Position numbers and translations under genes: made by a program. From NCBI RefSeq assembly GCF_029961145.1, contig NZ_JASBRG010000001.1, positions 248,001-312,000 on the forward strand: a DNA stretch of 64,000 nucleotides, written 5' to 3'. Below the pieces are notes generated by a model. It was not told the origin of the DNA. It saw only the letters and a list, made by a program, of their open reading frames with translations, and ran no database searches. This document shows, piece by piece, positions 1 through 64,000 of the stretch; position 1 is the first letter of the stretch; every line of letters starts with the position of its first letter. The stretch comes from Pinibacter soli. Lineage in GTDB: Bacteria > Bacteroidota > Bacteroidia > Chitinophagales > Chitinophagaceae.

Positions 1-221
1 AGCAGATCGCGGTTGCTGTCGAGAGTAGTTTTAATCATCGCTGCAAGAGCAGTGTCCTTATAAACATCAAACCATTTCGCCAACGGCATTGTATCCGTCG
101 CTAATGAATCTCTATAAGAAATGTTAGCAGGCGCTGTTGGCTTTTGATATTTCTTACCCACCATACAACTCAGGGAGAGCAGTATGACAGCGAGAAAAAG
201 ATATGCATGTTTTGTTTTCAT
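1..221 (-). CDS. RND efflux outer-membrane channel lipoprotein, N-terminal part (truncated by window edge)
   Basis: The reading frame starts at 221 and runs off the left edge; 73 residues are visible. They begin with a lysine-bearing signal sequence and a lipobox (LSLSC), followed by a segment with Pro/Ala-rich and 'W..Y.D..L..MI...L..N.DL' character, which is how NodT/OprM-type outer membrane factors begin. The channel would be anchored in the outer membrane and form the exit duct of the pump encoded immediately upstream in the same direction. The order adaptor, pump, channel is the classic tripartite RND operon. The 171-base gap to the pump gene is longer than usual and contains AT-rich simple repeats. 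Only the N-terminus is visible, so the family call rests mainly on context plus the lipoprotein start. Confidence 0.8.
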   Translation of the reverse strand, partial: MKTKHAYLFLAVILLSLSCMVGKKYQKPTAPANISYRDSLATDTMPLAKWFDVYKDTALAAMIKTTLDSNRDL

Positions 222-249
222 TGTCTATTACAAAATCGTCGTGTGACAA

Positions 250-391
250 TTAAGAATTAGGAATTAGGAATTAAGAATTCATCCAGTGCAAAGACACAAC
301 AAGACTTAGAAACCTGCTTCTCTTCATTTTCAATCTTCAACTTTCAATTTTCAATTCCATCCCATTTTCAAATTTTCAAATCTTCAAATTA
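250..391. repeat. AT-rich intergenic simple repeats
   Basis: The gap between the pump stop codon and the channel gene is filled with short iterated units: 'aattaggaattaag' copies near 250-278 and 'caattttcaa'/'aaattttcaaatcttc' units at 330-391. A 19-base stretch at 373-391 recurs exactly at 32385-32403, again directly after the stop codon of a leftward gene. Such repeats are scattered through intergenic DNA of this bacterial group; no coding or terminator function is evident. Confidence 0.6.
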
Positions 392-392
392 A

Positions 393-3300
393 TCAATGGC
401 TCGGTGGATGCGATTGATCGGGTGGATTCGATTCACCCGCAGCAGCCGCGGCCTTCTTCTTCTTTCTTTCAATCAACACAAAGAATGCAGGCACCAGCAG
501 AACGCTCATCACTGTAGCTGCAATCATTCCTGAGAACACGGCCATACCCATAACCTTTCTTCCTTCTGCACCTGCTCCGCTTGCGGTCAACAATGGAATT
601 ACACCAAGTATGAATGCAAGTGATGTCATCAGGATCGGACGGAAGCGAAGCTTCGCTCCATCAATCGCTGCATCCATCACGTGATCGCCCGCTTCCTGTT
701 TCGCCTTCGCAAACTCAACAATCAGGATGGCGTTCTTCGCATTCAAACCGATCAACATTACCAAACCAATTTGTGCAAATATGTTGTTTACATAACTCAA
801 TGATGTTATACCCGCCAGGAACAGTCCAAGGAACGCGCCCAACACTGCCCACGGCGTTCCCAAAAGCACACTCACCGGAAGTTTCCAGCTTTCATATTGT
901 GCCGCAAGAATGAGGAATACGAAACCGAGTGCCATCAGGAAGGCAGATCCGGATGAACCTTCTGCTTGTTTTTCCTGGAATGAAATGTTGCTCCATTGAT
1001 AACCCATGTCTTGCGGTAATACTTGTTTAGCCACTTCTTCCAACGCTGTCAATGCCTGCGCCGAACTATATCCCCGTGCGGGCACACCGCCAATTTCTGC
1101 GGCTCGATAAATATTGAAGTGGTTCGTGTATTGCGGACCTGTTGTATCACGTACTGAAGCCACCGTTCCTACCGGCACCATTTCTCCACCTATATTCTTT
1201 ACATAGAATTGTTGCAGATCCTGTGGCGCCATACGATAGTTCTGATCCGCCATTACGTACGTTTTATATTGACGCCCAAACTGGTTAAAGTTGTTTACAA
1301 ATGCACCACCCATCATGGATGATATAGTTGTGTTCACATCGTTTAACTGTAAACCGAGCTTGTCAACTTTTTCTTTGTCTACTTCAATATTTTTCTGAGG
1401 AACGTTCGCACGGAAGAGTGTGTACACTTTTCCAATTTCTTTGCGTTTGCTCGCCTCTGCAATAAATTTCTGAGCATTTGCAGCGAGATATTGCGGAGAG
1501 TTACCTGCGCGATCTTGCAGCATCATCGAGAAACCGTTACCGTTACCCAAACCAATGATTGGCGGCGGACCAACGGCCAGTACCGTTGCCTGAGACACTT
1601 CTTTCATACAAATGGCATTGATCTCCTGTACCAGGTCCAGCGCTGTTTTGTGACGATCGTGCCAAGGTTTGAGTGTGATAAAGAATGTGGCTGAGTTTGG
1701 CGACACCGTGTTGTTCAAAAGGTTGTTACCATTTACGGTAGTGTAAAGTTCTATTTCAGGAATGTTCTTTAAAATCGCTTCTACTCTTTTTGTTACATCG
1801 TCAGTGCGTTGCAGCGAAGCCGCATCCGGCAACATCGTACTTATCAGGAACCAACCCTGATCTTCTTCCGGCACAAATCCTGATGGGATAGATTTGCCGA
1901 GAAATACAGTCGCTACAACAATACCTACAAGAACGAGCATAGTGATCAACAGCTTTCTCGCAAAGAATTTTGCAACGCCTACATAGCCATTTGTGAATTT
2001 ATCGAAGAAGCGGTTGAACGCTGCGAAGAATTTTGCAAGCAAGCCTTTCTTTTGACCCTGCGGTTTTAACAACAACGCTGCAAGCGCCGGGCTTAGCGTC
2101 AACGCATTGAATGCCGAGAACAAAACCGAAATCGCAATGGTGATGGCAAACTGTTGATACAACCTTCCCGTGATGCCTCCCGTAAATGCCACCGGCACAA
2201 ACACTGCAGCAAGAATTACCGCAATGGCGATAACCGGACCACCCACTTCCTTCATGGCTATGCTCGTCGCTTCCTTGGGCGACTTACCATGCTCGATGTG
2301 GTGCATTACGGCCTCCACCACTACAATGGCATCATCCACCACAAGACCGATCGCGAGTACCAATCCCAACAATGAAAGTGTATTGATAGAAAAACCAAGC
2401 AGTGGGAACACAATGAATGTACCGATCAAAGAAACCGGAACGGTGAGCAACGGAATCAATGTGGCACGCCAGTCTTGCAGGAAGATGAACACCACAAGAA
2501 TTACCAGGACCACTGCTTCAAATAAAGTATGCATGATCTCATTGATACCTTCTGTAACAGCTAGTGTAGTATCAAGAGCAATATTCATCTTCATGTCTAC
2601 CGGAAATCTTTGTTCCAGTTCACCCATTCTTTTCTTCACTGCCTCTGCAACTGCCAACGCGTTTGATCCCGGAATTTGATATACTGCGATTGTAGAAGCG
2701 GCACTACCATTGATACGGCTCGTCATGGTGTAGTTCTCTGTTCCAAGTTCTATCCTGGCAACATCCGACATACGCACGAGAGCACCGTTTTCATTTGCTT
2801 TTAAAATGATCCTTCCAAACTCTTCTTCTGTTACAAGACGTGATTGCAACATCGCGGTGTAGGTATTCTGCACACCTTTTGGCGCAGGCTCTGCACCAAA
2901 ACTACCACCCGGCTTGATAAGGTTTTGCTCTTTCAGTTTATTAATAACGTCCTGAACGGTGAGTTTGTAACGGGAAAGATCATCTGGTCTTACCCATATT
3001 CGCATCGCATATTCTGAACCACCAAATACAGACACGTCACCCACACCGTTGATACGTTTTAATTCATCAACGACATTGATAAATCCGTAGTTGTTTAAGA
3101 ATTTGGAATCATAAGTATTCTTGGGAGAAGATAGTGATACCAGCATCAGAGGAAACGTAAGTGATTTCTTTACTGATACACCCATTGCGGTAACTTCCGG
3201 AGGGAGAAATGGATTTGCGAGTGCCACACGGTTTTGCGTAAGCATGTTGGCATTGTCAAGATTTGTTCCAACTTCGAAAGATACTTCCAATCTCATAGTA

Positions 3301-3557
3301 CCGTCGTTCGCATTTACGGAACGCATGTACAACATTCTTTCCACACCGTTTACCTGTTGTTCAATTGGCGTAGCTACGGTTTGTTCCATGTTTACAGAAT
3401 TAGCGCCATTGTAAGTAGCGTTCACCTGTACCATTGGTGGTGTGATCTCTGGGTATTGCGATATGGGAATACCTTTTAGAACCAGTACTCCAAGTACTAC
3501 CATCAGAATGGAAAGTACCATCGCAAAAATCGGGCGCCTGATAAAAAACTCGCTCAT
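393..3557 (-). CDS. RND multidrug efflux pump, inner-membrane subunit (HAE1/AcrB family)
   Basis: A 1054-residue protein, the normal length for the hydrophobe/amphiphile efflux-1 family. It opens with the family N-terminus (FIRRPIFAMV, first membrane helix) and the 'ISQYPEI.PP.V.V' motif. It has two repeats of large periplasmic loops, and the membrane-embedded aspartate pair in helix 4 (GLVVDDAIVVVEAV, about residues 400-415) carries the proton relay. The C-terminus is a short Lys/Ala/Pro-rich tail. It would sit in the inner membrane as a trimer and exchange protons for drugs, bile-like compounds or dyes, with the lipoprotein adaptor encoded 38 bases upstream and the channel downstream. Substrate specificity cannot be told from sequence. 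The start is unambiguous, at the family-typical MSEFFIRRP. Confidence 0.97.
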   Translation of the reverse strand: MSEFFIRRPIFAMVLSILMVVLGVLVLKGIPISQYPEITPPMVQVNATYNGANSVNMEQTVATPIEQQVNGVERMLYMRSVNANDGTMRLEVSFEVGTNLDNANMLTQNRVALANPFLPPEVTAMGVSVKKSLTFPLMLVSLSSPKNTYDSKFLNNYGFINVVDELKRINGVGDVSVFGGSEYAMRIWVRPDDLSRYKLTVQDVINKLKEQNLIKPGGSFGAEPAPKGVQNTYTAMLQSRLVTEEEFGRIILKANENGALVRMSDVARIELGTENYTMTSRINGSAASTIAVYQIPGSNALAVAEAVKKRMGELEQRFPVDMKMNIALDTTLAVTEGINEIMHTLFEAVVLVILVVFIFLQDWRATLIPLLTVPVSLIGTFIVFPLLGFSINTLSLLGLVLAIGLVVDDAIVVVEAVMHHIEHGKSPKEATSIAMKEVGGPVIAIAVILAAVFVPVAFTGGITGRLYQQFAITIAISVLFSAFNALTLSPALAALLLKPQGQKKGLLAKFFAAFNRFFDKFTNGYVGVAKFFARKLLITMLVLVGIVVATVFLGKSIPSGFVPEEDQGWFLISTMLPDAASLQRTDDVTKRVEAILKNIPEIELYTTVNGNNLLNNTVSPNSATFFITLKPWHDRHKTALDLVQEINAICMKEVSQATVLAVGPPPIIGLGNGNGFSMMLQDRAGNSPQYLAANAQKFIAEASKRKEIGKVYTLFRANVPQKNIEVDKEKVDKLGLQLNDVNTTISSMMGGAFVNNFNQFGRQYKTYVMADQNYRMAPQDLQQFYVKNIGGEMVPVGTVASVRDTTGPQYTNHFNIYRAAEIGGVPARGYSSAQALTALEEVAKQVLPQDMGYQWSNISFQEKQAEGSSGSAFLMALGFVFLILAAQYESWKLPVSVLLGTPWAVLGAFLGLFLAGITSLSYVNNIFAQIGLVMLIGLNAKNAILIVEFAKAKQEAGDHVMDAAIDGAKLRFRPILMTSLAFILGVIPLLTASGAGAEGRKVMGMAVFSGMIAATVMSVLLVPAFFVLIERKKKKAAAAAGESNPPDQSHPPSH

Positions 3558-3595
3558 GGACGGTGTAATAAAGTTTTATAAATAAGTAACCGGAC

Positions 3596-4729
3596 TTATT
3601 GCTTTGTTGTGGTTGAGTCGTAGGAGTAAGCTTTGGGCACAGGCTTTATTTCCATGCCTGCCTTGATAAAGGCATTTCCCACAAGTGCCACATTATCGCC
3701 TGGTTTCAAGCCATCTGTTACAACCCAGTTGCTGCCCGACCTTTCTCCTACTTTTACAGGACGCGGATTTATTCTGTTGCTATCATTCACCACATATGCC
3801 ATATACACATTCTGCATTTGATTGATCGCCTCCTGTGGAACCATTATAGCATTCGGGTACTCATATGCTTTGAATCGAACTTTCACATACTGACCGGGAC
3901 GCAGCAGATTCGATCTATTTTCAACAACAGCCTGTACTAACAATGACCCCGTAGTAGGATCCACTTCGCGGTTGGCAAAATCAAGTTTCCCTTTTTCAGG
4001 AAAAATAGTACCGTCGTTTAAAACGAATTCTACCTCAAGGTTCCTGGCCTGATCAGCATTTAACTTCTGTCTGTACATGAGGTAATCTTTTTCAGTAATG
4101 GGGAACCGCACACGCAGCGCACCCAATGTTGATACAGTATTGATTGGTGGTTGACCGATGCTTTTCACGTAATCGCCTACCTGCACTTTCGATATACCGA
4201 TGATGCCATTTATAGGTGAAGTAATTCTTGAATAGCTTAATTGCAAGCGTGCATTGCTGAGAGAGGCTTGAGCAGAGCGTACTGCTTCCTTTTGCGCATC
4301 ATATGTAGCCTGTGCTGCATCAAGATCGCGCTTGCTTAGGGCATTCATGTCTGCAAGAGGTTTTACCCTGTCGAGATCTGCTTTGGATTTTACCAGCATG
4401 ATGTTTGCTTGTGCAAGTTCTGCATTTGCAGCCTGTTCACGATCTTTCAATTCATCATCCTGAATTACATACAAGAGTTGGCCTTTCTTAACGGCCGAAC
4501 CTTCCTTGAACGCGATGTTCTGAACCCAGCCGTTTACACGCGGTTGAATTTCTACATCGGATTGACCAAAGGTTTGCCCGACATACTCCATATATATGGG
4601 TAGATCTTTCTGACCAACTTTTACAACCTGTACTTCCGGTACGGGCGCAGCGGTCTTTTCGTTTTTGTCTTTGCACGCTGCAAAGGCGGAGAAAAGAAAA
4701 AGGAACGGTATTGCTTGACAGGGCTTCAT
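3596..4729 (-). CDS. RND efflux periplasmic adaptor lipoprotein (HlyD/AcrA family)
   Basis: Membrane-fusion subunit linking the RND pump to the outer-membrane channel. The start is placed at 4729 because it gives a clean lipoprotein signal (MKPC..., lipobox AFAAC, Cys19). The longer frame to 4837 would add 36 residues of charged sequence before the signal. The mature protein is 377 residues with the expected order: a barrel-sandwich/lipoyl half ('IQPRVNGWVQNIAFKEGSAVKKGQLLY'-type motif), an alpha-helical hairpin rich in Ala/Gln/Lys, the second lipoyl half ('ITSPINGIIG'), then beta-barrel and membrane-proximal domains ending near 'VVTDGLKPGDNVALVG'. It is the first gene of the operon, so a promoter is expected between 4730 and 4945, but I cannot point to a convincing -7 box. 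Confidence 0.95.
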   Translation of the reverse strand: MKPCQAIPFLFLFSAFAACKDKNEKTAAPVPEVQVVKVGQKDLPIYMEYVGQTFGQSDVEIQPRVNGWVQNIAFKEGSAVKKGQLLYVIQDDELKDREQAANAELAQANIMLVKSKADLDRVKPLADMNALSKRDLDAAQATYDAQKEAVRSAQASLSNARLQLSYSRITSPINGIIGISKVQVGDYVKSIGQPPINTVSTLGALRVRFPITEKDYLMYRQKLNADQARNLEVEFVLNDGTIFPEKGKLDFANREVDPTTGSLLVQAVVENRSNLLRPGQYVKVRFKAYEYPNAIMVPQEAINQMQNVYMAYVVNDSNRINPRPVKVGERSGSNWVVTDGLKPGDNVALVGNAFIKAGMEIKPVPKAYSYDSTTTKQ

Positions 4730-4945
4730 AAATATCTTTTTACAATGAACCAGCGTCTTTATTATTTTTTTTCTTTCGATTAAACACTTTATTCTTTGGA
4801 GTATGTATCGGTCAACAAATCCTAAACAGCCAATCAATCAGAAATGTTTGCTGTTTGAAAAATTATCTTTTGTTAAGTTGTTAGGCTTCATGTGCTGCTA
4901 CTCCTAACAATCAACAAGTTTCCTAACACCATGCATAACCGCTTT

Positions 4946-6073
4946 TTACAATCCAAAGCGATACTGCAATCCTCCAATGAACTGTTGCCTTGATCCGAGA
5001 AAACCATACTCTGCACGTATCATCCAGCTCTTATTTATTTGATATTGTGTTCCCACAATGAAGTTCCACATGTTCTTGGGCCTTTTATCAAGCGAATATT
5101 GCACGCTTGCATTTCCCGCGCCACTAACCACTTGCGATGCCTGATCAAGAAATCCCCCCGCTCTTTCCAGTGCATTATTGGCAGTGTTATACTTTGCCTT
5201 ATTTACAGGATTTGCTTGCTGTGCGTCTGACAAGCCATTCCACCATGCGTTCACATTCTGCTGAGCATTGTTTACTTTCATGTAGCCTGTATCAAGTTTG
5301 CTTTGCCATTGGTCTATAGGGAAAAGGTCTGTTGCATTCAGGGAGCCGCTTGTTCCGCTATTCAGTTTCACGCGAAAGCCTCCAACCCATACGGCGATAT
5401 TGCTTTTTTTATTAGGCAAAGTAAAGTTCTTACCCAGCCTGGGGCCGAATACAAATGCATATGCGGGCTTTTCAAGTTCCGGAATATCTGTCCAGGTAAA
5501 GTTCATATCAATCGCCAAAAAAGCACCGCCGATACCAAACGTGGGTGTAAGGCCAAATCCGTAAGTCGTAGCATCAAAATTTGCTTTCGTGTTAATTGGC
5601 AAAATCTTATTCCAGGCGCCGCTGCTGTCGGGAATATAAATGCCTGCATTGATGGCGGTAGACAAATGCGATTTAGCAAAAATTGCATACACATTTAAAA
5701 ACGGGAACAACCAAATATCGGGTCTGATGTTGATCCCACTGGAAGTTGATGTCGCCTTGTCGAACCGAACTATCTGGTCGAGATTATATTTAGGTCCGTT
5801 ATTAAATCCCACTTGTAAATTGTTGATAAGAATGTCCGACTGTTGCCAGAGGTACTGCATACTCAGCCCTGCAGAATGTGGAAGGTTATAACCTTTCGCT
5901 ACTACCTTTTTGCCCCAGATCGGTAGCATATACGGGTATTCGGAACGAATAAGACTATCTCTTAAGTCAGTCTTTTTCTTTCCTACCACTTTATCGGTTG
6001 TGTATTGCCCATAGGTAAACGAAATTGAAAGTAAAGTGGTTATCAGAGTCAGGAAAATACCAAGCTTTTTCAT
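4946..6073 (-). CDS. Outer-membrane beta-barrel protein of unknown function
   Basis: A 375-residue protein with a Sec signal peptide (MKKLGIFLTLITTLLSISFTYGQ). The start at 6073 is chosen over an upstream in-frame ATG at 6160 because only the shorter form begins with the signal. The body alternates polar and aromatic residues as in porin-like barrels and ends in a phenylalanine-containing C-terminal strand (GLQYRFGL), consistent with recognition by the BAM complex. A central insertion (about residues 240-300) is Asn/Gln/Ala-rich and may be a periplasmic or extracellular loop. I do not recognise a transport family. It lies upstream of the efflux operon in the same direction with a gap over 200 bases, so co-transcription is possible but not shown. 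Confidence 0.6.
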   Translation of the reverse strand: MKKLGIFLTLITTLLSISFTYGQYTTDKVVGKKKTDLRDSLIRSEYPYMLPIWGKKVVAKGYNLPHSAGLSMQYLWQQSDILINNLQVGFNNGPKYNLDQIVRFDKATSTSSGINIRPDIWLFPFLNVYAIFAKSHLSTAINAGIYIPDSSGAWNKILPINTKANFDATTYGFGLTPTFGIGGAFLAIDMNFTWTDIPELEKPAYAFVFGPRLGKNFTLPNKKSNIAVWVGGFRVKLNSGTSGSLNATDLFPIDQWQSKLDTGYMKVNNAQQNVNAWWNGLSDAQQANPVNKAKYNTANNALERAGGFLDQASQVVSGAGNASVQYSLDKRPKNMWNFIVGTQYQINKSWMIRAEYGFLGSRQQFIGGLQYRFGL

Positions 6074-6416
6074 CTGTCTGTATTTTATTTTATTTTGGCC
6101 AGATGGAATTCGCATGAAACTAACAATGTCTTTGTATAGCAGCATTGTTGTCACGCTCATTTCATAAGCGTATGACGGGGTTTTATCCGAAAAAAATGTC
6201 CCCTGGTATTTTACAAAACAACTGTATTGTAAAACGGTTCGCAGGACACATCCAAATTACCCCGTAAAAGCATGACTTTCCTGCTTTTTAGGCATTTAAC
6301 TGTTAAATGAACAACCGTGAATTTATTTTCTTGCAAGATTGCGGCAGGCGAGGTTCGTTTGTCCGTGAATGATAGAAAAGCAGACGCTGCTTTTTTGTTT
6401 ATCGATAACCCTTCCT
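6074..6416 (-). other. Intergenic region between AraC regulator and barrel gene
   Basis: No credible gene is present; a frame at 6211-6420 begins with TTG and its product resembles nothing. An 8-bp AT-rich inverted repeat (6209-6216 with 6227-6234) followed leftward by seven A residues at 6190-6196 (U-run in the leftward transcript) could be a weak terminator for the AraC gene. A promoter for the barrel gene must lie here, but no good -7 box is visible. Confidence 0.35.
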
Positions 6417-7403
6417 TCAAATTTCAGTAGGAGATATTTTAAACTTCTTTTTAAAAGTGTAACTGAAGTGCGCAAGATTGGCGAACCCAAATTCGTATGC
6501 GGTTTCTGTTGGCGACTTGCCGATGGTCAAACTTTCTTTCGCAGCATGCAAGCGATAATGCTGATAGTATTGATAGTAGGATAATTTGAACATGCGTTTG
6601 AACAACACTTTAAACTTCGTAAGGCTCATGTGCACCTTGTGCGCCATATCTTCGATGCTGGGACAATTGCCGGAGAGATCACTCACGAGTACGTTTCTTA
6701 TTTGAATCATCCTCGATGCTTCCAATATGCCCGTTTCTTCCTGCAGCTTATTGCTTTCAACGTGTATTTCCTGTATCAGCGAAGCCAGCAGATTATACAC
6801 TGATGCCAGAAAGAAAAGTTTCTGTGCACCCTCCTTCCAGGCATACTCAAATAGCTTGTTTACCTCGTCTATCATTACGGAAGTCATCGCTGCGTACCCT
6901 TTTACTGTATCACCGTTAAATACATTAAACTGCTCATCGTCGTTTTTATCCCACATACCAGTTAGTGCATTCTTAGAAAAAATAATGATAACTGCTTTCG
7001 ATGTTTCATTGGGGATCACCTTAAACAGCGTTTGAACGTCTGCTGAGAAAAAAATCGCAGAATGTTTTGCAGCAAGACCGATGCGATTCAACTCTTCATC
7101 CACGTTGTCGAATGCATGCAGATCGATGTTTTCCTTCAGAGAAAACAGACAGGAATAAAAAGAAGGTTTTCTTACTGCAATTCGTCTTATGCCTATTTCC
7201 TCCCCAAACAAAACATTAAGCCTGAGTAGGGAAATATGTGGGGTAATGGAGAAGAACTCAATTTTGCCTTTCGCTGTTTCATTGTCGAGAGAAATCGAAT
7301 TACCTACCAGTGCTACACCGGTTTGGTATGACTTTGAAAGCTGTTCATACAATTTTATGAAGTTAGATTTGTCAACACTCAGATTGACGCGAAATTCTCT
7401 CAT
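6417..7403 (-). CDS. AraC-family transcriptional regulator
   Basis: A 328-residue protein whose last 100 residues form a double helix-turn-helix of the AraC/XylS type: '..SIEDMAHKVHMSLTKFKVLFKRMF' followed by 'SYYQYYQHYRLHAAKESL' and 'SPTETAYEFGFANLAHFSYTFKKKFKISPTEI', the family signature. The N-terminal 220 residues carry no obvious sugar-binding cupin motif, so the inducer cannot be guessed. The nearest gene downstream in the same direction is the barrel protein at 4946-6073, a possible target by proximity only. The gene is preceded at 7485-7596 by a candidate small transcript on the same strand that appears to terminate before it, so the regulator probably has its own promoter in 7404-7484. 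Confidence 0.9.
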   Translation of the reverse strand: MREFRVNLSVDKSNFIKLYEQLSKSYQTGVALVGNSISLDNETAKGKIEFFSITPHISLLRLNVLFGEEIGIRRIAVRKPSFYSCLFSLKENIDLHAFDNVDEELNRIGLAAKHSAIFFSADVQTLFKVIPNETSKAVIIIFSKNALTGMWDKNDDEQFNVFNGDTVKGYAAMTSVMIDEVNKLFEYAWKEGAQKLFFLASVYNLLASLIQEIHVESNKLQEETGILEASRMIQIRNVLVSDLSGNCPSIEDMAHKVHMSLTKFKVLFKRMFKLSYYQYYQHYRLHAAKESLTIGKSPTETAYEFGFANLAHFSYTFKKKFKISPTEI

Positions 7404-7484
7404 AGAAAAGTGTTGGGTTGATTAACAACCGGTAAAACAAAAAGTTCTGTTTCAAAGCGTTTACGTTTCCTGCCAGACAGGAAC

Positions 7485-7582
7485 AAAAAAATCCGGCTAT
7501 GGAAATAGCCGGATACATACCTTACTAAGAAAACTATGATAATAACCCTATACTGATAAAGCGTTTATTGCTGTCATATTTG
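7485..7582 (-). ncRNA. Candidate small RNA of about 100 nt (promoter to intrinsic terminator)
   Basis: Leftward from the -7 box at 7589-7596 the sequence runs for roughly 95 bases without a long frame. It ends in a 10-bp perfect hairpin (7491-7500 with 7505-7514, loop 4) followed by a seven-U run (7485-7491). A canonical promoter and terminator this close together define a short independent transcript. It contains only a nine-codon frame starting with ATG near 7574, so it could be a non-coding RNA or a leader-type peptide. It could alternatively be an attenuator leader for the AraC gene that starts 82 bases further on. I do not recognise an RNA family. Confidence 0.5.
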
Positions 7583-7588
7583 ATAGTG

Positions 7589-7596
7589 CAAACTTA
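7589..7596 (-). promoter_or_regulatory. Bacteroidota-type -7 promoter box (TAAGTTTG) of the small transcript
   Basis: On the minus strand the sequence TAAGTTTGCA matches the Bacteroidota primary-sigma -7 consensus TAnnTTTG, here with the common trailing CA. No clear -33 TTTG is seen 17-23 bases upstream. Transcription would start about seven bases downstream, near 7582. Confidence 0.5.
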
Positions 7597-7820
7597 CAAC
7601 GCGAAGGGTTTTTCATATTTCTAATTCTGTCAATAGTCTTTCAAAAAACGGTTCAAATAATGTTAAAGGCCATTTATCCCTTTCGCTCCTTATACTCTTT
7701 AAAAGCGCTCTGTTACAGCACATTACAAAGGCATTCATTAAGCGCTGCAAACTTTTTCAACACTGCCTGATCTTGTAATGCATTTGCCGTTTTTTGAAAG
7801 CCACAGTAATTCACAGTTGG

Positions 7821-8018
7821 TACTTTTGACTTATCCAATTACTTCAAATGCGACGCATTCAGAATAATGAATAGCAAGCAGAAGAAAAACCAGCGTTCAA
7901 TAACGCTATGAAAAACCACGGCATGTTTGCTGTTTAAGCAGCGAAGAAAGAGATCCACTTTCTATGAAGAACAGCCGTATACAAAGAGCGAGTCACTGTG
8001 GTGACTCGCATCTTTTTT
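7821..8018 (+). ncRNA. Candidate short rightward transcript with small overlapping ORFs
   Basis: A -7 box TACTTTTG (7821-7828) with TTTG at 7793-7796 (spacing 24) is followed by about 185 bases that end in a strong rightward terminator (hairpin 7988-8009, T-run 8012-8018). Inside are two tiny frames coupled by ATGA overlap: 14 codons from 7868 (MNSKQKKNQRSITL) and 9 codons after it (MKNHGMFAV). A third frame starts just before the terminator and reads through it. The transcript may be a regulatory RNA or encode micro-peptides. No family is recognised. Confidence 0.4.
7988..8018 (+). terminator. Rightward intrinsic terminator
   Basis: Perfect 9-bp GC-rich stem (gcgagtcac with gtgactcgc) at 7988-7996 and 8001-8009, loop TGTG, followed by a seven-T run at 8012-8018 on the plus strand. 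No annotated rightward gene precedes it, which is the main reason to suspect a small transcript upstream. Confidence 0.75.
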
Positions 8019-8061
8019 TAAATCATATCGCAGCGACATTTATTAGCCAGGCAATGCCTTC

Positions 8062-8111
8062 ATTAAATGCAAAAGGACAGACCATAATAAGTCTGTCCTT
8101 TTGCATTTAAT
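8062..8111 (-). terminator. Long-stem terminator of the T9SS-exported protein gene
   Basis: Perfect 21-bp inverted repeat (8062-8082 with 8091-8111) around an 8-base loop, starting 13 bases after the stop codon of the leftward gene at 8125. The outer part of the stem is A/T-rich, giving a U-rich 3' side in either direction, so it can act as a bidirectional terminator. Confidence 0.85.
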
Positions 8112-8124
8112 AGGTTCCGCGTAG

Positions 8125-10689
8125 TTACTGAACAATAAACTGCTTCACCCAAACATTATTTTGAGTAGCAATCCTCACAAAATAAACGCCGGGCTCAGCG
8201 TTCATCAAATACTGCCTGCGGTCGGAGCCATCGGTAACAAATGAACGTTTGAGGATCAACTGTCCACTAACGCTGTAAATACTTGCATCAACACATTGGC
8301 CGGAAGGCAGGTCAAAAAACACTGTACACATTTTTGAACTGCTGTTGTAAGAAACGCTCCAATCAGACTTGTCATCAACTCCTTTATAGGTGGCAACAGA
8401 TGAATAAAGCGCTTTACCGTCTATATCCACTTGCTTGATGCGATAATATGCTACTACATTGCCTACGGTTTGATCAACAAAACTGTAGTTTTTCACCGCA
8501 GACGCATTGTCATCCTTGGGGTAAATTTTGCTGATCGCTTCAAAGGCACGACCATCACTGCTGCGCTCAACTTCAAAATGATCATTATTTACCTCATTCG
8601 CGGTGCTCCACTGCACGTATGCCTTGCCGTTATCATCCGTTACTTTAAAGCTAAGGAACGTAACCGGTAATAATCCCCCGTCTGTACTTGCCAAAGTGAA
8701 TGGGCCAAAGCTATTATAGTAAGTCGTAGACTTTACATACGGGCTTGGGCTTGAAGAAGAATTTCCTCCATTTGTCCATTGGCTACCATCCCATCTTGCA
8801 ACACGTAGGTTGCTTGGATTTGCAATACCACAGCTCCTCGTATTATCATAAGAAAGCCAGATATTGACATCAGCACCTGGAGCAGCCTTGTCTATTGTCC
8901 AATATTCGCAGTTGCTAATATTTTTTAAGTTGACCGGATCATTCTTTTTTGTGAGGTCATAAGGAGGCGATGGGTTTTTCCTGAAATATCTTACGGTTAA
9001 ATAGTCATTACTGTGCGCGCAATTTGACCATTCTTCTTCGGTAATGCGAACCGGCGCATAAAATCCGCCATTGCCGACGGGATATTCTACAGAACTCCAT
9101 CCGCTTTTATATTTAAACGGCCCATCCACATGGCTTGCATTGCTTGCGCCTGTAACAGAGCCTTGATCCATTTTAAGATAGTTGTCGTCTGTGGCCGACT
9201 TAATAATTCCTTTTTTGAAGATAAGCGCCTGAGCAGTTCCATAACCGGATACGTTGAAAGGCGCGTCCAGTATTATTTGTCCAGAGGGCTTATCAATTGT
9301 TACCGGGCAATTAAAGAAATCAACTTTATCCGGATGTGCATTGAAGAAGTGCTGATCGCCATTGCCGGCAACAACAACACTCAAACTTATTAGGTACTTT
9401 TCAGCCACCGATGTGGTTGCATTAAGATCGCCTTTTAGAATGATAGTTGCATCACCTCCCTTGGAACCGTCAATAACTCCTGTAACAAGTGTCAGCTTGC
9501 CATTAACAACCAGCGAATCTTTCGACGTTGGTTCTACGCTAGTGCAGTTTAATTGAACGTTATAAAAATTCTCAACATGGTTGGTAACTTCAGTGCTATT
9601 GACGTTCGAATTTGCAAATACATATGTACCGTTATTGTGCAAAAACTGACCGCCATAATTTGCGTGTCCCCCTTTATTATAAAAATAATTTGAGGTGGAC
9701 TTGAATGTGCCCTCTGGTTGTATGATCAGCTTATTGAAGTAACTGATAACAGGTGAATTATCAGGGAACTGTATAGTGCCGCGAAGTACTGTAAAATTAC
9801 CCCCGTTGCCTATTCTTATCGTATCATCAATACCCGCTTCATTTCCCCTGTAAACATTCACCACCGTAGCGCTGGTATTTTTTACAATGCCTACAAATGT
9901 ACTAGGTCCGCCTGCCGCCAAAGGCCCATTAAGTGTAAGGTTACTTGTGTTAGCCCCTGTACAACCAATAGGAATCGAACTTCCATCAAAGGTTGACGCT
10001 TCAACTAAATCTTTCTCTATTTTGAAAAAGCCATCGCCTGCGAGCTTCCCGTTGGTAAGTGTAAGCAGGTTATCTACCTGGAAAGAATCAATCGCAAAAT
10101 TCTGGTTGAAGCTTGCTGATTGATCATCCGGTTGTTTATTGATAACCAGGTTATAAAATCTAAAAGAGCCGCCGGCAGGGTCGTCTAGCGTAATAGTATT
10201 GGAGGCGCTGTCCATAGTTACTGTGCTGGTACCGGGATCGAACGCGGAGATGCTTGATACGCTCAAATTTGCTTTCAGGTATATTGAACCCTGGTTCGCT
10301 TTAAACTTTCCACCACTTATTGAGCATACCTGGTTAGAAGAGATATTTAACTTACCTGTTCCTGCATCAAAGGTTCCGGCAGAGAGGGCAAACTTCGACT
10401 GAACTGTTAAGTAGCCGGCATTACCCAGCGAAAGTGCCCCACCGGAAATAGTGATATTATTAATTACAGCGGTATTATTTAACACGCAGTTGTAAGGAGT
10501 GAGGGCCTGATCAAAATACACATCGTCTGACGCGCCCGGAACACCGGCCCCGCCTGCACCTCCGGAAACTGTTGACCAGTTGTTCTTATCGTTCCAATCA
10601 CTTGAGGAAGTTCCAACCCAAAAGAGCTGGGCCGCATTTGCCACAACAACGTGTAGCATGAGAAAAAGAAGGATTACATACGTTTTCAT
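8125..10689 (-). CDS. Large secreted/cell-surface protein with T9SS type A C-terminal sorting domain
   Basis: An 854-residue exported protein. It has a signal peptide (MKTYVILLFLMLHVVVANA), then a 'FWVG..SSDWND..NWS...GG.GG.GVPG.SDDVYFD' opening motif that starts many long Bacteroidota surface proteins. About 450 residues follow of repeated short beta-strand runs ('LTLNG.L', 'NLTLT.GKL', 'F.NLVINK'), best read as a right-handed parallel beta-helix. The C-terminal 180 residues contain a fibronectin-like segment ('LPVTFLSFKVTDDNGKAYVQWSTANEVNNDHFEVERS') and a final sorting domain ending in 'PGVYFVRIAT..NVWVKQFIVQ'. Type IX secretion would move it across the outer membrane and attach it to the surface. 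It may be an adhesin or matrix protein; no catalytic motif was found. It stands alone with its own promoter and terminator. Confidence 0.88.
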   Translation of the reverse strand: MKTYVILLFLMLHVVVANAAQLFWVGTSSSDWNDKNNWSTVSGGAGGAGVPGASDDVYFDQALTPYNCVLNNTAVINNITISGGALSLGNAGYLTVQSKFALSAGTFDAGTGKLNISSNQVCSISGGKFKANQGSIYLKANLSVSSISAFDPGTSTVTMDSASNTITLDDPAGGSFRFYNLVINKQPDDQSASFNQNFAIDSFQVDNLLTLTNGKLAGDGFFKIEKDLVEASTFDGSSIPIGCTGANTSNLTLNGPLAAGGPSTFVGIVKNTSATVVNVYRGNEAGIDDTIRIGNGGNFTVLRGTIQFPDNSPVISYFNKLIIQPEGTFKSTSNYFYNKGGHANYGGQFLHNNGTYVFANSNVNSTEVTNHVENFYNVQLNCTSVEPTSKDSLVVNGKLTLVTGVIDGSKGGDATIILKGDLNATTSVAEKYLISLSVVVAGNGDQHFFNAHPDKVDFFNCPVTIDKPSGQIILDAPFNVSGYGTAQALIFKKGIIKSATDDNYLKMDQGSVTGASNASHVDGPFKYKSGWSSVEYPVGNGGFYAPVRITEEEWSNCAHSNDYLTVRYFRKNPSPPYDLTKKNDPVNLKNISNCEYWTIDKAAPGADVNIWLSYDNTRSCGIANPSNLRVARWDGSQWTNGGNSSSSPSPYVKSTTYYNSFGPFTLASTDGGLLPVTFLSFKVTDDNGKAYVQWSTANEVNNDHFEVERSSDGRAFEAISKIYPKDDNASAVKNYSFVDQTVGNVVAYYRIKQVDIDGKALYSSVATYKGVDDKSDWSVSYNSSSKMCTVFFDLPSGQCVDASIYSVSGQLILKRSFVTDGSDRRQYLMNAEPGVYFVRIATQNNVWVKQFIVQ

Positions 10690-11283
10690 GTATAACTGAA
10701 TTTAAAGCCACCTATGAACGATTGCGATCATGAGTGACTGGTTATTGCGAGCCCAAAAGAAATTGTTGCTTCCGGATTTAACCAGGCTCGCTTTTCAGAC
10801 AGGAATTATAAAAACGTTTTCTGTAATGTATAGTAAGTATGAAACTGATTGCAAAGGTAGGCTGAAAGTCCAAACATCATATAGCATCATTCATTTGTTT
10901 GTATCTGGTTTTTATTAAAGACTTGATTATTATAAAAAAAGACAATTAACAAAAGCCTACGCACTTAGAGAATGAGACGATAAGGGCATTCGTGTAATGA
11001 TAACCGTTGCTGTGAATTAATAGCAAAAGCCTTAAATGTTTCACAAAATATTTAGACTTAACTTATGGGGTTGGCTGATAACTATAGATGCACCAGGGAA
11101 AAAGCAGCAAGCACATTTTAATAAGCATTCCTTTATAAGCGAATGTTGACTTGTCTCTTTCCTTATCGCTTACAATGGCTTCCCCCTTACATCGAAACGC
11201 AAAAAATACTTTGTAAATTTATGGTTCGGCAATGCGATTTATTTGTATGATACCTTGCCGTTATTTTCAAAATCTTAGCAACA
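10690..11283. other. Intergenic region between divergent genes
   Basis: About 590 bases between the leftward surface-protein gene and the rightward HD-domain gene. It holds the leftward promoter box at 10852-10859. Just before the HD gene a near-consensus TACCTTGC occurs around 11250, but without a convincing -33 element. I see no ORF with family character, no tRNA and no repeat. Confidence 0.5.
10852..10859 (-). promoter_or_regulatory. -7 promoter box (TACCTTTG) for the T9SS surface protein
   Basis: On the minus strand TACCTTTGCAAT is an exact match to the Bacteroidota -7 consensus TAnnTTTG and its frequent GCA extension. A TTTG lies only 11 bases upstream, too close for a standard -33 element. 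The predicted 5' untranslated region is about 155 bases. Confidence 0.5.
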
Positions 11284-11883
11284 ATGCAGACCGATAATTT
11301 ACTAAAGCAAATAACTTTCATAAAGGAAATTGATAAGCTAAAATATATACTCCGGAAAACCAAGTTATTCAACAGCGATAGAAATGAAAATGATGCGGAG
11401 CACAGTTGGCACCTGGCAATGATGACGATTGTATTGGCAGAACACTCCAACAAGCCGATAGATGTTCTTAAAGTTTTGAAAATGGTTTTGATCCACGATA
11501 TTGTTGAAATTGACGCAGGCGACACCTTTTTGTACGACACCACAAAAAGCCACACCAACACTGAGCAAGAGCTGATTGCAGCAAAACGTTTATTTGGACT
11601 TTTACCAAAGGAACAAGCCAAGGAATTCATTGCGATCTGGCAGGAATTTGAAGATGGCATAACCGATGATGCAAAATTTGCAAAATCAATGGACAGACTC
11701 GAGCCGCTGCTTCAAAACACCTCCAACAACGGTGGCACATGGAAAGAATTTGATGTGCCTTATGAAAAAGTTTACGACAAGAAAAAGGCAATCAAAGAAG
11801 GTTCCACTGCGATTTGGGAATATGCTGAGAATCTGATCAACGAAAGTGTTGAGAAAGGAATTCTTAGAAAAAGTATTGATTGA
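11284..11883 (+). CDS. HD-domain phosphohydrolase (YfbR/HDDC2-like, probable 5'-deoxynucleotidase)
   Basis: A 199-residue soluble protein with the metal-binding pattern of the small HD nucleotidase family: 'ENDAEHSWHLAMM' (His40), 'HDIVEIDAGD' (the His71-Asp72 pair and Glu75) and 'SMDRLEPLLQN' (Asp137). Relatives such as YfbR and HDDC2 remove the phosphate from deoxynucleoside monophosphates. The substrate here is inferred from the family rather than demonstrated. It stands alone, divergent from the surface-protein gene, and ends 77 bases before a strong bidirectional terminator. The start at 11284 lies just before the conserved N-terminal helix, so little or nothing is missing. Confidence 0.88.
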   Translation: MQTDNLLKQITFIKEIDKLKYILRKTKLFNSDRNENDAEHSWHLAMMTIVLAEHSNKPIDVLKVLKMVLIHDIVEIDAGDTFLYDTTKSHTNTEQELIAAKRLFGLLPKEQAKEFIAIWQEFEDGITDDAKFAKSMDRLEPLLQNTSNNGGTWKEFDVPYEKVYDKKKAIKEGSTAIWEYAENLINESVEKGILRKSID

Positions 11884-11960
11884 CGGATGAAAAAATAGTA
11901 ACCGACAATTGTGGTTCTTAAAAGATTCCATGCTCTGTGGAACATCCTGAACAACCTGAC

Positions 11961-11996
11961 AAAAAAGCCCGCAAAATAGACATTGCGGGCTTTTTT
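11961..11996. terminator. Bidirectional terminator after the HD-domain gene
   Basis: Perfect 14-bp inverted repeat (aaaaaagcccgcaa at 11961-11974 with its complement at 11983-11996), with a GC core flanked by A-run and T-run so that it works in both directions. It lies 77 bases after the HD-domain stop codon. Confidence 0.9.
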
Positions 11997-12149
11997 GTGT
12001 GAAATGCATAACGCTACACAAACACTCCATTCATAGGCAATAACACTTCATGCCCTGCAATTGCCATTCGATACTTCCTGTACTGTAACAACAGACTTCC
12101 CCTTACTAACTTGTATGGCAGCAACTATAAACAAACTAAACACACAACC

Positions 12150-12647
12150 ATGAACAATGTGATGACGCAACCTTTGTTGCATTTGCCAATTGAAGAACAT
12201 CTGGAACGATCTTACTGGTACGGTCCAAACCTCGCGACTATTCTAGTCAGCTCCGAAGAAACAAACGGTTCATTCAGCCTCCTAAAAATGTCGATGCGTA
12301 AGGGCTTTGGACCTCCCCTTCATGTGCACGAACGCGAAGATGAAAGCAATTACATTCTGGAAGGAGAAATCATGTATCAAATCGGCGAGCAAACAATTAT
12401 CGCCAGAGCGGGCGATTATGTGCTTTTGCCAAAAAAAATTCCGCATACTTTTCAACTGATATCAGAAACAGCGAGCACCCTTTTGCTCATTACTCCCGGC
12501 GGCTTTGAAGAGATGTTTATTGCCTGCGGCAAAAAAGCAGAAAAACTGGAACTTCCGCCAATAACGGGCAAATTACCTGAAGCTTTTTTTGAAAAACAAG
12601 TTCGCGTAAATGAAGCGCTTGGTGTGAGGATTGTACCCTCTTTGTAA
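12150..12647 (+). CDS. Cupin-domain protein
   Basis: A 165-residue protein with one conserved beta-barrel cupin. Motif 1 is 'GFGPPLHVHEREDESNYILEGEI', giving the metal ligands His-His-Glu, and motif 2 is 'AGDYVLLPKKIPHTFQL', giving the last His. A short helical tail follows. The start at 12150 (MNNVMTQPLL) is preferred over the ATG at 12111, whose extra 13 residues are polar and not conserved in character. Single-domain cupins of this kind range from quercetin dioxygenase-like enzymes to sugar-binding sensors, so the function stays open. The stop codon lies at the edge of a short transposon-like element (12658-12850) whose presumed target duplication starts on the last base of the stop codon. 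Confidence 0.85.
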   Translation: MNNVMTQPLLHLPIEEHLERSYWYGPNLATILVSSEETNGSFSLLKMSMRKGFGPPLHVHEREDESNYILEGEIMYQIGEQTIIARAGDYVLLPKKIPHTFQLISETASTLLLITPGGFEEMFIACGKKAEKLELPPITGKLPEAFFEKQVRVNEALGVRIVPSL

Positions 12648-12657
12648 ATCGTCAATT

Positions 12658-12850
12658 CAATGTCGTTTAGTTAAGCTATTTGAAAAACTAAAAGAATGTT
12701 GCTTGTCATCCCGACGAAGGAGGGATCTGGGTTTTGCGCCAGCGTGCCGTTTAAATAAATCACTCAGATCCCTCCTTGGTCGGGATGACAAGCAGTCTTT
12801 CACTATTAATCGTTAACATCAAATGAAAAGTTAGGTACTAAACGACATTG
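12658..12850. mobile_element. Short non-autonomous transposon-like element (MITE/REP type) with target-site duplication
   Basis: A 193-bp element with 14-bp perfect terminal inverted repeats (caatgtcgtttagt at 12658-12671, complement at 12837-12850). It is flanked by an 11-bp direct repeat (aatcgtcaatt at 12647-12657 and 12851-12861), as expected for a target-site duplication. The ends are ambiguous by two bases, because the inverted repeat can be extended to 16 bp with a 7-bp duplication. Inside lies a second inverted repeat of 29 bp with one mismatch (12701-12729 with 12765-12793) carrying a 'gtcatcccga' core, which forms a large hairpin. There is no coding capacity, so it must be moved by a transposase supplied elsewhere. 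Confidence 0.75.
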
Positions 12851-12869
12851 AATCGTCAATTACGAAATA

Positions 12870-12909
12870 AAGCTGTTCTACATGCTCTGAAGGGTATGTA
12901 GAACAGCTT
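12870..12909. terminator. Hairpin between cupin and S41 peptidase genes
   Basis: Perfect 14-bp inverted repeat (aagctgttctacat at 12870-12883, complement at 12896-12909) with a 12-base loop. There is only a weak T-run after it. It probably served as the cupin terminator before the 12658-12850 element was inserted, and also lies 63 bases after the S41 peptidase stop on the opposite strand. Confidence 0.5.
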
Positions 12910-12972
12910 GTTCACAGCTATTACAGTAAAGCGATACTGTTTGGATATTTCGTTTAGCATCCCGCACTCATT

Positions 12973-14715
12973 TCATTTATTGATTATTTCAATTGCTTTA
13001 TTTAAAACTTCGTCTGCACCATTTTTAATTCCTTCAATGGTTGGCTTCACCTCAACATCAGGCACTATACCAATCCTTTGTGTTTCCCCTCCATCCGGAT
13101 AATAGATTCCTTGCCCACTTATCATTGTCAATATCCCTCCAGGCAAATAGAATTGTTTTACGTTACCATCAGCCCCGGCTGTAGTGGAGCCTACAACCTT
13201 TGCGTTAGGAGCAACTCTAAAAGCCATTGTGGTATATTCTGCCTGGCTTTGTGTAAGCTCATTGATCAATATTATTATTTTGCCTTTGTAATATTCCTTG
13301 TTTGTTTTCCCCACTGTTGAGGGACTTTTAAATGTAAATAGCCCGGGCCATTCTGCACTTCCTTCCGTAATTTTTGCAAATTGTGTTTCTTTAGGCATAA
13401 GATATTGGCCAAGGGCAGACACAACAAATTCAGATGGGTAGCACCTTAAATCGATTATCAGTCCTTTAGTGGTTTTTACTGTTTCAAAAATAGAAGGTAA
13501 ATATTTCGATTTAATAGAACCTAAATGTAGATAGCCGATTTCAGGATTTATCCTTTTAAAGCAACTGTCTTTCTTTAAATATTTTTTGTAAAAATTCATC
13601 TCGCGAATTGGATATGTTTTGAGTGTTTTCCTGTCGGCATTTCCATTTCGTAAGTAGCCTATATTAATCAAGCTATCGTTTGTTTGAAATAATTTCATAG
13701 CAATGTCTCTTAGTTGTGCGGCATGATTTGAAGCGGGCATTATATTAGATTTAGCAGCAATTATTTCATCAATTTTTATATCGTTAACTTCTGTGATAAT
13801 GTCCCCTTTTTTCAGCCCGGTTTCTTTTTCAGATTTTTCATCATAGAAGTCTTTTACAACCGCCTTATTATCTATGAAGACTAATTCAGGTGCAGCAATT
13901 CTTGCCCCAAAATATCTTCCCAACACAGCATTGCCTCCCCAAATGTTAGCGTGCGTGTCATTAATTTTTGCAATAAGTTCCAGTGAGATCAGATGGTATT
14001 CCAATTCATTTTGTACATTGATAAATTTGGGTATAAATTCAGACAGCACATTCTTCCAATCCTCTTCTATTAAGTTTTTATAAGGAAAATAATATTGTAT
14101 AATATTCCAGTATCGGTATAGCGCCAACATGCGAAAACCCACGTCGGGAAATTTCACGGCTGCATATGAATTTTCATTTTTAAAAGTCGGATATCCTTTT
14201 CCAAACTCAAGTTCAGTAAAATAATTTTCGTTGTTTCTTTTAGCATTTTTAATTCTGAGTAGAAGTTGAGAAAGTTCCGCGAAAATATTTGAGGCGGTTA
14301 TCCATTCTACATCGGGTCTTAATTTTGAATCCACGAATTGTTCATCATTGTTTTTAGTCTCTTTAAAGCTTCCAAATTTGTTGATCCATCGGATCAACAA
14401 AATATCCCTTTCGCTACTATTTTGAGCATTCAAAATCTGTGGCAAAATTCTGAATAGTTCATAGTCCCAATTATATTCGCCTTTTGCAATATTCGGATGA
14501 TAGTATTTTAAAAAACCCCAAATCAATCCCAATACTTTTAAATTTTCTATGGTCGTTTTATCGGTTTTGATTGACTCAATTTTGGAGCCATTGTCAAACT
14601 CTTTAACGTTCACGTCTTTTTTAAACCCGGGACTTAAGTCATTGCTATTATCCTGAGAAAATCCAACGTTAATTGCGATTGACACAAACAAGAGGGCTAA
14701 GGCGATTCGTTTCAT
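12973..14715 (-). CDS. Secreted S41-family (C-terminal-processing type) peptidase
   Basis: A 580-residue exported protease. The start at 14715 gives a signal peptide (MKRIALALLFVSIAINVGFSQ); the longer frame to 14754 adds 13 residues without one. The middle contains a PDZ-like segment ('ETGLKKGDIITEVNDIKIDEI') and the C-terminal third has the tail-specific protease fold ('TTKGLIIDLRCYPSE', 'IIILINELTQSQAEYTTMAFR', 'GSTTAGADGNV'). The serine of QSQAE (Ser490) aligns with the S41 nucleophile. The N-terminal 250 residues resemble the helical region found in Bacteroidota S41 relatives. It would act in the periplasm or at the cell surface on unfolded or C-terminal segments. It is a stand-alone gene, divergent from the MG2/plug protein at 15097. 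Confidence 0.9.
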   Translation of the reverse strand: MKRIALALLFVSIAINVGFSQDNSNDLSPGFKKDVNVKEFDNGSKIESIKTDKTTIENLKVLGLIWGFLKYYHPNIAKGEYNWDYELFRILPQILNAQNSSERDILLIRWINKFGSFKETKNNDEQFVDSKLRPDVEWITASNIFAELSQLLLRIKNAKRNNENYFTELEFGKGYPTFKNENSYAAVKFPDVGFRMLALYRYWNIIQYYFPYKNLIEEDWKNVLSEFIPKFINVQNELEYHLISLELIAKINDTHANIWGGNAVLGRYFGARIAAPELVFIDNKAVVKDFYDEKSEKETGLKKGDIITEVNDIKIDEIIAAKSNIMPASNHAAQLRDIAMKLFQTNDSLINIGYLRNGNADRKTLKTYPIREMNFYKKYLKKDSCFKRINPEIGYLHLGSIKSKYLPSIFETVKTTKGLIIDLRCYPSEFVVSALGQYLMPKETQFAKITEGSAEWPGLFTFKSPSTVGKTNKEYYKGKIIILINELTQSQAEYTTMAFRVAPNAKVVGSTTAGADGNVKQFYLPGGILTMISGQGIYYPDGGETQRIGIVPDVEVKPTIEGIKNGADEVLNKAIEIINK

Positions 14716-15096
14716 GTAGAGTGTTATAGGTTTTGAGCAACTACAGGGCATCAAATTTCGAACTCCAATATGTCAAAAAATAATTCACCAAGCAAAGAAG
14801 CTGTTGTTAAAGAAGCTGTTGGTCAGTGTACATTAACATTTTATTGACTAAAAATAAAGGAAAAAAATTCCTGGAGCTTGAGTAAGCGGCTGTCTTTGTT
14901 TTCGCACAGCTTTCAATCGTATTTACAATTCATATCGTTCCATCGATTTGCAATCTTTAAGTTAACGCCCAAAAAATATTTTTTAAAACTGCTATTTTCA
15001 GCCCTTCAAAAATGGCCGGTGTAACCTTTTACCTTCACCCAAAAGCTACCAAAGTAGTTTCAACGACCAACCGCCAGATACTAAACGAAACCCGTT
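14716..15096. other. Divergent intergenic region with a short tandem duplication
   Basis: About 380 bases between divergent start codons. A 13-base unit (aaagaagctgttg) occurs twice in tandem at 14793-14805 and 14808-14820. Runs of T/A suggest promoters on both strands, but no exact TAnnTTTG box was found. No gene is visible. Confidence 0.4.
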
Positions 15097-17490
15097 ATGA
15101 AGAAACTTTTATTCGTACTTATTTGCCTGTGTACATTTTTCCGATATGCAAACAGCCAGTCATTACTTGATTCCACTGTATTAAAAATCTCCAAAAGCTA
15201 TGCCCCGGAGAAAATTTATTTGCACTACGATAAATCCTCATACTGTGCCGGGGAAACTGTTTGGTTCAAAGCTTATTTACTGGAAGGAGGTTTGCCTTCT
15301 GCACAAAGCAAAACACTGTACGTGGATTGGGTCGCAGACAATGGCACTGTTCTTTCTCATGTAGTTAGTCCGGTTTTGAGTGGCGCCACCAATGGACAAT
15401 TTGAAATACCCCAGAACTATAACTACAGATCGCTGCATGTAAGAGCCTATACGAAATGGATGCTGAATTTTGATACCGCTTTTTTATATAACAAAGACAT
15501 TCACATACTGCTCAAAGCTTCTACAGAAACTCCTCATACTGCACCAGCCATTATTTCTTCCATACAGTTTTTTCCCGAAGGCGGAGATATTATAAGGGGA
15601 GTAACAAATAGAGTTGCCTTTAAAGCCAACGACCAATATGGAAGGCCCGTTGAAATAAAGGGAACGCTCGAGGACAGTAAAGGCACTTTAATTCAAAGCT
15701 TTTCATCTGTGCATGACGGCATGGGAAGTTTTTCTTTCACGCCACAACAGGGAATTGATTATACCGTGAAATGGATTGATGAAAAAGACAAAGAACATAC
15801 ATCTGTTCTACCTACCATTAAACCATCAGGCGTTTCAATGCAGATGACGATAGAAGATACAAAAAGAGTGATACGTATTAGCACCGGCGCCAGCAACGAG
15901 AAAGCGCCGCAAGATTTCCATCTTGTGGGGACGATGAACCAGGGCCTGGTTTTTACGAATGACATCAGCCTGAATGAAAACAGCAGCGTTGGCAGGATCA
16001 TTCCAACGGAAGAACTTTTGTCGGGTGTTTTAACCTTCACACTTTTTGATGAAAACTGGACACCAATCGCTGAACGAATCACGTTTATCAACAATAACGA
16101 ATACGCTTTTCAACCTATAATGGAAGTGCAGAAAAGCGATTTGAATAAACGAAAAAGAAATGAACTTGAAATTCAAATTCCTGATAGTCTGCAGGACGCC
16201 AATCTCTCGATTGCAGTAACAGACATGAGTATTGAAAAAGATACTTCTGAAAATATCATCTCGCATTTCTTATTAAGCAGCGATGTAAGAGGAAAAATAA
16301 ACAACCCTGCTTATTATTTTTCAAATAACAGCGATTCAATAACGCAGCAGCTAGATCTGGTAATGCTTACCAACGGATGGAGAAGATACAAGTGGGAAGA
16401 TGTAACGAAAGGCAAATTGCCTGCAATTACACATCCCCGCGACAACACCTACCTGCACCTGACGGGACAACTTTTTGGTGTTCCAAAAAGCCAGTTGAGC
16501 GGAAAAGAAAGCGTGGCTATTATATTAAAAGACTCCACCAGGTCCAGGCTGGAGATTATGGATGTTGCGAAAGACGGTACGTTTGGCGATCCGGAAATGC
16601 TCGTTTTTGACACTATCAAAGCATACTTTAGTTTAAAATCAAAATTTCTTAAACAAGCCACTGCAAAATTTTCGATCGATCGTTTGCCTGCGCCTAACTA
16701 CACAAACTTCAGCAAAAACCTGCAGTACGTCACTCCGTCATTTGACACAACAGGTGCATCGCGTCACAGCCTGATGGTCCTGAAATATTTCGATATCATT
16801 AACAAAGACAAAGCCCAGGTATTACAAACAGTTACTGTTACGGCCAGGAAGAAACCTTCTGTAGATGTATTGGATGCAAAATATACAAGTGGGCTATTTT
16901 CCCATGGCGATAGCTATCAGTTTGATCTTATCAATGACCCTGCCAGCGGGGCTTATGGCGATATCTTTTCTTATCTGCAAGGCAGGATTGCCGGATTGCA
17001 GATCAATACAACGAGTTTTCCCACCACTTTTAAATGGCGCGGTGGCGGCGGTGTGGGTTTATTTCTTGATGAGATTCATACAGACGTAGAAATGCTTCAA
17101 ACCTTTCCTGTGAGCGACATTGCGTATGTAAAAGTTTTCAGACCTCCTTTTATGGGCGGCTTTGGTGGCAGCAATGGTGCCATCGCCATTTATACACGTA
17201 AGGGCGATGACAGGGTGGCTGGTTCAAGCGGATTATCATCTAACACTATTATTGGCTACACTATTGTTAAACAATTTTACTCACCGAACTATGACATATA
17301 CGATTCTAAAAATGATCAATTGGATGTTCGTTCCACGTTATACTGGAATCCATTGCTAAGATCCAATGCAAAAAGTAAAAAAATCGATCTGAGCTTTTAT
17401 AATAATGATATAACAAAATCTTTCCGTGTTGTGATTGAAGGCATAACAAAAGACGGCCTGCTTACGCATTTTGAGCAAGTGATTAAATAA
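15097..17490 (+). CDS. Exported MG2-domain protein with C-terminal TonB-plug-like domain
   Basis: A 797-residue protein with a signal peptide (MKKLLFVLICLCTFFRYANS). Residues about 30-130 form an alpha-2-macroglobulin-like MG2 domain ('APEKIYLHYDKSSYCAGETVWFKAYLLEG'), followed by further beta-sandwich segments. Near residues 560-700 a 'VLQTVTVTARKKPS.D' stretch leads into a TonB-receptor plug-like domain ('GDIFSYLQGRIAGLQI' ... 'VAYVKVFRPPFMGGFGGSNGAIAIYTRKG'-like), with no beta-barrel after it. Many Bacteroidota encode such barrel-less proteins, whose role is unknown; structural work on related domains points to surface or periplasmic assembly functions. It is a single gene with its own terminator at 17528-17562. 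The domain calls are solid; the function is not known. Confidence 0.8.
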   Translation: MKKLLFVLICLCTFFRYANSQSLLDSTVLKISKSYAPEKIYLHYDKSSYCAGETVWFKAYLLEGGLPSAQSKTLYVDWVADNGTVLSHVVSPVLSGATNGQFEIPQNYNYRSLHVRAYTKWMLNFDTAFLYNKDIHILLKASTETPHTAPAIISSIQFFPEGGDIIRGVTNRVAFKANDQYGRPVEIKGTLEDSKGTLIQSFSSVHDGMGSFSFTPQQGIDYTVKWIDEKDKEHTSVLPTIKPSGVSMQMTIEDTKRVIRISTGASNEKAPQDFHLVGTMNQGLVFTNDISLNENSSVGRIIPTEELLSGVLTFTLFDENWTPIAERITFINNNEYAFQPIMEVQKSDLNKRKRNELEIQIPDSLQDANLSIAVTDMSIEKDTSENIISHFLLSSDVRGKINNPAYYFSNNSDSITQQLDLVMLTNGWRRYKWEDVTKGKLPAITHPRDNTYLHLTGQLFGVPKSQLSGKESVAIILKDSTRSRLEIMDVAKDGTFGDPEMLVFDTIKAYFSLKSKFLKQATAKFSIDRLPAPNYTNFSKNLQYVTPSFDTTGASRHSLMVLKYFDIINKDKAQVLQTVTVTARKKPSVDVLDAKYTSGLFSHGDSYQFDLINDPASGAYGDIFSYLQGRIAGLQINTTSFPTTFKWRGGGGVGLFLDEIHTDVEMLQTFPVSDIAYVKVFRPPFMGGFGGSNGAIAIYTRKGDDRVAGSSGLSSNTIIGYTIVKQFYSPNYDIYDSKNDQLDVRSTLYWNPLLRSNAKSKKIDLSFYNNDITKSFRVVIEGITKDGLLTHFEQVIK

Positions 17491-17527
17491 AACACAACAA
17501 GCCGTTAATTTTGTTCTTACGGTACCG

Positions 17528-17562
17528 GACCTGACAGATTTTAAAAACCTGTCAGGTCTTTT
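17528..17562 (+). terminator. Terminator after the MG2/plug protein gene
   Basis: Perfect 10-bp GC-rich inverted repeat (gacctgacag at 17528-17537 with its complement at 17549-17558), 11-base loop, then TTTT at 17559-17562. It lies 38 bases after the stop codon and separates this gene from the convergent ROK kinase gene. Confidence 0.8.
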
Positions 17563-17612
17563 ATCTACACAATCTTTTTGCAAGCAGACGATCGTTTATG
17601 TCAAACATCCTC

Positions 17613-18512
17613 TCAGCTCCTAAGCGTTTTTTCTTCTTCTACTTTAGTTTGCATATACCAACCTGCGCCAGCACCAATCATCATTGCATCTTCACCTAAC
17701 ACAGCCGTTGTGATCACTATTTCTTTGTTGACCTTTCTTATTTCATTTTCCATCGTGTCTTTAAAGAAAGAATATGCTTTCGCTATATTACCGCCAATTA
17801 CGATGGATTCGGGCTTTTCCTTTTCCATAAATGCTGCAAGAAAACAACCAAGGTTATGGCCAAACTCTTCAAAAATTATTGACGCATTTGGATCTTTTGA
17901 AATCAATGTAGAAAGTTCGTGGGCACCGATTATCTTTTTACCACTCATTTCAAAATGCCTTTTCACAAACCAACGTGTAGATATATATTCCTCGGCTATG
18001 CTAGCTTTAAACGGAAAGCGCCACAGATCGGCGCTGTGTGCAAGGCCATTGCGACAAACCGCGGTGCCAAGCCCAGTGCCCAGTGTTACACCTATTACTG
18101 TATTATAACCCATTGCGCTTCCACTGAACACTTCGCCTTGTAAAAAACACGCTGCATCATTATTTAAATAAATATCTTTTGCAGAAAAACCAAGTGCTTG
18201 CGCAAGCAATTCTTTCACATTAAGACTATACAGATGAGGATATTTGTCAAGTCCTTTTATCAAACAAATACCCACTTCATAATCGAAGGGGCCAGGCATT
18301 GCTATGCAAATTTTCTGCACGTGACTATTGCCTATTGATTGCCCGATGCATTTACTCCAGTCTGAAATTATTTTATCTGCTTCAGCATGAGAATCAATTG
18401 CAACTCTAGCCTCTGATGATTTTATAAGCTGCCGCGTTTCAAGGTCAAGCAAACATGATGTAATATGCGAGCCGCCTACATCTGCGCAAACAACCAGGTT
18501 ATTTGATTGCAT
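17613..18512 (-). CDS. ROK-family sugar kinase, lacking the usual zinc motif
   Basis: A 299-residue cytoplasmic protein of the ROK (repressor/ORF/kinase) family. The phosphate-binding start 'CADVGGSHITSCLLD' and the second glycine-rich motif 'GVTLGTGLGTAVC' are present, with 'NNDAACFLQGE' supplying the catalytic Asp. The cysteine-rich zinc signature CxCGxxGCxE common in ROK kinases is absent, which puts it in a divergent subgroup. An upstream in-frame ATG at 18536 is also possible; 18512 (MQSNNLVVCADVGG) fits the family length. It follows the mannose-6-phosphate-isomerase-like gene by 20-44 bases in one probable operon, so it may phosphorylate a hexose that the isomerase then converts. The direct substrate is unknown. 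Confidence 0.85.
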   Translation of the reverse strand: MQSNNLVVCADVGGSHITSCLLDLETRQLIKSSEARVAIDSHAEADKIISDWSKCIGQSIGNSHVQKICIAMPGPFDYEVGICLIKGLDKYPHLYSLNVKELLAQALGFSAKDIYLNNDAACFLQGEVFSGSAMGYNTVIGVTLGTGLGTAVCRNGLAHSADLWRFPFKASIAEEYISTRWFVKRHFEMSGKKIIGAHELSTLISKDPNASIIFEEFGHNLGCFLAAFMEKEKPESIVIGGNIAKAYSFFKDTMENEIRKVNKEIVITTAVLGEDAMMIGAGAGWYMQTKVEEEKTLRS

Positions 18513-18556
18513 GTAATTTGATTTGGAATAATTCATTAAGATACAACAGCAACCGT

Positions 18557-20392
18557 TTATTTTTTCCAGTGATCAATATTCTCTTTAAGAAACGATCTTA
18601 CCACTTTTGCTCTCTCTTTTCCTGTATTGGTAATTGTAAAACTTTTTGCTGCCGCAGGTATTACAAACGTTTCAGCATAGTAGAATGTTGAGCGTGTCCC
18701 ATCTGCAGTTTCTACAGATATAGAAGAGCCTTCAACAAGCATCAATACCTGGCAACTATCATTTGTATCAAGCGTAACTGTTGAATCAAATTCAACCCTT
18801 TCTACATCATAGAAATGAAATTCGTGAGTGGGCAAATGTATCAATTGCCAGTCCGCACCCTCTTTTATCACCGATTGTTTTGAGATCAATTCGTTTTGAA
18901 CACGATCGCCTTTACGTTCGAACCTAAGGTTATTGAAAGCGTGATCAATATTGATAGCACGAGGTTCACCATTGAGGTCCAGACGCAGCCAATCATACAT
19001 CTTAAATGTAAAAATGTAAGGCGTAGCACTTATTTCAAGAACAACATTGTTTGCTCCCGAACTATGCACTGTTCCGTTTGGTATCAAAAATAAATCGTGT
19101 TTTTTAGCATCAAAAGATTGCACATATTTCCTGATGTCAACTTCAACCTTATTTTTTTGGCTGTCTTCCAAAACTGTCCTGAATGCAGCAGGTTCAATAT
19201 TTTCCTGAAAACCAAGATATACATTAGCTCCTTCTTTGCAGTCGAGAATATAGTAAGTTTCATCCTGCGTAATATGCTCTCCAAATTTTTTGCGAATGTA
19301 ATCAAGCGAAGGATGGCACTGTATGGAAAGATTTCCTCCATTCCACGTATCAAGAAAATCAAACCGGATTGGAAACTCTTCTCCAAAAAAAGAAGCATGT
19401 TTCCCAATCACTTCTTTATTCTTTTTCAGCATCAACAGGTCGAAAGGTACTTCAAGCAAATTCCCATCGCTTTCAAAAACAACTCCATTTTCAGGAACGA
19501 TCAATTCAAACGACCATGCATAATTTATCTCGTCTTTATTCAACCCTTTTATTCTTTCCTTCATCCATTGTCCGCCCCATGCACCAGGCTCAAACCATGG
19601 ACGGGCACGCATTACGGATCGGCTTAGTTTTTCAATCCCCACTTCCAGATCTTTTTTAAATATCCAGTTTATTTCGTTTCTCCATTGCGTATCGGCCACC
19701 ACTGTTATCTTGTTGTAAATATCTTTCCGATGCTTGTTCAGCACTACCCAATCAACAAAAAAATAGCGCTTATACATTTCCGATGATTTGCAGATCATGT
19801 CAGTACCAAGATTACCAACTTCTGATGCACGCATCCGGTATTGTATTTCATTTTTAGGTACATCAAGGAAAACCACAGGTACATTCCAGGTTAGCAAGCT
19901 GGCACCTGTTCCGTAAGCTATCGTTATGTCATAGTTTTCATCTGGCTGAACATCTTTCAGCTTCTCCATTTGAAAAAACTGCTGAAGTTCGAGTGTAGCT
20001 TTTGTTCCCCACACTGAGCCCGGTGTTCCTAAAAATGGAGCGACCATTTTCTGTATTTCATCGGTGCTTTTCATGTATTCCTCTACATCTATCCACTTTA
20101 CTTTGTATGGCATACCTGCAAAATTCTGCTGCAAGCCCGAGGTAACATCATCCCAGATAACACCACTATAACCATCTATTATTACCTGCTTTTTGTCCGC
20201 TATCCATTTTGCAAGTGTGTCATAACCTCCGAATATTTTTCCTTCCCCTAAGGAGTGATATGGATAAATATCATACTCTTTAAGAGACTCTCTACTACTT
20301 TCAACGCGCTGAGGCATTAGGATCGGAGCTGTTAACTTCTTTTTAGTTGAAATTTCTTTTTCTTCTAATTTCTGAGTTGACGATACTTGCAT
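18557..20392 (-). CDS. Class I mannose-6-phosphate isomerase-like protein with N-terminal kinase-like domain
   Basis: A 611-residue cytoplasmic protein built of two parts. Residues 60-290 resemble a nucleoside-kinase fold, but the P-loop position reads 'VIIDGYSGVIWDD' (about 70-82), without the GxxxxGK[ST] needed for ATP binding. Residues 300-600 are a type I phosphomannose isomerase cupin. The metal ligands are all present: Gln358 and His360 in 'LSIQCHP', Glu378 in 'TQDETYYIL', and His443 in 'IPNGTVHSSG'. It should interconvert mannose-6-phosphate (or a similar aldose phosphate) and fructose-6-phosphate. With the ROK kinase downstream it forms a two-gene sugar-entry operon, and the divergent GntR/UTRA gene is the likely regulator. 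Family members with this two-domain layout are common in Bacteroidota. Confidence 0.88.
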   Translation of the reverse strand: MQVSSTQKLEEKEISTKKKLTAPILMPQRVESSRESLKEYDIYPYHSLGEGKIFGGYDTLAKWIADKKQVIIDGYSGVIWDDVTSGLQQNFAGMPYKVKWIDVEEYMKSTDEIQKMVAPFLGTPGSVWGTKATLELQQFFQMEKLKDVQPDENYDITIAYGTGASLLTWNVPVVFLDVPKNEIQYRMRASEVGNLGTDMICKSSEMYKRYFFVDWVVLNKHRKDIYNKITVVADTQWRNEINWIFKKDLEVGIEKLSRSVMRARPWFEPGAWGGQWMKERIKGLNKDEINYAWSFELIVPENGVVFESDGNLLEVPFDLLMLKKNKEVIGKHASFFGEEFPIRFDFLDTWNGGNLSIQCHPSLDYIRKKFGEHITQDETYYILDCKEGANVYLGFQENIEPAAFRTVLEDSQKNKVEVDIRKYVQSFDAKKHDLFLIPNGTVHSSGANNVVLEISATPYIFTFKMYDWLRLDLNGEPRAINIDHAFNNLRFERKGDRVQNELISKQSVIKEGADWQLIHLPTHEFHFYDVERVEFDSTVTLDTNDSCQVLMLVEGSSISVETADGTRSTFYYAETFVIPAAAKSFTITNTGKERAKVVRSFLKENIDHWKK

Positions 20393-20489
20393 GTCTGTCA
20401 GTTTAAATCTTTAATAAAATAGAATTATGTATCATTTAGTTTTTCATTAGTGCCCGGCTGAAATACTGTTAGTCTTTATAAACGACCCT

Positions 20490-20521
20490 TAAACTTACAT
20501 TATCATAAGCTAACAGGTCAA
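20490..20521 (-). promoter_or_regulatory. Candidate promoter of the isomerase-ROK operon
   Basis: On the minus strand a TTG (plus positions 20519-20521) is followed 21 bases later by TAAGTTTA (20490-20497), one mismatch from the -7 consensus TAnnTTTG. This gives a 5' leader of about 90 bases before the isomerase ATG. It is a motif match only. Confidence 0.35.
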
Positions 20522-20613
20522 TTTTGTTATTGCATTTGCCAATGCGTTCTCGACCCGGCACCCTAAGCACCAACCCGAAGTAAAGCAGGGAAAACCAGCA
20601 AAAAATTAATATG

Positions 20614-20640
20614 TACGAACATACGAACATATACATGTAT
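20614..20640. promoter_or_regulatory. Candidate GntR/UTRA operator
   Basis: Upstream of the GntR start codon a direct repeat 'acgaacat' (two copies 9 bases apart within 20614-20630) runs into a perfect 10-bp palindrome atacatgtat (20631-20640). UTRA-type GntR regulators bind short AT-rich palindromes, and the site sits about 50 bases before their own gene, suggesting autoregulation and control of the divergent operon. Confidence 0.45.
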
Positions 20641-20687
20641 CAACAATTTTTTTTCATAATTTTAACCAACCCGTAAAAAAGCACTTA

Positions 20688-21419
20688 ATGAAGCTTTCAA
20701 TAGACCACAAAAGCTATGTTCCACTTCACCTACAGGCAGAGCAATTATTGAGAAATCTTATTGCCGACCCGCAGTATGCCAATGGTAAATTCTTACCAAA
20801 TGAGGTTGATTTGGCCAAACAGCTGGCTATTTCCCGTACAACTTTGCGTCAGGCATTAAACAAATTGGTTTATGAAGGTTTATTGATACGAAAAAAAGGT
20901 ATTGGCACTAGAGTAGCCGCTGGCTCCATAAGTTCCAAATCAAATAACTGGCTTTCATTTTCACAGGAAATGCAGGCTCGCGGAATCCCCATAAAAAACT
21001 TTGAGCTGCACGTCAGTTGGGTGAACCCGGATGAGCAGGTCGCAGACTTTTTTGGCATTGGCACCGATAAAAAAATATTAAAGCTTGAGCGTCTAAGAGG
21101 CAAGCCGGAAGGGCCTTTCGTATATTTCATTTCCTATTTTCACCCTCGTGTGGAGCTTACGGGAGAGGAAGACTTCAAACGCCCGCTTTATGAGATTCTT
21201 GAAAAAGATCTTTATATCATAGCTACATTGTCCCAGGAAGAAATTACGGCTCAGGCTGCCACGAAGTTCATTGCAGACAAACTTGAAATAGAACCGGGCA
21301 GTCCCGTATTATTTAGAAAAAGACATGTGTTTGACCAGGGAGATCGCCCCATTGAATACAACCTGGGCTATTACCGGGCCGACAGTTTTGTATATACGGT
21401 TGAAAGTAGAAGAGAGTAA
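20688..21419 (+). CDS. GntR/HutC-type transcriptional regulator with UTRA effector domain
   Basis: A 243-residue regulator. Residues 5-75 are the winged helix-turn-helix of the GntR family ('YVPLHLQAEQLLRNLIADPQYANGKFLPNEVDLAKQLAISRTTLRQALNKLVYEGLLIRKKGIGTRV' pattern). Residues 95-240 form a UTRA ligand-binding domain ('DKKILKLERLRGKPEGPFVYFISYFHP', 'LEIEPGSPVLFRKRHVFDQGDRPIEYNLGYYRADSF'). Such proteins usually repress sugar-catabolic operons and release DNA on binding a sugar phosphate. Here the neighbour is the divergent isomerase/ROK operon, so the inducer may be a hexose phosphate. A candidate operator lies at 20614-20640. Confidence 0.93.
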   Translation: MKLSIDHKSYVPLHLQAEQLLRNLIADPQYANGKFLPNEVDLAKQLAISRTTLRQALNKLVYEGLLIRKKGIGTRVAAGSISSKSNNWLSFSQEMQARGIPIKNFELHVSWVNPDEQVADFFGIGTDKKILKLERLRGKPEGPFVYFISYFHPRVELTGEEDFKRPLYEILEKDLYIIATLSQEEITAQAATKFIADKLEIEPGSPVLFRKRHVFDQGDRPIEYNLGYYRADSFVYTVESRRE

Positions 21420-21722
21420 GAAATTGATAGCTATTTATCAACACCGCTACGCCCTGAATCCATCTTGGTATTCAAGGCCTTTCGCGTTCCGGTATTCTTT
21501 TCTTAAGTGGATCTCCCAACTTGAAATATCCGTTTTACACCGTCTGCTCATTGACCGCCTTGTCAAAAAAAGACTGTTCATTTTTTTCTCAAAAAGAGAT
21601 ATTCTGGCAATTTGGATGCAAAAATATTCAGCGTTTTTTGTAGCAAACGAGTCAACAACCTTGAAACTCTATACAGTTGGGATGTTTGTTAAAATTTAAA
21701 ATAATCCCAGGTTGTCGATTTA
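21420..21722. other. Intergenic region after the GntR gene
   Basis: About 300 bases between the regulator and the conserved leader of the first RRM gene. It has no gene, no strong terminator hairpin and no repeat; frames in it are short and lack family character. Confidence 0.4.
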
Positions 21723-21833
21723 ATTATCTACCTTCACTGGGAACTTTTGAGTTATTTAGCTCTTGTAAACTCTCTCCTCTCTTTTTACATCCGCCATTTT
21801 TCTCAATATTATTTACTTAATAATTCATCAAAA
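21723..21833 (+). promoter_or_regulatory. Leader of the first RRM gene (copy A of a duplicated 5' region)
   Basis: About 110 bases preceding the RRM start codon are closely similar to 22771-22883 upstream of the RRM remnant. Shared blocks include 'ctaccttca', 'tttgagtt' and the box 'acatccgccattt' (21787-21799). The position equivalent to the -7 box reads AACTTTTG (21742-21749) and lies 92 bases before the ATG, against 93 in copy B. Conservation outside the coding region suggests a functional promoter plus untranslated leader, possibly cold-responsive by context. Confidence 0.55.
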
Positions 21834-22112
21834 ATGAATATGCATGTGTCTAACCTGGCATTTAGTTTCCAGGATGAAGATCTGAAAAAACTTTTTGCAG
21901 ATTATGGAACCGTTTCTGCAGCAAAAATTATTACCGACAAATTTACCAATAAAAGCAGGGGATTTGGATTTGTTGAAATGGCCGACGAAAAAGCCGCACA
22001 AACAGCCATGAGTGAAGTCAACGGAAAAATGATCGATGGTCGCTCTGTAAAAGTGACTGAAGCAAGGCCCAGAGAAGAAAATCGCAGCAACGGCTTCAAT
22101 AAGCGCTGGTAA
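21834..22112 (+). CDS. RNA-binding protein, single RRM domain (cold-associated)
   Basis: A 92-residue protein that is essentially one RNA recognition motif. RNP2 is 'MHVSNL' (residues 3-8) and RNP1 is 'RGFGFVEM' (residues 42-49) with both stacking aromatics present. The C-terminal 20 residues are Arg/Asn-rich. The ATG at 21834 is chosen because it starts the RRM fold; a longer frame to 21747 runs into the conserved leader and is not expected to be translated. Small RRM proteins in Bacteroidota bind single-stranded RNA and are often cold-induced or act as global post-transcriptional regulators. The neighbours (a second RRM, a cold-shock-domain protein and a desaturase) support a cold-adaptation role. 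Confidence 0.92.
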   Translation: MNMHVSNLAFSFQDEDLKKLFADYGTVSAAKIITDKFTNKSRGFGFVEMADEKAAQTAMSEVNGKMIDGRSVKVTEARPREENRSNGFNKRW

Positions 22113-22152
22113 TAATTGTATATTACTATCTGAGCCGACCTTATAATAAAAG

Positions 22153-22443
22153 ATGACATTCATATTTTTAAAAGAACATTTACGCCAAAGGCATTACAAT
22201 TGGTCAGGCGAACCAAATCATTCTATACAGAACAAAGAAATTGACCGGAAGACCTTTGATCCTTTCAACGGTTTTCAGGTCCTGTTCATTATCAATTATT
22301 TTGGTAAATCAATTGGAAAACTGACCGTTACCGACGGACTAAAAGTGGAAGAACTTATTTCAACCCAATTGCCTGTGAATGCCAAAAGTGAATTGTCTGT
22401 GTTTAACTGGTTACGAGGAATTTATTTATTTTATGGTAATTGA
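22153..22443 (+). CDS. Small conserved-looking protein of unknown function
   Basis: A 96-residue soluble protein with no signal peptide or membrane segment, starting 40 bases after the RRM gene on the same strand. The C-terminal half is well structured in appearance ('FNGFQVLFIINYFGKSIGKLTVTDGLKVEELISTQLPVNAKSELSVFNWLRGIYLF') and has the composition of a compact alpha/beta fold. I believe similar short proteins occur near cold-shock genes in related bacteria, but I cannot verify this here. The N-terminal 'HYNWSGEPNHS' resembles 'HNWSGPND' in the remnant at 22884-23087. A co-transcribed role in the RNA/cold cluster is likely; the molecular function is unknown. Confidence 0.65.
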   Translation: MTFIFLKEHLRQRHYNWSGEPNHSIQNKEIDRKTFDPFNGFQVLFIINYFGKSIGKLTVTDGLKVEELISTQLPVNAKSELSVFNWLRGIYLFYGN

Positions 22444-22494
22444 TCCGGTCCGAACAAACTGAATTTGAGGAATATCACTACTAAAAAAAAGTGT

Positions 22495-22746
22495 ATGAAT
22501 ATACAGATATTTAATCTTAGTATGAATACTGCGGATCGTGACCTGCGAAAGCTATTCTCTCCTTTTGGACTGGTAACATCAGCAGAAGTGATAAGGGACA
22601 AATTGAATGGCCGTTCAAACTGTAACGCTATGGTTGAAATGCCCGTCGATCAAGAAGCCCGGCAGGCTATTGCATCGCTTCATAACGTACTTTTGGATGG
22701 CAAGAAAATATCGGTTACCGAGCTTTACTTAGGATCCAAATGGTAA
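22495..22746 (+). CDS. Second RRM-domain protein with degenerate RNP1
   Basis: An 83-residue RRM-fold protein. RNP2 is present as 'IQIFNL' (residues 3-8) and the helix 'DRDLRKLFSPFGLVTSAEVI' matches the family. RNP1, normally [RK]GFGFVxM, reads 'SNCNAMVEM' (41-49), so both RNA-stacking aromatics are missing. It may bind RNA differently or bind protein instead. The start is ATG at 22495; a frame extending to 22465 would need a TTG start and adds ten non-conserved residues. It lies 51 bases after the small unknown gene and belongs to the same rightward cluster. Confidence 0.85.
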   Translation: MNIQIFNLSMNTADRDLRKLFSPFGLVTSAEVIRDKLNGRSNCNAMVEMPVDQEARQAIASLHNVLLDGKKISVTELYLGSKW

Positions 22747-22770
22747 ACTTCGCATTGCCTTGTGGAATTA

Positions 22771-22883
22771 ATTGCCTACCTTCATGGTGATATCTTTGAG
22801 TTTTATCGCCCGTGTAAACCATCTCCTTCTCTTTACATCCGCCATTTCTCTCAAATATTTATTCATTTTTTAATCCCCATACT
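22771..22883 (+). promoter_or_regulatory. Leader copy B, upstream of the RRM remnant
   Basis: Second copy of the leader seen at 21723-21833. Here the -7 box is an exact TATCTTTG (22791-22798), and the conserved box 'acatccgccattt' lies at 22835-22847, about 40 bases before the ATG. Since the downstream RRM is broken, the leader may now serve the cold-shock-domain gene at 23094. Confidence 0.55.
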
Positions 22884-23087
22884 ATGGTTATGCATGTTTC
22901 ACACCTGCACATTGGCTTTCAGTATGAGCATCTTAAAAAACTTTTTTATGATAAGCTCAAATCGAAAAACCTCTGGAGTATCATCCAACTGTCGCAACTG
23001 CACAACTGGTCGGGGCCAAATGATATAAATATGGCAGGGATATATAACGGAACCGCTTTAAACTCACATTCATTCACCAAACTTTAA
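22884..23087 (+). pseudogene. RRM gene remnant (N-terminal part only, fused to unrelated sequence)
   Basis: An open frame of 67 codons whose first 23 residues (MVMHVSHLHIGFQYEHLKKLFYD) match the start of the RRM protein at 21834 (NMHVSNLAFSFQDEDLKKLFAD) closely. After that RRM character is lost: no beta2-beta3, no RNP1. The following 'HNWSGPND' resembles the small unknown protein at 22153. Together with the duplicated leader this reads as a tandem copy that suffered an internal deletion. It may still be translated, ending seven bases before the cold-shock gene. Confidence 0.6.
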
Positions 23088-23093
23088 TGTAAT

Positions 23094-23540
23094 ATGGCAA
23101 CCAGCTGGAATAAAAAAGATAGAGAAAATAAAAAAAGGACTGAACGCAAAAAGAAAGAAGAGAAAAGACTGGAGCGTAAAGAAAATTCGGATAAAGGCAA
23201 AAGCCTCGATGATATGATGGCATACCTGGATGAAAACGGGAATTTAACTTCCGTTCCCCCCGGGAACACAAGACGACGGGAAATTAGCCTGGATGAGATT
23301 GAGATAAGTGTGCCAAAGAAAAGAGAGTTGACACCTGAAGAACTGATTCGTACAGGCGTTGTAACTTTTTTTAACTCTGCAAAAGGATTTGGTTTTATAG
23401 AAGACAGCCAAAACGGCCAGCGGCTATTTGTGCATCAATCGTCTTTAAATTTTCCTTTACAGGAAGGACAAGAAGTGAAGTTTGAAAGCGAAAGGGGCCC
23501 CAAAGGATATACCGCCGTTAACGTTTCAAGAAATAAATAA
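23094..23540 (+). CDS. Cold-shock-domain protein with lysine-rich N-terminal extension
   Basis: A 148-residue protein in two parts. Residues 1-37 are dominated by Lys, Arg and Glu (a basic coiled or disordered segment), residues 38-85 are an acidic linker, and residues 87-147 are a cold-shock domain. RNP1 is 'KGFGFI' (97-102) and RNP2 is 'LFVHQSS' (111-117), with the usual aromatic and basic residues for single-stranded nucleic acid binding. It is about twice the length of CspA, and the tail is typical of Bacteroidota CSD proteins. It probably acts as an RNA chaperone in the cytoplasm. The gene follows the RRM remnant by six bases and precedes the desaturase by 83 bases, supporting a cold-response grouping. 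Confidence 0.93.
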   Translation: MATSWNKKDRENKKRTERKKKEEKRLERKENSDKGKSLDDMMAYLDENGNLTSVPPGNTRRREISLDEIEISVPKKRELTPEELIRTGVVTFFNSAKGFGFIEDSQNGQRLFVHQSSLNFPLQEGQEVKFESERGPKGYTAVNVSRNK

Positions 23541-23623
23541 TAATATTCGCCTGTATCTATCCGGACAATAATTCAAAGCTGCATACTTAATGCTCTATCA
23601 TCAACTTAACAGAATTCATAGCA

Positions 23624-24703
23624 ATGACAAAAGTCACTTACAATAACAGGAATGCAGTATTTTTTAATTCGCTGAAAAAATCGGTTGACCGATACTTTGA
23701 ACAATCCGGTTTAAAGAAAACAGGCAATTTTCGATTGTATATTAAATCCGTCATTTTTATTCTTACAGCGCTTGCCTTGTATGCCACGTTATTATTTGTT
23801 AAACTACCGCTATTGGCGGGCGTTGGAGCAAGCGTACTACTTGGTCTTGTTTCAGCATTCATTGGATTTAATGTTATGCATGATGCCAATCACTCCAGTT
23901 ATTCATCCAAAAAATGGGTCAACAACACACTAGGATTAACGTTGAATGCTTTGGGCGGCAACAGTTTTATCTGGAAGCAGAAACATAATATCATTCACCA
24001 TACTTATACTAATATTGATGGCATCGATGATGATATTGCAAAAAGTCCTTTTATACGCATGTGCAGCTCACAGCGATGGGTAGCGGCTCACCGTGTGCAA
24101 CATTTATATACACCTTTGCTTTATGCTTTCAGTTCGGTTATTTGGGTATTATACCAGGATTTTGAAAAATATTACAAACGAAAAATTTGCAATACAGCGC
24201 TTACAAAAATGAAAACTGCCGACCATATTTTGTTTTGGAGCAGTAAGGTATTATATATCCTCTTTTATTTGGTTATTCCTATCATGATTGTCGGATGGAA
24301 ATTGTGGCTGCTTTATTTTATATGCATGCATATTGGTTTGGGATTTACTTTATCAATCGTGTTTCAGCTTGCGCATGTGGTAGAAGATACCGTCTTTGAA
24401 TTTGCCGAAGGCGATGAAAAGCAGCTGGAAAATGAATGGGCAGTGCACCAGGTGAAAACAACGTCGAATTTCGCTGCGAACAACAAGATCCTGTCATGGT
24501 TTGTTGGTGGATTAAACTACCAGATAGAACATCACTTATTTCCAAGAATAAGCCATGTACATTATCCTGCCATCAGCCGTTTTGTAAAGGAAGAATGCCA
24601 GGCTTTTCAATTACCATACAACAGTATTCCCACAATGAATGCCGCTATTGCGTCGCATTTCCGGTTTATAAAATCAATGGGGCAAAAGCCATCATTATTG
24701 TGA
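23624..24703 (+). CDS. Membrane fatty acid desaturase (acyl-lipid, front-end type)
   Basis: A 359-residue integral membrane enzyme with the three histidine boxes of the diiron desaturases: 'HDANH' (86-90), 'HNIIHH' (121-126) and 'QIEHH' (300-304). The Gln in the third box is typical of front-end/linoleoyl-type desaturases, but there is no fused cytochrome b5 domain, as usual for bacterial members. Four hydrophobic segments (about 40-80, 225-265) span the membrane. It introduces a cis double bond into membrane acyl chains using O2 and an external electron donor, so raising fluidity in the cold. It is last in the rightward RRM/cold-shock cluster, consistent with that role. Regiospecificity cannot be read from sequence. 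Confidence 0.93.
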   Translation: MTKVTYNNRNAVFFNSLKKSVDRYFEQSGLKKTGNFRLYIKSVIFILTALALYATLLFVKLPLLAGVGASVLLGLVSAFIGFNVMHDANHSSYSSKKWVNNTLGLTLNALGGNSFIWKQKHNIIHHTYTNIDGIDDDIAKSPFIRMCSSQRWVAAHRVQHLYTPLLYAFSSVIWVLYQDFEKYYKRKICNTALTKMKTADHILFWSSKVLYILFYLVIPIMIVGWKLWLLYFICMHIGLGFTLSIVFQLAHVVEDTVFEFAEGDEKQLENEWAVHQVKTTSNFAANNKILSWFVGGLNYQIEHHLFPRISHVHYPAISRFVKEECQAFQLPYNSIPTMNAAIASHFRFIKSMGQKPSLL

Positions 24704-25067
24704 TGGACTTGAAATGATTAATCTATTCTGCGGTGAGGGTGGGATTGTAACCCAACTCCTCAAATGCAGTCTGGATCGATATTCCATCATTTCAATAACC
24801 CGATATTCCACGAATTACTCCTGCTTAAAGCGATCACGTTCTATCTAAAATTACAAAAAATTGAACGCCTTTAAGCAGTTGATAATATTTGCAACACTGA
24901 AAAACCAAATTCAAAAAGAATTGGCTCAAATGTGGATCACTAGTCCGATGACGAATTCCAAACAAATCTATAGAGTATTAGGGCAATGGATATGCATAAA
25001 ATATAACTTCGGGTATTTTCTTCAGTTCAATCGAAATTAATTTTAAAAGGTGTTCTCCATCGAAACT
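24704..25067. other. Intergenic region between convergent genes
   Basis: About 360 bases between the desaturase stop and the stop of the leftward barrel protein. There is a short imperfect 'gggattgtaaccc' hairpin near 24743 but no clear terminator, no gene and no repeat. The last 50 bases are AT-rich. Confidence 0.4.
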
Positions 25068-25619
25068 TTAAAAAGCAAATCCCAAAAAAATACCAAATCC
25101 AATTGAAAATTCATTACTAGGATTGTCCGTCCACTGCAACAATGGATAGCCTTGAATAATTGTTCCATACTTGTTCATATACCTATATCCGAGGCTTAGC
25201 GTATATGCAGATTCAAATTTTTTATGAATCACAGGAGGCGCTCCAGTTGAGTCGACAAAATCAGGGCCAAACGCTGCTGTGTATCCAATTCCAATCTGAG
25301 CAAAGCTTGCCTTTTTTCCAACAAGGCAATACATCGTTAATGGAACATAACAGCTACCTGGGATTTGCTTGTCATAAGATTTACCCCCCGGAGTGTAACC
25401 TACACCTGTACTTAAATTATAAAAAAAAGTTTGCGGTTTACTTGCATATATTTTTCTTTCATAATTCACTGATATAATTCCTCTATTGTGTCCTAAACAT
25501 CCAAAAAACACGTCCTGTTTTAATGGCATTCCATATTTAGAACCGGATTGGGCATTACAGTCTCTGCTTGCAAATAGACTTAACATCAGCACTGCCGTTC
25601 TTATTCTTCTAAAATTCAT
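25068..25619 (-). CDS. Small exported outer-membrane barrel-like protein, unknown function
   Basis: A 183-residue protein with a signal peptide (MNFRRIRTAVLMLSLFASRDCNA, a weak one ending in Ala). The mature part has eight or so amphipathic strands rich in Gly, Tyr and Phe ('FFYNLSTGVGYTPGG', 'YTLSLGYRYMNKYGTIIQGY', 'FSIGFGIFLGFAF') and ends in phenylalanine, the hallmark of small outer-membrane barrels. No family is recognised. Its ATG lies only six bases after the stop codon of the TPR gene, so the two are one operon and may act together at the envelope. Confidence 0.6.
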   Translation of the reverse strand: MNFRRIRTAVLMLSLFASRDCNAQSGSKYGMPLKQDVFFGCLGHNRGIISVNYERKIYASKPQTFFYNLSTGVGYTPGGKSYDKQIPGSCYVPLTMYCLVGKKASFAQIGIGYTAAFGPDFVDSTGAPPVIHKKFESAYTLSLGYRYMNKYGTIIQGYPLLQWTDNPSNEFSIGFGIFLGFAF

Positions 25620-25625
25620 TCTTTT

Positions 25626-26429
25626 TTAATTGCATTTCATTTTCTCAAGTTCGATAGAAGCTTTTTGATATCCAAATTTCTTGCTTGCATTTAAATCCTG
25701 ACAAGCAGATGCAAGATCTTCTAATTTCTTATATGACAATCCTCTGTAATAATAAACTTCACCATCGTCCGGACTAATTGAGAGAGAGGCAGAAAAATTA
25801 CTAATAGCTTTTTGAAAAAGTTTCATTGAATAATAAGCAATCCCTCTATTGGCATAGGCTTTTTGACTAGGTTTAATCTTCAGAGAATTGCTAAAATCAT
25901 CAATAGAGCTTTCATATAAGCCCAATTTAAGTTTAGCAAACCCCCTGTTAGAAAAAAATATTAGATTTGACGAATCAATGTTAATTGCTTTAATTTCCAA
26001 ATCTATTGCATCCTTATAGTTACCAAGCATTATTTGTGACGCGGCAATTTGATCCAATATCAACGGGTCTTTAGGATTAATTTTCAACGCACGTAAAGAA
26101 TAATCGTACGCTTTTTTATAATCTTTTTTCATTAGGTAAACTTTACCATAATAGTAAAAGATTTTATCAGTTGCTGGATTAATTAACTGTGAGGAATCCA
26201 AATCTTTAATAGCATTCGAAAAATTTCCGAGAAATGCATACGAAGTACCTCTATACATATAAGACTCTGCTCTATTGTCGTTCAAACTTATTGTCTTTGT
26301 AAACATTTCAATTGCACGAGATAAATCCCCGAAAAGATATTCCTGTTTTGCAGCTTCAAAATTGACTTGTGCTTCACACTTTGTGACGATAATAATTGCG
26401 AATAAAAGAATGAATTTAATTTTTACCAT
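25626..26429 (-). CDS. Exported tetratricopeptide-repeat protein
   Basis: A 267-residue protein with a signal peptide (MVKIKFILLFAIIIVTKCEA) and six to seven TPR units of 34 residues across residues 30-260. Examples are 'AESYMYRGTSYAFLGNFSNAIKDLDSSQLINP' and 'GEVYYYRGLSYKKLEDLASACQDLNASKKFG', with the canonical small residues at positions 8 and 20 of each unit. TPR arrays are protein-binding scaffolds; in the periplasm they assist assembly of envelope complexes. It is upstream of, and six bases from, the barrel-like protein gene. The partner and process are unknown. Confidence 0.88.
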   Translation of the reverse strand: MVKIKFILLFAIIIVTKCEAQVNFEAAKQEYLFGDLSRAIEMFTKTISLNDNRAESYMYRGTSYAFLGNFSNAIKDLDSSQLINPATDKIFYYYGKVYLMKKDYKKAYDYSLRALKINPKDPLILDQIAASQIMLGNYKDAIDLEIKAINIDSSNLIFFSNRGFAKLKLGLYESSIDDFSNSLKIKPSQKAYANRGIAYYSMKLFQKAISNFSASLSISPDDGEVYYYRGLSYKKLEDLASACQDLNASKKFGYQKASIELEKMKCN

Positions 26430-26500
26430 AAAACTTTTTTAATTTCTACCGATATTTATTTTCGCCCACGTTGGTGTTCCCATTAATCAGCAAGATCGCC

Positions 26501-26546
26501 GCTGTTGGTGTGTCGCATAGCCTTGTGCGTTAGCTGCACCAACAGC
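26501..26546. repeat. REP-like hairpin
   Basis: Perfect 10-bp inverted repeat (gctgttggtg at 26501-26510, complement at 26537-26546) around a 26-base loop that contains 'cgcatagccttgtgcgttagc'. The form is that of dispersed extragenic palindromes. A diverged partner without the stem lies near 26916. Confidence 0.55.
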
Positions 26547-26694
26547 TGTTGTATTTACTTTCGGTAATGCGTATTAAATCCCCTTTCATCTTTAGCCGTT
26601 TCATAATACTTAGCTGTTGAATATTTATACTGCTCTGCATACTTACATATACCTGCACGAACAGGGATTATGATGTATATATTTTAGCCACGCT

Positions 26695-26826
26695 ATTCGA
26701 CATGTTCCGCAGGACATGTCGAATAAAAGATAACAAGGGATTTTAAAATCCCTCAATCGACTGATCATTGTTCAATTAAAATCCCATTAAATCTATCATT
26801 CGAGATGTCCTGCGGAACATCTCGAA
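26695..26826. repeat. Composite inverted-repeat element
   Basis: Two palindromic arms face each other. Arm 1 is 26695-26724 (11-bp stem attcgacatgt, loop of 8) and arm 2 is 26799-26826 (10-bp stem ttcgagatgt). The arms are also complementary to each other over 15 bases (26702-26716 with 26806-26820), so the whole 132-bp unit can fold either as two small hairpins or as one long one. In between sits a third palindrome (gggattttaaaatccc, 26737-26752). There is no coding content. Confidence 0.65.
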
Positions 26827-27118
26827 CAGCACTGAAACAATTCATTGGGGCTAATATTTTCTGCGCATCACATTTTTTCTCATATTTTTCTAATTTTTCC
26901 TTCCGAGCTGGCGCGGATATGCCGCATCGCTTATGAGCGTTGCCTATCTGTTCCTTTATTTTTTTTGTACCTACAATCTATCTCGAAATGTATGAACACT
27001 TTTCTACTCATCAAAGTGTTTACAACGGAAAGCCATATACGAGTCTTTCTGTTTTCCCTTGCCGAAGTTTTTCTCAGGACGACGCAGGACAGTTACAAAG
27101 TTGCAAAATCTTAATTTG

Positions 27119-27126
27119 TAGTTTTG
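27119..27126 (+). promoter_or_regulatory. -7 promoter box (TAGTTTTG) for the GH2 gene
   Basis: Exact match to TAnnTTTG, about 90 bases before the chosen GH2 start; a TTG at 27101-27103 is 15 bases upstream, slightly close for a -33 element. If real, transcription starts near 27133, which supports the start codon at 27217 rather than the in-frame ATG-like start at 27124. Confidence 0.45.
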
Positions 27127-27216
27127 AGAGTCCATGCCAAAAACACTCTCGCAAAACGATTATCTTGTTCTGCCTTTTCAATTAAAGCAAAGGGTACGAT
27201 ATCAAAAAAGCTTGCA

Positions 27217-29868
27217 ATGAAAATATTCTCCCGTCCCGTTTTTTACATCCCGGTAATGATAAGTCTGTTTGTCGTAAAATTTACTCATGCACAAAACAGT
27301 GCTCAAAACGAAATAGCGTCCGGTTGGCAAATGAAAGAGGCTGCAAAGGTTACAGCGTCCGGAGCTTTGATTTCGACAACTTCTTTCACTTCGAAAGATT
27401 GGTACGAAGCTGTAGTACCAGGCACCGTACTCACTACGCTCGTGCACAACAAAGTTTATCCGGATCCTTTGTATGGAGAAAATAACAGGCCCGATAAAAT
27501 ACCGGAAACACTTTGCCGTACTGACTATTGGTATAGAGCAGCATTTGCAGTACCCAAAAACTACAACGGAAAAAAAATTTGGCTGAACTTCGACGGTATC
27601 AACTATGAAGCGGATGTGTGGGTAAACGGAAAGCAGGTGGGGAAAATGAAAGGCGCTTTCGCAAGGGGCATTTTTGATATCACCGGCATTGTTTCCGCCG
27701 GCAGTAAAGCAGTAGTTGCGGTACATGTATCTCCGCAACCAAATCCAGGCATCTCGCATGAACACACGATCAAGGATGGGATGGGTCCAAACGGCGGTCA
27801 GTCTGCCATTGACGGCCCCACTTTTCTCTGCTCGATAGGTTGGGACTGGATACCGGCTATTCGTGACCGCAATACAGGCATCTGGCAAAAGGTTTTCCTT
27901 GCATCGACAGGAGCAGTACGCATTAAAGATCCTTTGGTGACAAGTGATGTATCACTGCCAAATCGAAAATCTGCAGATGTGAGCATACGTGCCACCGTAG
28001 AAAATACTACGGACAAACCCGTGCAGGGTATATTGAAAGGTTCGTTCGGCAATGTTGTTTTTGAACAAGCTGTAACCCTCACTGCAAATTCATCCCAGGA
28101 ACTTATTTTTGATCCCCGGAAATTTGCTCAGCTACATGTCAGCAATCCGAACCTTTGGTGGCCAAATGGATATGGCCCGCAAAATCTTTACAACTTGAAA
28201 TTAAGTTTCGAGGTAAATGGCCAATTGTCTGATAGCAAAAACATTTCATTTGGCATTCGCAAAATCACTTACGGTTTAGAAGACGCTGAAAATCTTACAG
28301 TTACTGTGAACGGTGTAAAAGTGTTTTGCAAAGGTGGCAACTGGGGAATGGACGAGGCAATGAAACGGGTGTCCCGCGCACGTTTGGAGGCGCAGGTACG
28401 TATGCACCAGATTGCGAACTATACGATGATCCGTAATTGGGTGGGACAAAGCACCAATGAAGATCTGTATGATCTTTGCGATAAGTATGGCATTATGTTA
28501 TGGGACGAATTTTTCCAGCCAAATCCGGGCGATGGTCCGAACCCAACAGACATCGGATTGTATATTGCCAATGTTAGAGAGAAGATCGTTCGCTTTCGCA
28601 ATCATCCGTCTATTGCTATTTGGTGCGCACGCAATGAAGGTTATCCTCCGGCAAATATCGACAGTGCGTTGCGAAAATTAATGAGAGAACTGGAACCGGT
28701 TCGTCTGTACCAACCAAGCTCTACAGAAGGACGGGGAGTAAATTCAGGGGGACCCTACCGATGGCGCAAACCAGTTGAATACTACACTTTCAATGAAGCT
28801 TTTAAAACAGAGATCGGCAGCATGTCCGTACCTACTCTGCAATCCATTCATGGCATGATGCCAAAGGAGGATTGGGAAGTAATCAATAACGATTGGGCGG
28901 AGCACGATTTTGCCAATGGTGCACAAAAAGGATTAAACTACCGCACAATGATTGACGAGCGATATGGAAAGGTGATCAACCTCGCAGACTTTGTGCGAAA
29001 GGCGCAACTTGCCAACTACGAGGCTTTCAGGGCAATGTATGAAGGGCGAAATGCCAAACTTTTTAATCCTGCAACCGGAGTGATTACGTGGATGAGCAAT
29101 CCGGCACAACCAAGTTTTGTGTGGCAGTTGTACCATCATGACCTTGAGCCAAATGCGTCACTCTTTGCTGTGCGAAAGGGTTGCGAGCCGGTGCATATAC
29201 AATTGAATGAAAAAGAAAACACAGTACAGGTGATCAACAATTTGCCAAATACCTTTAATGGCAAAGCGCAAATAACCGTATACAACCTGGATGGCACGGT
29301 GGTGCTTCAACGATCTGCTGCGGTGTCGGCTGCTGCAAGTTCTGCTACCACCATTGGAAATTTATCCGTGACTGCAAATTCATCAGTGTACTTTGTGCAA
29401 CTAATTTTGAATGACGTGACAGGCAAACAGGTTTCAAACAATTTTTACTGGCAGGCGCTGCCTTCCAATGCTGATAAATTGAGCGACCTTGACAAATTAG
29501 CTGTTGTAAAACTACTGGCAACTGTGAGCAGGGAAGATAAGGGGGGAAAGTGTTTGTTGCATGTTACATTGCGCAACCCAACGACAAAACCCGCACTGAT
29601 GGCGCATTTGCAGTTGTATGGCAAAAAATCGAAAGAGCGTGTATTGCCTGTGTACTATACCGACAACTATATATCGCTGGCACCAAACGAAAGCCGCGCC
29701 ATCACAATTGAAGCAGATGCATCACAGTTGAAAGGTGATCAGCCGCTAATATTAATAGATGGCTGGAATGTCGATGTAGTACCGGTCTCCGGTGCAGCAA
29801 GCATTGAATTAAACAAGGTGTCGCAAGTCTCAACATGGCCACAGACGGGGTTGCCGGTAAAAAAATAG
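27217..29868 (+). CDS. Exported GH2 beta-mannosidase / exo-beta-glucosaminidase-like glycoside hydrolase
   Basis: An 883-residue exported enzyme with a signal peptide (MKIFSRPVFYIPVMISLFVVKFTHA). Domains in order are a sugar-binding jelly-roll ('LNFDGINYEADVWVNGKQVGKMKGAFARGIFDIT'), an Ig-like domain, the (beta/alpha)8 catalytic barrel, and two C-terminal Ig-like domains. The catalytic acid/base is Glu474 in 'CARNEG' and the probable nucleophile is Glu532 in 'KTEIGSMS'. Sequence around both sites ('LWDEFFQPNPGDGPNP', 'SSTEGRGVNSGGPYRW') resembles GH2 beta-mannosidases and exo-glucosaminidases more than LacZ. It would release terminal beta-mannosyl or glucosaminyl units in the periplasm. An AraC regulator follows on the same strand 102 bases away. 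The large degradation locus begins just beyond on the other strand. Confidence 0.9.
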   Translation: MKIFSRPVFYIPVMISLFVVKFTHAQNSAQNEIASGWQMKEAAKVTASGALISTTSFTSKDWYEAVVPGTVLTTLVHNKVYPDPLYGENNRPDKIPETLCRTDYWYRAAFAVPKNYNGKKIWLNFDGINYEADVWVNGKQVGKMKGAFARGIFDITGIVSAGSKAVVAVHVSPQPNPGISHEHTIKDGMGPNGGQSAIDGPTFLCSIGWDWIPAIRDRNTGIWQKVFLASTGAVRIKDPLVTSDVSLPNRKSADVSIRATVENTTDKPVQGILKGSFGNVVFEQAVTLTANSSQELIFDPRKFAQLHVSNPNLWWPNGYGPQNLYNLKLSFEVNGQLSDSKNISFGIRKITYGLEDAENLTVTVNGVKVFCKGGNWGMDEAMKRVSRARLEAQVRMHQIANYTMIRNWVGQSTNEDLYDLCDKYGIMLWDEFFQPNPGDGPNPTDIGLYIANVREKIVRFRNHPSIAIWCARNEGYPPANIDSALRKLMRELEPVRLYQPSSTEGRGVNSGGPYRWRKPVEYYTFNEAFKTEIGSMSVPTLQSIHGMMPKEDWEVINNDWAEHDFANGAQKGLNYRTMIDERYGKVINLADFVRKAQLANYEAFRAMYEGRNAKLFNPATGVITWMSNPAQPSFVWQLYHHDLEPNASLFAVRKGCEPVHIQLNEKENTVQVINNLPNTFNGKAQITVYNLDGTVVLQRSAAVSAAASSATTIGNLSVTANSSVYFVQLILNDVTGKQVSNNFYWQALPSNADKLSDLDKLAVVKLLATVSREDKGGKCLLHVTLRNPTTKPALMAHLQLYGKKSKERVLPVYYTDNYISLAPNESRAITIEADASQLKGDQPLILIDGWNVDVVPVSGAASIELNKVSQVSTWPQTGLPVKK

Positions 29869-29970
29869 TTGGGAGCAAAACAACCACACAAATATTCTGC
29901 CTTTCAACAAAAAAATCACTGAAATTCCACGTATATCCAGTATTTTCCCATTACATAAGATTGTTGTGCC

Positions 29971-30840
29971 ATGAAAGCTATTGAATGCCGCTTGCCGCAG
30001 GAAATTGACAAATCGTTTATAGTATTCCAGGAAAGGGGAACCTACTTCCCTTACCCCTGGCATTACCATCCAGAATACGAGTTGGTGCTTATTACCAAAA
30101 GCACCGGCCGAAGAATGGTGGGCGACCACATTGGTTATTTCGATGAAGAAGACCTTGTTTTCATGGGGCCTGCACTGCCACACGTATGGGTGAACGATGA
30201 AAAATATGCGAATGGCAACGGTGATACTGAAGCCGAAGCGATCGTAATACAATTTGTGGAAGGATTTCTTGGCGATTTCTTTTTAAATATTCCTGAACTG
30301 GAGCCACTAAAAAAAATGCTGCAACGATCCAAACGAGGCATGGCAATCAGTGGCAAGGCACGTGAACAGATCAATTGCCTGATGAAAAAAATGCTGCACC
30401 AAAACGGATTGCAAAGATTATCATCTCTTTTCGCCATTTTCGATATACTCTCCACTTGCAGGGAATATGAGTTGCTTGCAAATCCTAATTACCAACAAAC
30501 GGTACAGGCATCCAACTGCTCAGACAGGTTCAGTAAAATCACTGATCATATCATGCGCAACTTCAGCAGCGATATACCATTGCATGAAATAGCTGCAGTA
30601 GGCAACATGAGCATTACTGCGTTTTGCAACTTTTTTAAACAGCATCACAAAATGACTTTCACGGAATATCTTAATGTTGTGAGGGTGGGCCATGCATGTA
30701 AGCTACTGGGAGAAAAAGATCACAATGTCGTTGGCATTGCCTATGATTGCGGTTATAACTCGCTGGCAAATTTCAACCGCCAATTCAAGAAGATAAAAAA
30801 CATGACACCAAGCGAATACAGGAAAACCTTGTCTATTTAA
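29971..30840 (+). CDS. AraC-family regulator with N-terminal cupin sensor domain
   Basis: A 289-residue protein. Residues 15-95 are a cupin-type arabinose-binding-like domain ('YPWHYHPEYELVLITKSTGRRMVGDHIGYFDEEDLVFMGPALPHVW'), with histidines in the usual ligand-facing positions. Residues 190-289 are the AraC double helix-turn-helix ('ITDHIMRNFSSDIPLHEIAAVGNMSITAFCNFFKQHHKMTFTEYLN', 'GIAYDCGYNSLANFNRQFKKIKNMTPSEYRKTL'). Such regulators activate sugar-utilization genes in response to a mono- or oligosaccharide. Its position between the GH2 gene and the long leftward degradation locus makes both likely targets. The stop codon is only three bases from the stop of the convergent ceramidase-like gene, with no terminator between. 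Confidence 0.92.
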   Translation: MKAIECRLPQEIDKSFIVFQERGTYFPYPWHYHPEYELVLITKSTGRRMVGDHIGYFDEEDLVFMGPALPHVWVNDEKYANGNGDTEAEAIVIQFVEGFLGDFFLNIPELEPLKKMLQRSKRGMAISGKAREQINCLMKKMLHQNGLQRLSSLFAIFDILSTCREYELLANPNYQQTVQASNCSDRFSKITDHIMRNFSSDIPLHEIAAVGNMSITAFCNFFKQHHKMTFTEYLNVVRVGHACKLLGEKDHNVVGIAYDCGYNSLANFNRQFKKIKNMTPSEYRKTLSI

Positions 30841-30843
30841 AAA

Positions 30844-32283
30844 CTATTGTTGCGCTGGTTTCAATTTACGCAACAGATCAACAGCTGCATCTACAAGCAT
30901 TTCACCGGAACCTGGCATCACAATAGAGTTCGTTACTTCGTAACTGCCTTCGGCAAATGCCTTGCGTGTGGGAATATAACTTGTTCTGTTGTTGCACACG
31001 GTAATAACGATTGTATTTTTGAACGGAGAAGCCTTTTTTATAGCAAGTCCGAGCGCTGCAAATATTTCGCCGGGTACGCCAACAATGGCGGTCTCGTTAT
31101 CTATCCTGAACACCTGCACTTCTTCTTCTATTGTTTGCTTGCGTTGTGATAAATTCAAATACTTGCTCATTTCCACACGCTTCAAAAAATCACCCGCTTC
31201 ACCACCCGCATTCTTTACATATGCGCCGGTTTCTTTGGCTTCATACAAACCATTAATGATGATTCTCGCTGAGTCTACTTGTTGCTGCGAAGGAACTTGC
31301 AAAGGCAATGAAACTTTTTGCGACAACATCGCCAGCGCAGGCGCTTTTACCTTTTTCATTTTTGAAACGTTATCGATGACAGTCGAAGCAAGCGCTTTAC
31401 CAAATTGCTGAGGATAGACAGAATCATAGATCGGTAAATCTTTCGTCACATCAATGTGATTCACATCTCCGCAAGGGCCAAGTCCGAAAGCAGAAAAATA
31501 ATTTTTACCGAAATGCTTTTTCAGTGACTGTTCGAGATAATAAGGATAATCAGCGCCGATCTCAGTACCGCCAACGCAATCGGCATGCATGCCAAAAACA
31601 GTAAGGCCTGAAAGAGCTTTTCCAGATTTCGCATCGCAAACCAGTAACATCTCAACATCAGGATCAACGGGTCCTGCGGGAGACACAATGTTTGGATTCA
31701 ATGGGCCGGGGTTGAACATTACCGTTCCGTCTTTCATATAGTAGCGCCGGTTGTGAGAGAAGTTTTGAGTATCAACCAACACCTCCATGACCACCGTATT
31801 CATGTGTGCGTTCGCATTCACAACAGCACGAACAATTTGCTTTTCGAGAAATGTTGGGTAATCATTTTTTTCATGTGTGTCCTCTCCTTTTTGCAATGCT
31901 TTATCATGAAAATAATTTCTTTGAAACCCGTAAAAAAGAGGGCCCGTGTGGCTATGCGTGGCAGCCACTATGATATGACTTATCGGAATGAGCGTCTGCT
32001 CACTGGCCATAGTGCGGGCTTTTGACGAAATATCTGCAGTAATGCCAATAAGATCGCAAAACACAAAAGCGTATTTTTCTTTGCCTTGTTGTAGTACGAT
32101 TGCTTTGGCCCATAATGAATCGTGAATACCGGTAGAAATGATCTCATAAAAATGTCCCGCCAGCCTGCAACCAACAGGCGGCGTAATGTTTGCCTGCGCC
32201 ACACCACTTTTCACAAGCAATTTTTGCGCTTGTGAAAGCATTGGCCACGCCATCAACACAATTATAAAAACCCGAAGTTTCAT
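30844..32283 (-). CDS. Exported neutral-ceramidase-like amidase (N-terminal catalytic domain only)
   Basis: A 479-residue exported protein with a signal peptide (MKLRVFIIVLMAWPMLSQAQ). It follows the catalytic domain of neutral/alkaline ceramidases ('GVAQANITPPVGCRLAGHF', 'FVFCDLIGIT', 'AATHSHTGPLF' with zinc-binding His110 and His112, 'GFGPCGDVNH'). Full-length ceramidases have about 650 residues with a C-terminal immunoglobulin-like domain, which is missing here. The serine nucleophile region, where I would expect a serine before Ala-Asp-Tyr/Trp-Pro, reads 'TEIGADYPYY', so the nucleophile may be replaced by glycine. Bacterial relatives in sugar loci probably cleave amides other than ceramide. 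It is the last gene of a leftward series; the substrate is unknown. Confidence 0.82.
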   Translation of the reverse strand: MKLRVFIIVLMAWPMLSQAQKLLVKSGVAQANITPPVGCRLAGHFYEIISTGIHDSLWAKAIVLQQGKEKYAFVFCDLIGITADISSKARTMASEQTLIPISHIIVAATHSHTGPLFYGFQRNYFHDKALQKGEDTHEKNDYPTFLEKQIVRAVVNANAHMNTVVMEVLVDTQNFSHNRRYYMKDGTVMFNPGPLNPNIVSPAGPVDPDVEMLLVCDAKSGKALSGLTVFGMHADCVGGTEIGADYPYYLEQSLKKHFGKNYFSAFGLGPCGDVNHIDVTKDLPIYDSVYPQQFGKALASTVIDNVSKMKKVKAPALAMLSQKVSLPLQVPSQQQVDSARIIINGLYEAKETGAYVKNAGGEAGDFLKRVEMSKYLNLSQRKQTIEEEVQVFRIDNETAIVGVPGEIFAALGLAIKKASPFKNTIVITVCNNRTSYIPTRKAFAEGSYEVTNSIVMPGSGEMLVDAAVDLLRKLKPAQQ

Positions 32284-32384
32284 TTTTACTTTTTATGCAA
32301 TAACAATGTTTATAATTTATAATCTCAAATACTTACCACTAAGAGTGCCCTTAGTCCCTTAGTTGTGAATGTGAGAGCCCAACA

Positions 32385-32403
32385 TTTTCAAATCTTCAAA
32401 TTA
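32385..32403. repeat. 19-base intergenic repeat copy next to a stop codon
   Basis: The sequence ttttcaaatcttcaaatta is identical to 373-391. Both copies lie immediately after the stop codon of a leftward gene. Confidence 0.6.
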
Positions 32404-33705
32404 TCACATTTTCCTCAACACTTCACCGGCCACTTCAATCGCATGATCAATATCTTCTTGAGTATGCACTGCATTAATGTACCATAAACCTCTTCCAATT
32501 ATACGCACACCACGATCATGCATTGCTGCAATAAATTTTCCCAATCTTGCTTTATCACAAGCCAGCGTATCTCTATGATCTTTGATTACTGCAAGATCTG
32601 TAAATGCAGTATTGAACATTGGTCCCGGCCCCTGCACAAGCAGTTCCTGGCTTGCATCCGCTGCTGCCTTCCTCAAACCTTCCATCAATTGAATTCCCAA
32701 TCGGAACATTCGCTCATAAGGCTGTTCTTTTTCAAGCACCTCAATAGTAGCAAGCGCCGCAGCAATGGTTGGATTGCTGGCGTTCATGGTGCCTGCATGT
32801 ATCACTTTCGCGTCTTCAATCGCATTCATCCATTCTCTCTTTCCCACGATCGCACTGATCGGATAACCACTTCCCATGGCCTTCGCGAAGATGGACATAT
32901 CAGGAGTGATGCCAAAATATTTTTGTGCTCCTGCCAGCGAAAGCCTGAAGCCAGTAATCACCTCGTCAAAAACTAGTGCAATGCCATACTTTGTACACAA
33001 TTCACGCATACCTTCCAAAAAGCCTTGCTCCGGAAGAATACAGCCATTGTTACACATAACCGGCTCAGTGATGATCGCAGCTATTTCATCCTGATATTTT
33101 TCAACAGTTTCTTTTAGCAATGCAAGATCGTTCCATGGAAGAATGATGAACTCATCTTTCGCGTGTTCCGGCAACCCTTCACTCCATGGGTATTTATTAG
33201 GTGCATCACGCTCTCCCAACGCCGCGGCATTTCCAGAAAGTCCCCACGCCACATTATCAAACCATCCATGATAATGCCCTTCGAAACGAAGAAACTTTTT
33301 TCTTCCTGTTTTTGCACGTGCTACGCGAAACGCCGTGTGCACCGCAGATGAGCCATCCAGGCAAAAACGCATTAACTCTGCGGAAGGAATAAGCTTGTTC
33401 AACTTTTCTGCAAGCTCAATCTCTTTTATATGTTGTCCTGCAAACAATTGCCCTTTCTCTGTATAGTCTCCAACACTCTTTAGAACATGAGGGTGAGAAT
33501 GTCCGATGATCAATGGTCCCTGGCTCAACGTAAAATCAAGATATTCGTTGCCATCTACATCGTATATGCGGCTGCCATCTGCATGACTATAAAAAATCGC
33601 ATGCGGATGATTGTATTTTCTAAATTCCGACGAAACGCCTCCTGCCAAAACTTTTTTCGCTCTTTCCAGCAGAGACGCGGATTTCGCGTAAGACACAATC
33701 TCCAT
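32404..33705 (-). CDS. Class III (PLP-dependent) aminotransferase / glutamate-1-semialdehyde aminomutase-like
   Basis: A 433-residue cytoplasmic enzyme of fold type I. It has the HemL-like N-terminus ('LLERAKKVLAGGVSSEFRKYNHPHAIFYSHADGSRIYDVDGNEYLDF'), the phosphate-binding 'DGSSAVHTAFRVARAKTGRKK', the 'VFDEVITGFRLSLAGAQKYFG' Asp that holds the pyridine nitrogen, and the PLP lysine Lys275 in 'FAKAMGSGYP'. Outside heme synthesis, members of this branch act as aminotransferases or aminomutases on hydroxy- or beta-amino acids. Since it lies in a catabolic operon with an MFS carrier, a dehydrogenase and RidA, tetrapyrrole synthesis is unlikely. It would transfer or shift an amino group of a compound imported or released by this locus. 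The substrate is not known. Confidence 0.88.
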   Translation of the reverse strand: MEIVSYAKSASLLERAKKVLAGGVSSEFRKYNHPHAIFYSHADGSRIYDVDGNEYLDFTLSQGPLIIGHSHPHVLKSVGDYTEKGQLFAGQHIKEIELAEKLNKLIPSAELMRFCLDGSSAVHTAFRVARAKTGRKKFLRFEGHYHGWFDNVAWGLSGNAAALGERDAPNKYPWSEGLPEHAKDEFIILPWNDLALLKETVEKYQDEIAAIITEPVMCNNGCILPEQGFLEGMRELCTKYGIALVFDEVITGFRLSLAGAQKYFGITPDMSIFAKAMGSGYPISAIVGKREWMNAIEDAKVIHAGTMNASNPTIAAALATIEVLEKEQPYERMFRLGIQLMEGLRKAAADASQELLVQGPGPMFNTAFTDLAVIKDHRDTLACDKARLGKFIAAMHDRGVRIIGRGLWYINAVHTQEDIDHAIEVAGEVLRKM

Positions 33706-33830
33706 AATCTAATTCGGTTTTAAATGACGTTATGAAAACGCATAAATAAAAAGTCAAAAATCCAGGTACAATCTGCCTGCTTTTTTACGGTCAACTGTCG
33801 CTGGGGTTACAGGGCGAATGCAATTCATCC

Positions 33831-35156
33831 CTACGCTTCTTGTTCTTCAGCGTAACTTTTTACATTTGCTTTTTTACTTTTTACTTTTGATCTCCAATTT
33901 TCGATCTTATATCCTTTGCTAGAAAAAAATACCAACACGAGATAACATGGAACCAGCACGAGCACAGCATTCTGTGGCCTTATGCTATTCAGATCAATTA
34001 ATTTCCCAAACAACAAAGGGAAAATACCGCCGCCCACAACCGACATCAACAGCATGGCTGAACCTACTTTCGTGAATTTTCCTAAATCCCTAATTGCCAG
34101 TCCCCATATCGTTCCCCAAAGCATTGCTGCTCCGAAACCTGTGCACACAAGGCAATACATGGAAACTTCACCGGAACTGTAATACGCTCCTATCGTTAAC
34201 CCAATACCCAAAATGGCGCTCCACAACAGTGCTTTTTGTTGTGATATGAATCGCGGAATAAGAATCGTGCTTGCGGCATATCCCGCAATCATTGCGTACA
34301 AAGTATATTGTGTAAAATGTCGCGCCTCTTCATAAGGCACGCCAAGTGATCTGCCGTAAATAACAATGCCATCAATCGGCAATCCTTCACACGCTGCAGA
34401 AAAGAAAAGTGCAACAACCCCGATCAATAAATACGGATAATGAAACACACTCGACTTGTGTTCAACATTCGAAGTTTCTTCACCGGCGTCTTCGCCCATT
34501 TCGTTTATCTCGGGCATTTTGGAAAAATATATGATCACGGCAAGTGCAAGCAGAATTGCTGTAATGATAATGTAAGGATCAACGATCTTTAAAGAATAGC
34601 TATTTAAAAGCGCGGCTTTTTCCACCGGTGACACCCTGCTTACATTCCCAACGATCGCATCTGCGTCAAACAAAAAAATGGAACCGAGAATGGCGGTACT
34701 CAGAATGCCCGCAAATTTATTGGCAAGCCCCATGAAGCCAATTCGCTGGGCCGTGCTTTCAATAGGTCCAATGATCGCAACATAAGGGTTAACGGCAGTT
34801 TGCAACAACGTAACCCCTCCTCCTGTAATGAACAGACCTGTAAGAAACAAAGGATACGTGCGTGTATATGCAGCAGGTATAAACAAGACGGTTCCAAGGG
34901 CCATTATAATCAATCCGATTACCATTCCCTTCTTGTAGCCGCTATGTTTCAACACCCATGCACTTGGAAGTGCCATGGCGAAATATGCAATGTAGGAAGC
35001 GAACGCTACGAGCGACGCCTGTACGTTTGACAGATCGAGGCATATTTGAAAATAAGGAATCAAGATGCCTGTGAGCCACATCAAAAAGCCAAACGAAAAA
35101 AACAACGTTGCTATGATCGAAAGCGGATAAATATATGATTTGGTCTTTGCTGTCAT
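33831..35156 (-). CDS. MFS sugar transporter of the FucP/GluP (FHS) family
   Basis: A 441-residue inner-membrane carrier with 12 hydrophobic segments. The family signatures are present: the start 'SIIATLFFSFGFLMWLTGILIPYFQICLDLSNVQASLVAFASYIAYF', and 'GGGVTLLQTAVNPYVAIIGP...AQRIGFMGLANKFAG' in helices 4-5. These carriers import fucose, rhamnose-like, glucose or galactose sugars with protons, and would take up sugars released by the hydrolases of this locus. The last 15-20 residues (SKVKSKKANVKSYAEEQEA) are encoded by an AT-rich intergenic-type repeat ('aaaagtaaaaagtaaaaaagc' on the coding strand). The original stop has probably been bypassed and the tail is non-essential. It is 27 bases upstream-to-downstream from the dehydrogenase gene, in the same operon. 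Confidence 0.93.
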   Translation of the reverse strand: MTAKTKSYIYPLSIIATLFFSFGFLMWLTGILIPYFQICLDLSNVQASLVAFASYIAYFAMALPSAWVLKHSGYKKGMVIGLIIMALGTVLFIPAAYTRTYPLFLTGLFITGGGVTLLQTAVNPYVAIIGPIESTAQRIGFMGLANKFAGILSTAILGSIFLFDADAIVGNVSRVSPVEKAALLNSYSLKIVDPYIIITAILLALAVIIYFSKMPEINEMGEDAGEETSNVEHKSSVFHYPYLLIGVVALFFSAACEGLPIDGIVIYGRSLGVPYEEARHFTQYTLYAMIAGYAASTILIPRFISQQKALLWSAILGIGLTIGAYYSSGEVSMYCLVCTGFGAAMLWGTIWGLAIRDLGKFTKVGSAMLLMSVVGGGIFPLLFGKLIDLNSIRPQNAVLVLVPCYLVLVFFSSKGYKIENWRSKVKSKKANVKSYAEEQEA

Positions 35157-35183
35157 TGCCGGTTATGTTTGGTTGTTTTGTGT

Positions 35184-36164
35184 TTATACGCTCGTTTTCT
35201 TCTTCTCACGTTGCGAAGGATACATCGCTGCAAGCCTGTAAATATCCACGTTAAACGCTGCGAATGCTTCATCCCATCGCTTTGCTTCATCAGGCGTATA
35301 AGAATAAAGACCGAGGCAATTGCGTGTGCCTTTTGCATTCTTATCTACCATTTTTTGCATGAGCGCCGGAATTTGTTCGTCGTTACAAAACTGTGGCGCC
35401 AATCTGTTGTACGATTCAAATGCATCTTTGAGACCGAGATAATCCATCCTTCTGAATATGCCCATTAGCGTTATCCACGAACCTACATCATACCTGAATG
35501 CTTTGTCAACATCTTCAAATGTCGCATCGCCTTTAGCAACAATGCTCAAACCTTCCCTGTATACGGCATACATCAGGCGATTGGTAACAAAGCCGCGGAT
35601 ATCTTTGCGCAACAAGGTTGGTTCTTTGCCCCAATGATGTGCAAGTTCATAAACCCATTCTGCATGTCCCGCATCTGTTTGCGCACCGCAAGTAATTTCC
35701 ATGAAGCGTGTGAAATAAGAAGGTTCCGCCCAGTGTATACCCAGGAAACGCTGCGGTGCAACAAGTCCCTTTTGTAACTCGCTGATCGGTATTGCCGACG
35801 TGTTGCTGGCAAGAATAGCATCAGAGCTTATAATCGCTTCTACTTTTTTATAAACAGCACGTTTAATTTCCGCCATCTCGATTACACACTCCAATACAAG
35901 ATCACAAGGAGCCAGCAAAAGATAATCTTCTGAGATCACGAGTTGCGACAAATAAGCATTCACCGGCTTGTCCAATGTTCCTGCATCCTCGCAAATCAAC
36001 AGGTGTTCACGAATACGCTGTGGTGCATCTACCATATCTTCTTTGATCGGTGCTATTGCCTTAACCTTGTGGCCCGCAATCAGCAGCGACACAATAAGAC
36101 TTGTCCCCATCAGACCAAGCCCTACTACGCCCACATCTATTTTTTTAGTTTCAATTTGTTTCAT
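35184..36164 (-). CDS. 3-hydroxyacyl-CoA dehydrogenase-family oxidoreductase (possibly sugar-acid or hydroxy-acid dehydrogenase)
   Basis: A 326-residue cytoplasmic NAD(H)-dependent protein. The Rossmann motif 'GLGLMG' is at 15-20. The catalytic set of the family is complete in motif form: 'ILASNTSAIPISEL' (Ser), His144 in 'LGIHWAEPSYFTRFMEI', and Asn in 'GFVTNRLMYAV'. The 'WAEP' replaces the 'FFNP' of true acyl-CoA enzymes, and there is no acyl-CoA pathway nearby. The same fold includes L-gulonate 3-dehydrogenase (lambda-crystallin) and carnitine dehydrogenase, so a polar hydroxy acid is a more plausible substrate here. It lies between RidA and the MFS carrier. A paralogue with lost catalytic residues lies at 57378-58310. 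Confidence 0.85.
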   Translation of the reverse strand: MKQIETKKIDVGVVGLGLMGTSLIVSLLIAGHKVKAIAPIKEDMVDAPQRIREHLLICEDAGTLDKPVNAYLSQLVISEDYLLLAPCDLVLECVIEMAEIKRAVYKKVEAIISSDAILASNTSAIPISELQKGLVAPQRFLGIHWAEPSYFTRFMEITCGAQTDAGHAEWVYELAHHWGKEPTLLRKDIRGFVTNRLMYAVYREGLSIVAKGDATFEDVDKAFRYDVGSWITLMGIFRRMDYLGLKDAFESYNRLAPQFCNDEQIPALMQKMVDKNAKGTRNCLGLYSYTPDEAKRWDEAFAAFNVDIYRLAAMYPSQREKKKTSV

Positions 36165-36207
36165 TGGTTACGATATGGATTAATCTTTAACATCACACAT
36201 TCATCAT

Positions 36208-36591
36208 TTACAATTTCACGATGCAATCAATTTCCACTTTTATACCTTCTGCCAAAACAGATTGCACGGTGGTTCTCGCAGGCCTTACACCTTTGAAATA
36301 GCTTGCATACACTTTGTTATATCGATCAAACTCAGTGATATCACTCAAATGAACGGTGCTCTTTACAATCCTGTCCATTGTTCCGCCTGCTGCTTCAATG
36401 ATCGCTTTGATATTATCGAGCGTGCGTGTCGTTTCCTCTTCTATCGTGCCAAGAATGAACTGCGATGTTTTGAAATCGACAGAAGCCTGTCCGCTCACAA
36501 ATAAAAAGCCATCCACTATCACGCCATCTGAGTAAGCGCCAGTCACGAATGAAGGATCTCTATTGGGGTGATTCACTTGTATCTTATCCAT
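36208..36591 (-). CDS. ridA: RidA/YjgF-family enamine/imine deaminase
   Basis: A 127-residue cytoplasmic protein, the normal family length. Conserved residues include Arg106 in 'VRPARTTVQ', which holds the substrate carboxylate, and Glu120 in 'VEIDCI'. RidA enzymes hydrolyse reactive 2-aminoacrylate-type enamines that PLP-dependent dehydratases release, turning them into keto acids and ammonia. In this locus a D-threonine aldolase/D-serine dehydratase-family enzyme (55142-56260) and a class III aminotransferase (32404-33705) are candidate sources. The gene is 43 bases upstream of the dehydrogenase gene in the leftward operon, so a dedicated rather than general housekeeping role is likely. Confidence 0.9.
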   Translation of the reverse strand: MDKIQVNHPNRDPSFVTGAYSDGVIVDGFLFVSGQASVDFKTSQFILGTIEEETTRTLDNIKAIIEAAGGTMDRIVKSTVHLSDITEFDRYNKVYASYFKGVRPARTTVQSVLAEGIKVEIDCIVKL

Positions 36592-36657
36592 AAGTATGTT
36601 AATTATGCAATGGAGGGTAAAACGAAATCATCTACCATCCCATCATTGTGATTTTCT

Positions 36658-38946
36658 TTATTTTACTGTAATGGTTGTTTGCAACAAAATATTATCAGAG
36701 GTACCAACCTGCAACTCATACTCTCCCGGCTCCACTACTTTTCGCATATCAGCATTGTATAAGGCGAGTTCACTTATCGGCAGATCGAATGCGACCTTTA
36801 CAGTACCTCCTTTTTTAATGAACACTTTCTCAAATCGTTTCAATTCTTTTACCGGTGTTTCCACAGAACTTACTTTATCACGCACATATAATTGCACGAC
36901 TTCTTTACCATCCATATAGCCGGTGTTGCTTACAGCTATTTCGATGTGACAATTTTCTTTTTCAGTGAACGAAGTCTTCGACACTTTCATGTCATTGTAC
37001 TTGAAAGTTGTGTAACTCAATCCTGAACCAAAGGCCCACAGCGCATCAGGGCTCGAGAAAACATAATCTCTTCCAAGTGTATCAACGGAACCCGGTTTGT
37101 GATAATAACCTTTGTCGGAAGGGTAATGATTATAGTACACAGGTAAATGACCGACACTTTGCGGAAACGAAACGTTGAGTTTACCGGAAGGATTTGTTTT
37201 TCCAAACAACACTTCTGCAATGGCCGTACCGCCTTGTTCGCCCGGATACCATTGCGTAATGATAGCAGGAATATTTTTTTTCACCCATGGCATTGCAAAT
37301 GGCTTTCCTGCTACAAGTACTACCACAACAGGTTTGCCCGTTGCCTGCACCGCTTTTATAAGATCTTCCTGCGCACCGGTCAATGTAAGATCAGTAAGAT
37401 CGTATCCTTCACCACTTGTCGCGTTGGGGAATTTATGTCCGGATGACGCACTTTGTGATCCAACAAAGATCACCGCTGCATCGCTTTTTTGCGCAGCCGC
37501 AACAGCCTCTGCAATTCCACTTTTGTTCTGCGTATGTATATCGCAACCTCTTGCATAGTTAAGTGAAACACTGTTTCCTACAAGTGCGCGAAGTCCTTGC
37601 AATGGCGTTACTCCGTTTTTATTGTCACCTGTCCATGTGTAGTCGCCAAACTGAACCTGGTCAGCACTTGGACCAATCACCGCCAATGATTTGACATTGC
37701 TTTTGAAAGGCAGCAATGAATTCTCGTTCTTCATTAGCACGATCGATTCTCTTGCTATATCCAATGCCAGTTGAACGGATTGCGGTGTATGAATAGAAGT
37801 TTTTAAAAGTTCAAGATCAGGATAAGGATTCTCAAAAAGACCGATCACAAATTTGGCTCTTAATATGCGTGCAACGGCAGTATCGATGTACTTAACAGGC
37901 AATGCGCCGCTTTGCACAAGACTATCCAGCGTGCCATAACAATCGCTCCACACTTCCAGGTCAAGGCCCGCTTTCACCGCCTGCAAAGCTGCATTGGCAG
38001 AGTCTTTGGCCGTGTAATGAAAATTGTAAAGCATTTGAACAGATGCCCAGTCTGAATATACATATCCATTAAAGCCCAGATCGTTGCGAAGTATGTCGGT
38101 AAGGATATGATGCGATGCGGCTACGGGAACTCTATCATATGAACTGTAAGCATTCATGATGCTCATCGGCTGCGCTTCTTTTATTACTGCTTCAAAAGGT
38201 TTCAGATAAATGGAGCGTAGCTCTCTTTCGCCGCCTGCAACTGTCGCAAGATTCAGGCCGCCTGCGGGCGAGCCATGTGCCACAAAATGTTTAGGGGTAC
38301 AAACGATGTCGCCTTCTTTGAAACCTTTCACAAATGCAACGCCCATGCGGCTTGTAAGGTATGGATCTTCGCCATACGTTTCTTCCACTCTTCCCCAGCG
38401 CAATTCACGTGCAAGGTCAAGGTCTGGAGATAGCACCTGGTTGGAACCTTGTGCCTTCAATTCAGGTGTGATCATTTTCACCATTGCATTTACCAGCGAT
38501 GGATTGAATGTGCTGCCCAATGCAATGGCTTGCGGATAAATAGTGGCGCCGCCATGCACACAACCATGCAATGCTTCCGACGATGTAAAAACCGGAATAC
38601 CAAGCCGCGTTTTTTCCACCATGTAATGTTGTATAGTATTGATGGCTTGTGCGTATTCTTCCACGCTAAGCCCCATACCCTCAAACACGCCATAACTAAG
38701 GCTTTTTAGCCTCTTGTTCATTTTATCCTCATCTATCTTTTTGCCATCGGCAAATTCGCTGAAGGAAAGATCCTGCATTTGTGACACTTTTTCCTGCAGT
38801 GTCATTCGCTTCACTAAATCCTTTACCCTTGCTTCTATTGGCGCTTTGGCATCTTTGTAAAGCGGCGCTTCAACGGCTTTCCTTTTGGGTTGAGCAAACA
38901 TAAGTCCCGGCACCATGACAAATAAAAATAATGTCTTCTTTTTCAT
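36658..38946 (-). CDS. GH3 beta-glucosidase-like glycoside hydrolase
   Basis: A 762-residue exported enzyme with a signal peptide (MKKKTLFLFVMVPGLMFAQ) from the start at 38946; the longer frame to 38985 lacks one. It has the GH3 layout: an N-terminal (beta/alpha)8 barrel with the nucleophile Asp299 in 'GYVYSDWASV', the second alpha/beta sandwich ('ESIVLMKNENSLLPF', 'GYDLTDLTLTGAQEDLI'), and a C-terminal fibronectin III-like domain ('VEPGEYELQVGTS'). Family members release beta-linked glucose or related sugars from the non-reducing end. A second GH3 enzyme (59048-61267) is only moderately similar, so the two likely differ in linkage or substrate. It sits 66 bases upstream of RidA in the leftward series. 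Confidence 0.94.
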   Translation of the reverse strand: MKKKTLFLFVMVPGLMFAQPKRKAVEAPLYKDAKAPIEARVKDLVKRMTLQEKVSQMQDLSFSEFADGKKIDEDKMNKRLKSLSYGVFEGMGLSVEEYAQAINTIQHYMVEKTRLGIPVFTSSEALHGCVHGGATIYPQAIALGSTFNPSLVNAMVKMITPELKAQGSNQVLSPDLDLARELRWGRVEETYGEDPYLTSRMGVAFVKGFKEGDIVCTPKHFVAHGSPAGGLNLATVAGGERELRSIYLKPFEAVIKEAQPMSIMNAYSSYDRVPVAASHHILTDILRNDLGFNGYVYSDWASVQMLYNFHYTAKDSANAALQAVKAGLDLEVWSDCYGTLDSLVQSGALPVKYIDTAVARILRAKFVIGLFENPYPDLELLKTSIHTPQSVQLALDIARESIVLMKNENSLLPFKSNVKSLAVIGPSADQVQFGDYTWTGDNKNGVTPLQGLRALVGNSVSLNYARGCDIHTQNKSGIAEAVAAAQKSDAAVIFVGSQSASSGHKFPNATSGEGYDLTDLTLTGAQEDLIKAVQATGKPVVVVLVAGKPFAMPWVKKNIPAIITQWYPGEQGGTAIAEVLFGKTNPSGKLNVSFPQSVGHLPVYYNHYPSDKGYYHKPGSVDTLGRDYVFSSPDALWAFGSGLSYTTFKYNDMKVSKTSFTEKENCHIEIAVSNTGYMDGKEVVQLYVRDKVSSVETPVKELKRFEKVFIKKGGTVKVAFDLPISELALYNADMRKVVEPGEYELQVGTSDNILLQTTITVK

Positions 38947-39079
38947 ACGGTCACATCGTTTTGCGATCTTTCTGCAATCGTTCATTTCAAAAATAATTAA
39001 AACCGATTTTGCGCTAACATACTATTTACAACAATTATGATACTTTCATACAACATCCACATCATGCATTTTCTATTCA

Positions 39080-41224
39080 TTATTTCTCCGAAGGATACAG
39101 CCTTAACAAACAAGTACTTCCAAAAGGCACGTCAATATTAAACTCTCCGGCATTATCCGTTGCTTTGAAAGCTACTGCCCTGCCAGTTTCAACATTAACA
39201 ATCTTAGCCACGCGGAATCCTATGCTTGTAAACCTTATTGTTGTTACTGCAGTCATCGTTTCGTGGTTAATGATAAAAATATAACCGTCTTCAGCATTGG
39301 CCCGCACTGTAGCTTCTATGTCATGATTGGAAGAATAAATATGCGATTGAACTTTTGCGTCCTTTAATGTGCAGCTGACTAACTCCAGCAATTGTTCCTG
39401 TGTTGCGTCACTGCTATCTTTATACGTTTGAAAGTAGTTATCCTGCAAACAAAAGCAAAACGCGTAGGCTTTTCCCTTTCCAACATTATTGCGTATTAAG
39501 GCAGGACGGCCGGAGGCTAATTGCATCAGTGGCTTTCCATTTGTCAATCTTGCATAACGCGGACTTACAATCTTAAAATCGAATTGCTTATTGAAAGCAT
39601 CCCCCTTAAGTTCATCTGTCCTTATCTCTTCACCGCTTTGCTCACCGGAAGGAGGAAATGACATTTTAGGTGGCTGGTTAGCAAAAGGCACCCACTGCCC
39701 TTCCTGTAACACACGTCCTGTTTCAGCTTTATTTATACCGAACAGTTTTGTCATTGTGGATAGCGGCTTTTTATTCTCATCCAATTGTGGCACACAATCC
39801 GCAATCACAATTCCGCCGTTTTGTACAAACCTGCTGATATGCGCGGCAACGGATGCCGGCAACAACTTAACATCAGCAAGTACCAATACTTTGTAGTCAT
39901 TGAGCTTATCGTCCGTAACCTGGTTCTCATGTAAAATATCCAATTCACCAAAGGCTCTGAGAAATAATTCAAACGAAAGGCCCACATTAAAATATTCTTC
40001 TTGCAGCAATAGATATTGTGTTCTTGGAAAAAGAAAACATGCATTGGCTTTAACCTTAGGTGCATTCAATAAAGCAGGGCCTGCTTTCTGAATTACTTGC
40101 ATGGCCCGTGCATAGTCTGTCCAGTGCGAAGAATCTACAGGCACGTTAACGCCTGTGTAGTTTGATGGGGATATTAAATAGTTGGCTCCCTGTGCAATGG
40201 CAGTATACGCCATTTCTCTTTCGGCCCAATACTGACTCTCTCTTTCAGGGCCTCTAAAACGCGTGAACCAATTTTCATTGTACGTGCCCACCCAAAAGCC
40301 AAGATCTTTGTTATAAGTTGTAGTAACATTGCGAAGCTGCGAGATAGCATAATGCATCTGGCTCATGCGTGGCTTTGGTAGTTTACCTAATTCTCCATAC
40401 CTGTAATCAAACGTGTGATAGGGATAAATATCATATACATACACATCGGCAAAACTGCCGCCCCATTGAAACACATCATCTATGGCCACTTTGGAATTTG
40501 ATTTTACACCGGCGCCAAAACTATTGTGACTATCGTGCGTCATTGCAACTTTAGCACGGGGCTCAAATGTTTTGGCTATTTTGTAAACCTTCTCCCAACC
40601 ATCACTAAACGTATTGGATTGAAAATTGAGAAAATCTATCCATTTTTTACAATCGTTTTTCACGGCCGGCAAGCTGTCAGGCATTTCATACCCAAAACGT
40701 CTCCTGAATTCTTTTTTCGCATACCGGCTATAATCAAATGACTCAGGGCCGGCATGAAAAGGCTCATCCTGGAACGGAAATATGTAGCGAATAACATCCA
40801 GCTCTTTCACCGGCAAAAGACCTTCTTTCATTTTCTTTCTCACTGCTACTTCATAATCCGGGGCATACACACTTATTGCAGGCGGGGCATAACGGTCAAA
40901 CAACTCAAAGCCGTTGGTCATAAAATCTACGGACATTCCCTGCTGCTGTGCAAACTTTAATAAACCCTGAGCCTGTTTATTTGAAAAACTACGCACCCAA
41001 ATAGTATTGAATCCTTTCTTATAAATATCTTCAACAGACCTTCGTTGCAATGCGGCAGTATCCCCACCACATTCAGAAGCGAGCGGTGTAAACTGAATGC
41101 TTGAAGGGAAAAAACTGTTGCCTTCAGGAAAAAATACCTGACGGGTTTCAGTACTCTGCGCCTCCGCTTCAACTGAAAAAATAATACCTAAAACTAATAG
41201 TGATATATAAATGAGTCTGTGCAA
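39080..41224 (-). CDS. Exported (beta/alpha)8 glycosidase-like protein, paralogue of 45577-47760
   Basis: A 714-residue exported protein with a signal peptide (MHRLIYISLLVLGIIFSVEAEA). The first 350 residues look like a clan GH-A barrel: Asp153-Glu154 in 'FPFQDEPFHAG' at the end of strand 4 and Glu317 in 'GTYNENWF' at strand 7 are the likely acid/base and nucleophile. About residues 400-540 form a flavodoxin-like domain similar to the GH42 trimerization domain ('DYKVLVLADVKLLPASVAAHISRFVQNGGIVIADCVPQ'). The rest is a beta-sandwich. I do not recognise a named GH family. The paralogue at 45577-47760 shares these motifs and the 'YDIYPYHTFDYRYGE'-type segment. The two copies flank the sulfatase and rhamnosidase, so probably act on the same glycan. 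Confidence 0.7.
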   Translation of the reverse strand: MHRLIYISLLVLGIIFSVEAEAQSTETRQVFFPEGNSFFPSSIQFTPLASECGGDTAALQRRSVEDIYKKGFNTIWVRSFSNKQAQGLLKFAQQQGMSVDFMTNGFELFDRYAPPAISVYAPDYEVAVRKKMKEGLLPVKELDVIRYIFPFQDEPFHAGPESFDYSRYAKKEFRRRFGYEMPDSLPAVKNDCKKWIDFLNFQSNTFSDGWEKVYKIAKTFEPRAKVAMTHDSHNSFGAGVKSNSKVAIDDVFQWGGSFADVYVYDIYPYHTFDYRYGELGKLPKPRMSQMHYAISQLRNVTTTYNKDLGFWVGTYNENWFTRFRGPERESQYWAEREMAYTAIAQGANYLISPSNYTGVNVPVDSSHWTDYARAMQVIQKAGPALLNAPKVKANACFLFPRTQYLLLQEEYFNVGLSFELFLRAFGELDILHENQVTDDKLNDYKVLVLADVKLLPASVAAHISRFVQNGGIVIADCVPQLDENKKPLSTMTKLFGINKAETGRVLQEGQWVPFANQPPKMSFPPSGEQSGEEIRTDELKGDAFNKQFDFKIVSPRYARLTNGKPLMQLASGRPALIRNNVGKGKAYAFCFCLQDNYFQTYKDSSDATQEQLLELVSCTLKDAKVQSHIYSSNHDIEATVRANAEDGYIFIINHETMTAVTTIRFTSIGFRVAKIVNVETGRAVAFKATDNAGEFNIDVPFGSTCLLRLYPSEK

Positions 41225-41257
41225 AAGATCAATTTTAGTTAGTTTAGAACAGCTTAA

Positions 41258-42808
41258 TTACCGCAACAAATAATCTGGAAACTCCGCTACCTTCGAACCT
41301 GATTTATTCCTCAAATTGTTGGGCTCGCCGTTGTCAGGATACAAAGGCACATACATGCCGTCTCTCTTTTTCAATTCATCAAACATATCCTTGTTCATTT
41401 GTTTAACAACTTCTTTGTATGCAGGATCCCTTATAAGGTTCTTCGCTTCCTGCGGATCGTTTTGCAGGTCATACAATTCATCAGTGTCCCATATTCCTGT
41501 GTAGTGAATGTATTTGTATCTATCACCTCGCAATGCATGAATTGTAGGCGTTTGAGGATAATTGCGTTCCCAGTAATATTCATAGAGTAAGCCCCTTCGC
41601 CAGTTGGTTTGTTTGCCTTGCAGTAATGGAAGAAAGCTGACACCGTCCATATATGACGGGGCCTTTAAACCAGCCGCATCGAGCAATGTTTCTGCCACAT
41701 CAATATTTGCTACAACATTGTCGACTACAGTACCGGGCTTTATAAGATCAGGACAATAGGCCAGCATAGGCACACGCATGGATGCTTCATAGGCAGTGCG
41801 TTTATCTATAAGGCCATGCTCGCCAAACTGAAACCCATTGTCGCCCATGTAAACTATCAATGTTGAATTCAACAGACCTTCCTGTTTCAATTCGTCCAGC
41901 ACGCGACCCACACTTTCATCAACGCTGTATAATGTTTCTGCGTAGCGTTTATAATATTCGCCAATATCAAGGCTGCTGTGATAAGGGAACTCCACGCCAT
42001 GCCATGAGTTGCGTTGATTCTGCAACCACATGGGTGCATCGGTCAAACTGCCGGGTGTCATTGTAAGAGGCGCAACAAATGTGTAATCTTTGAACATTCC
42101 CTTGTTGCGCGCAGCAGGCACAAAGTCTGCATGCACACCTTTGTGCGAGAGATACAGCATAAAAGGTTTGTTCTTGTCGCGGTTCTTTAAAAAGTCGATA
42201 GCGTAGTCTGTAAGTTCATCTGTGATGTATCCTTTTTGCGCCACATGCTTTCCATTCACATTTAATCCATTCGCCTCTGGCAAATAAGAGCCTTGCCCTT
42301 TGAAAGAAACCCAATAATTGAAACCGCGCTGTGGATCATCATGATCGCCACCCATGTGCCACTTGCCTATCATGGCAGTCTGGTAGCCTATTTGCTGTAA
42401 ATACTGAGGATAGAAAACAAGGTCTGTACCAACAGGATTGTTATTATCAACCACTTTGTGTTTGTGCGCATACAACCCTGTAAGTATAGATGCTCGTGAA
42501 GGGGAGCATAGGGAGGTTGTTACAAATGCATTCTTCAAATAGGCACCGCCGCCTGCAAGTTTATCGAGGTTTGGCGTTTGAATAAAAGTTTGCGCTTTCA
42601 GAAAACCCAATGCATCATAGCGATGATCGTCCGTTAATATGAAAATGATGTTTCGTGGTTTTGCACCTGCGATTTTTTGCAATGCCAGCGAGCCTTTGGG
42701 CTGCTGCACCACGCCATTTTGCGCGAGCATAAACAATGGCATGGCTATGCATGCAGCCAACACACACCTACTGCTTTTGTAAATAGAATTAAAGCGATAC
42801 TTCATCAC
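41258..42808 (-). CDS. Exported sulfatase (S1 family)
   Basis: A 516-residue exported enzyme with a signal segment (residues 1-30, 'CVLAACIAMPLFMLAQ'). The sulfatase signature is 'TTSLCSPSRASILTG'; Cys101 in CSPSR is converted to formylglycine by a maturase, which must be supplied from elsewhere. Metal and sulfate ligands are visible at 'ILTDDHRYD' (Asp60, Asp61) and 'MIGKWHMGG'. The C-terminal 'DELYDLQNDPQEAKNLIRDP' is typical of arylsulfatase-like S1 enzymes. It would remove sulfate esters from a sugar or other glycoside in the periplasm. It lies between the GH78 gene and the smaller barrel paralogue, 33-39 bases from each, so the target glycan or glycoside probably carries sulfate. The start at 42808 or 42805 is equivalent. 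Confidence 0.93.
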   Translation of the reverse strand: MMKYRFNSIYKSSRCVLAACIAMPLFMLAQNGVVQQPKGSLALQKIAGAKPRNIIFILTDDHRYDALGFLKAQTFIQTPNLDKLAGGGAYLKNAFVTTSLCSPSRASILTGLYAHKHKVVDNNNPVGTDLVFYPQYLQQIGYQTAMIGKWHMGGDHDDPQRGFNYWVSFKGQGSYLPEANGLNVNGKHVAQKGYITDELTDYAIDFLKNRDKNKPFMLYLSHKGVHADFVPAARNKGMFKDYTFVAPLTMTPGSLTDAPMWLQNQRNSWHGVEFPYHSSLDIGEYYKRYAETLYSVDESVGRVLDELKQEGLLNSTLIVYMGDNGFQFGEHGLIDKRTAYEASMRVPMLAYCPDLIKPGTVVDNVVANIDVAETLLDAAGLKAPSYMDGVSFLPLLQGKQTNWRRGLLYEYYWERNYPQTPTIHALRGDRYKYIHYTGIWDTDELYDLQNDPQEAKNLIRDPAYKEVVKQMNKDMFDELKKRDGMYVPLYPDNGEPNNLRNKSGSKVAEFPDYLLR

Positions 42809-42847
42809 TGGGTCAATTATGTTTTATAAAACAGCTATTACATTTTT

Positions 42848-45577
42848 CTACATCAACTTTATTTCATGATCACCTGATCCTAATTTTACTTTGATCGTTC
42901 CATTTTGTTTATCCACCGTTACATTGGATGTGTTCGTTGTTAAGACAACATCATCCACCAATATTTTTTTATTGCCTGGCAAAACGACATCTCCTGTTGT
43001 GTTTGCAGGAATCGAAATATTGTACGTGATGACATCTTTCGATCTTGTCCAACCTGCCTTCACATCGCCATACATCGTTTGATGTGAGGCTTTTGCCCAT
43101 GTAAGCTCCGGCGCAAAATATGGCCGGAACAAAATGCGCTTGAAGCCCGCTGCGTCTTTATCGGTATTGATTCCTGCAAGATTTTTATAGAACCATGCAC
43201 TTACATCGCCAAACATGATGTGATTGTGCGACTCGGTGCCGTTCCATTGTTCCCACAAAGTTGTAGCACCTTGTTCTATCCAATTGCCCCAGCTTGGAAA
43301 CGTACGCTGGTTCACAATTTTGTAAGCAACATCACTACGACCATTGTCTGACAATGCATTCAATAAATATTTCGTGCCCAGCATGCCGCAATCAAGATGG
43401 TTATCGTTTTTCTTTATGCTGTCTGCCAATGCTGTAAGTGTGGCGTTCAAATTATTTCCGCAAAGTCCCTGGTAAATTGCACAGGACAAGGCTGTTTGAC
43501 TGCCTTCTCCATAAACGCCTTTGTTGTGGTAATAGCGTTTGTTGAATGCTTCGTTTATTGAGTTGGCAAGAGTTGCGTATTTTTTTGCATCCTCACTGTA
43601 ACCAAATATTGTCGCCATTTTCGATAACAACATTGCATCGACATAATAGTACGCCGTAGATGTAATGTCTGCAGGTGTTTTTGTTTTTGCAGGCGCCCAA
43701 TCTCCCAATCCAATGCTCACAATATTATTCTCTGCTCTGGTGCCGAGATAGTCCACATATCTTTTAATGTGCGGATACATTTGCTGTAGTATCGTTTCGT
43801 CGCCACTGTATTCATACATGTACCATGGAATAAGCACCATCGCGTTATCCCATGCAGGGCCATTTCCCCAGAAATAACCCCAGCCCGCAGTTGGTACGAT
43901 GGCTGCCAATTCGCCTGTAGACTTTTGTTCATCAGCTATATCGCTGAGCCATTTAGTATAAGCATTTTGCGACCTGAAATTGTAAAGACCGGTTTCCGCA
44001 GCTAAGTGCGCATCGCCCGTCCAGCCGTTCTTTTCACGTTGCGGACAATCCGTTGGATAACCCATGAAATTGCTTTGGTATGAATTGAGTGTTGCTTGCT
44101 GAATATTGTTAAACAGCGTATTGGAACATTCAAAACTACCTGCACTTTCCATCGCCGTGTGTACTTTGATACCTGTTAGCACTTGCTCATCAGGAGCTTG
44201 TGGCAGGCCGCTCACTTCCACATACTGAAAGCCGTGATACATAAATGATGGATGCCAGATTTCGGTTCCATTTCCTTTGCAGATATACTTATCTGTCTGC
44301 ACCATTTTCCCTGCAACGTGTTGCGCAATATCCGCCTGATCTACTCTGCCGTTGGCATCGAGACGTTCAGCATATTTTAATGTGACTGTTGTTCCCGCAG
44401 GCGCCTTTAATTTCAACTCCGCAAAACCGGCGATATTTTTTCCAAGATCAAATACATAAATGCCCGGTAACGGTTGTGTTATTTTTTGGGGAACGAATCT
44501 TTCGGTTGCAGTTACAGGCTGTATCATTTGCGCTTTCAGCTTTCCTGCCGGACCGCTTACGATCAATGGTGCCAACCAGTTTGCATCATTGAAACCTGTT
44601 TTGTTCCAGCCTGTTGTTTCTTTAGTGGCATCGTAGAATTCACCTTGTCTTATGCTGTTGAAAACGATAGGACCTGGCGCAGTTTTCCATGATTCATCTG
44701 TGACAATAATTGTTCTGCTGCCATCTTCAAATATCATTTCTATTTGTGCCAGCACGCAAGGTGCACTCCTCCATTGGGCGTGATCATAACCCCAAACATC
44801 TTTGGTAAACATGTTGTACCAACCATTTCCTAATGTTACGCCAACAACGTTTTCGCCTGTATTCAATTTATCAGTGACATCATAAACTGAATACAATACT
44901 GTTTTATCATATCGTGTAAATGCAGGATCAAGTAAACGTTCGCCAATCTTTTGGCCATTTATACATGGTACGTTATAACCGATCCCGGAAATATAAAGTC
45001 TTGCCTGCTTTACTTTTTTGGCGACCGAGAAAGTCTTTCTGAACTGCGGCGCAGCATCACCCGCTTCAGGCTTATCTTCTTTAATGTACGATTTTCTTTG
45101 TGCAACGAATGAGGCCCAGTCATACACTTTAGGTGCTGACAACCATTTTCCCTGCCAGTCATCTTTCTTCATCAATGCCATTTCCCAACTGGCAACATCG
45201 CTATATTCAGAAGCTTTATCGTTCGTGTTCCAAACACGAACTTTCCAGTAATAACGCTGTCTTGAATTAAGTTGATGATCTTTAAAAGGAACAAGCACAG
45301 AACGATCTGACTTTATTTTTCCACTGTTCCAGACATCTGCACTTTGCTCTGTCAATTTCCCCGGTGAAGAAGCAATCAAAATCTGGTAAGCAGATTGCAA
45401 ATAATCCTTTTCTTTACTTTCGATGATCCATGACAATCGCGGTGTTTCCACATCGATACCAACAGGGTTTGAAAGATATTCGGTTGTCAATTTTGTAACT
45501 GCTACCTGCGCACATGAAGTAGTCCGCGATGCAGCGATAAGAAACCACAGTGATAAAAATATAAGTCGCTTTTTCAT
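42848..45577 (-). CDS. GH78 alpha-L-rhamnosidase
   Basis: A 909-residue exported enzyme (signal 'MKKRLIFLSLWFLIAASRTTSCA', possibly a lipoprotein with Cys22). It has the layout of GH78: two or three N-terminal beta-sandwich domains (including 'NGKIKSDRSVLVPFKDHQLNSRQRYYWKVRVWN'), an (alpha/alpha)6 barrel and a C-terminal beta-sandwich. The catalytic motif is Asp510, Glu515 and Asp522 in 'DCPQREKNGWTGD', matching the residues known from bacterial GH78 structures; Glu in 'TTLWEQW' is the fourth. It removes terminal alpha-L-rhamnose. The ATG overlaps the stop codon of the preceding gene in a TGATG arrangement, so the two are translationally coupled. Rhamnose uptake could then use the FucP-like carrier at 33831-35156. 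Confidence 0.95.
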   Translation of the reverse strand: MKKRLIFLSLWFLIAASRTTSCAQVAVTKLTTEYLSNPVGIDVETPRLSWIIESKEKDYLQSAYQILIASSPGKLTEQSADVWNSGKIKSDRSVLVPFKDHQLNSRQRYYWKVRVWNTNDKASEYSDVASWEMALMKKDDWQGKWLSAPKVYDWASFVAQRKSYIKEDKPEAGDAAPQFRKTFSVAKKVKQARLYISGIGYNVPCINGQKIGERLLDPAFTRYDKTVLYSVYDVTDKLNTGENVVGVTLGNGWYNMFTKDVWGYDHAQWRSAPCVLAQIEMIFEDGSRTIIVTDESWKTAPGPIVFNSIRQGEFYDATKETTGWNKTGFNDANWLAPLIVSGPAGKLKAQMIQPVTATERFVPQKITQPLPGIYVFDLGKNIAGFAELKLKAPAGTTVTLKYAERLDANGRVDQADIAQHVAGKMVQTDKYICKGNGTEIWHPSFMYHGFQYVEVSGLPQAPDEQVLTGIKVHTAMESAGSFECSNTLFNNIQQATLNSYQSNFMGYPTDCPQREKNGWTGDAHLAAETGLYNFRSQNAYTKWLSDIADEQKSTGELAAIVPTAGWGYFWGNGPAWDNAMVLIPWYMYEYSGDETILQQMYPHIKRYVDYLGTRAENNIVSIGLGDWAPAKTKTPADITSTAYYYVDAMLLSKMATIFGYSEDAKKYATLANSINEAFNKRYYHNKGVYGEGSQTALSCAIYQGLCGNNLNATLTALADSIKKNDNHLDCGMLGTKYLLNALSDNGRSDVAYKIVNQRTFPSWGNWIEQGATTLWEQWNGTESHNHIMFGDVSAWFYKNLAGINTDKDAAGFKRILFRPYFAPELTWAKASHQTMYGDVKAGWTRSKDVITYNISIPANTTGDVVLPGNKKILVDDVVLTTNTSNVTVDKQNGTIKVKLGSGDHEIKLM

Positions 45578-47760
45578 CAGTCGTTTGTCTGTTTTTTGAT
45601 CGAAGCCATCGAATTATTTTTCGGAGTTACTTTCAGCAATCTTGTAACGCCTGTTGGAGTTCCTTCCACAGCCATGATGGTGAATTTGGTTTGTCCATTT
45701 TCGTTTGTAAAAGCAACAGGGCGCCCCCACTCCACGTCCATGACTTCTCCGGGTTCAAAGCCAAGTCCAGAAAGGGTTAGGTCGCTGACAGGATTAGATG
45801 ATTCGTGATTGATAACAAATACATAAGCCGCCTTATCACTTGCCCGTACTGTTACTTCCATATCAGGATTGGATGAATACGCATGAGAAGAAATCTTAGT
45901 GTCTGCAAAAATATTGTGTATCAAATCATACAATTGATTGCGTGAAGCAGTATCTTCTTTTAAATAAGTTTGGAAATAAGTGTCCTGCAAACAAAATCCC
46001 AACAAGTATGTTTTTCCTTTGCCTGTTTGTTTTTGTATGAGCAAAGGCTCACCTGAGTTCATTTTGGCAACAATGTTTCCTTCTGCATTCTGGCAATTTC
46101 TTGGCGACACAATGTTGAGGTCATATTGTTTTCCGAATGCATTACCTGCTGCTTTATCAAATACTTTTTCCGGCATAGGCGGTGGCGTTTTTAAACCATG
46201 CGCCCACTGTGCAGGCAGCATTGAGAAAGGGTTCCATTGCCCTTTTTGCAAAGCTCTGTCTGTGGATGCACTATTTACCCCAAATAATTTTTTCATTGAT
46301 TGCAGCGGTTGCAAAGTAGCATCCTGTTGCGGCACACAATCTGCAATTACGATGCCTCCGTTCTCAACGAAGCGTTCAATGTTAGCGGCAACCTGAGCAG
46401 GCAGAACTTTTACATCTGCCAGTACGAGAATATCGTAACCATTCATTTTTTCATCTGTCACTTGTTCTTCATGTATGATGTCCATTTCACCAAAGGCACG
46501 CTGGCAAAGCTCAAACGTAAGTCCCACGTTGAAATACTCTTCGTTCAATTGCACATACTGACTTCTTGGGAAAAGAAAGCACGCACGTGATCTTAATTTA
46601 GGCGCAGTTAATATTTCGCCACCTACTTTTTGTATGGCACGCATGCCTTTTCCAAGATCGTCCCAATGGCGTGCATCTTGTGGAATGTTGATGCCCGTGA
46701 TGATGAAGTTGGCGCCATTTGCAATAGCGGTATAAGCTAGTTCACGTTCGCCCCAATATTGCTTTTCCATTTCAGCGTTCATGTACCGACGGAACCAACC
46801 TTCGTTGTAAGTGCCTAACCAAAATCCAAGTTCTTTCTTGTAGGTTGTAGTAAGGTTGCGCATTTGCGCCATGGTGTAATGCATTTGGCTGATACGAGGG
46901 TTGGGCAATTTGCCATATTCACCATATCGATAATCGAACATGGTGTAAGGATAAATGTCGTAGAGGAACATGTCCGCATATTCTCCACCCCAGTGAAAGA
47001 TATCGTCAATGCCATATCTTGAATCTGACTCCACACCACCACCCATTGTGTTATGACTGTCGTGTGTCATTACGATCTTTGGTCGTGCATCGAATGCTTT
47101 TACTTCTTTGTAAATATTTTTCCATGCCACCACAAAAGTGCTTGACTGGAAGTTGACAAAATCAAGATGTTTCTTCGGATCTTTTTTTGCTTCCGCATAA
47201 CTTGCCGGCATTACATAGCCGTATTGTTTTTTGAATGCATCGGCAGTTTCTTTGCGATAGTCAAATGCAGTAGTGTCAGCATGGAAAGGCTCATCCATAA
47301 AAGGAAACATCGTGTTGGGGTTTGACAACTTTTTAATGCTGCCAAGCACGGGATCTATCTGTTTCCTAACTGCATTCATGTACTCAGGAGAATACACGCT
47401 GAAAGGAGGAGGATCATTGCGTTTAAAGAGTTGGACCCCGTTGGAGGTCCAATCTACTTTCATACCAATTTTTTGAGCATAGTTCAGCACCTGCTCATTT
47501 GCTCCACCTTTAGAAAATTCACCGGAAGCAATATGAGTAAAACCATGCGCAACGATGTTGTGCATGGTTTCTTTCATCAACTCATCGGAGAGCGGAAGTG
47601 GCTCATCCCGCCAGCCTTTACCGGAGGGCACAGGGGTGAACTGTACCGCAGCCGGAAAAGTCTTGGTTCTTATTGTATCCGTAGGGTTCGGTTGTTGCGC
47701 GAAATTTTTGGCTCCTGCCAGCAGCAACATTAAAAGTATATAGCTATGGTTCTTCTTCAC
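45577..47760 (-). CDS. Exported (beta/alpha)8 glycosidase-like protein, paralogue of 39080-41224
   Basis: A 727-residue exported protein with a signal peptide (MKKNHSYILLMLLLAGAKNFAQ). Its motifs match the 714-residue paralogue: Asp156-Glu157 in 'FPFMDEPFHAD', 'MTHDSHNTMGGG', 'YDIYPYTMFDYRYGE', and Glu320 in 'GTYNEGW'. A flavodoxin-like GH42M-type middle domain ('DILVLADVKVLPAQVAANIERFVENGGIVIADCVPQ') and a beta-rich C-terminus follow. By clan GH-A logic the two glutamates would be acid/base and nucleophile. The family is not one I can name. It is the gene just before GH78, with stop and start overlapping, so equal translation with the rhamnosidase is expected. Confidence 0.7.
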   Translation of the reverse strand: MKKNHSYILLMLLLAGAKNFAQQPNPTDTIRTKTFPAAVQFTPVPSGKGWRDEPLPLSDELMKETMHNIVAHGFTHIASGEFSKGGANEQVLNYAQKIGMKVDWTSNGVQLFKRNDPPPFSVYSPEYMNAVRKQIDPVLGSIKKLSNPNTMFPFMDEPFHADTTAFDYRKETADAFKKQYGYVMPASYAEAKKDPKKHLDFVNFQSSTFVVAWKNIYKEVKAFDARPKIVMTHDSHNTMGGGVESDSRYGIDDIFHWGGEYADMFLYDIYPYTMFDYRYGEYGKLPNPRISQMHYTMAQMRNLTTTYKKELGFWLGTYNEGWFRRYMNAEMEKQYWGERELAYTAIANGANFIITGINIPQDARHWDDLGKGMRAIQKVGGEILTAPKLRSRACFLFPRSQYVQLNEEYFNVGLTFELCQRAFGEMDIIHEEQVTDEKMNGYDILVLADVKVLPAQVAANIERFVENGGIVIADCVPQQDATLQPLQSMKKLFGVNSASTDRALQKGQWNPFSMLPAQWAHGLKTPPPMPEKVFDKAAGNAFGKQYDLNIVSPRNCQNAEGNIVAKMNSGEPLLIQKQTGKGKTYLLGFCLQDTYFQTYLKEDTASRNQLYDLIHNIFADTKISSHAYSSNPDMEVTVRASDKAAYVFVINHESSNPVSDLTLSGLGFEPGEVMDVEWGRPVAFTNENGQTKFTIMAVEGTPTGVTRLLKVTPKNNSMASIKKQTND

Positions 47761-47793
47761 TGTTGATTTGGTTTTAAGTTTAACTCCTAATTC

Positions 47794-48156
47794 CTATTTC
47801 ACCCATCTTGCATACAAAATCACATCAAGGTATATCGGCTTGTTAGCGATATCATATGCAGGAAATTTTGGCGCCGCAGTGTTTTTTGTGGGATCGGGAT
47901 TGGCATCCGCAGAGTTTGTAAACCAACCGGCAAATGTGTAACCGGTGCGAACCGGTACCGGTGCGTTCTGAACAAGCAACCCTGCAGTGGCAGCAACATT
48001 TACCGTATCTCCTGCCGCATTGGTTTGGTTAAGAATAAATGTAACGTTGCAGGTTTTATCTACCTCTTCGCTATTCTTTTTACACGCATTGATCAATCCA
48101 AAACAACCGATGAATGCAATGGATAGAAGTGTCAGTTTTATTGTTGATGTCTTCAT
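47794..48156 (-). CDS. Small lipoprotein with InlB B-repeat-like domain
   Basis: A 120-residue lipoprotein. The signal ends in the lipobox 'LINAC' (Cys25) and is followed by KKNSEE, with little room for other sorting. Residues 35-118 form a single InlB B-repeat/Flg-type beta-grasp module ('CNVTFILNQ', 'GYTFAGWFTNSADANPDP', 'ILYARWVK'). It lies directly after SusD, in the place where SusE/SusF-type surface glycan-binding lipoproteins usually occur, and by position may bind glycan at the cell surface. Such modules are protein- or carbohydrate-binding, but function here is inferred from context only. Spacing to SusD is 33 bases, within one operon. Confidence 0.8.
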   Translation of the reverse strand: MKTSTIKLTLLSIAFIGCFGLINACKKNSEEVDKTCNVTFILNQTNAAGDTVNVAATAGLLVQNAPVPVRTGYTFAGWFTNSADANPDPTKNTAAPKFPAYDIANKPIYLDVILYARWVK

Positions 48157-48189
48157 TGTCTTTACTTAAAAAGTTATTGAATGAAAAGC

Positions 48190-49998
48190 TTACCATCCTG
48201 GATTTTGCGTAAGCGCAGAACCATTCCTTTGGTAGAAATCTACCTGATAAGTAGGCACGCAATCAAAGTAATTTCGGTCAAGCACATTACCATTGGCTGC
48301 GTTGCGCAATGTTTGCGATACTTTTAAATAACCGCTGCCGGTTGTAACGTTCGCTGCTGATGTAACATTGCCATTGATGTCTGCAAGGATAAGTCCTTTG
48401 GTTGTTGCATTTTTTGTTACCCATGCACCAAGGTTCTTTTTAGGATACAGTTCTGTATTTGCGTAGTCCAGTTTTCTCCAGCGTTTCAGATCGCGCAGAC
48501 GGAAACCTTCATACAGCAATTCCAGTCTTCTTTCGCGACGGATCTCCCAGATCAATGAAGGCACTGTTGGATCTCTGTCTGCATCTTCATATACCGTTGT
48601 GCCTACTGCAGGCAAGCCGCCAATGATTTTCATATCCGGAAGTCTTGATGCAGTTGCATAACCCGTTCTTTTTCTCAATGCGTTGATGGTTATGTCAAGG
48701 TCATTTTGCAAAACTGTGTATTGCCCCATGTCAGCAAGCTCCGCGGCTGCTTCTATGTAGTTTAACATCACCTCTCCAAGACGAATAATCGGCGCATCTG
48801 TTATATTGAAACTTTGTACTGAAGTTGCATCGTTTTGTGTAGGTTCATCCAAAAACTTCCAGCATTTATATCCTGTAGTTGAATAACCGGTTTCAATGTA
48901 TTGAAGATAGTATCTGTCTGTGCGGAAAGTGTTTGCCAAACGAAGATCTCTGTTTGCCAATTGTGATGTAACGCTTTGATCGCCCTGGTACTGCGGGTTT
49001 ACACCGTTCGTTGTTTTTATCGGCATCCCATTCGTACACAGATAAGCATCTATTACATCTTTAGGTGCAGCGTAGCCTTGTATAGTGTTGGCGTTGTTGC
49101 CTGATTCGATCGCGTGTGTAACTTCACCGGTGTTATATCTGCGATAGAGGATCATTTCTTTGCTAACAGTTGCCGTAGCACTGATGTCGATGGTGCTGCA
49201 AAGTTTTTGATAGTTATCTGCCACAGAGAATCGACCAGAATTGATCACTCTTGCTGCTGCATCTTTCGCGGCTTGCAGGTAACCTGCTGCTTTGTTTTTG
49301 TCAGCAGCAGTCTTTGCAGGATCGTATTTAAGTTTAGTGCCGACATACAATAACAGTCTCGACATGAATGCATTAACTACATCTTTTGTAATTACCAACC
49401 CATTAGGACCGGTAAGCGGATCAGTGAGTTTTACATTTTGCGAAGCATAGTTCAAATCTGCCAATACACTATCCATCACAACTGTAGCCGGATCACGAGG
49501 TTTGAAAAGCAACGGATCATTATCGGTGAGTGGTTTGTTGTAAAAAGGTACGTCACCAAAATCGAACACGAAGCTTGCATAATCAAACCCTCTGAAAAAG
49601 CGTGCAATTCCGTTCCAGTGTTTGTATGTAGCGGTGTCGCTAAATTTCATTTTCGACACGTTCTCAATAAAAATATTATCCTTTCTTATTTTACTAAAGT
49701 AAGTGTCCCAGCTACCTCCGTTGACAGTTGGCTGTGCAGCAAAACCTGAGAGATTGATGTTGGTATAATCATCGTTCAATGTTTCGCGAACAGAATACGA
49801 ACCACCCAGATCGTTCACACCAAAGCCGGAAAATCTGTCCGGATAATAACCCTGTGCAAACGCTCTCACACTTGATTCAGAAGTCCAGAAGTCTTCGTTG
49901 GTAAAAGATGCGAGGGGCTCCTGTACAAGGAAATCTTTTTTACATCCCGTGATGGCCATTGAACCGGCCAGTATGTATAGTAAGAATTTATTTTTCAT
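48190..49998 (-). CDS. susD: SusD/RagB-family outer-membrane glycan-binding lipoprotein
   Basis: A 602-residue lipoprotein. The signal (MKNKFLLYILAGSMAITGC) gives a Cys19 anchor. It is followed by 'FLVQEPLASFTNEDFWTSESSVRAFAQGYY', the family N-terminus, helical TPR-like bundles, and the C-terminal 'LIWEIRRERRLELLYEGFRLRDLKRWRKLD' SusD-like motif. SusD caps the SusC channel and binds the substrate glycan on the outside of the cell. The gene follows susC by 19 bases, the usual paired order. Which glycan it binds cannot be read from sequence. The neighbouring GH78 and sulfatase point to a rhamnose-containing, possibly sulfated substrate. Confidence 0.97.
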   Translation of the reverse strand: MKNKFLLYILAGSMAITGCKKDFLVQEPLASFTNEDFWTSESSVRAFAQGYYPDRFSGFGVNDLGGSYSVRETLNDDYTNINLSGFAAQPTVNGGSWDTYFSKIRKDNIFIENVSKMKFSDTATYKHWNGIARFFRGFDYASFVFDFGDVPFYNKPLTDNDPLLFKPRDPATVVMDSVLADLNYASQNVKLTDPLTGPNGLVITKDVVNAFMSRLLLYVGTKLKYDPAKTAADKNKAAGYLQAAKDAAARVINSGRFSVADNYQKLCSTIDISATATVSKEMILYRRYNTGEVTHAIESGNNANTIQGYAAPKDVIDAYLCTNGMPIKTTNGVNPQYQGDQSVTSQLANRDLRLANTFRTDRYYLQYIETGYSTTGYKCWKFLDEPTQNDATSVQSFNITDAPIIRLGEVMLNYIEAAAELADMGQYTVLQNDLDITINALRKRTGYATASRLPDMKIIGGLPAVGTTVYEDADRDPTVPSLIWEIRRERRLELLYEGFRLRDLKRWRKLDYANTELYPKKNLGAWVTKNATTKGLILADINGNVTSAANVTTGSGYLKVSQTLRNAANGNVLDRNYFDCVPTYQVDFYQRNGSALTQNPGW

Positions 49999-50017
49999 GA
50001 CAATGTTGAATTTTGGT

Positions 50018-53000
50018 TTATAGATCTACCTGCAGGCCGCAAGACCATGTTCTGAAATAAGGATATGTTCTTCCGAAACTTTTAGGATCAGTAAAGCCCT
50101 GCACAGAGTTTTGTTGAACTTCCGGATCGATGGACATTGTTACTTTATCGATGGTGAACAGGTTTTCACCGCTTGCAAACACGCGTGCCCTCGCGATGCC
50201 GATTTTTTGTGTCATTGTTCTTGGCAATGTGTAACCAACGGTAATGTTCTTCATGCGCATATATGCCATGTTTAGCAGATAGCGTGTTTGTGGTTGCCAG
50301 TTCGCATTGTGATTGTTTGCACCAGGATTGGAAGCTGCGGGATAGAAGGCGTTGAGATTATCTGGCGTCCAGTAGTCCATTTGATTTTGATACACTGCTT
50401 CTGCAATGGTGAAGGCGGGAATGAAAAGAGAACCGGTTCCCCAATAATCTCTTTTACCTACACCCTGAAAATATGCGCTGACATCAAAGCCCGCATAGTT
50501 GAGTCCTAGTCTCAATCCATATAAATAACGCGGAGTTGTGTTGCCGATCACATGCATATCACCATGATTGAGGTTTGTTCCTTTACCAAAGTCTACCGCG
50601 CCACTGCCATCTGCGTCCACATACTTTACATCGCCGGGACCAAAGTGAAATGCAGAGCTTGTATTTAATGCATCCTGGTTGGGTGTTTTTGCGTCGTAGT
50701 TCCATGTTGGATTGGCCTGGCCGTTGTTGCCGTTGAAATCAGAGGTCTTAAACAACCTGTCTGTTGTATAGCCCCAGATCTCCCCCATTGTTTTGCCCTG
50801 GTAGTTAGGCACATCGTTACCACCCGGCATGATGTTCACTTCTGTGTTGGCAAACTTTGTGATCGTGCTCGTAGCATCTGAAATGTTGCCACCGATGCTT
50901 ATGCCAAGACCATTATTAAATATTTTGTCGTAAGAAATAGCAAGCTCCCATCCTTTTGTCACCATTTCACCGAAGTTGCGCTTAGAAGCCGCAGAACCCA
51001 GTGAAGACGGCACTTCCACACCTGTTGTCACCATTCCTTTTGTTGCGCGGCTGTACATATCGAAGTCAACAGACAACGCATCGTGGAAAAATTTCGCATT
51101 CAATCCAAGGTCCGTTGTTTGTACGGTTTCCCATGTCAGGGAAGTAGACACGTTATCATACACGTCCACTTTTGTTGGGTTTTGTCCCGCGCCGATCCAC
51201 CAGCCCGAAGGTGATGCATTCATGCTGCGCAGGTATGAGTTTGAACCGATGTCGTTGTTACCAACAGAACCCCAAGAACCTCGTACTTTGAAAAACGACA
51301 ATGGTGTTTTCTCTTTCACGCCCTGCATGAATTTTTCATTGGTAACAATGTAGCCCGCAGAGAATGAAGGGAACGTACCCCATTTTTGCGTTGGAGGAAA
51401 ATTGGATGCTCCATCTCTTCGGATGTTTGCTTCCAGCAAATATTTTCCTTTGTAAGAGTAGTTAAGACGACCGAAATAGCCGAGTGTTGACCAGTGTGTA
51501 GGATAACCGTTCACTGTTTGTGTACCCGTTGTAAGATTCAATGTAGGTTTGGATGCCAGCATCAAACCTGTTGCTGAGGAATATTGGAATTCGGAAAGAT
51601 AGTATTCAGCATCAACGCCGGCCATTGCTTTAAAGCTGTGGCCATTCATATCTTTTGTGTAAGTAGTGTATGCTTTGGCAACGTTTCTTTTTGTCCATAC
51701 TGCATTCTCTCTTACGTAGTCTTCTGCAGGGAAATAGTTCGTTACCACTTTTGTAAGCGTTGCATCTGTCCAACTATCGATACCGGATATTGGTGAAGTG
51801 GCGATGTTGGAATGAGCGTTTTCTATAGAGTAAGTATAGTCAACATCTGCAGTCCAACCTTTCATGAAGGTCAGTGTAGCACCGGTTTGCAAACGAGCCT
51901 GGTCAGTACTCAGCGAGTTCATGTGGGCCTGTTGCAATTCCGTGAGAATGTTTTTCATTGGCGTTCCGTTGAAGGTGCCATAAGGATATGTTTCAGGATA
52001 ACGATAAATATTGAACCAGTATTCATTCGCACCTGCTGTAGCATTAGCGAGCCTGAAGTTTGGATATTTCTTTTTAGAAGTAAACGCCATCAATGACGCC
52101 CGGGCGGTGAACCAGTTGTTTACTTTTGTTTCTACTCTTGCAGTACCATTGAAGCGTGTGAATCTGTCTGGCTCAGGAGTTACTTTCACCAACCCTTTCT
52201 GATCCATAATGCCTACGCTGGCATAATAAGTTGTTTTACCATCACCACCGGAAATAGAAAGGTTGTGTTTCATTTGCGGTGATGCGTTATTTAAAAATAC
52301 ATTGTCAGCGTCGAATGCACGATAGTAGTAAGTCTGACCCGCACGACGCTCAAAGTCGCGTCCTTCCACTAAGTCAGGACCGAGGTCCATGCCGCCGTAT
52401 AATTTTTTCCATTGTCTCATACGATCGATGCTAATATCATCATAGTATGCTCCAAGAATGTTGAAGCTAGCGGTGTTAGGAGCTGTTCTTCTGTAGGCTT
52501 GTAACATGAACTCCGCACCATCTGCGCCGTCAGCGATCTTTGGCGTGTTCATTGGAGATGACCATGCGAAGTTGTTTTCGTAAGAAATGCGCGGAACGCC
52601 TTTCTTTCCTTTTTTAGATGTAAGCAAGATAACGCCCCACGATGCACGTGATCCGTAAATAGAGGCTGCTGCTGCATCTTTAAGAACAGAGATCGACTCG
52701 ATGTCTGAAGGGTTTACCATCATCATGTTTGGAATGGGCACGTTGTCGAGCAGGATCAATGGAGTAGCGTCTGCATTCACAGAGCCGTTTATACCACGAA
52801 GGTGTATCTCCGGAGATTGTCCAAGATCGCCACTTGACGTTGTGATCATCAGGCCCGGGGAAGCGCCTTGCAAGCCACGGGCCAGATCAGGCACGGGCCG
52901 GGAGTCTAAAGTTTTTTGCAGATCAATGGTAGAAACAGCACCGGTGAGATCGGTCTTTTTCTGGCTACCATATCCCACTACCACCACCTGTTCGAGTGAA

Positions 53001-53296
53001 GAAGCTGTCTTCTTCAAAGTGATATTGATAGTGGTGTTGCGGCCGAGCACTACTTCCTGAGAAGCAAAGCTTACTGAAGTGAACACCAATGTTTGCCCGG
53101 TGTTGGCTTTGATAGAATAACTACCGGTGGCATCTGTGTGTGTGCCCTGTTTGGAACCTTTGACGGTGATGGTAACCCCCGCCAGCGGCAGAGAGCCTTC
53201 ATCCACAACTTTACCATTTACTGTTGCCTGTTGCCCCCATGTGAACATGCAGGCAAAGAACGTGCACAGCAATAGCAGGGTCATTCTTTTTTTCAT
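50018..53296 (-). CDS. susC: SusC/RagA-family TonB-dependent outer-membrane transporter
   Basis: A 1092-residue protein. A signal peptide (MKKRMTLLLLCTFFACMFTWG) is followed by a carboxypeptidase-regulatory-like domain ('VNGKVVDEGSLPLAGVTITVKGSKQGTHTDATGSYSI'), the conserved 'VVVVGYGSQKKTDLTGAV' segment leading into the plug, and a 22-stranded barrel with a C-terminal aromatic strand ('YFRTWSCGLQVDL'). It imports oligosaccharides or glycosides across the outer membrane with TonB/ExbBD energy, together with SusD. It is preceded by a 215-base gap containing a structured region (53382-53465) rather than a clear -7 box. A regulator (ECF sigma or SusR-like) was not found nearby, but AraC genes occur at 6.4 and 30 kb. 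Confidence 0.97.
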   Translation of the reverse strand: MKKRMTLLLLCTFFACMFTWGQQATVNGKVVDEGSLPLAGVTITVKGSKQGTHTDATGSYSIKANTGQTLVFTSVSFASQEVVLGRNTTINITLKKTASSLEQVVVVGYGSQKKTDLTGAVSTIDLQKTLDSRPVPDLARGLQGASPGLMITTSSGDLGQSPEIHLRGINGSVNADATPLILLDNVPIPNMMMVNPSDIESISVLKDAAAASIYGSRASWGVILLTSKKGKKGVPRISYENNFAWSSPMNTPKIADGADGAEFMLQAYRRTAPNTASFNILGAYYDDISIDRMRQWKKLYGGMDLGPDLVEGRDFERRAGQTYYYRAFDADNVFLNNASPQMKHNLSISGGDGKTTYYASVGIMDQKGLVKVTPEPDRFTRFNGTARVETKVNNWFTARASLMAFTSKKKYPNFRLANATAGANEYWFNIYRYPETYPYGTFNGTPMKNILTELQQAHMNSLSTDQARLQTGATLTFMKGWTADVDYTYSIENAHSNIATSPISGIDSWTDATLTKVVTNYFPAEDYVRENAVWTKRNVAKAYTTYTKDMNGHSFKAMAGVDAEYYLSEFQYSSATGLMLASKPTLNLTTGTQTVNGYPTHWSTLGYFGRLNYSYKGKYLLEANIRRDGASNFPPTQKWGTFPSFSAGYIVTNEKFMQGVKEKTPLSFFKVRGSWGSVGNNDIGSNSYLRSMNASPSGWWIGAGQNPTKVDVYDNVSTSLTWETVQTTDLGLNAKFFHDALSVDFDMYSRATKGMVTTGVEVPSSLGSAASKRNFGEMVTKGWELAISYDKIFNNGLGISIGGNISDATSTITKFANTEVNIMPGGNDVPNYQGKTMGEIWGYTTDRLFKTSDFNGNNGQANPTWNYDAKTPNQDALNTSSAFHFGPGDVKYVDADGSGAVDFGKGTNLNHGDMHVIGNTTPRYLYGLRLGLNYAGFDVSAYFQGVGKRDYWGTGSLFIPAFTIAEAVYQNQMDYWTPDNLNAFYPAASNPGANNHNANWQPQTRYLLNMAYMRMKNITVGYTLPRTMTQKIGIARARVFASGENLFTIDKVTMSIDPEVQQNSVQGFTDPKSFGRTYPYFRTWSCGLQVDL

Positions 53297-53381
53297 ATGT
53301 CATGTTAGTTTTTGAGAGAATAAAGTCAATACATCAATCGTTAGAAAAATTATGGCAAATACAAAATGTTGTTATTGTATC

Positions 53382-53465
53382 GATCGCATTACGTCGGTAA
53401 ACTCAAATGACTCCTTTTGCTGCCATGTGCCATGGTGCGTAGTGTTGTCCTTGAGGAATGCGATC
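53382..53465 (-). other. Structured intergenic element upstream of susC
   Basis: An 84-base region with nested inverted repeats: an outer 9-bp stem (gatcgcatt at 53382-53390, complement at 53457-53465), an inner 5-bp stem (53402-53406 with 53451-53455), and a small hairpin ccatg/catgg (53423-53435). If transcribed leftward it would fold just ahead of the susC message. It could be an RNA processing or stability element, or a small RNA. No known motif was identified. Confidence 0.4.
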
Positions 53466-53511
53466 TATATTTTTGCAATTCAATCGTGCTGTATGTTACA
53501 CGACAATTGTG

Positions 53512-54897
53512 TTAGTAAACGGGTTTCTTTTCTGGATCCGGCTCTGCACCGTATTCACCACCACACTTGATCAATACGCCCTGTCCTGCCGTGAGCCAGA
53601 TACCGTCTTTATGTCTTGCCTGCACCAGTTCTCCATTCTCTCCTACATTTAATGTCCAGATTTTCTCCTGGTCTATTTTTGTTTTGATATCAAACTTTGC
53701 AGAGCGTTCAAGACTAAGATTTACAACCATCACATATTTTGTTCCCGACACGCTCACAAATTCGCCTACCATCATCGGCGCATCTGTTTCTATTTTCTGC
53801 ACCCAATTACCGGGCAATGCAGGCAACGAACTATCGGGTGCCGGTGACGTGAAATATAAACCTGTTGAAGTAAGTTTTTTCATGACAGGACCAAGCACAC
53901 TCAATTGCCTGTTTACTTCCTGCAGGTATCTCCAGGTTAGTGTTTTATTTTCATTTTTATCTATTGGATTGTAACCGTATGCCTGTCCGTGGTAAGTGTA
54001 CCATCTTATACCACCTGCGCCTGCTGCCAATGTAGTGTATGCCTGAAAGGCAAGATTGGCGGGCGATGGAATGGTAGTAAACGGTCTTATCTGATTAGCA
54101 GAAACAACATTCACAAACGGAAGATTGTACTTTAAAGCAATGCGGCGCATTTCTACCAAATTAGTATAGTAGCTTAGTCCTCTTGCCTTGTTAGTCATGT
54201 CCATAGACATTTCCACCATGTAGTTATCGTAGCTCAGTATCTGAGGCTTTACTTCGTTTACAAATTTTTCAAGATACTCTGTATAAGTCTTCGTGCCCAG
54301 TTGCGATTTAAGTTGATCAAGTTCCCAAATCGTTGCATAATTAGGATAAAGATTGATGGCTGCCAGTTTATCAGGAGCATACTTTTTTACTGCTGCCACC
54401 GCTTTTGCAAGTTGTGGAAAAGCTAACGCAGAAGGCTCATCACAGATATGATATCCAATGATCGATTTGCTTTTGCCCGCTTTTTTGATCATATTTTTTA
54501 TGTAGGCGTCGATCTCATTGTCAGACATTTTCATCCACTCTTTGCCAGTTAGATGCGGTCCTTCGGAAACGATAACAGACAATCCAAGTTTTTCGCAAAG
54601 CTTGTAATTTTGCGGATCGGCGGCATCAGCAATGGTGAAGTTGCAATCTGCCATGCCTTCCAATCCTTTCTCGCGGTCAACAAATTTATTGTGGTGATAA
54701 TCCCTGCCAATCAGGAAAGCATCGGTGGCAAATTTTTGTGACTTAGTTTTTCCAATACCCAGCTCGTCAACACTATTGCTTGTATTTACATTCTCAATAT
54801 TTGTTTGCTGCGCAAATGAAGCAGCGGAGAATGTGAGTGCCGATATCAACAAATAATGTTTGCAATTGATCAACCTTCCGGCGAAGATTTTTTTCAT
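53512..54897 (-). CDS. Exported (beta/alpha)8 glycosidase-like protein with Asp-Glu-Pro motif
   Basis: A 461-residue exported protein (signal 'HYLLISALTFSAASFAQ' within the first 30 residues). The barrel-like core carries Asp153-Glu154 in 'YHICDEPSALAFPQL', 'AAINLYPNY', 'QILSYDNYMVEMSMDM', and a 'GGIRWYTYHGQAYGYNP' segment. About 100 C-terminal residues form a small beta domain. The DEP motif resembles those of the two larger barrel paralogues, although overall similarity is low. I cannot name a family. It is the first gene of the susC operon by position, with a good promoter box at 54947-54954, and may act on the same glycan. It might also be a non-catalytic surface glycan-binding protein. 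Confidence 0.6.
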   Translation of the reverse strand: MKKIFAGRLINCKHYLLISALTFSAASFAQQTNIENVNTSNSVDELGIGKTKSQKFATDAFLIGRDYHHNKFVDREKGLEGMADCNFTIADAADPQNYKLCEKLGLSVIVSEGPHLTGKEWMKMSDNEIDAYIKNMIKKAGKSKSIIGYHICDEPSALAFPQLAKAVAAVKKYAPDKLAAINLYPNYATIWELDQLKSQLGTKTYTEYLEKFVNEVKPQILSYDNYMVEMSMDMTNKARGLSYYTNLVEMRRIALKYNLPFVNVVSANQIRPFTTIPSPANLAFQAYTTLAAGAGGIRWYTYHGQAYGYNPIDKNENKTLTWRYLQEVNRQLSVLGPVMKKLTSTGLYFTSPAPDSSLPALPGNWVQKIETDAPMMVGEFVSVSGTKYVMVVNLSLERSAKFDIKTKIDQEKIWTLNVGENGELVQARHKDGIWLTAGQGVLIKCGGEYGAEPDPEKKPVY

Positions 54898-54946
54898 GTG
54901 GTTCTCTATTTAAGCGATCGTTAGTTTAAAGCATTTTAAGACAAAC

Positions 54947-54954
54947 CAAAAATA
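54947..54954 (-). promoter_or_regulatory. -7 promoter box (TATTTTTG) of the susC-containing operon
   Basis: On the minus strand TATTTTTG matches TAnnTTTG, about 50 bases before the start codon at 54897. A TTG lies 23 bases further upstream as a possible -33 element. This is the strongest candidate promoter for the leftward run 54897 to 36.6 kb. Confidence 0.5.
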
Positions 54955-55141
54955 ATTTGAGCAATTAAAAATTTCTTCAACTATTGTTTGGAATAGTAAT
55001 ACTATTTTTCAGAAGACAGGTTTGTAAGAAAATATCACAAGGACAAGTATGAAAGGTAATAAATACACTTATTCTGACCAACGAATGAGCGCTTAGGGAC
55101 ATAATAAGTCCGATTTGAGTTTGCACTCATTGCAAATGGTC

Positions 55142-56260
55142 TTAATAACAGATTTTACGGTCTCTTGCGATGATATTCCATGATCCGGCAACAGCACCAT
55201 CTTCTATTATTACGGCATTTTTATACAATGCAACTGTAGGACACACATGCATAGGCAATGCATACAGCACATCATCGATCTTCCATGAATGCGCTCCGCT
55301 TGTTTTCAGTACGAGATGTTCCTCGCTTTGCCCAACAGGCGTTAACCCCGGTGCATTGAGAAAAGAAAAACGGTTGGCGAGCATATTTTCTGCAGCAATG
55401 GCTTTGTGCCCCATATCTACACATATCAATCCTTCTGCGGGCAGCGACACAACTCTTGTGATGACCAGTGCAGCTGTAAAAAATTTTTGTTCCGGCAAGC
55501 CATCGGTATATCCTTTATCCCAAAAAATAAATGTTCCGGGACTGCATTCCACATCCTGCTCCTTTGCATAAATGGGAAATGAAGGTGAACCACCACCCAC
55601 CAGTTGCACATTTTCGTTGTGGCCACTGTCTGTAATCGCGGTTTTTAATTGTCGTACAGATGATAAAACTTCATTACACTCGCCACTGCGCTTTTCAAGA
55701 TCAATCTCTTTTATGTGGCCATCATAAAAATGCAGGCCGCCGAATGATATTCCTTTAAGTGATGCAATATGCTTGTAAAGGTCGATCGCATCTTCACCTG
55801 GTGAAATGCCCGTTCTGTTCATGCCCACATTCAAATCAATGAGCACAGGAATCACTATATTTTCGCCGATAGCTGCGTTCGAAATCGTTTCTGCAATGGT
55901 TCTGTGATCAACAAGGCACGAGTATTTAGTAGCGGGATAATTTTTAACCAGGGAAATAAAACGCTGCAATTTCGGTCCCGCCGGCTGATAGGCGAGCAGC
56001 ACATCGGGTGCCTGCACCATTCCCAGCATTTCCGCTTCCGCGATGGTGGCGCACTTAAATTTCCTGATACCTTCATCCATCATCATCTGTGTCGCCTCTT
56101 TCGTTTTATGTGTTTTCACATGTGGACGCAACCGTGAAGCATCGCCGATCATGAGTTTCAGCAACTTCACATTTTCTCTCATTCTGTCCGCATAAAAGAT
56201 CAATGCAGGAGAATCTATGTTGTCAATTCCGGGAATATGGTACCAGCTTTCGGTTGTCAT
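55142..56260 (-). CDS. D-threonine aldolase / D-serine dehydratase-family PLP enzyme
   Basis: A 372-residue cytoplasmic enzyme with the alanine-racemase-like (beta/alpha)8 barrel and a C-terminal beta domain. The PLP lysine is Lys49 in 'RLRPHVKTHK', the family signature. The metal-binding pair typical of the D-threonine aldolase/D-serine dehydratase group is visible as His338 and Cys340 in 'MHVCPTVALY'. Members cleave or dehydrate D-beta-hydroxy amino acids (D-serine, D-threonine, D-3-hydroxyaspartate). A dehydratase would release an enamine for RidA (36208-36591). It is co-directional with the M19 dipeptidase and the dehydrogenase-like gene (25- and 9-base gaps), so a three-gene module for D-amino acid or hydroxy-amino-acid use is likely. 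Confidence 0.9.
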   Translation of the reverse strand: MTTESWYHIPGIDNIDSPALIFYADRMRENVKLLKLMIGDASRLRPHVKTHKTKEATQMMMDEGIRKFKCATIAEAEMLGMVQAPDVLLAYQPAGPKLQRFISLVKNYPATKYSCLVDHRTIAETISNAAIGENIVIPVLIDLNVGMNRTGISPGEDAIDLYKHIASLKGISFGGLHFYDGHIKEIDLEKRSGECNEVLSSVRQLKTAITDSGHNENVQLVGGGSPSFPIYAKEQDVECSPGTFIFWDKGYTDGLPEQKFFTAALVITRVVSLPAEGLICVDMGHKAIAAENMLANRFSFLNAPGLTPVGQSEEHLVLKTSGAHSWKIDDVLYALPMHVCPTVALYKNAVIIEDGAVAGSWNIIARDRKICY

Positions 56261-56285
56261 GACATTTCAATTTGTAGTAAACGCA

Positions 56286-57368
56286 TCACGCCCAGGCATT
56301 GCGCAGAAACCTGATCCAGTTTTTGTGAAATATATTCTCTACATCATCCATCGTGTATCCACGCTTGAAAAGTAAAGACTGGTATTTCTGCAAGTCTGCA
56401 ATGCTGTCCATATCCCAGGGCGATTGTTCGGTACCAAAGATACCGTCAAGATCGCTGCCAATTGCAATGTGATAACTGTTGCCGGCTATCTGGCAAATAT
56501 GATCCCAATGATCAATTAGTTTTTCAAGTTTAATATCCAGTTGCCATGGATCAGATACAGTATCAATGAAACGTATGTCCATCGCCCAGCAATCAAGCAT
56601 GCCGCCTATTACAGCACCATGATCAAGCAGTTGCTTTATCTGTTCGTCAGTAAGTTGTCTTTGCGTGGGCACGAGTTTGCGCACATTGTGATGGCTCGCC
56701 CATATGGGACCACGATATGTTTTCATGGCTTCGTCAAAGCCATCATCAGTAAGGTGTGTAACATCGAGAATAAGATTCAACTTGCTCATTTCTTTCAGCA
56801 ATTCTTTTCCCAATGGTTTGATGCTTCCTTGTGTTTTAGTGCCCGGGGCATATCGTCCCGGTCCGAAGTGTGAGAGGCCAACTGCTCTTAAACCATAGTC
56901 GTACGCTCTGTGCAGATATGAAATTTCAACAAGCGAATCAGCACCTTCAAGACTCAAAATATATCCAATCGGTTTCTTTTCATCGTCTATACTTTCATCG
57001 TTCCAAAGTGCAAGATGAGCATCTAATTGTTTGGTGTCTGTAATCTGCACCATCTCGTTCATTGCTTCCATTTCTTTGTACCATGCAAGCTGTGCCTGCG
57101 TCATGGCCCATGCCTGTTGTGGGGAGTGCCACCCCGGCAGCGAGCTGCCACTCGCTGATACCCGGGAAATTTGTGTGGCTACTACCAAGCCGATCTTGCC
57201 TTTTCTCAGTTCCGGCAGGCACACTGTGCCACGGCCTCTGTCAGGTTTATCTTTCATATGCATTTCCCTCGCTCTTATTTCATCCAGCGGACGCGTAAGG
57301 TCGCGGTTCCACTCAATGGCATTCATTGCGAGATCAAGGTGTGCATCGAATATCAAAGTCTTTTTCAT
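56286..57368 (-). CDS. M19-family dipeptidase (renal dipeptidase type)
   Basis: A 360-residue zinc enzyme of the M19 family. Metal ligands are visible in 'IFDAHLDLAMN' (His10, Asp12), 'ILSLEGADSL' (Glu), 'ILDVTHLTDDGFDEAM' (His) and 'IWASHHNVRKLV' (His). No signal peptide is present, so it probably acts in the cytoplasm. M19 enzymes hydrolyse dipeptides, including those with D-residues at the C-terminal position, and some cleave N-acyl-D-amino acids. Between an upstream dehydrogenase-like gene (9 bases) and the D-threonine-aldolase-like gene (25 bases), its likely task is to free a D-amino acid or an amino acid conjugate. The actual substrate is unknown. Confidence 0.92.
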   Translation of the reverse strand: MKKTLIFDAHLDLAMNAIEWNRDLTRPLDEIRAREMHMKDKPDRGRGTVCLPELRKGKIGLVVATQISRVSASGSSLPGWHSPQQAWAMTQAQLAWYKEMEAMNEMVQITDTKQLDAHLALWNDESIDDEKKPIGYILSLEGADSLVEISYLHRAYDYGLRAVGLSHFGPGRYAPGTKTQGSIKPLGKELLKEMSKLNLILDVTHLTDDGFDEAMKTYRGPIWASHHNVRKLVPTQRQLTDEQIKQLLDHGAVIGGMLDCWAMDIRFIDTVSDPWQLDIKLEKLIDHWDHICQIAGNSYHIAIGSDLDGIFGTEQSPWDMDSIADLQKYQSLLFKRGYTMDDVENIFHKNWIRFLRNAWA

Positions 57369-57377
57369 TGCTGTTTT

Positions 57378-58310
57378 TTACTGATCTTCTCCGAAAGGAT
57401 ATTTTCGAATGATGTGTTGCACTTCGTGACTAAATTTTCCTACAACTTCTTTCCATTGCTCCACTGCATCCTTATCATATTCATAGAAACCAAAACCATT
57501 CTCCATTCCCAAACCTCCCTGTCCCATTATCTCCTGGAAGAATGCAGGCGCCTTTGACGACCTCGACAATTCACGATTAAGATCTTTCATCACAAGCCCA
57601 TACGCATAAGTTCCCATGAGGTCCATATATCTGAAATTACCGGCAAACGGCAGATAATAGCCCGCATCGTTTCTGCATGCACGATCCACGTCCTCTATTG
57701 ATGCGTAGCCATTGTGTACCAGATGAAATGCCTCTCGGGCCATCGCATATAACATTTTGGCTCGCACGCTCACTTCACCCCAAATCAGATAAGGGTCTTT
57801 CGTCCAATGTTGTTTTGCAAGATTGAGAAGGTTAGCGGCCAACACTTTGTTAGTAATGTCATTGGTAATAATCTCGAGAAAATGTGTTGTATGGGCAGGT
57901 TCAGTCCAGTTCAACCCCATCAACCTTTCCGGTTGGCTGCAGTCTTTCTGCAACTCCTGCAAGGCAATACTTTCCATGTTTATGGCGATGATGGTTTCTA
58001 CCCCAACCATTCTTTCTACAGTGCAGATGGCCATCTTTTTTTCAGACAGATCTTCCTCAGTAACAATTATTGCTACGCCATATTTTTTTTCATCAGGCTT
58101 TGTCTTTATCATTAGCCTGTCAGTCGCTATCCTATTGCCATTTGCCTTATATGCTTCATTACAATGTTGTTTTATACAATCTGATGCCTGTTCATCTTCT
58201 GTTATCATAGTCACCCAACATCCCGTCTGTAACATACAAACAGCTATACTGTGCGATAATTTTCCTTTTCCCCAAATCAACACGGGCAAGCGCTCATAGT
58301 TTTTATCCAT
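57378..58310 (-). CDS. 3-hydroxyacyl-CoA dehydrogenase-fold protein with lost catalytic residues
   Basis: About 310 residues from 58310 (MDKNYERLPVLIWGKG); an in-frame ATG at 58334 is also possible. It is a paralogue of 35184-36164 by length and motifs ('GYASIEDVDRACRNDAGYYLPFAGNFRYMDLMG' matches 'GDATFEDVDKAFRYDVGSWITLMGIFRRMDYLG'). The nucleotide-binding motif is changed (GKGKLS instead of GxGxMG). The catalytic positions differ: 'IIAINMES' for the Ser-containing 'ILASNTS', Asn for His in 'MGLNWTEP', and Ala-Lys for the conserved Asn-Arg. It is therefore probably not a standard dehydrogenase; it may be a regulatory or structural partner of the paralogue, or an enzyme of different chemistry. 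It is the first gene of the dipeptidase/D-threonine-aldolase-like module, with a promoter box at 58384-58391. Confidence 0.8.
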   Translation of the reverse strand: MDKNYERLPVLIWGKGKLSHSIAVCMLQTGCWVTMITEDEQASDCIKQHCNEAYKANGNRIATDRLMIKTKPDEKKYGVAIIVTEEDLSEKKMAICTVERMVGVETIIAINMESIALQELQKDCSQPERLMGLNWTEPAHTTHFLEIITNDITNKVLAANLLNLAKQHWTKDPYLIWGEVSVRAKMLYAMAREAFHLVHNGYASIEDVDRACRNDAGYYLPFAGNFRYMDLMGTYAYGLVMKDLNRELSRSSKAPAFFQEIMGQGGLGMENGFGFYEYDKDAVEQWKEVVGKFSHEVQHIIRKYPFGEDQ

Positions 58311-58383
58311 ATCAGTTATCATAGTTTTAAACAAGCCGCATCGCTGCTAATAACCCGCATCGAACTACACAACTTGCTGAAAC

Positions 58384-58391
58384 CAAAACTA
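58384..58391 (-). promoter_or_regulatory. -7 promoter box (TAGTTTTG) of the dehydrogenase-like/dipeptidase operon
   Basis: On the minus strand TAGTTTTG is an exact TAnnTTTG match, 50-75 bases before the candidate starts at 58334/58310. No clear -33 TTTG is present at the right distance. It likely drives the three-gene unit down to 55142. Confidence 0.45.
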
Positions 58392-58509
58392 ATTTTAACA
58401 ACTATTTTTCGCTCTCACTTTTATATGGATTTATGGTACTATTTTTCAAAGGCATACTCCTGACATAAACGTAAAACTGATTCGAGAAATGAGAGCCCAA
58501 TGCAGCTTC

Positions 58510-58709
58510 TGTTCACTGATTTGTTCACTGGAACTATAGCTAAAAAGTGCTATAAAGTAGAGACAGGCTAGAAATGAAATGCCTGCAAACACTTAATTTT
58601 GCAAGCTTCTTTAATGATGCTTTATCTGAGGGAATCGAACTTGTGTTGAAAAAGATGTTATTCAAGTTATTAGCAATCTCGCAAAACCATGTTCAATGAA
58701 TTGTTCACT
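58510..58709. repeat. 20-base direct repeat pair, 180 bases apart
   Basis: tgttcactgatttgttcact at 58510-58529 and tgttcaatgaattgttcact at 58690-58709 differ at two positions. Each copy is itself two 'tgttca' half-sites spaced by one helical turn, the form of paired regulator binding sites. They lie between two leftward transcription units of the degradation locus. Confidence 0.45.
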
Positions 58710-59047
58710 TCAATTTGCCATAAAAAAAGGCACCGATTACATTTGTGCCTGTCATCCCCACCAAGGCCGCGTTGCGCAGGTAGGCACTTTTCATAAGCTA
58801 AAATTCATATTCTAGCTTTCATTACAATTTAATAGAGAAACAAATCCCAAATGATAACCTACAACTCTTTACTGCTATCCGATTTCACCTTGAGTTGTGG
58901 CAACATTTGAACACCCCATTGTATTAAGTCTATACCATTAGAATTTAGTGTCAAGCGCTCACAGGAACCCTTTTAATGAATTTGTATTAAAAGCAATAAT
59001 TTATACCAAATAAATAAGGGTTATCAATTATAATAACCATACAAACA

Positions 59048-61267
59048 TTACTGCAATTTAAAATCGCTTTCCAGTCTTATATCATCCGAAGCACTACCTA
59101 TCATCAAATGAAAATTACCAGGCTCTGCAATCCATTCAAGTTTATTGTTATAAAACGATAATTTTTCTTTGTCGATACTGAATTCAACGTATGTCGAAGC
59201 ACCTGCCTCCAGGAATACCTTAGAAAAATCCTTCAACTCTTTAACCGGTCGGCTTATTGATGCCACATCATCGCGCAGATAAAGCTGCGCTACTTCCGTA
59301 CCTGCATATTTTCCAACATTTCTTAAGCGAAAACGAACGGTGATTTTCCCGCGATCACTCATTGTGGTTTGATTAAGTTGAAGACTATCATATGCAAACT
59401 GCGAATAGCTAAGGCCATGCCCAAACGCATACTGTGGCTTGTTCCAACTGTCCTTATATGCAGAGACATAGCCGGTTTTACCTTCTTGTTTCAGCGGACG
59501 CCCAGTATTTGTATAGGCATAATATACAGGCACCTGTCCTATGTTGCGTGGAAAGCTAATAGGCAGTTTCCCTGCTGGATTAAATTTACCGAGCAACACA
59601 TCTGCAATAGCATCGCCACCAGCCTGGCCCGGCCACCAGGCATACAAAATGGAGCTTGCTTTTTGAGCAATGTCATTGAAGATCATGGGCCTTCCGGCCA
59701 TCAATACAACCACTACAGGCTTGCCCGCAGCAACCACGACATTAAACAATGCTTCCTGAACACCAGGCACATTGATATTGGTTTTGGATGCGGCTTCGCC
59801 CGTCATGGCTGCATTCTCTCCCAGTACCATCACGACTATATCAGCTTGTTTTGCTGCGTCAACAGCTTCAGCGAAACCGGCTGTAGCGCTGTCTTCTATT
59901 CCACATCCGTTGGCATATACTACTTGCATATTCTTTGCATGCGATAACATGCCTTCATATACACTGGAAACATTTGTCGTGTCTGTGTTGATGGTCCAGC
60001 TTCCCAACAGGTCTTTTTTATTTTTAACCAACGGCCCGATAAGTGCTATTTTGTTCTTTCCGGACAGCGGCAATATGGCTTGATCATTTTTTAGCAAAAC
60101 CATTGAAGCACGTGCCATATCCAATGCAGCTCTGATGGATGCCTTGTCATTCATCACCAGCTGTTCCCGTGCCTCATTGCAAAATTTAAAAGGATCATCA
60201 AATAAACCCAATTCAAACTTCTTTGTCAGAATTCTTGCCACTGCGCTATCTACCAGCGCAGGGTTTACTTTCCCCTCCTTTACCAGTGCAGGCAAATTTT
60301 TTACATAAGCTCTGCTTTCCATATCCATATCGTTGCCGGCGGTGATGGCTTTCCATGCGGCATCTTTCATATCAGCGGCATACCCCCATTGCGTCATTTC
60401 CCCAATCGAGTTCCAATCGCTTACAACGAAGCCGGGGAATTTCCACATGGTTTTTAATATAGTTCTTTGCAGGTAATCATTGCCTGTTGCCGGTATACCA
60501 TTCAATGTATTAAAAGCATTCATAAAAGTGGCGGTGCCCGCATCCACCGCTGCTTTGAACGGCGGCAGGTATGTTTGCCAGAGTTGTTTCTCGCTCATAT
60601 CAACTGCATTGTAATCACGGCCCGCTATCACGGCTCCATAGGCTGCAAAATGTTTGGCACAAGCCATCACTGCATCTGTATCGCCCGGCGCTTCACCCTG
60701 AAAACCTTTTACTCTTGCTTTGGCAATCATGCTTCCAAGGCAGGGATCCTCTCCTGCTCCTTCCATAACGCGGCCCCAGCGTGGATCGCGTGCAATGTCT
60801 ACCATAGGTGCAAAGGTCCAGTGTATGCCTGCCGCTGCCGCTTCTTTGGCAGCAATGTGCGCACTCAGGCGCATGGCATCCAGGTCCCACGAAGCGGCCT
60901 CTGCAAGCGGTATTGGAAATACAGTTTTGTAACCGTGGATCACATCCAGTCCAAACAGCAAGGGTATTTTACGTCTTGATTTCAATGCAACCTGCTGGAT
61001 GGCCCTTGTATTGGAAGCACCTTTTACATTCAACAACGAACCGATCTTACCTTCCTGTATCTCTTTTAGCAAATTTGTTTGCCTGGCAGTAACAGGCCCT
61101 GTGGCATCACCACCTGAGTATTGATTCATCTGCCCAATCTTCTCTTCTATTGTCATTAATTTCAGTAGAGAGTCGACCCTTTGCCGAACTGGCTTATTCT
61201 GTGCAAATAATCCAAACGAATGCCCGACAAACAAAATTGTCAAAAAAAATGACTTGTTCTTTCGCAT
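59048..61267 (-). CDS. bglX: GH3 beta-glucosidase (BglX-like)
   Basis: A 739-residue exported enzyme with a signal peptide (MRKNKSFFLTILFVGHSFGLFA). It has the BglX layout: an N-terminal barrel with nucleophile Asp284 in 'GFVVSDWNSI' and the 'GKIGSLLNVKG', 'PLLFGLDVIHGYKTVFPIPLAEAASWD' and 'FAPMVDIARDPRWGRVMEGAGEDPCLGS' motifs. An alpha/beta sandwich ('ASMVLLKNDQAILPL') and a fibronectin III-like domain ('VAQLYLRDDVASISRPVKELKDF') follow. It releases beta-linked glucose from short oligosaccharides in the periplasm. It is separated from the rest of the locus by a 713-base gap on its 3' side, and is 86 bases from the GH42-like gene at its 5' side, so those two may be co-transcribed. Confidence 0.95.
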   Translation of the reverse strand: MRKNKSFFLTILFVGHSFGLFAQNKPVRQRVDSLLKLMTIEEKIGQMNQYSGGDATGPVTARQTNLLKEIQEGKIGSLLNVKGASNTRAIQQVALKSRRKIPLLFGLDVIHGYKTVFPIPLAEAASWDLDAMRLSAHIAAKEAAAAGIHWTFAPMVDIARDPRWGRVMEGAGEDPCLGSMIAKARVKGFQGEAPGDTDAVMACAKHFAAYGAVIAGRDYNAVDMSEKQLWQTYLPPFKAAVDAGTATFMNAFNTLNGIPATGNDYLQRTILKTMWKFPGFVVSDWNSIGEMTQWGYAADMKDAAWKAITAGNDMDMESRAYVKNLPALVKEGKVNPALVDSAVARILTKKFELGLFDDPFKFCNEAREQLVMNDKASIRAALDMARASMVLLKNDQAILPLSGKNKIALIGPLVKNKKDLLGSWTINTDTTNVSSVYEGMLSHAKNMQVVYANGCGIEDSATAGFAEAVDAAKQADIVVMVLGENAAMTGEAASKTNINVPGVQEALFNVVVAAGKPVVVVLMAGRPMIFNDIAQKASSILYAWWPGQAGGDAIADVLLGKFNPAGKLPISFPRNIGQVPVYYAYTNTGRPLKQEGKTGYVSAYKDSWNKPQYAFGHGLSYSQFAYDSLQLNQTTMSDRGKITVRFRLRNVGKYAGTEVAQLYLRDDVASISRPVKELKDFSKVFLEAGASTYVEFSIDKEKLSFYNNKLEWIAEPGNFHLMIGSASDDIRLESDFKLQ

Positions 61268-61353
61268 ACCACTCTTAGATTAATACTGTCTTACAATGCA
61301 ATTAATTTTTTTATCACCACTGTATTAGAACCTGCATTCCAGTTGCCGCTTTC

Positions 61354-63381
61354 TTACCACTTGATCACCATCGTTCCTTCAGGGTTAATAGTAACTGCTG
61401 TTTCTTGCAGGCTCCCTGCTCTGTCGTTAAAAAGCAATTGTGGATGTGTTGCACCGATGGTCGTCTTTAATGCAATTGTTTTTGTCTCTTTGGATTTATT
61501 GATGATAACAGTAATATAGCTGTTGCCGGAACGCAATGTTTTCATTAGCAATTGCGGTTGTATATTGTTAAACATGATGGGCTGCGTAGCCAGCACATTG
61601 CTCAATTCCTTTTGTAGAAAGTGCGACAGCGGCGCATAGTCTTTGCTGCATCTTGCGCCAAACCCCAACATGGACGGCACCCATATTACGTGTCCTTTAC
61701 CGTATTTATTGAAAACAGCAATCGTATCTCCGTTTGAAATTCCTGCTACTTTACCAGTTTGGGTGAATATAGAACCTCTCCACAAACAAGCAGGCATTTC
61801 AACACCATCAATGGTTTCAGCAAAAGCAGTATCCATCATTTGAAACTCCTTGATGTCACCACCAAAAAGATCTTGCAGCGGAAAACCCTGGCGCAATATG
61901 CAATGAGCATTTTCATCATAATAAGCAGTAAGGCCATCAACGATCAGTTTACCGCCTTTGGAAACGAAGTTTTTTATTTGCGGCCAATAACTGGATGCGA
62001 TACTGATCTGGTGCGATAAAATAATTACTTTACCGGTATAGTTTTCCTTTGAAAAATCATATTCCCCCATCTCCTGCAAGCTAACTTGCACACCCATTTG
62101 TGATAAGGTTTCAAAATATCCCAAAGCAGATTTCATTACACCGCCTACATCTCTTGCCTCATATTTACTGCCATTTGGCAATAATTTTTTTTCTACCCAA
62201 AGCGCCTCCCTGGAATATAAAATACTGATGCCACTTTCTGCAACTCTTGCCCGTGCAAACAATTCCTTATTGTCATCAATTACCTTGGCCACTACGGCAG
62301 CAGCTTCCATGCGCTCACTCGGCTTATCCTGGAAATCAAGCATCGCCCATTCTCCTGCTTCAAAACCACTGCTCCTGGGGTTAAGGCACCAAAATATAGC
62401 GCCCTTGCTGCCCGTACCAATAGTGGTCCATAGCCACTGGCTTGTCTCTTCTTTCGTAGGACACATAGGGTTACCGCCACTATATACATTGTTACCTCCT
62501 TGGATTTCCGTCATCAACCATGGCAGGTCACCCGCACCACTCCTGATGATTTCGCTATTGGCACTCATGGCCATTGCAAATTGGCGGCGATCGAAATAAT
62601 TGAAATGCCAGCTGGCATGCGCAGAGCCGCCAAGACTTGTCAAAAATTTTCGCCATTGCGGAAAATCATATTCAGCTACGTTTTTGAAGATGTCATGATT
62701 GTTCACATGTATGGGTTTCGTCGGATCGTACTTATGAATTTCTTTTACCAGCCAATCAAGGAACCAAACGTTATAATACACAAGAAAACGCTGATCGGAA
62801 AAATCAAAAACCGGGTAGCCATTGCTGTTATAACTTGCAGTACGCTGACTCGTTTTCCATTGATAAAAAACATTCTTTGCAAACGAATCATTCGGCACGG
62901 CTCCATTGCCCGGCTCATTCACCGGCACCCAGCCGTATAAAGAAGTAAATTGTTTGAAATGATTGGCCACGTGTTTTATATAATTGGAAATGGCCGCAAG
63001 ATTCTCATCACTTTTAGGAAACTTAAATCCGCCTACATCGGTAAAAGCGGTGGCAGGAAATAAATTTGCATAGATTTTAATATTGTATTTCTCCCCTGCT
63101 TTAAAAGCGAGATCAAATAAAGAATAGTCCCAGCTGCCATCAGGCTTGTGCATATAACTTTCAAACATGCGGATGCGTGTAACCGACATGCCTGCGTTTT
63201 TCATACTCTTGAACCAACCATCAATTTCTTCAGGTGTTTGACCAGGCTCAATAAATACTTCCGCGCCAATCATCGGCACGTCATTCATGCTTGTCTGCGC
63301 CTTCGCATATCCACTGCAGATAAGAACCGTCAATAAACCGGCAATGATTATTTTCGTTAGACTTAATGTAATTTTTTTCAT
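61354..63381 (-). CDS. Exported GH42-like beta-galactosidase/glycosidase
   Basis: A 675-residue exported enzyme from the start at 63381 (signal 'KIIIAGLLTVLICSGYAKAQ'). The barrel shows clan GH-A sites: Glu156 in 'YGWVPVNEPGNG' (acid/base) and Glu292 in 'LPWLMTEIQGGNN' (nucleophile). A flavodoxin-like trimerization-type domain ('GKVIILSHQISIASSYWPQIKNFVSKGGKLIVDG') and a beta-rich C-terminus follow. This matches GH42-type beta-galactosidases in architecture, although identity to classic members is not evident. The substrate could be beta-galactosides or related sugars. It is placed between an MFS carrier gene (54 bases) and the BglX-like gene, in a second leftward unit of the degradation locus. 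Confidence 0.82.
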   Translation of the reverse strand: MKKITLSLTKIIIAGLLTVLICSGYAKAQTSMNDVPMIGAEVFIEPGQTPEEIDGWFKSMKNAGMSVTRIRMFESYMHKPDGSWDYSLFDLAFKAGEKYNIKIYANLFPATAFTDVGGFKFPKSDENLAAISNYIKHVANHFKQFTSLYGWVPVNEPGNGAVPNDSFAKNVFYQWKTSQRTASYNSNGYPVFDFSDQRFLVYYNVWFLDWLVKEIHKYDPTKPIHVNNHDIFKNVAEYDFPQWRKFLTSLGGSAHASWHFNYFDRRQFAMAMSANSEIIRSGAGDLPWLMTEIQGGNNVYSGGNPMCPTKEETSQWLWTTIGTGSKGAIFWCLNPRSSGFEAGEWAMLDFQDKPSERMEAAAVVAKVIDDNKELFARARVAESGISILYSREALWVEKKLLPNGSKYEARDVGGVMKSALGYFETLSQMGVQVSLQEMGEYDFSKENYTGKVIILSHQISIASSYWPQIKNFVSKGGKLIVDGLTAYYDENAHCILRQGFPLQDLFGGDIKEFQMMDTAFAETIDGVEMPACLWRGSIFTQTGKVAGISNGDTIAVFNKYGKGHVIWVPSMLGFGARCSKDYAPLSHFLQKELSNVLATQPIMFNNIQPQLLMKTLRSGNSYITVIINKSKETKTIALKTTIGATHPQLLFNDRAGSLQETAVTINPEGTMVIKW

Positions 63382-63449
63382 ACTTCTTTGCTTCATAGAA
63401 TAATTATTAAGTACTGTTCATTTTTGAAGAGAGCAGGTTTGGGGAATGG

Positions 63450-64000
63450 TCATATTTTTTCTTTTTTGCGGTACGGTTTGTATGTATTGACCGGTGCGGA
63501 AAAAGAAGCCGCTGTATGCTTTTGTTTATTATGTTCATGATCCACTTCCAGGAAATCTAGGTCTTTGTGAAATGTTTCATCCATTTTCCATAAAGCCAGT
63601 ACCGCTGCCGTGAGTGTGGCAAATCCCACTATCCATGCACTAAACAGCATATTAGTATCTGCTGCGATGTAGCGAAACAATAAGGTAAGCACCACAACTG
63701 CTCCCCTTACAAAATTGGGAACCGTTGTAGCCACTGTTGACCGCAGCTCCGTGCCAAATTGTTCTGCAGCGATGGTCACAAACATTGCCCAGTATCCAAC
63801 TGAAAAACCAACAAACAAGCAAGCGGCATAAAAGCCTGTAAGTGTGCTTACCAGCGACAAGTAAGCGAACATGGAAATACCGGATAGAATCATAAAAATA
63901 GCAACCGCCTTTTTCCTGCTTTGCAGCCATTGACTGATAAGGCCGCTGCTTAGATCGCCAATGGATAAGCCGATATAGCAAAACATAATTGACTTGCCCG
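63450..64000 (-). CDS. MFS transporter, C-terminal half (truncated by window edge)
   Basis: The frame runs to the right window edge with no start codon needed: codons for G-K-S-I precede the first visible Met at 63986. About 183 residues are visible, with five to six hydrophobic helices ('MFVTIAAEQFGTELRSTVATTVPNFVRGAVVVLTLLF', 'SLVSTLTGFYAACLFVGFSVGYWAMF', 'LFSAWIVGFATLTAAVLALWKMDETF') and a charged cytoplasmic tail with His/Lys. The pattern is that of the C-terminal half of a sugar-porter/metabolite:proton MFS protein. With the GH42-like and GH3 genes following on the same strand, it is probably the uptake carrier for the released sugar. The family subgroup cannot be set without the N-terminal half. 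Confidence 0.85.
   Translation of the reverse strand, partial: GKSIMFCYIGLSIGDLSSGLISQWLQSRKKAVAIFMILSGISMFAYLSLVSTLTGFYAACLFVGFSVGYWAMFVTIAAEQFGTELRSTVATTVPNFVRGAVVVLTLLFRYIAADTNMLFSAWIVGFATLTAAVLALWKMDETFHKDLDFLEVDHEHNKQKHTAASFSAPVNTYKPYRKKEKI

Follow-up and report, generated by a model that had tools for sequence, protein, structure and literature searches.

The window analysed here (64,000 nucleotides of the Pinibacter soli genome) contains a run of 17 genes, all on the minus strand at positions 30844-58334, in which glycan genes are interleaved with genes of nitrogen metabolism. At the 16 junctions, neighbouring genes overlap by 1 base at the closest and lie 244 bases apart at the widest, so that one or a few operons appear plausible. 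An AraC regulator (PF12833; 29971-30840) is encoded next to this run on the opposite (plus) strand. Profile matches recover all gene classes named in the first-pass annotation, all encoded on the minus strand inside the span given there. The same span includes genes missing from that annotation, namely a NagP/FucP-like transporter of the MFS, two proteins with a GH42 trimerisation domain, a small lipoprotein-like protein and a 461-aa protein.

The glycan genes form a contiguous block. A SusC TonB-linked receptor (TIGR04056, 806 bits; 50018-53296) adjoins a SusD lipoprotein (PF07980; 48190-49998), followed in the same direction by the small lipoprotein-like protein with a Listeria-Bacteroides repeat (PF09479; 47794-48156), GH42-trimerisation-domain glycosidase-like protein b (PF08532, 31 bits, and a sub-threshold match to GLMA_2nd; 45577-47760), a GH78 alpha-L-rhamnosidase (PF17389, 357 bits; 42848-45577), a sulfatase with the CSPSR motif at residue 101 (PF00884, PF16347; 41258-42808), GH42-trimerisation-domain protein a (PF08532, 33 bits; 39080-41224), and a GH3 beta-glycosidase (PF00933/PF01915; 36658-38985). 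The 461-aa protein (53512-54897), the start of which resembles an export signal, shows a Pfam GH42 match below the cut-off (E=0.006), and a PDB search at E<=0.1 gave no match for it. Glucosaminidase-like matches come from an adjacent GH2 gene and, below threshold, from the GH42-like proteins; matches to SGSH_C and to glucosaminidase domains are either weak or common to the whole family. As judged by eye, the starts of the glycan enzymes resemble export signals and those of the cassette enzymes described below do not. The adjacency of SusC and SusD and the co-directional CAZymes identify the block as a polysaccharide-utilization locus (PUL), with which it shares the SusCD pair, GH78, GH3, GH42-like proteins, sulfatase, sugar MFS transporter and AraC regulator. 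The difference is that the block is enclosed by a cytoplasmic nitrogen cassette that has a separate distribution.

In the genus, this cassette is split and permuted on a single strand, with HCD2-M19-DTA preceding the glycan genes and RidA-HCD1-MFS-AT3 following them. The first part encodes a predicted pseudo-dehydrogenase of the 3HCDH fold (HCD2; Pfam 3HCDH_N/3HCDH; 57378-58334), an M19 dipeptidase-family amidohydrolase (PF01244, 159 bits; 56286-57368) and a putative PLP enzyme of the D-serine dehydratase type (DTA; PF01168/PF14031, alanine-racemase-N/D-ser_dehydrat; 55142-56260). The second part encodes the enamine/imine deaminase RidA (TIGR00004, 109 bits versus a cut-off of 106.25; 36208-36591), an active-type 3-hydroxyacid dehydrogenase of the 3HCDH fold (HCD1; PF02737, 126 bits; 35184-36164), a NagP/FucP/GluP-like MFS sugar transporter (TIGR01272, 229 bits versus a cut-off of 202.55; 33831-35156) and a GSAM-like class III aminotransferase of the Aminotran_3 family (AT3; PF00202, 215.8 bits; 32404-33705). 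The last gene of the run encodes a ceramidase-like hydrolase with a start resembling an export signal (CER; PF04734, 32.7 bits versus a cut-off of 32.1; 30844-32283). The block lies inside the cassette in all three genomes of the genus (the window genome and two others) and, among the loci examined, only there, and the recurrence of the gene order in the two other genomes rules out a chance arrangement. In one of these (G109), the contig stops past AT3, so that CER and AraC are not visible there. Protein a is found only in the window genome among the three; protein b, at E<=1e-60, is present in 3 of the 147 family genomes, all of the window's genus, and the 461-aa protein is confined to the genus among the loci examined.

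Judged by sequence comparison, the cassette RidA-HCD1-(MFS)-AT3-HCD2-M19-(amidase)-(DTA) recurs as a unit in six Bacteroidota families. Around the 27 HCD2 loci outside the genus, tblastn finds AT3 in 26, M19 in 21, an amidase-like gene (CER_I) in 21, RidA in 19 and DTA in 6, and AraC relatives with 57-70% identity accompany 15 of them. HCD2 orthologues are present in nine of the 147 family genomes, the same nine that possess an M19 of at least 77% identity, which always adjoins HCD2. By itself, M19 was rejected as a marker of the cassette since 53 of the 147 genomes carry a copy at E<=1e-100. AT3 occurs without HCD2 in 5 of 14 places; type II loci account for two of these and other sites for the remaining three. 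Across the HCD1 loci of other genera, 101 in number after the removal of five duplicate contigs, M19 is associated with DTA (12 of 43 M19 loci versus 0 of 58 others), RidA (26 of 43 versus 3 of 58) and AT3 (22 of 43 versus 5 of 58). In the phylogenetic tree, the 30 HCD2 rows form a single clade (SH-aLRT 100), as do the 30 cassette HCD1 rows (SH-aLRT 99); a 31st row with the HCD1 label (25% identical) is placed outside. The check suggested in the first-pass annotation, whether the amino-acid genes are conserved in related genomes jointly with SusCD and GH78, turns out positive for the unity of the amino-acid genes, which are inherited as one cassette, but negative for the glycan genes: matches to GH78, GH3, sulfatase, GH42-like proteins and SusD at E<=1e-8 are found at none of the 27 HCD2 loci outside the genus. 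Distant SusC-like genes are located near 12 of these loci. The titles and abstract starts of the literature on PULs with D-threonine aldolase, on pseudoenzyme 3HCDH paralogues, and on RidA with dipeptidase and aminotransferase or D-serine dehydratase yielded nothing on this system.

The two dehydrogenase-fold proteins were compared over the HCDH catalytic set, which consists of Ser, Glu and Asn, taken from mutants in PDB titles, and a His that we take to be catalytic, with positions mapped by spacing. HCD1 retains all four residues in 103 of 103 distinct sequences and the GxGxxG glycines in 101 (two are gapped), the pattern expected of a 3-hydroxyacid dehydrogenase. HCD2 lacks this pattern and preserves only one of the four main catalytic positions: among 30 distinct sequences, His is replaced by Asn in all 30, Ser by Glu in 28 (Ser is listed in none), and the catalytic Asn is lost in all 30, with Glu kept in all 30. 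The nucleotide-binding glycines are degraded as well (the second Gly is retained in 16 of 30), and the mean pairwise identity of HCD2 is 0.36 in the N-terminal domain versus 0.58 in the C-terminal domain, the corresponding values for cassette HCD1 being 0.55 and 0.58. The predicted model of HCD2 matches HCDH structures. For HCD1, the best solved-structure match by sequence is FHMPC dehydrogenase (PDB 4OM8), and lambda-crystallin (L-gulonate 3-dehydrogenase) also matches; like these non-CoA dehydrogenases of the 3HCDH fold, HCD1 keeps the catalytic residues but, unlike them, it is accompanied by an inactive-type paralogue. On residue evidence, HCD2 is a conserved pseudo-dehydrogenase that travels with HCD1. 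Alternatively, HCD2 could be an enzyme with a new activity, in which catalysis is taken over by the conserved residues at the former Ser and His positions (Glu and Asn); the constancy of these replacements is compatible with this possibility, but the degraded glycines and the drift of the N-terminal domain argue against it, so that we consider it somewhat unlikely. Low model confidence in the C-terminal domain of HCD2 was considered to point to an absent partner protein, an argument that was dropped because the HCD1 control model behaves alike (18 sequences each).

DTA contains the PLP lysine (Lys49) and a His338-x-Cys340 metal pair in 15 of 15 sequences, the combination typical of Zn-type D-serine dehydratases. 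PMC4401734 contrasts His/Cys in D-serine dehydratase with His/Asp in the aldolase; by this distinction, DTA differs from D-threonine aldolases in 15 of 15 sequences, with Cys replacing Asp, and the position aligned to His193 (AxDTA numbering in the same text) is Glu, Asp or Thr. D-threonine aldolase chemistry was rejected as the first choice for DTA on the metal pair and the missing base His so described. Chicken D-serine dehydratase (PDB 3ANU) shares the PLP lysine and the His-x-Cys pair with DTA, although D-threonine aldolases outscore it over the whole length. These features suggest that "D-serine-dehydratase-type" is a better annotation than "D-TA family", and the dehydratase-type metal site is compatible with the earlier idea that a PLP dehydratase produces an enamine that is cleared by RidA. 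DTA may also be akin to D-glucosaminate dehydratase. The window copy is the sole DTA match at E<=1e-20 in its genome, as is the case in all three genus genomes. DTA is missing at 21 of the 27 cassette loci and, in 4 of 4 such genomes checked, is found elsewhere in the genome; therefore, dehydration is not an obligate in-place step of the cassette.

In M19, the motif positions that presumably bind the binuclear metal center are conserved across 51 of 51 copies (duplicates counted; Asp306 is gapped in one), as in membrane dipeptidases. An export signal was looked for in M19 and none was seen. The gene is the sole match at E<=1e-100 in each of the three genus genomes. Three of four loci picked from the M19 matches of 53 genomes contain a separate operon, GntP-RidA-DTA-M19 (L177-L179, Chitinophagaceae), whose DTA and M19 show 51-54% and 60-62% identity, respectively, to their window counterparts; its RidA is of a different type (28% identity to that of the window), and no AT3, HCD1, HCD2 or glycan genes were found there. 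The GntP permease family includes the D-serine transporter DsdX, and by its gene content this operon would link M19 and DTA to that family.

The AT3 protein scores 352.4 bits against the NCBIfam hemL model, under the equivalog cut-off of 527.3, and a separate gene of the window genome reaches 595.5 bits; accordingly, AT3 was rejected as HemL. The MFS protein scores 320 bits against the NagP model, below the cut-off of 625. The borderline Pfam match of CER covers residues 27-234 only, and its PDB match has E=6e-6. Cassette amidase copies show 45-58% identity to one reference copy (a near relative at 91% set aside), but CER is 23-28% identical to the cassette amidase; CER was thus rejected as the cassette amidase.

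Taken together, the cassette probably serves to degrade a hydroxy acid that contains nitrogen. Most likely, the locus takes up a glycan with rhamnose and amine groups, and the substrate that we infer for the cassette is an N-acyl hydroxy-amino acid of D configuration, possibly an amino-sugar acid. The oligosaccharide would enter via SusCD and be broken down in the periplasm by the GH78, GH3 and GH42-like enzymes and the sulfatase, and the NagP/FucP-like transporter would carry a nitrogen-bearing monomer inside. There, M19 might split an amide of the acyl-D-amino-acid type and release a beta-hydroxy-alpha-amino acid of D configuration, either resembling D-serine or belonging to the 2-amino-2-deoxy-sugar acids; DTA would dehydrate this product, RidA would convert the enamine to a 2-keto acid, and AT3 and HCD1 could handle the amino and 3-hydroxy groups, at a stage not fixed relative to DTA, with HCD2 as a putative non-catalytic partner of HCD1. 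As a whole, the reading of the locus as a PUL of Pinibacter-type Chitinophagaceae, built inside a wider, separately inherited cytoplasmic cassette with this catabolic scheme, appears to us evenly balanced between right and wrong.

In a reading that follows the first-pass annotation, a sulfated or rhamnosylated glycan would carry an amide-linked D-amino or hydroxy-amino acid (e.g., D-serine on a uronic acid), which CER and M19 would release and the dehydratase and RidA would then use up. This scenario fits the co-occurrence of M19, DTA and RidA, including the shared GntP operon, the dehydratase-type site of DTA and the fact that the locus holds the only DTA and M19 of each genus genome at the above thresholds. 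We nevertheless consider it unlikely given that CER differs from the cassette amidase, that the window's GH78, GH3 and sulfatase each go unmatched at all 27 other cassette loci, and that the sugar-type MFS transporter, HCD1/HCD2 and AT3 are explained less well than by a sugar acid. An amino-sugar acid, which accounts for these genes no less well, is the preferred substrate class because of the NagP-like MFS transporter, aldolases of the 2-keto-3-deoxy-acid type encoded close to AT3 or the cassette, GH109, and the glucosaminidase-like matches. HpcH/HpaI aldolases of this type are present in 10 of the 27 cassette loci, and DHDPS is encoded in type II locus L046 and adjoins AT3 at G123 (none was detected on the locus contig of G063, the other type II genome). 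Of the 59 named HCD1 loci that lack HCD2, three contain GH109, each of them together with M19. The window's cassette contains no sugar-1-dehydrogenase, lactonase or 2-keto-3-deoxy-acid aldolase, and the GFO-type oxidoreductase that accompanies the cassette in other genera was not found in the window genome by a search run without a positive control. The remaining scenario, a plain PUL that merely interrupts an unrelated amino-acid operon with which it shares no substrate, agrees with the separate inheritance of cassette and glycan genes outside the genus in what was examined but is quite unlikely considering the same-strand insertion with no gap above 244 bases (RidA starts 66 bases past GH3), its maintenance in all three genus genomes, and the fact that 12 of the 27 cassette loci have other SusC genes nearby.

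A more speculative extension of the amino-sugar acid reading, unlikely in this full form, is that RidA-HCD1-AT3-HCD2-M19 constitutes a new non-phosphorylative N-acyl amino-sugar acid pathway plugged into outer glycan or transport systems that vary among Bacteroidota, in which the dehydrogenase would be an obligate heteromer of HCD1 and the pseudoenzyme HCD2, with the interface-type C-terminal domain of HCD2 being mainly constrained. PULs are usually interpreted on the basis of their glycosidases. Because the distribution of the cassette is wider and separate, it can be assayed by itself, and its substrate would identify the missing monomer of several PULs. The HCD1/HCD2 pair also offers a clean testable case, within a bacterial catabolic unit, of a predicted active-type enzyme accompanied by a conserved paralogue of the inactive type. 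The start codon of the window HCD2 is TTG, and the earliest internal ATGs are located at 58322 and 58310.

The Pinibacter soli locus (17 genes, 30844-58334, minus strand, in a 5.9 Mb Chitinophagaceae genome) contains all the gene classes named in the first-pass annotation, as judged from family-profile matches and gene coordinates. In the direction of transcription, it encodes HCD2 (a 3HCDH-fold paralogue without most of the usual catalytic residues), M19 (a dipeptidase-family amidohydrolase), DTA (P0002, a D-serine-dehydratase-type PLP enzyme), a 461-aa protein with a weak GH42-like match, SusC, SusD, a small lipoprotein-like protein, GH42-like b, GH78, a sulfatase, GH42-like a, GH3, RidA (an enamine/imine deaminase), HCD1 (an active-type 3HCDH-fold dehydrogenase), MFS (a NagP/FucP-like transporter), AT3 (a class III aminotransferase) and CER (a ceramidase-like hydrolase). 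The largest internal intergenic gap is 244 bases, HCD2 is 713 bases away from its upstream neighbour, and an AraC gene lies on the opposite strand 3 bases beyond CER. Inspection by eye finds export-signal-like N-termini in the glycan proteins, the 461-aa protein and CER, and none in RidA, HCD1, AT3, DTA, M19 and HCD2. The gene block is conserved in both further genomes of the genus, G109 and G009, with GH42-like a listed in neither; the G109 contig stops short of the CER and AraC positions. The AraC gene adjoins a gene for a GH2 protein (27124-29868, plus strand) whose Ig-fold domain is of the exo-beta-D-glucosaminidase type (86 bits, cut-off 26.3). Upstream of HCD2 (59048-63396), and likewise in locus L168, are GH3 and a third GH42-like gene, with SusC/SusD-like genes further on, probably a second glycan locus.

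A search of 147 family genomes with HCD2 (E<=1e-20) yields matches in 24, nine of which possess an HCD2 orthologue (45-100% identity), the remaining matches being of the HCD1 type. Six of these nine belong to other genera, and there the nitrogen genes are clustered and the glycan genes of the window are absent; in G081, HCD1 lies about 14 kb from the rest of the cassette. Named genomes were also scanned with an HCD1 alignment; the best 80 of a larger number of loci, combined with the family genomes and freed of the duplicate L080 and three entries from the genus, gave 27 loci with HCD2. They represent six families: Chitinophagaceae, Cytophagaceae, Spirosomataceae, Sphingobacteriaceae, Cyclobacteriaceae and Saprospiraceae. 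According to tblastn, AT3 and HCD1 each occur in 26 of the 27, M19 and CER_I (the amidase-like gene of the cassette in other genera) each in 21, RidA in 19, AraC in 15, DTA in six and MFS in two. The locus counted without HCD1 is that of G081, whose copy sits on a separate second stretch; several other missing cassette genes coincide with contig ends (L039, L075, L139), and the M19 and RidA genes and a ceramidase-like one are found farther along the same contig in one Cyclobacterium. At E<=1e-8, tblastn detects relatives of the window's GH78, GH3, sulfatase, GH42-like, 461-aa and SusD proteins in 0/27 loci, and SusC-like genes (23-36% identity) in 12/27. Under this threshold, L069 encodes matches to two kinds of window protein, SusD (E=2.8e-8) and GH42-trimerisation (E=5e-4); L040 contains a SusD by Pfam. 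Thus, of the proposed co-conservation of the amino-acid genes with SusCD and GH78, one part holds: the nitrogen genes do form a genuine unit, conserved with one another but not with GH78.

Independent starting genes agree with this result. AT3 (E<=1e-140) is found at 14 places in 11/147 family genomes. Nine of these places belong to HCD2 loci and three lie elsewhere; the other two are in type II loci, which have the order RidA-CER-AT3-MFS-HCD1-M19 and lack HCD2. M19 (E<=1e-100) is present in 53/147, and copies with at least 77% identity occur only in the nine HCD2 genomes, each adjoining HCD2. GH42-like b (E<=1e-60) is confined to three of the 147 genomes, all of the window's genus, and the surroundings of the four best SusD matches (43-47%) among 17 listed outside the genus contain no window glycosidase and no cassette gene.

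The most surprising element of the locus is a conserved pseudo-dehydrogenase. In HCD1, the Ser, His, Glu and Asn of the HCDH catalytic set (mapped by spacing) are present in 103/103 distinct sequences, including one 25%-identical outlier, and the three glycines in 101, the other two being gapped. In HCD2, His is replaced by Asn in 30/30 sequences and Ser by Glu in 28/30, the catalytic Asn is lost and the catalytic Glu retained in all 30, and the second Rossmann glycine is retained in 16. Mean pairwise identity of the N- and C-terminal domains is 0.36 and 0.58 in HCD2, and 0.55 and 0.58 in cassette HCD1. A quick tree recovers HCD2 and cassette HCD1 as single clades of 30 rows each (SH-aLRT 100 and 99), with the outlier outside the HCD1 clade and long branches within HCD2. 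Among solved structures, the predicted HCD2 model matches those of HCDH, with 4OM8 at the top (E=2e-17); the C-terminal domain is poorly predicted in it and in the HCD1 control model alike, so that the models are uninformative on partnership. The preferred reading of HCD2 is that of a conserved pseudo-dehydrogenase partner; the rival reading is an enzyme with a new activity.

DTA gives its top PDB scores against D-threonine aldolases. According to PMC4401734, the aldolase has the metal ligands His347 and Asp349 and the base His193, whereas D-serine dehydratase has a His and Cys metal pair without the His193 base. DTA differs from the aldolase in having Cys in place of Asp and Glu, Asp or Thr at the position aligned to His193; the dehydratase-type His-x-Cys pair is kept in 15/15 copies. 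These residues support the earlier idea that a dehydratase would generate an enamine that RidA clears. A second line of support for D-amino-acid chemistry is the association of GntP permease, RidA, DTA and M19 genes in one operon (L177:8087-12124, L178:8187-12184, L179:4920-9081), probably for D-serine-type catabolism, among four loci picked from the family M19 matches (E<=1e-100). The RidA in these three is of a different type from the cassette RidA; L180, picked likewise, has M19 and this RidA type without DTA or GntP. In each of the three genus genomes, the sole DTA (E<=1e-20) and the sole M19 (E<=1e-100) reside in the window-type locus, and the single GntP gene lies away from both.

With regard to the substrate, we lean towards amino-sugar acids, to which the cassette neighbours elsewhere appear to point. 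An HpcH/HpaI aldolase is found near the cassette in 10/27 HCD2 loci, alongside GFO/MocA-type oxidoreductase (10), SDR (10) and aldo/keto reductase (9) genes. These genes adjoin the cassette in L072 (4570-9423) and nine similar loci; one of the ten, L036, has no aldo/keto reductase within its stretch. DHDPS is present in the type II locus L046, adjoins AT3 in G123 and lies about 7 kb from AT3 in G028; it was not found on the contig carrying the G063 type II locus. GH109 occurs with HCD1, M19 and SDR in three loci of the named genomes, and genes for a SelA-like PLP protein and Amidohydro_3 adjoin one cassette locus. By Pfam, L073:2574-4931 encodes an Amidohydro_2 domain fused to a class III aminotransferase; L078:17635-19998, of like length, matches AT3. 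In the window, the NagP/FucP-like transporter and the glucosaminidase-type Ig domain of the adjacent GH2 lean the same way. Since a 2-amino-2-deoxy-D-aldonate belongs to the beta-hydroxy-alpha-amino acids of D configuration, it could suit both M19, through acyl-D-amino acid cleavage, and the D-serine-dehydratase-type enzyme; this proposed chemistry is based on general knowledge and inference. The original interpretation is thus partly supported: its nitrogen genes belong together, but relatives of the window GH78 accompany them in 0/27 loci outside the genus (E<=1e-8), and an amide-linked amino-acid decoration on a glycan is only one of two good substrate readings.

The commonest cassette order elsewhere is RidA-HCD1-AT3-HCD2-M19-CER_I, followed by DTA if present, relative to which the two halves are permuted in the window. 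The simplest history would start from a cassette already present in the Pinibacter line, into which a glycan block was inserted or moved by rearrangement. L069 (Mucilaginibacter) and L086 (Cytophagaceae) have the order RidA-HCD1-MFS-AT3 in common with the window, and SusC genes adjoin both.

HCD1 is also found in other contexts. In L043, creatininase-like, RidA, HCD1, enolase-superfamily and DHDPS genes stand in a row; L045, L050 and L056 contain clustered relatives, with RidA listed for L045 but not for L050 or L056. Fourteen Dyadobacter loci (L093, L097, L099, L107, L109-L112, L115, L117, L120, L122, L123, L136) share one alternative HCD1 neighbourhood by ORF sizes and order, with no M19 or AT3. 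A 765-aa protein family with no Pfam match (L041:2053-4350, L083, L141, L144, L134) is encoded beside both HCD2-bearing and HCD2-free HCD1 loci. Finally, L176:14938-16419, MlrC-like by its N-terminus as judged by eye, is flanked by a RidA-like and an aldo/keto-reductase-like gene, with DHDPS and AT3 close by.
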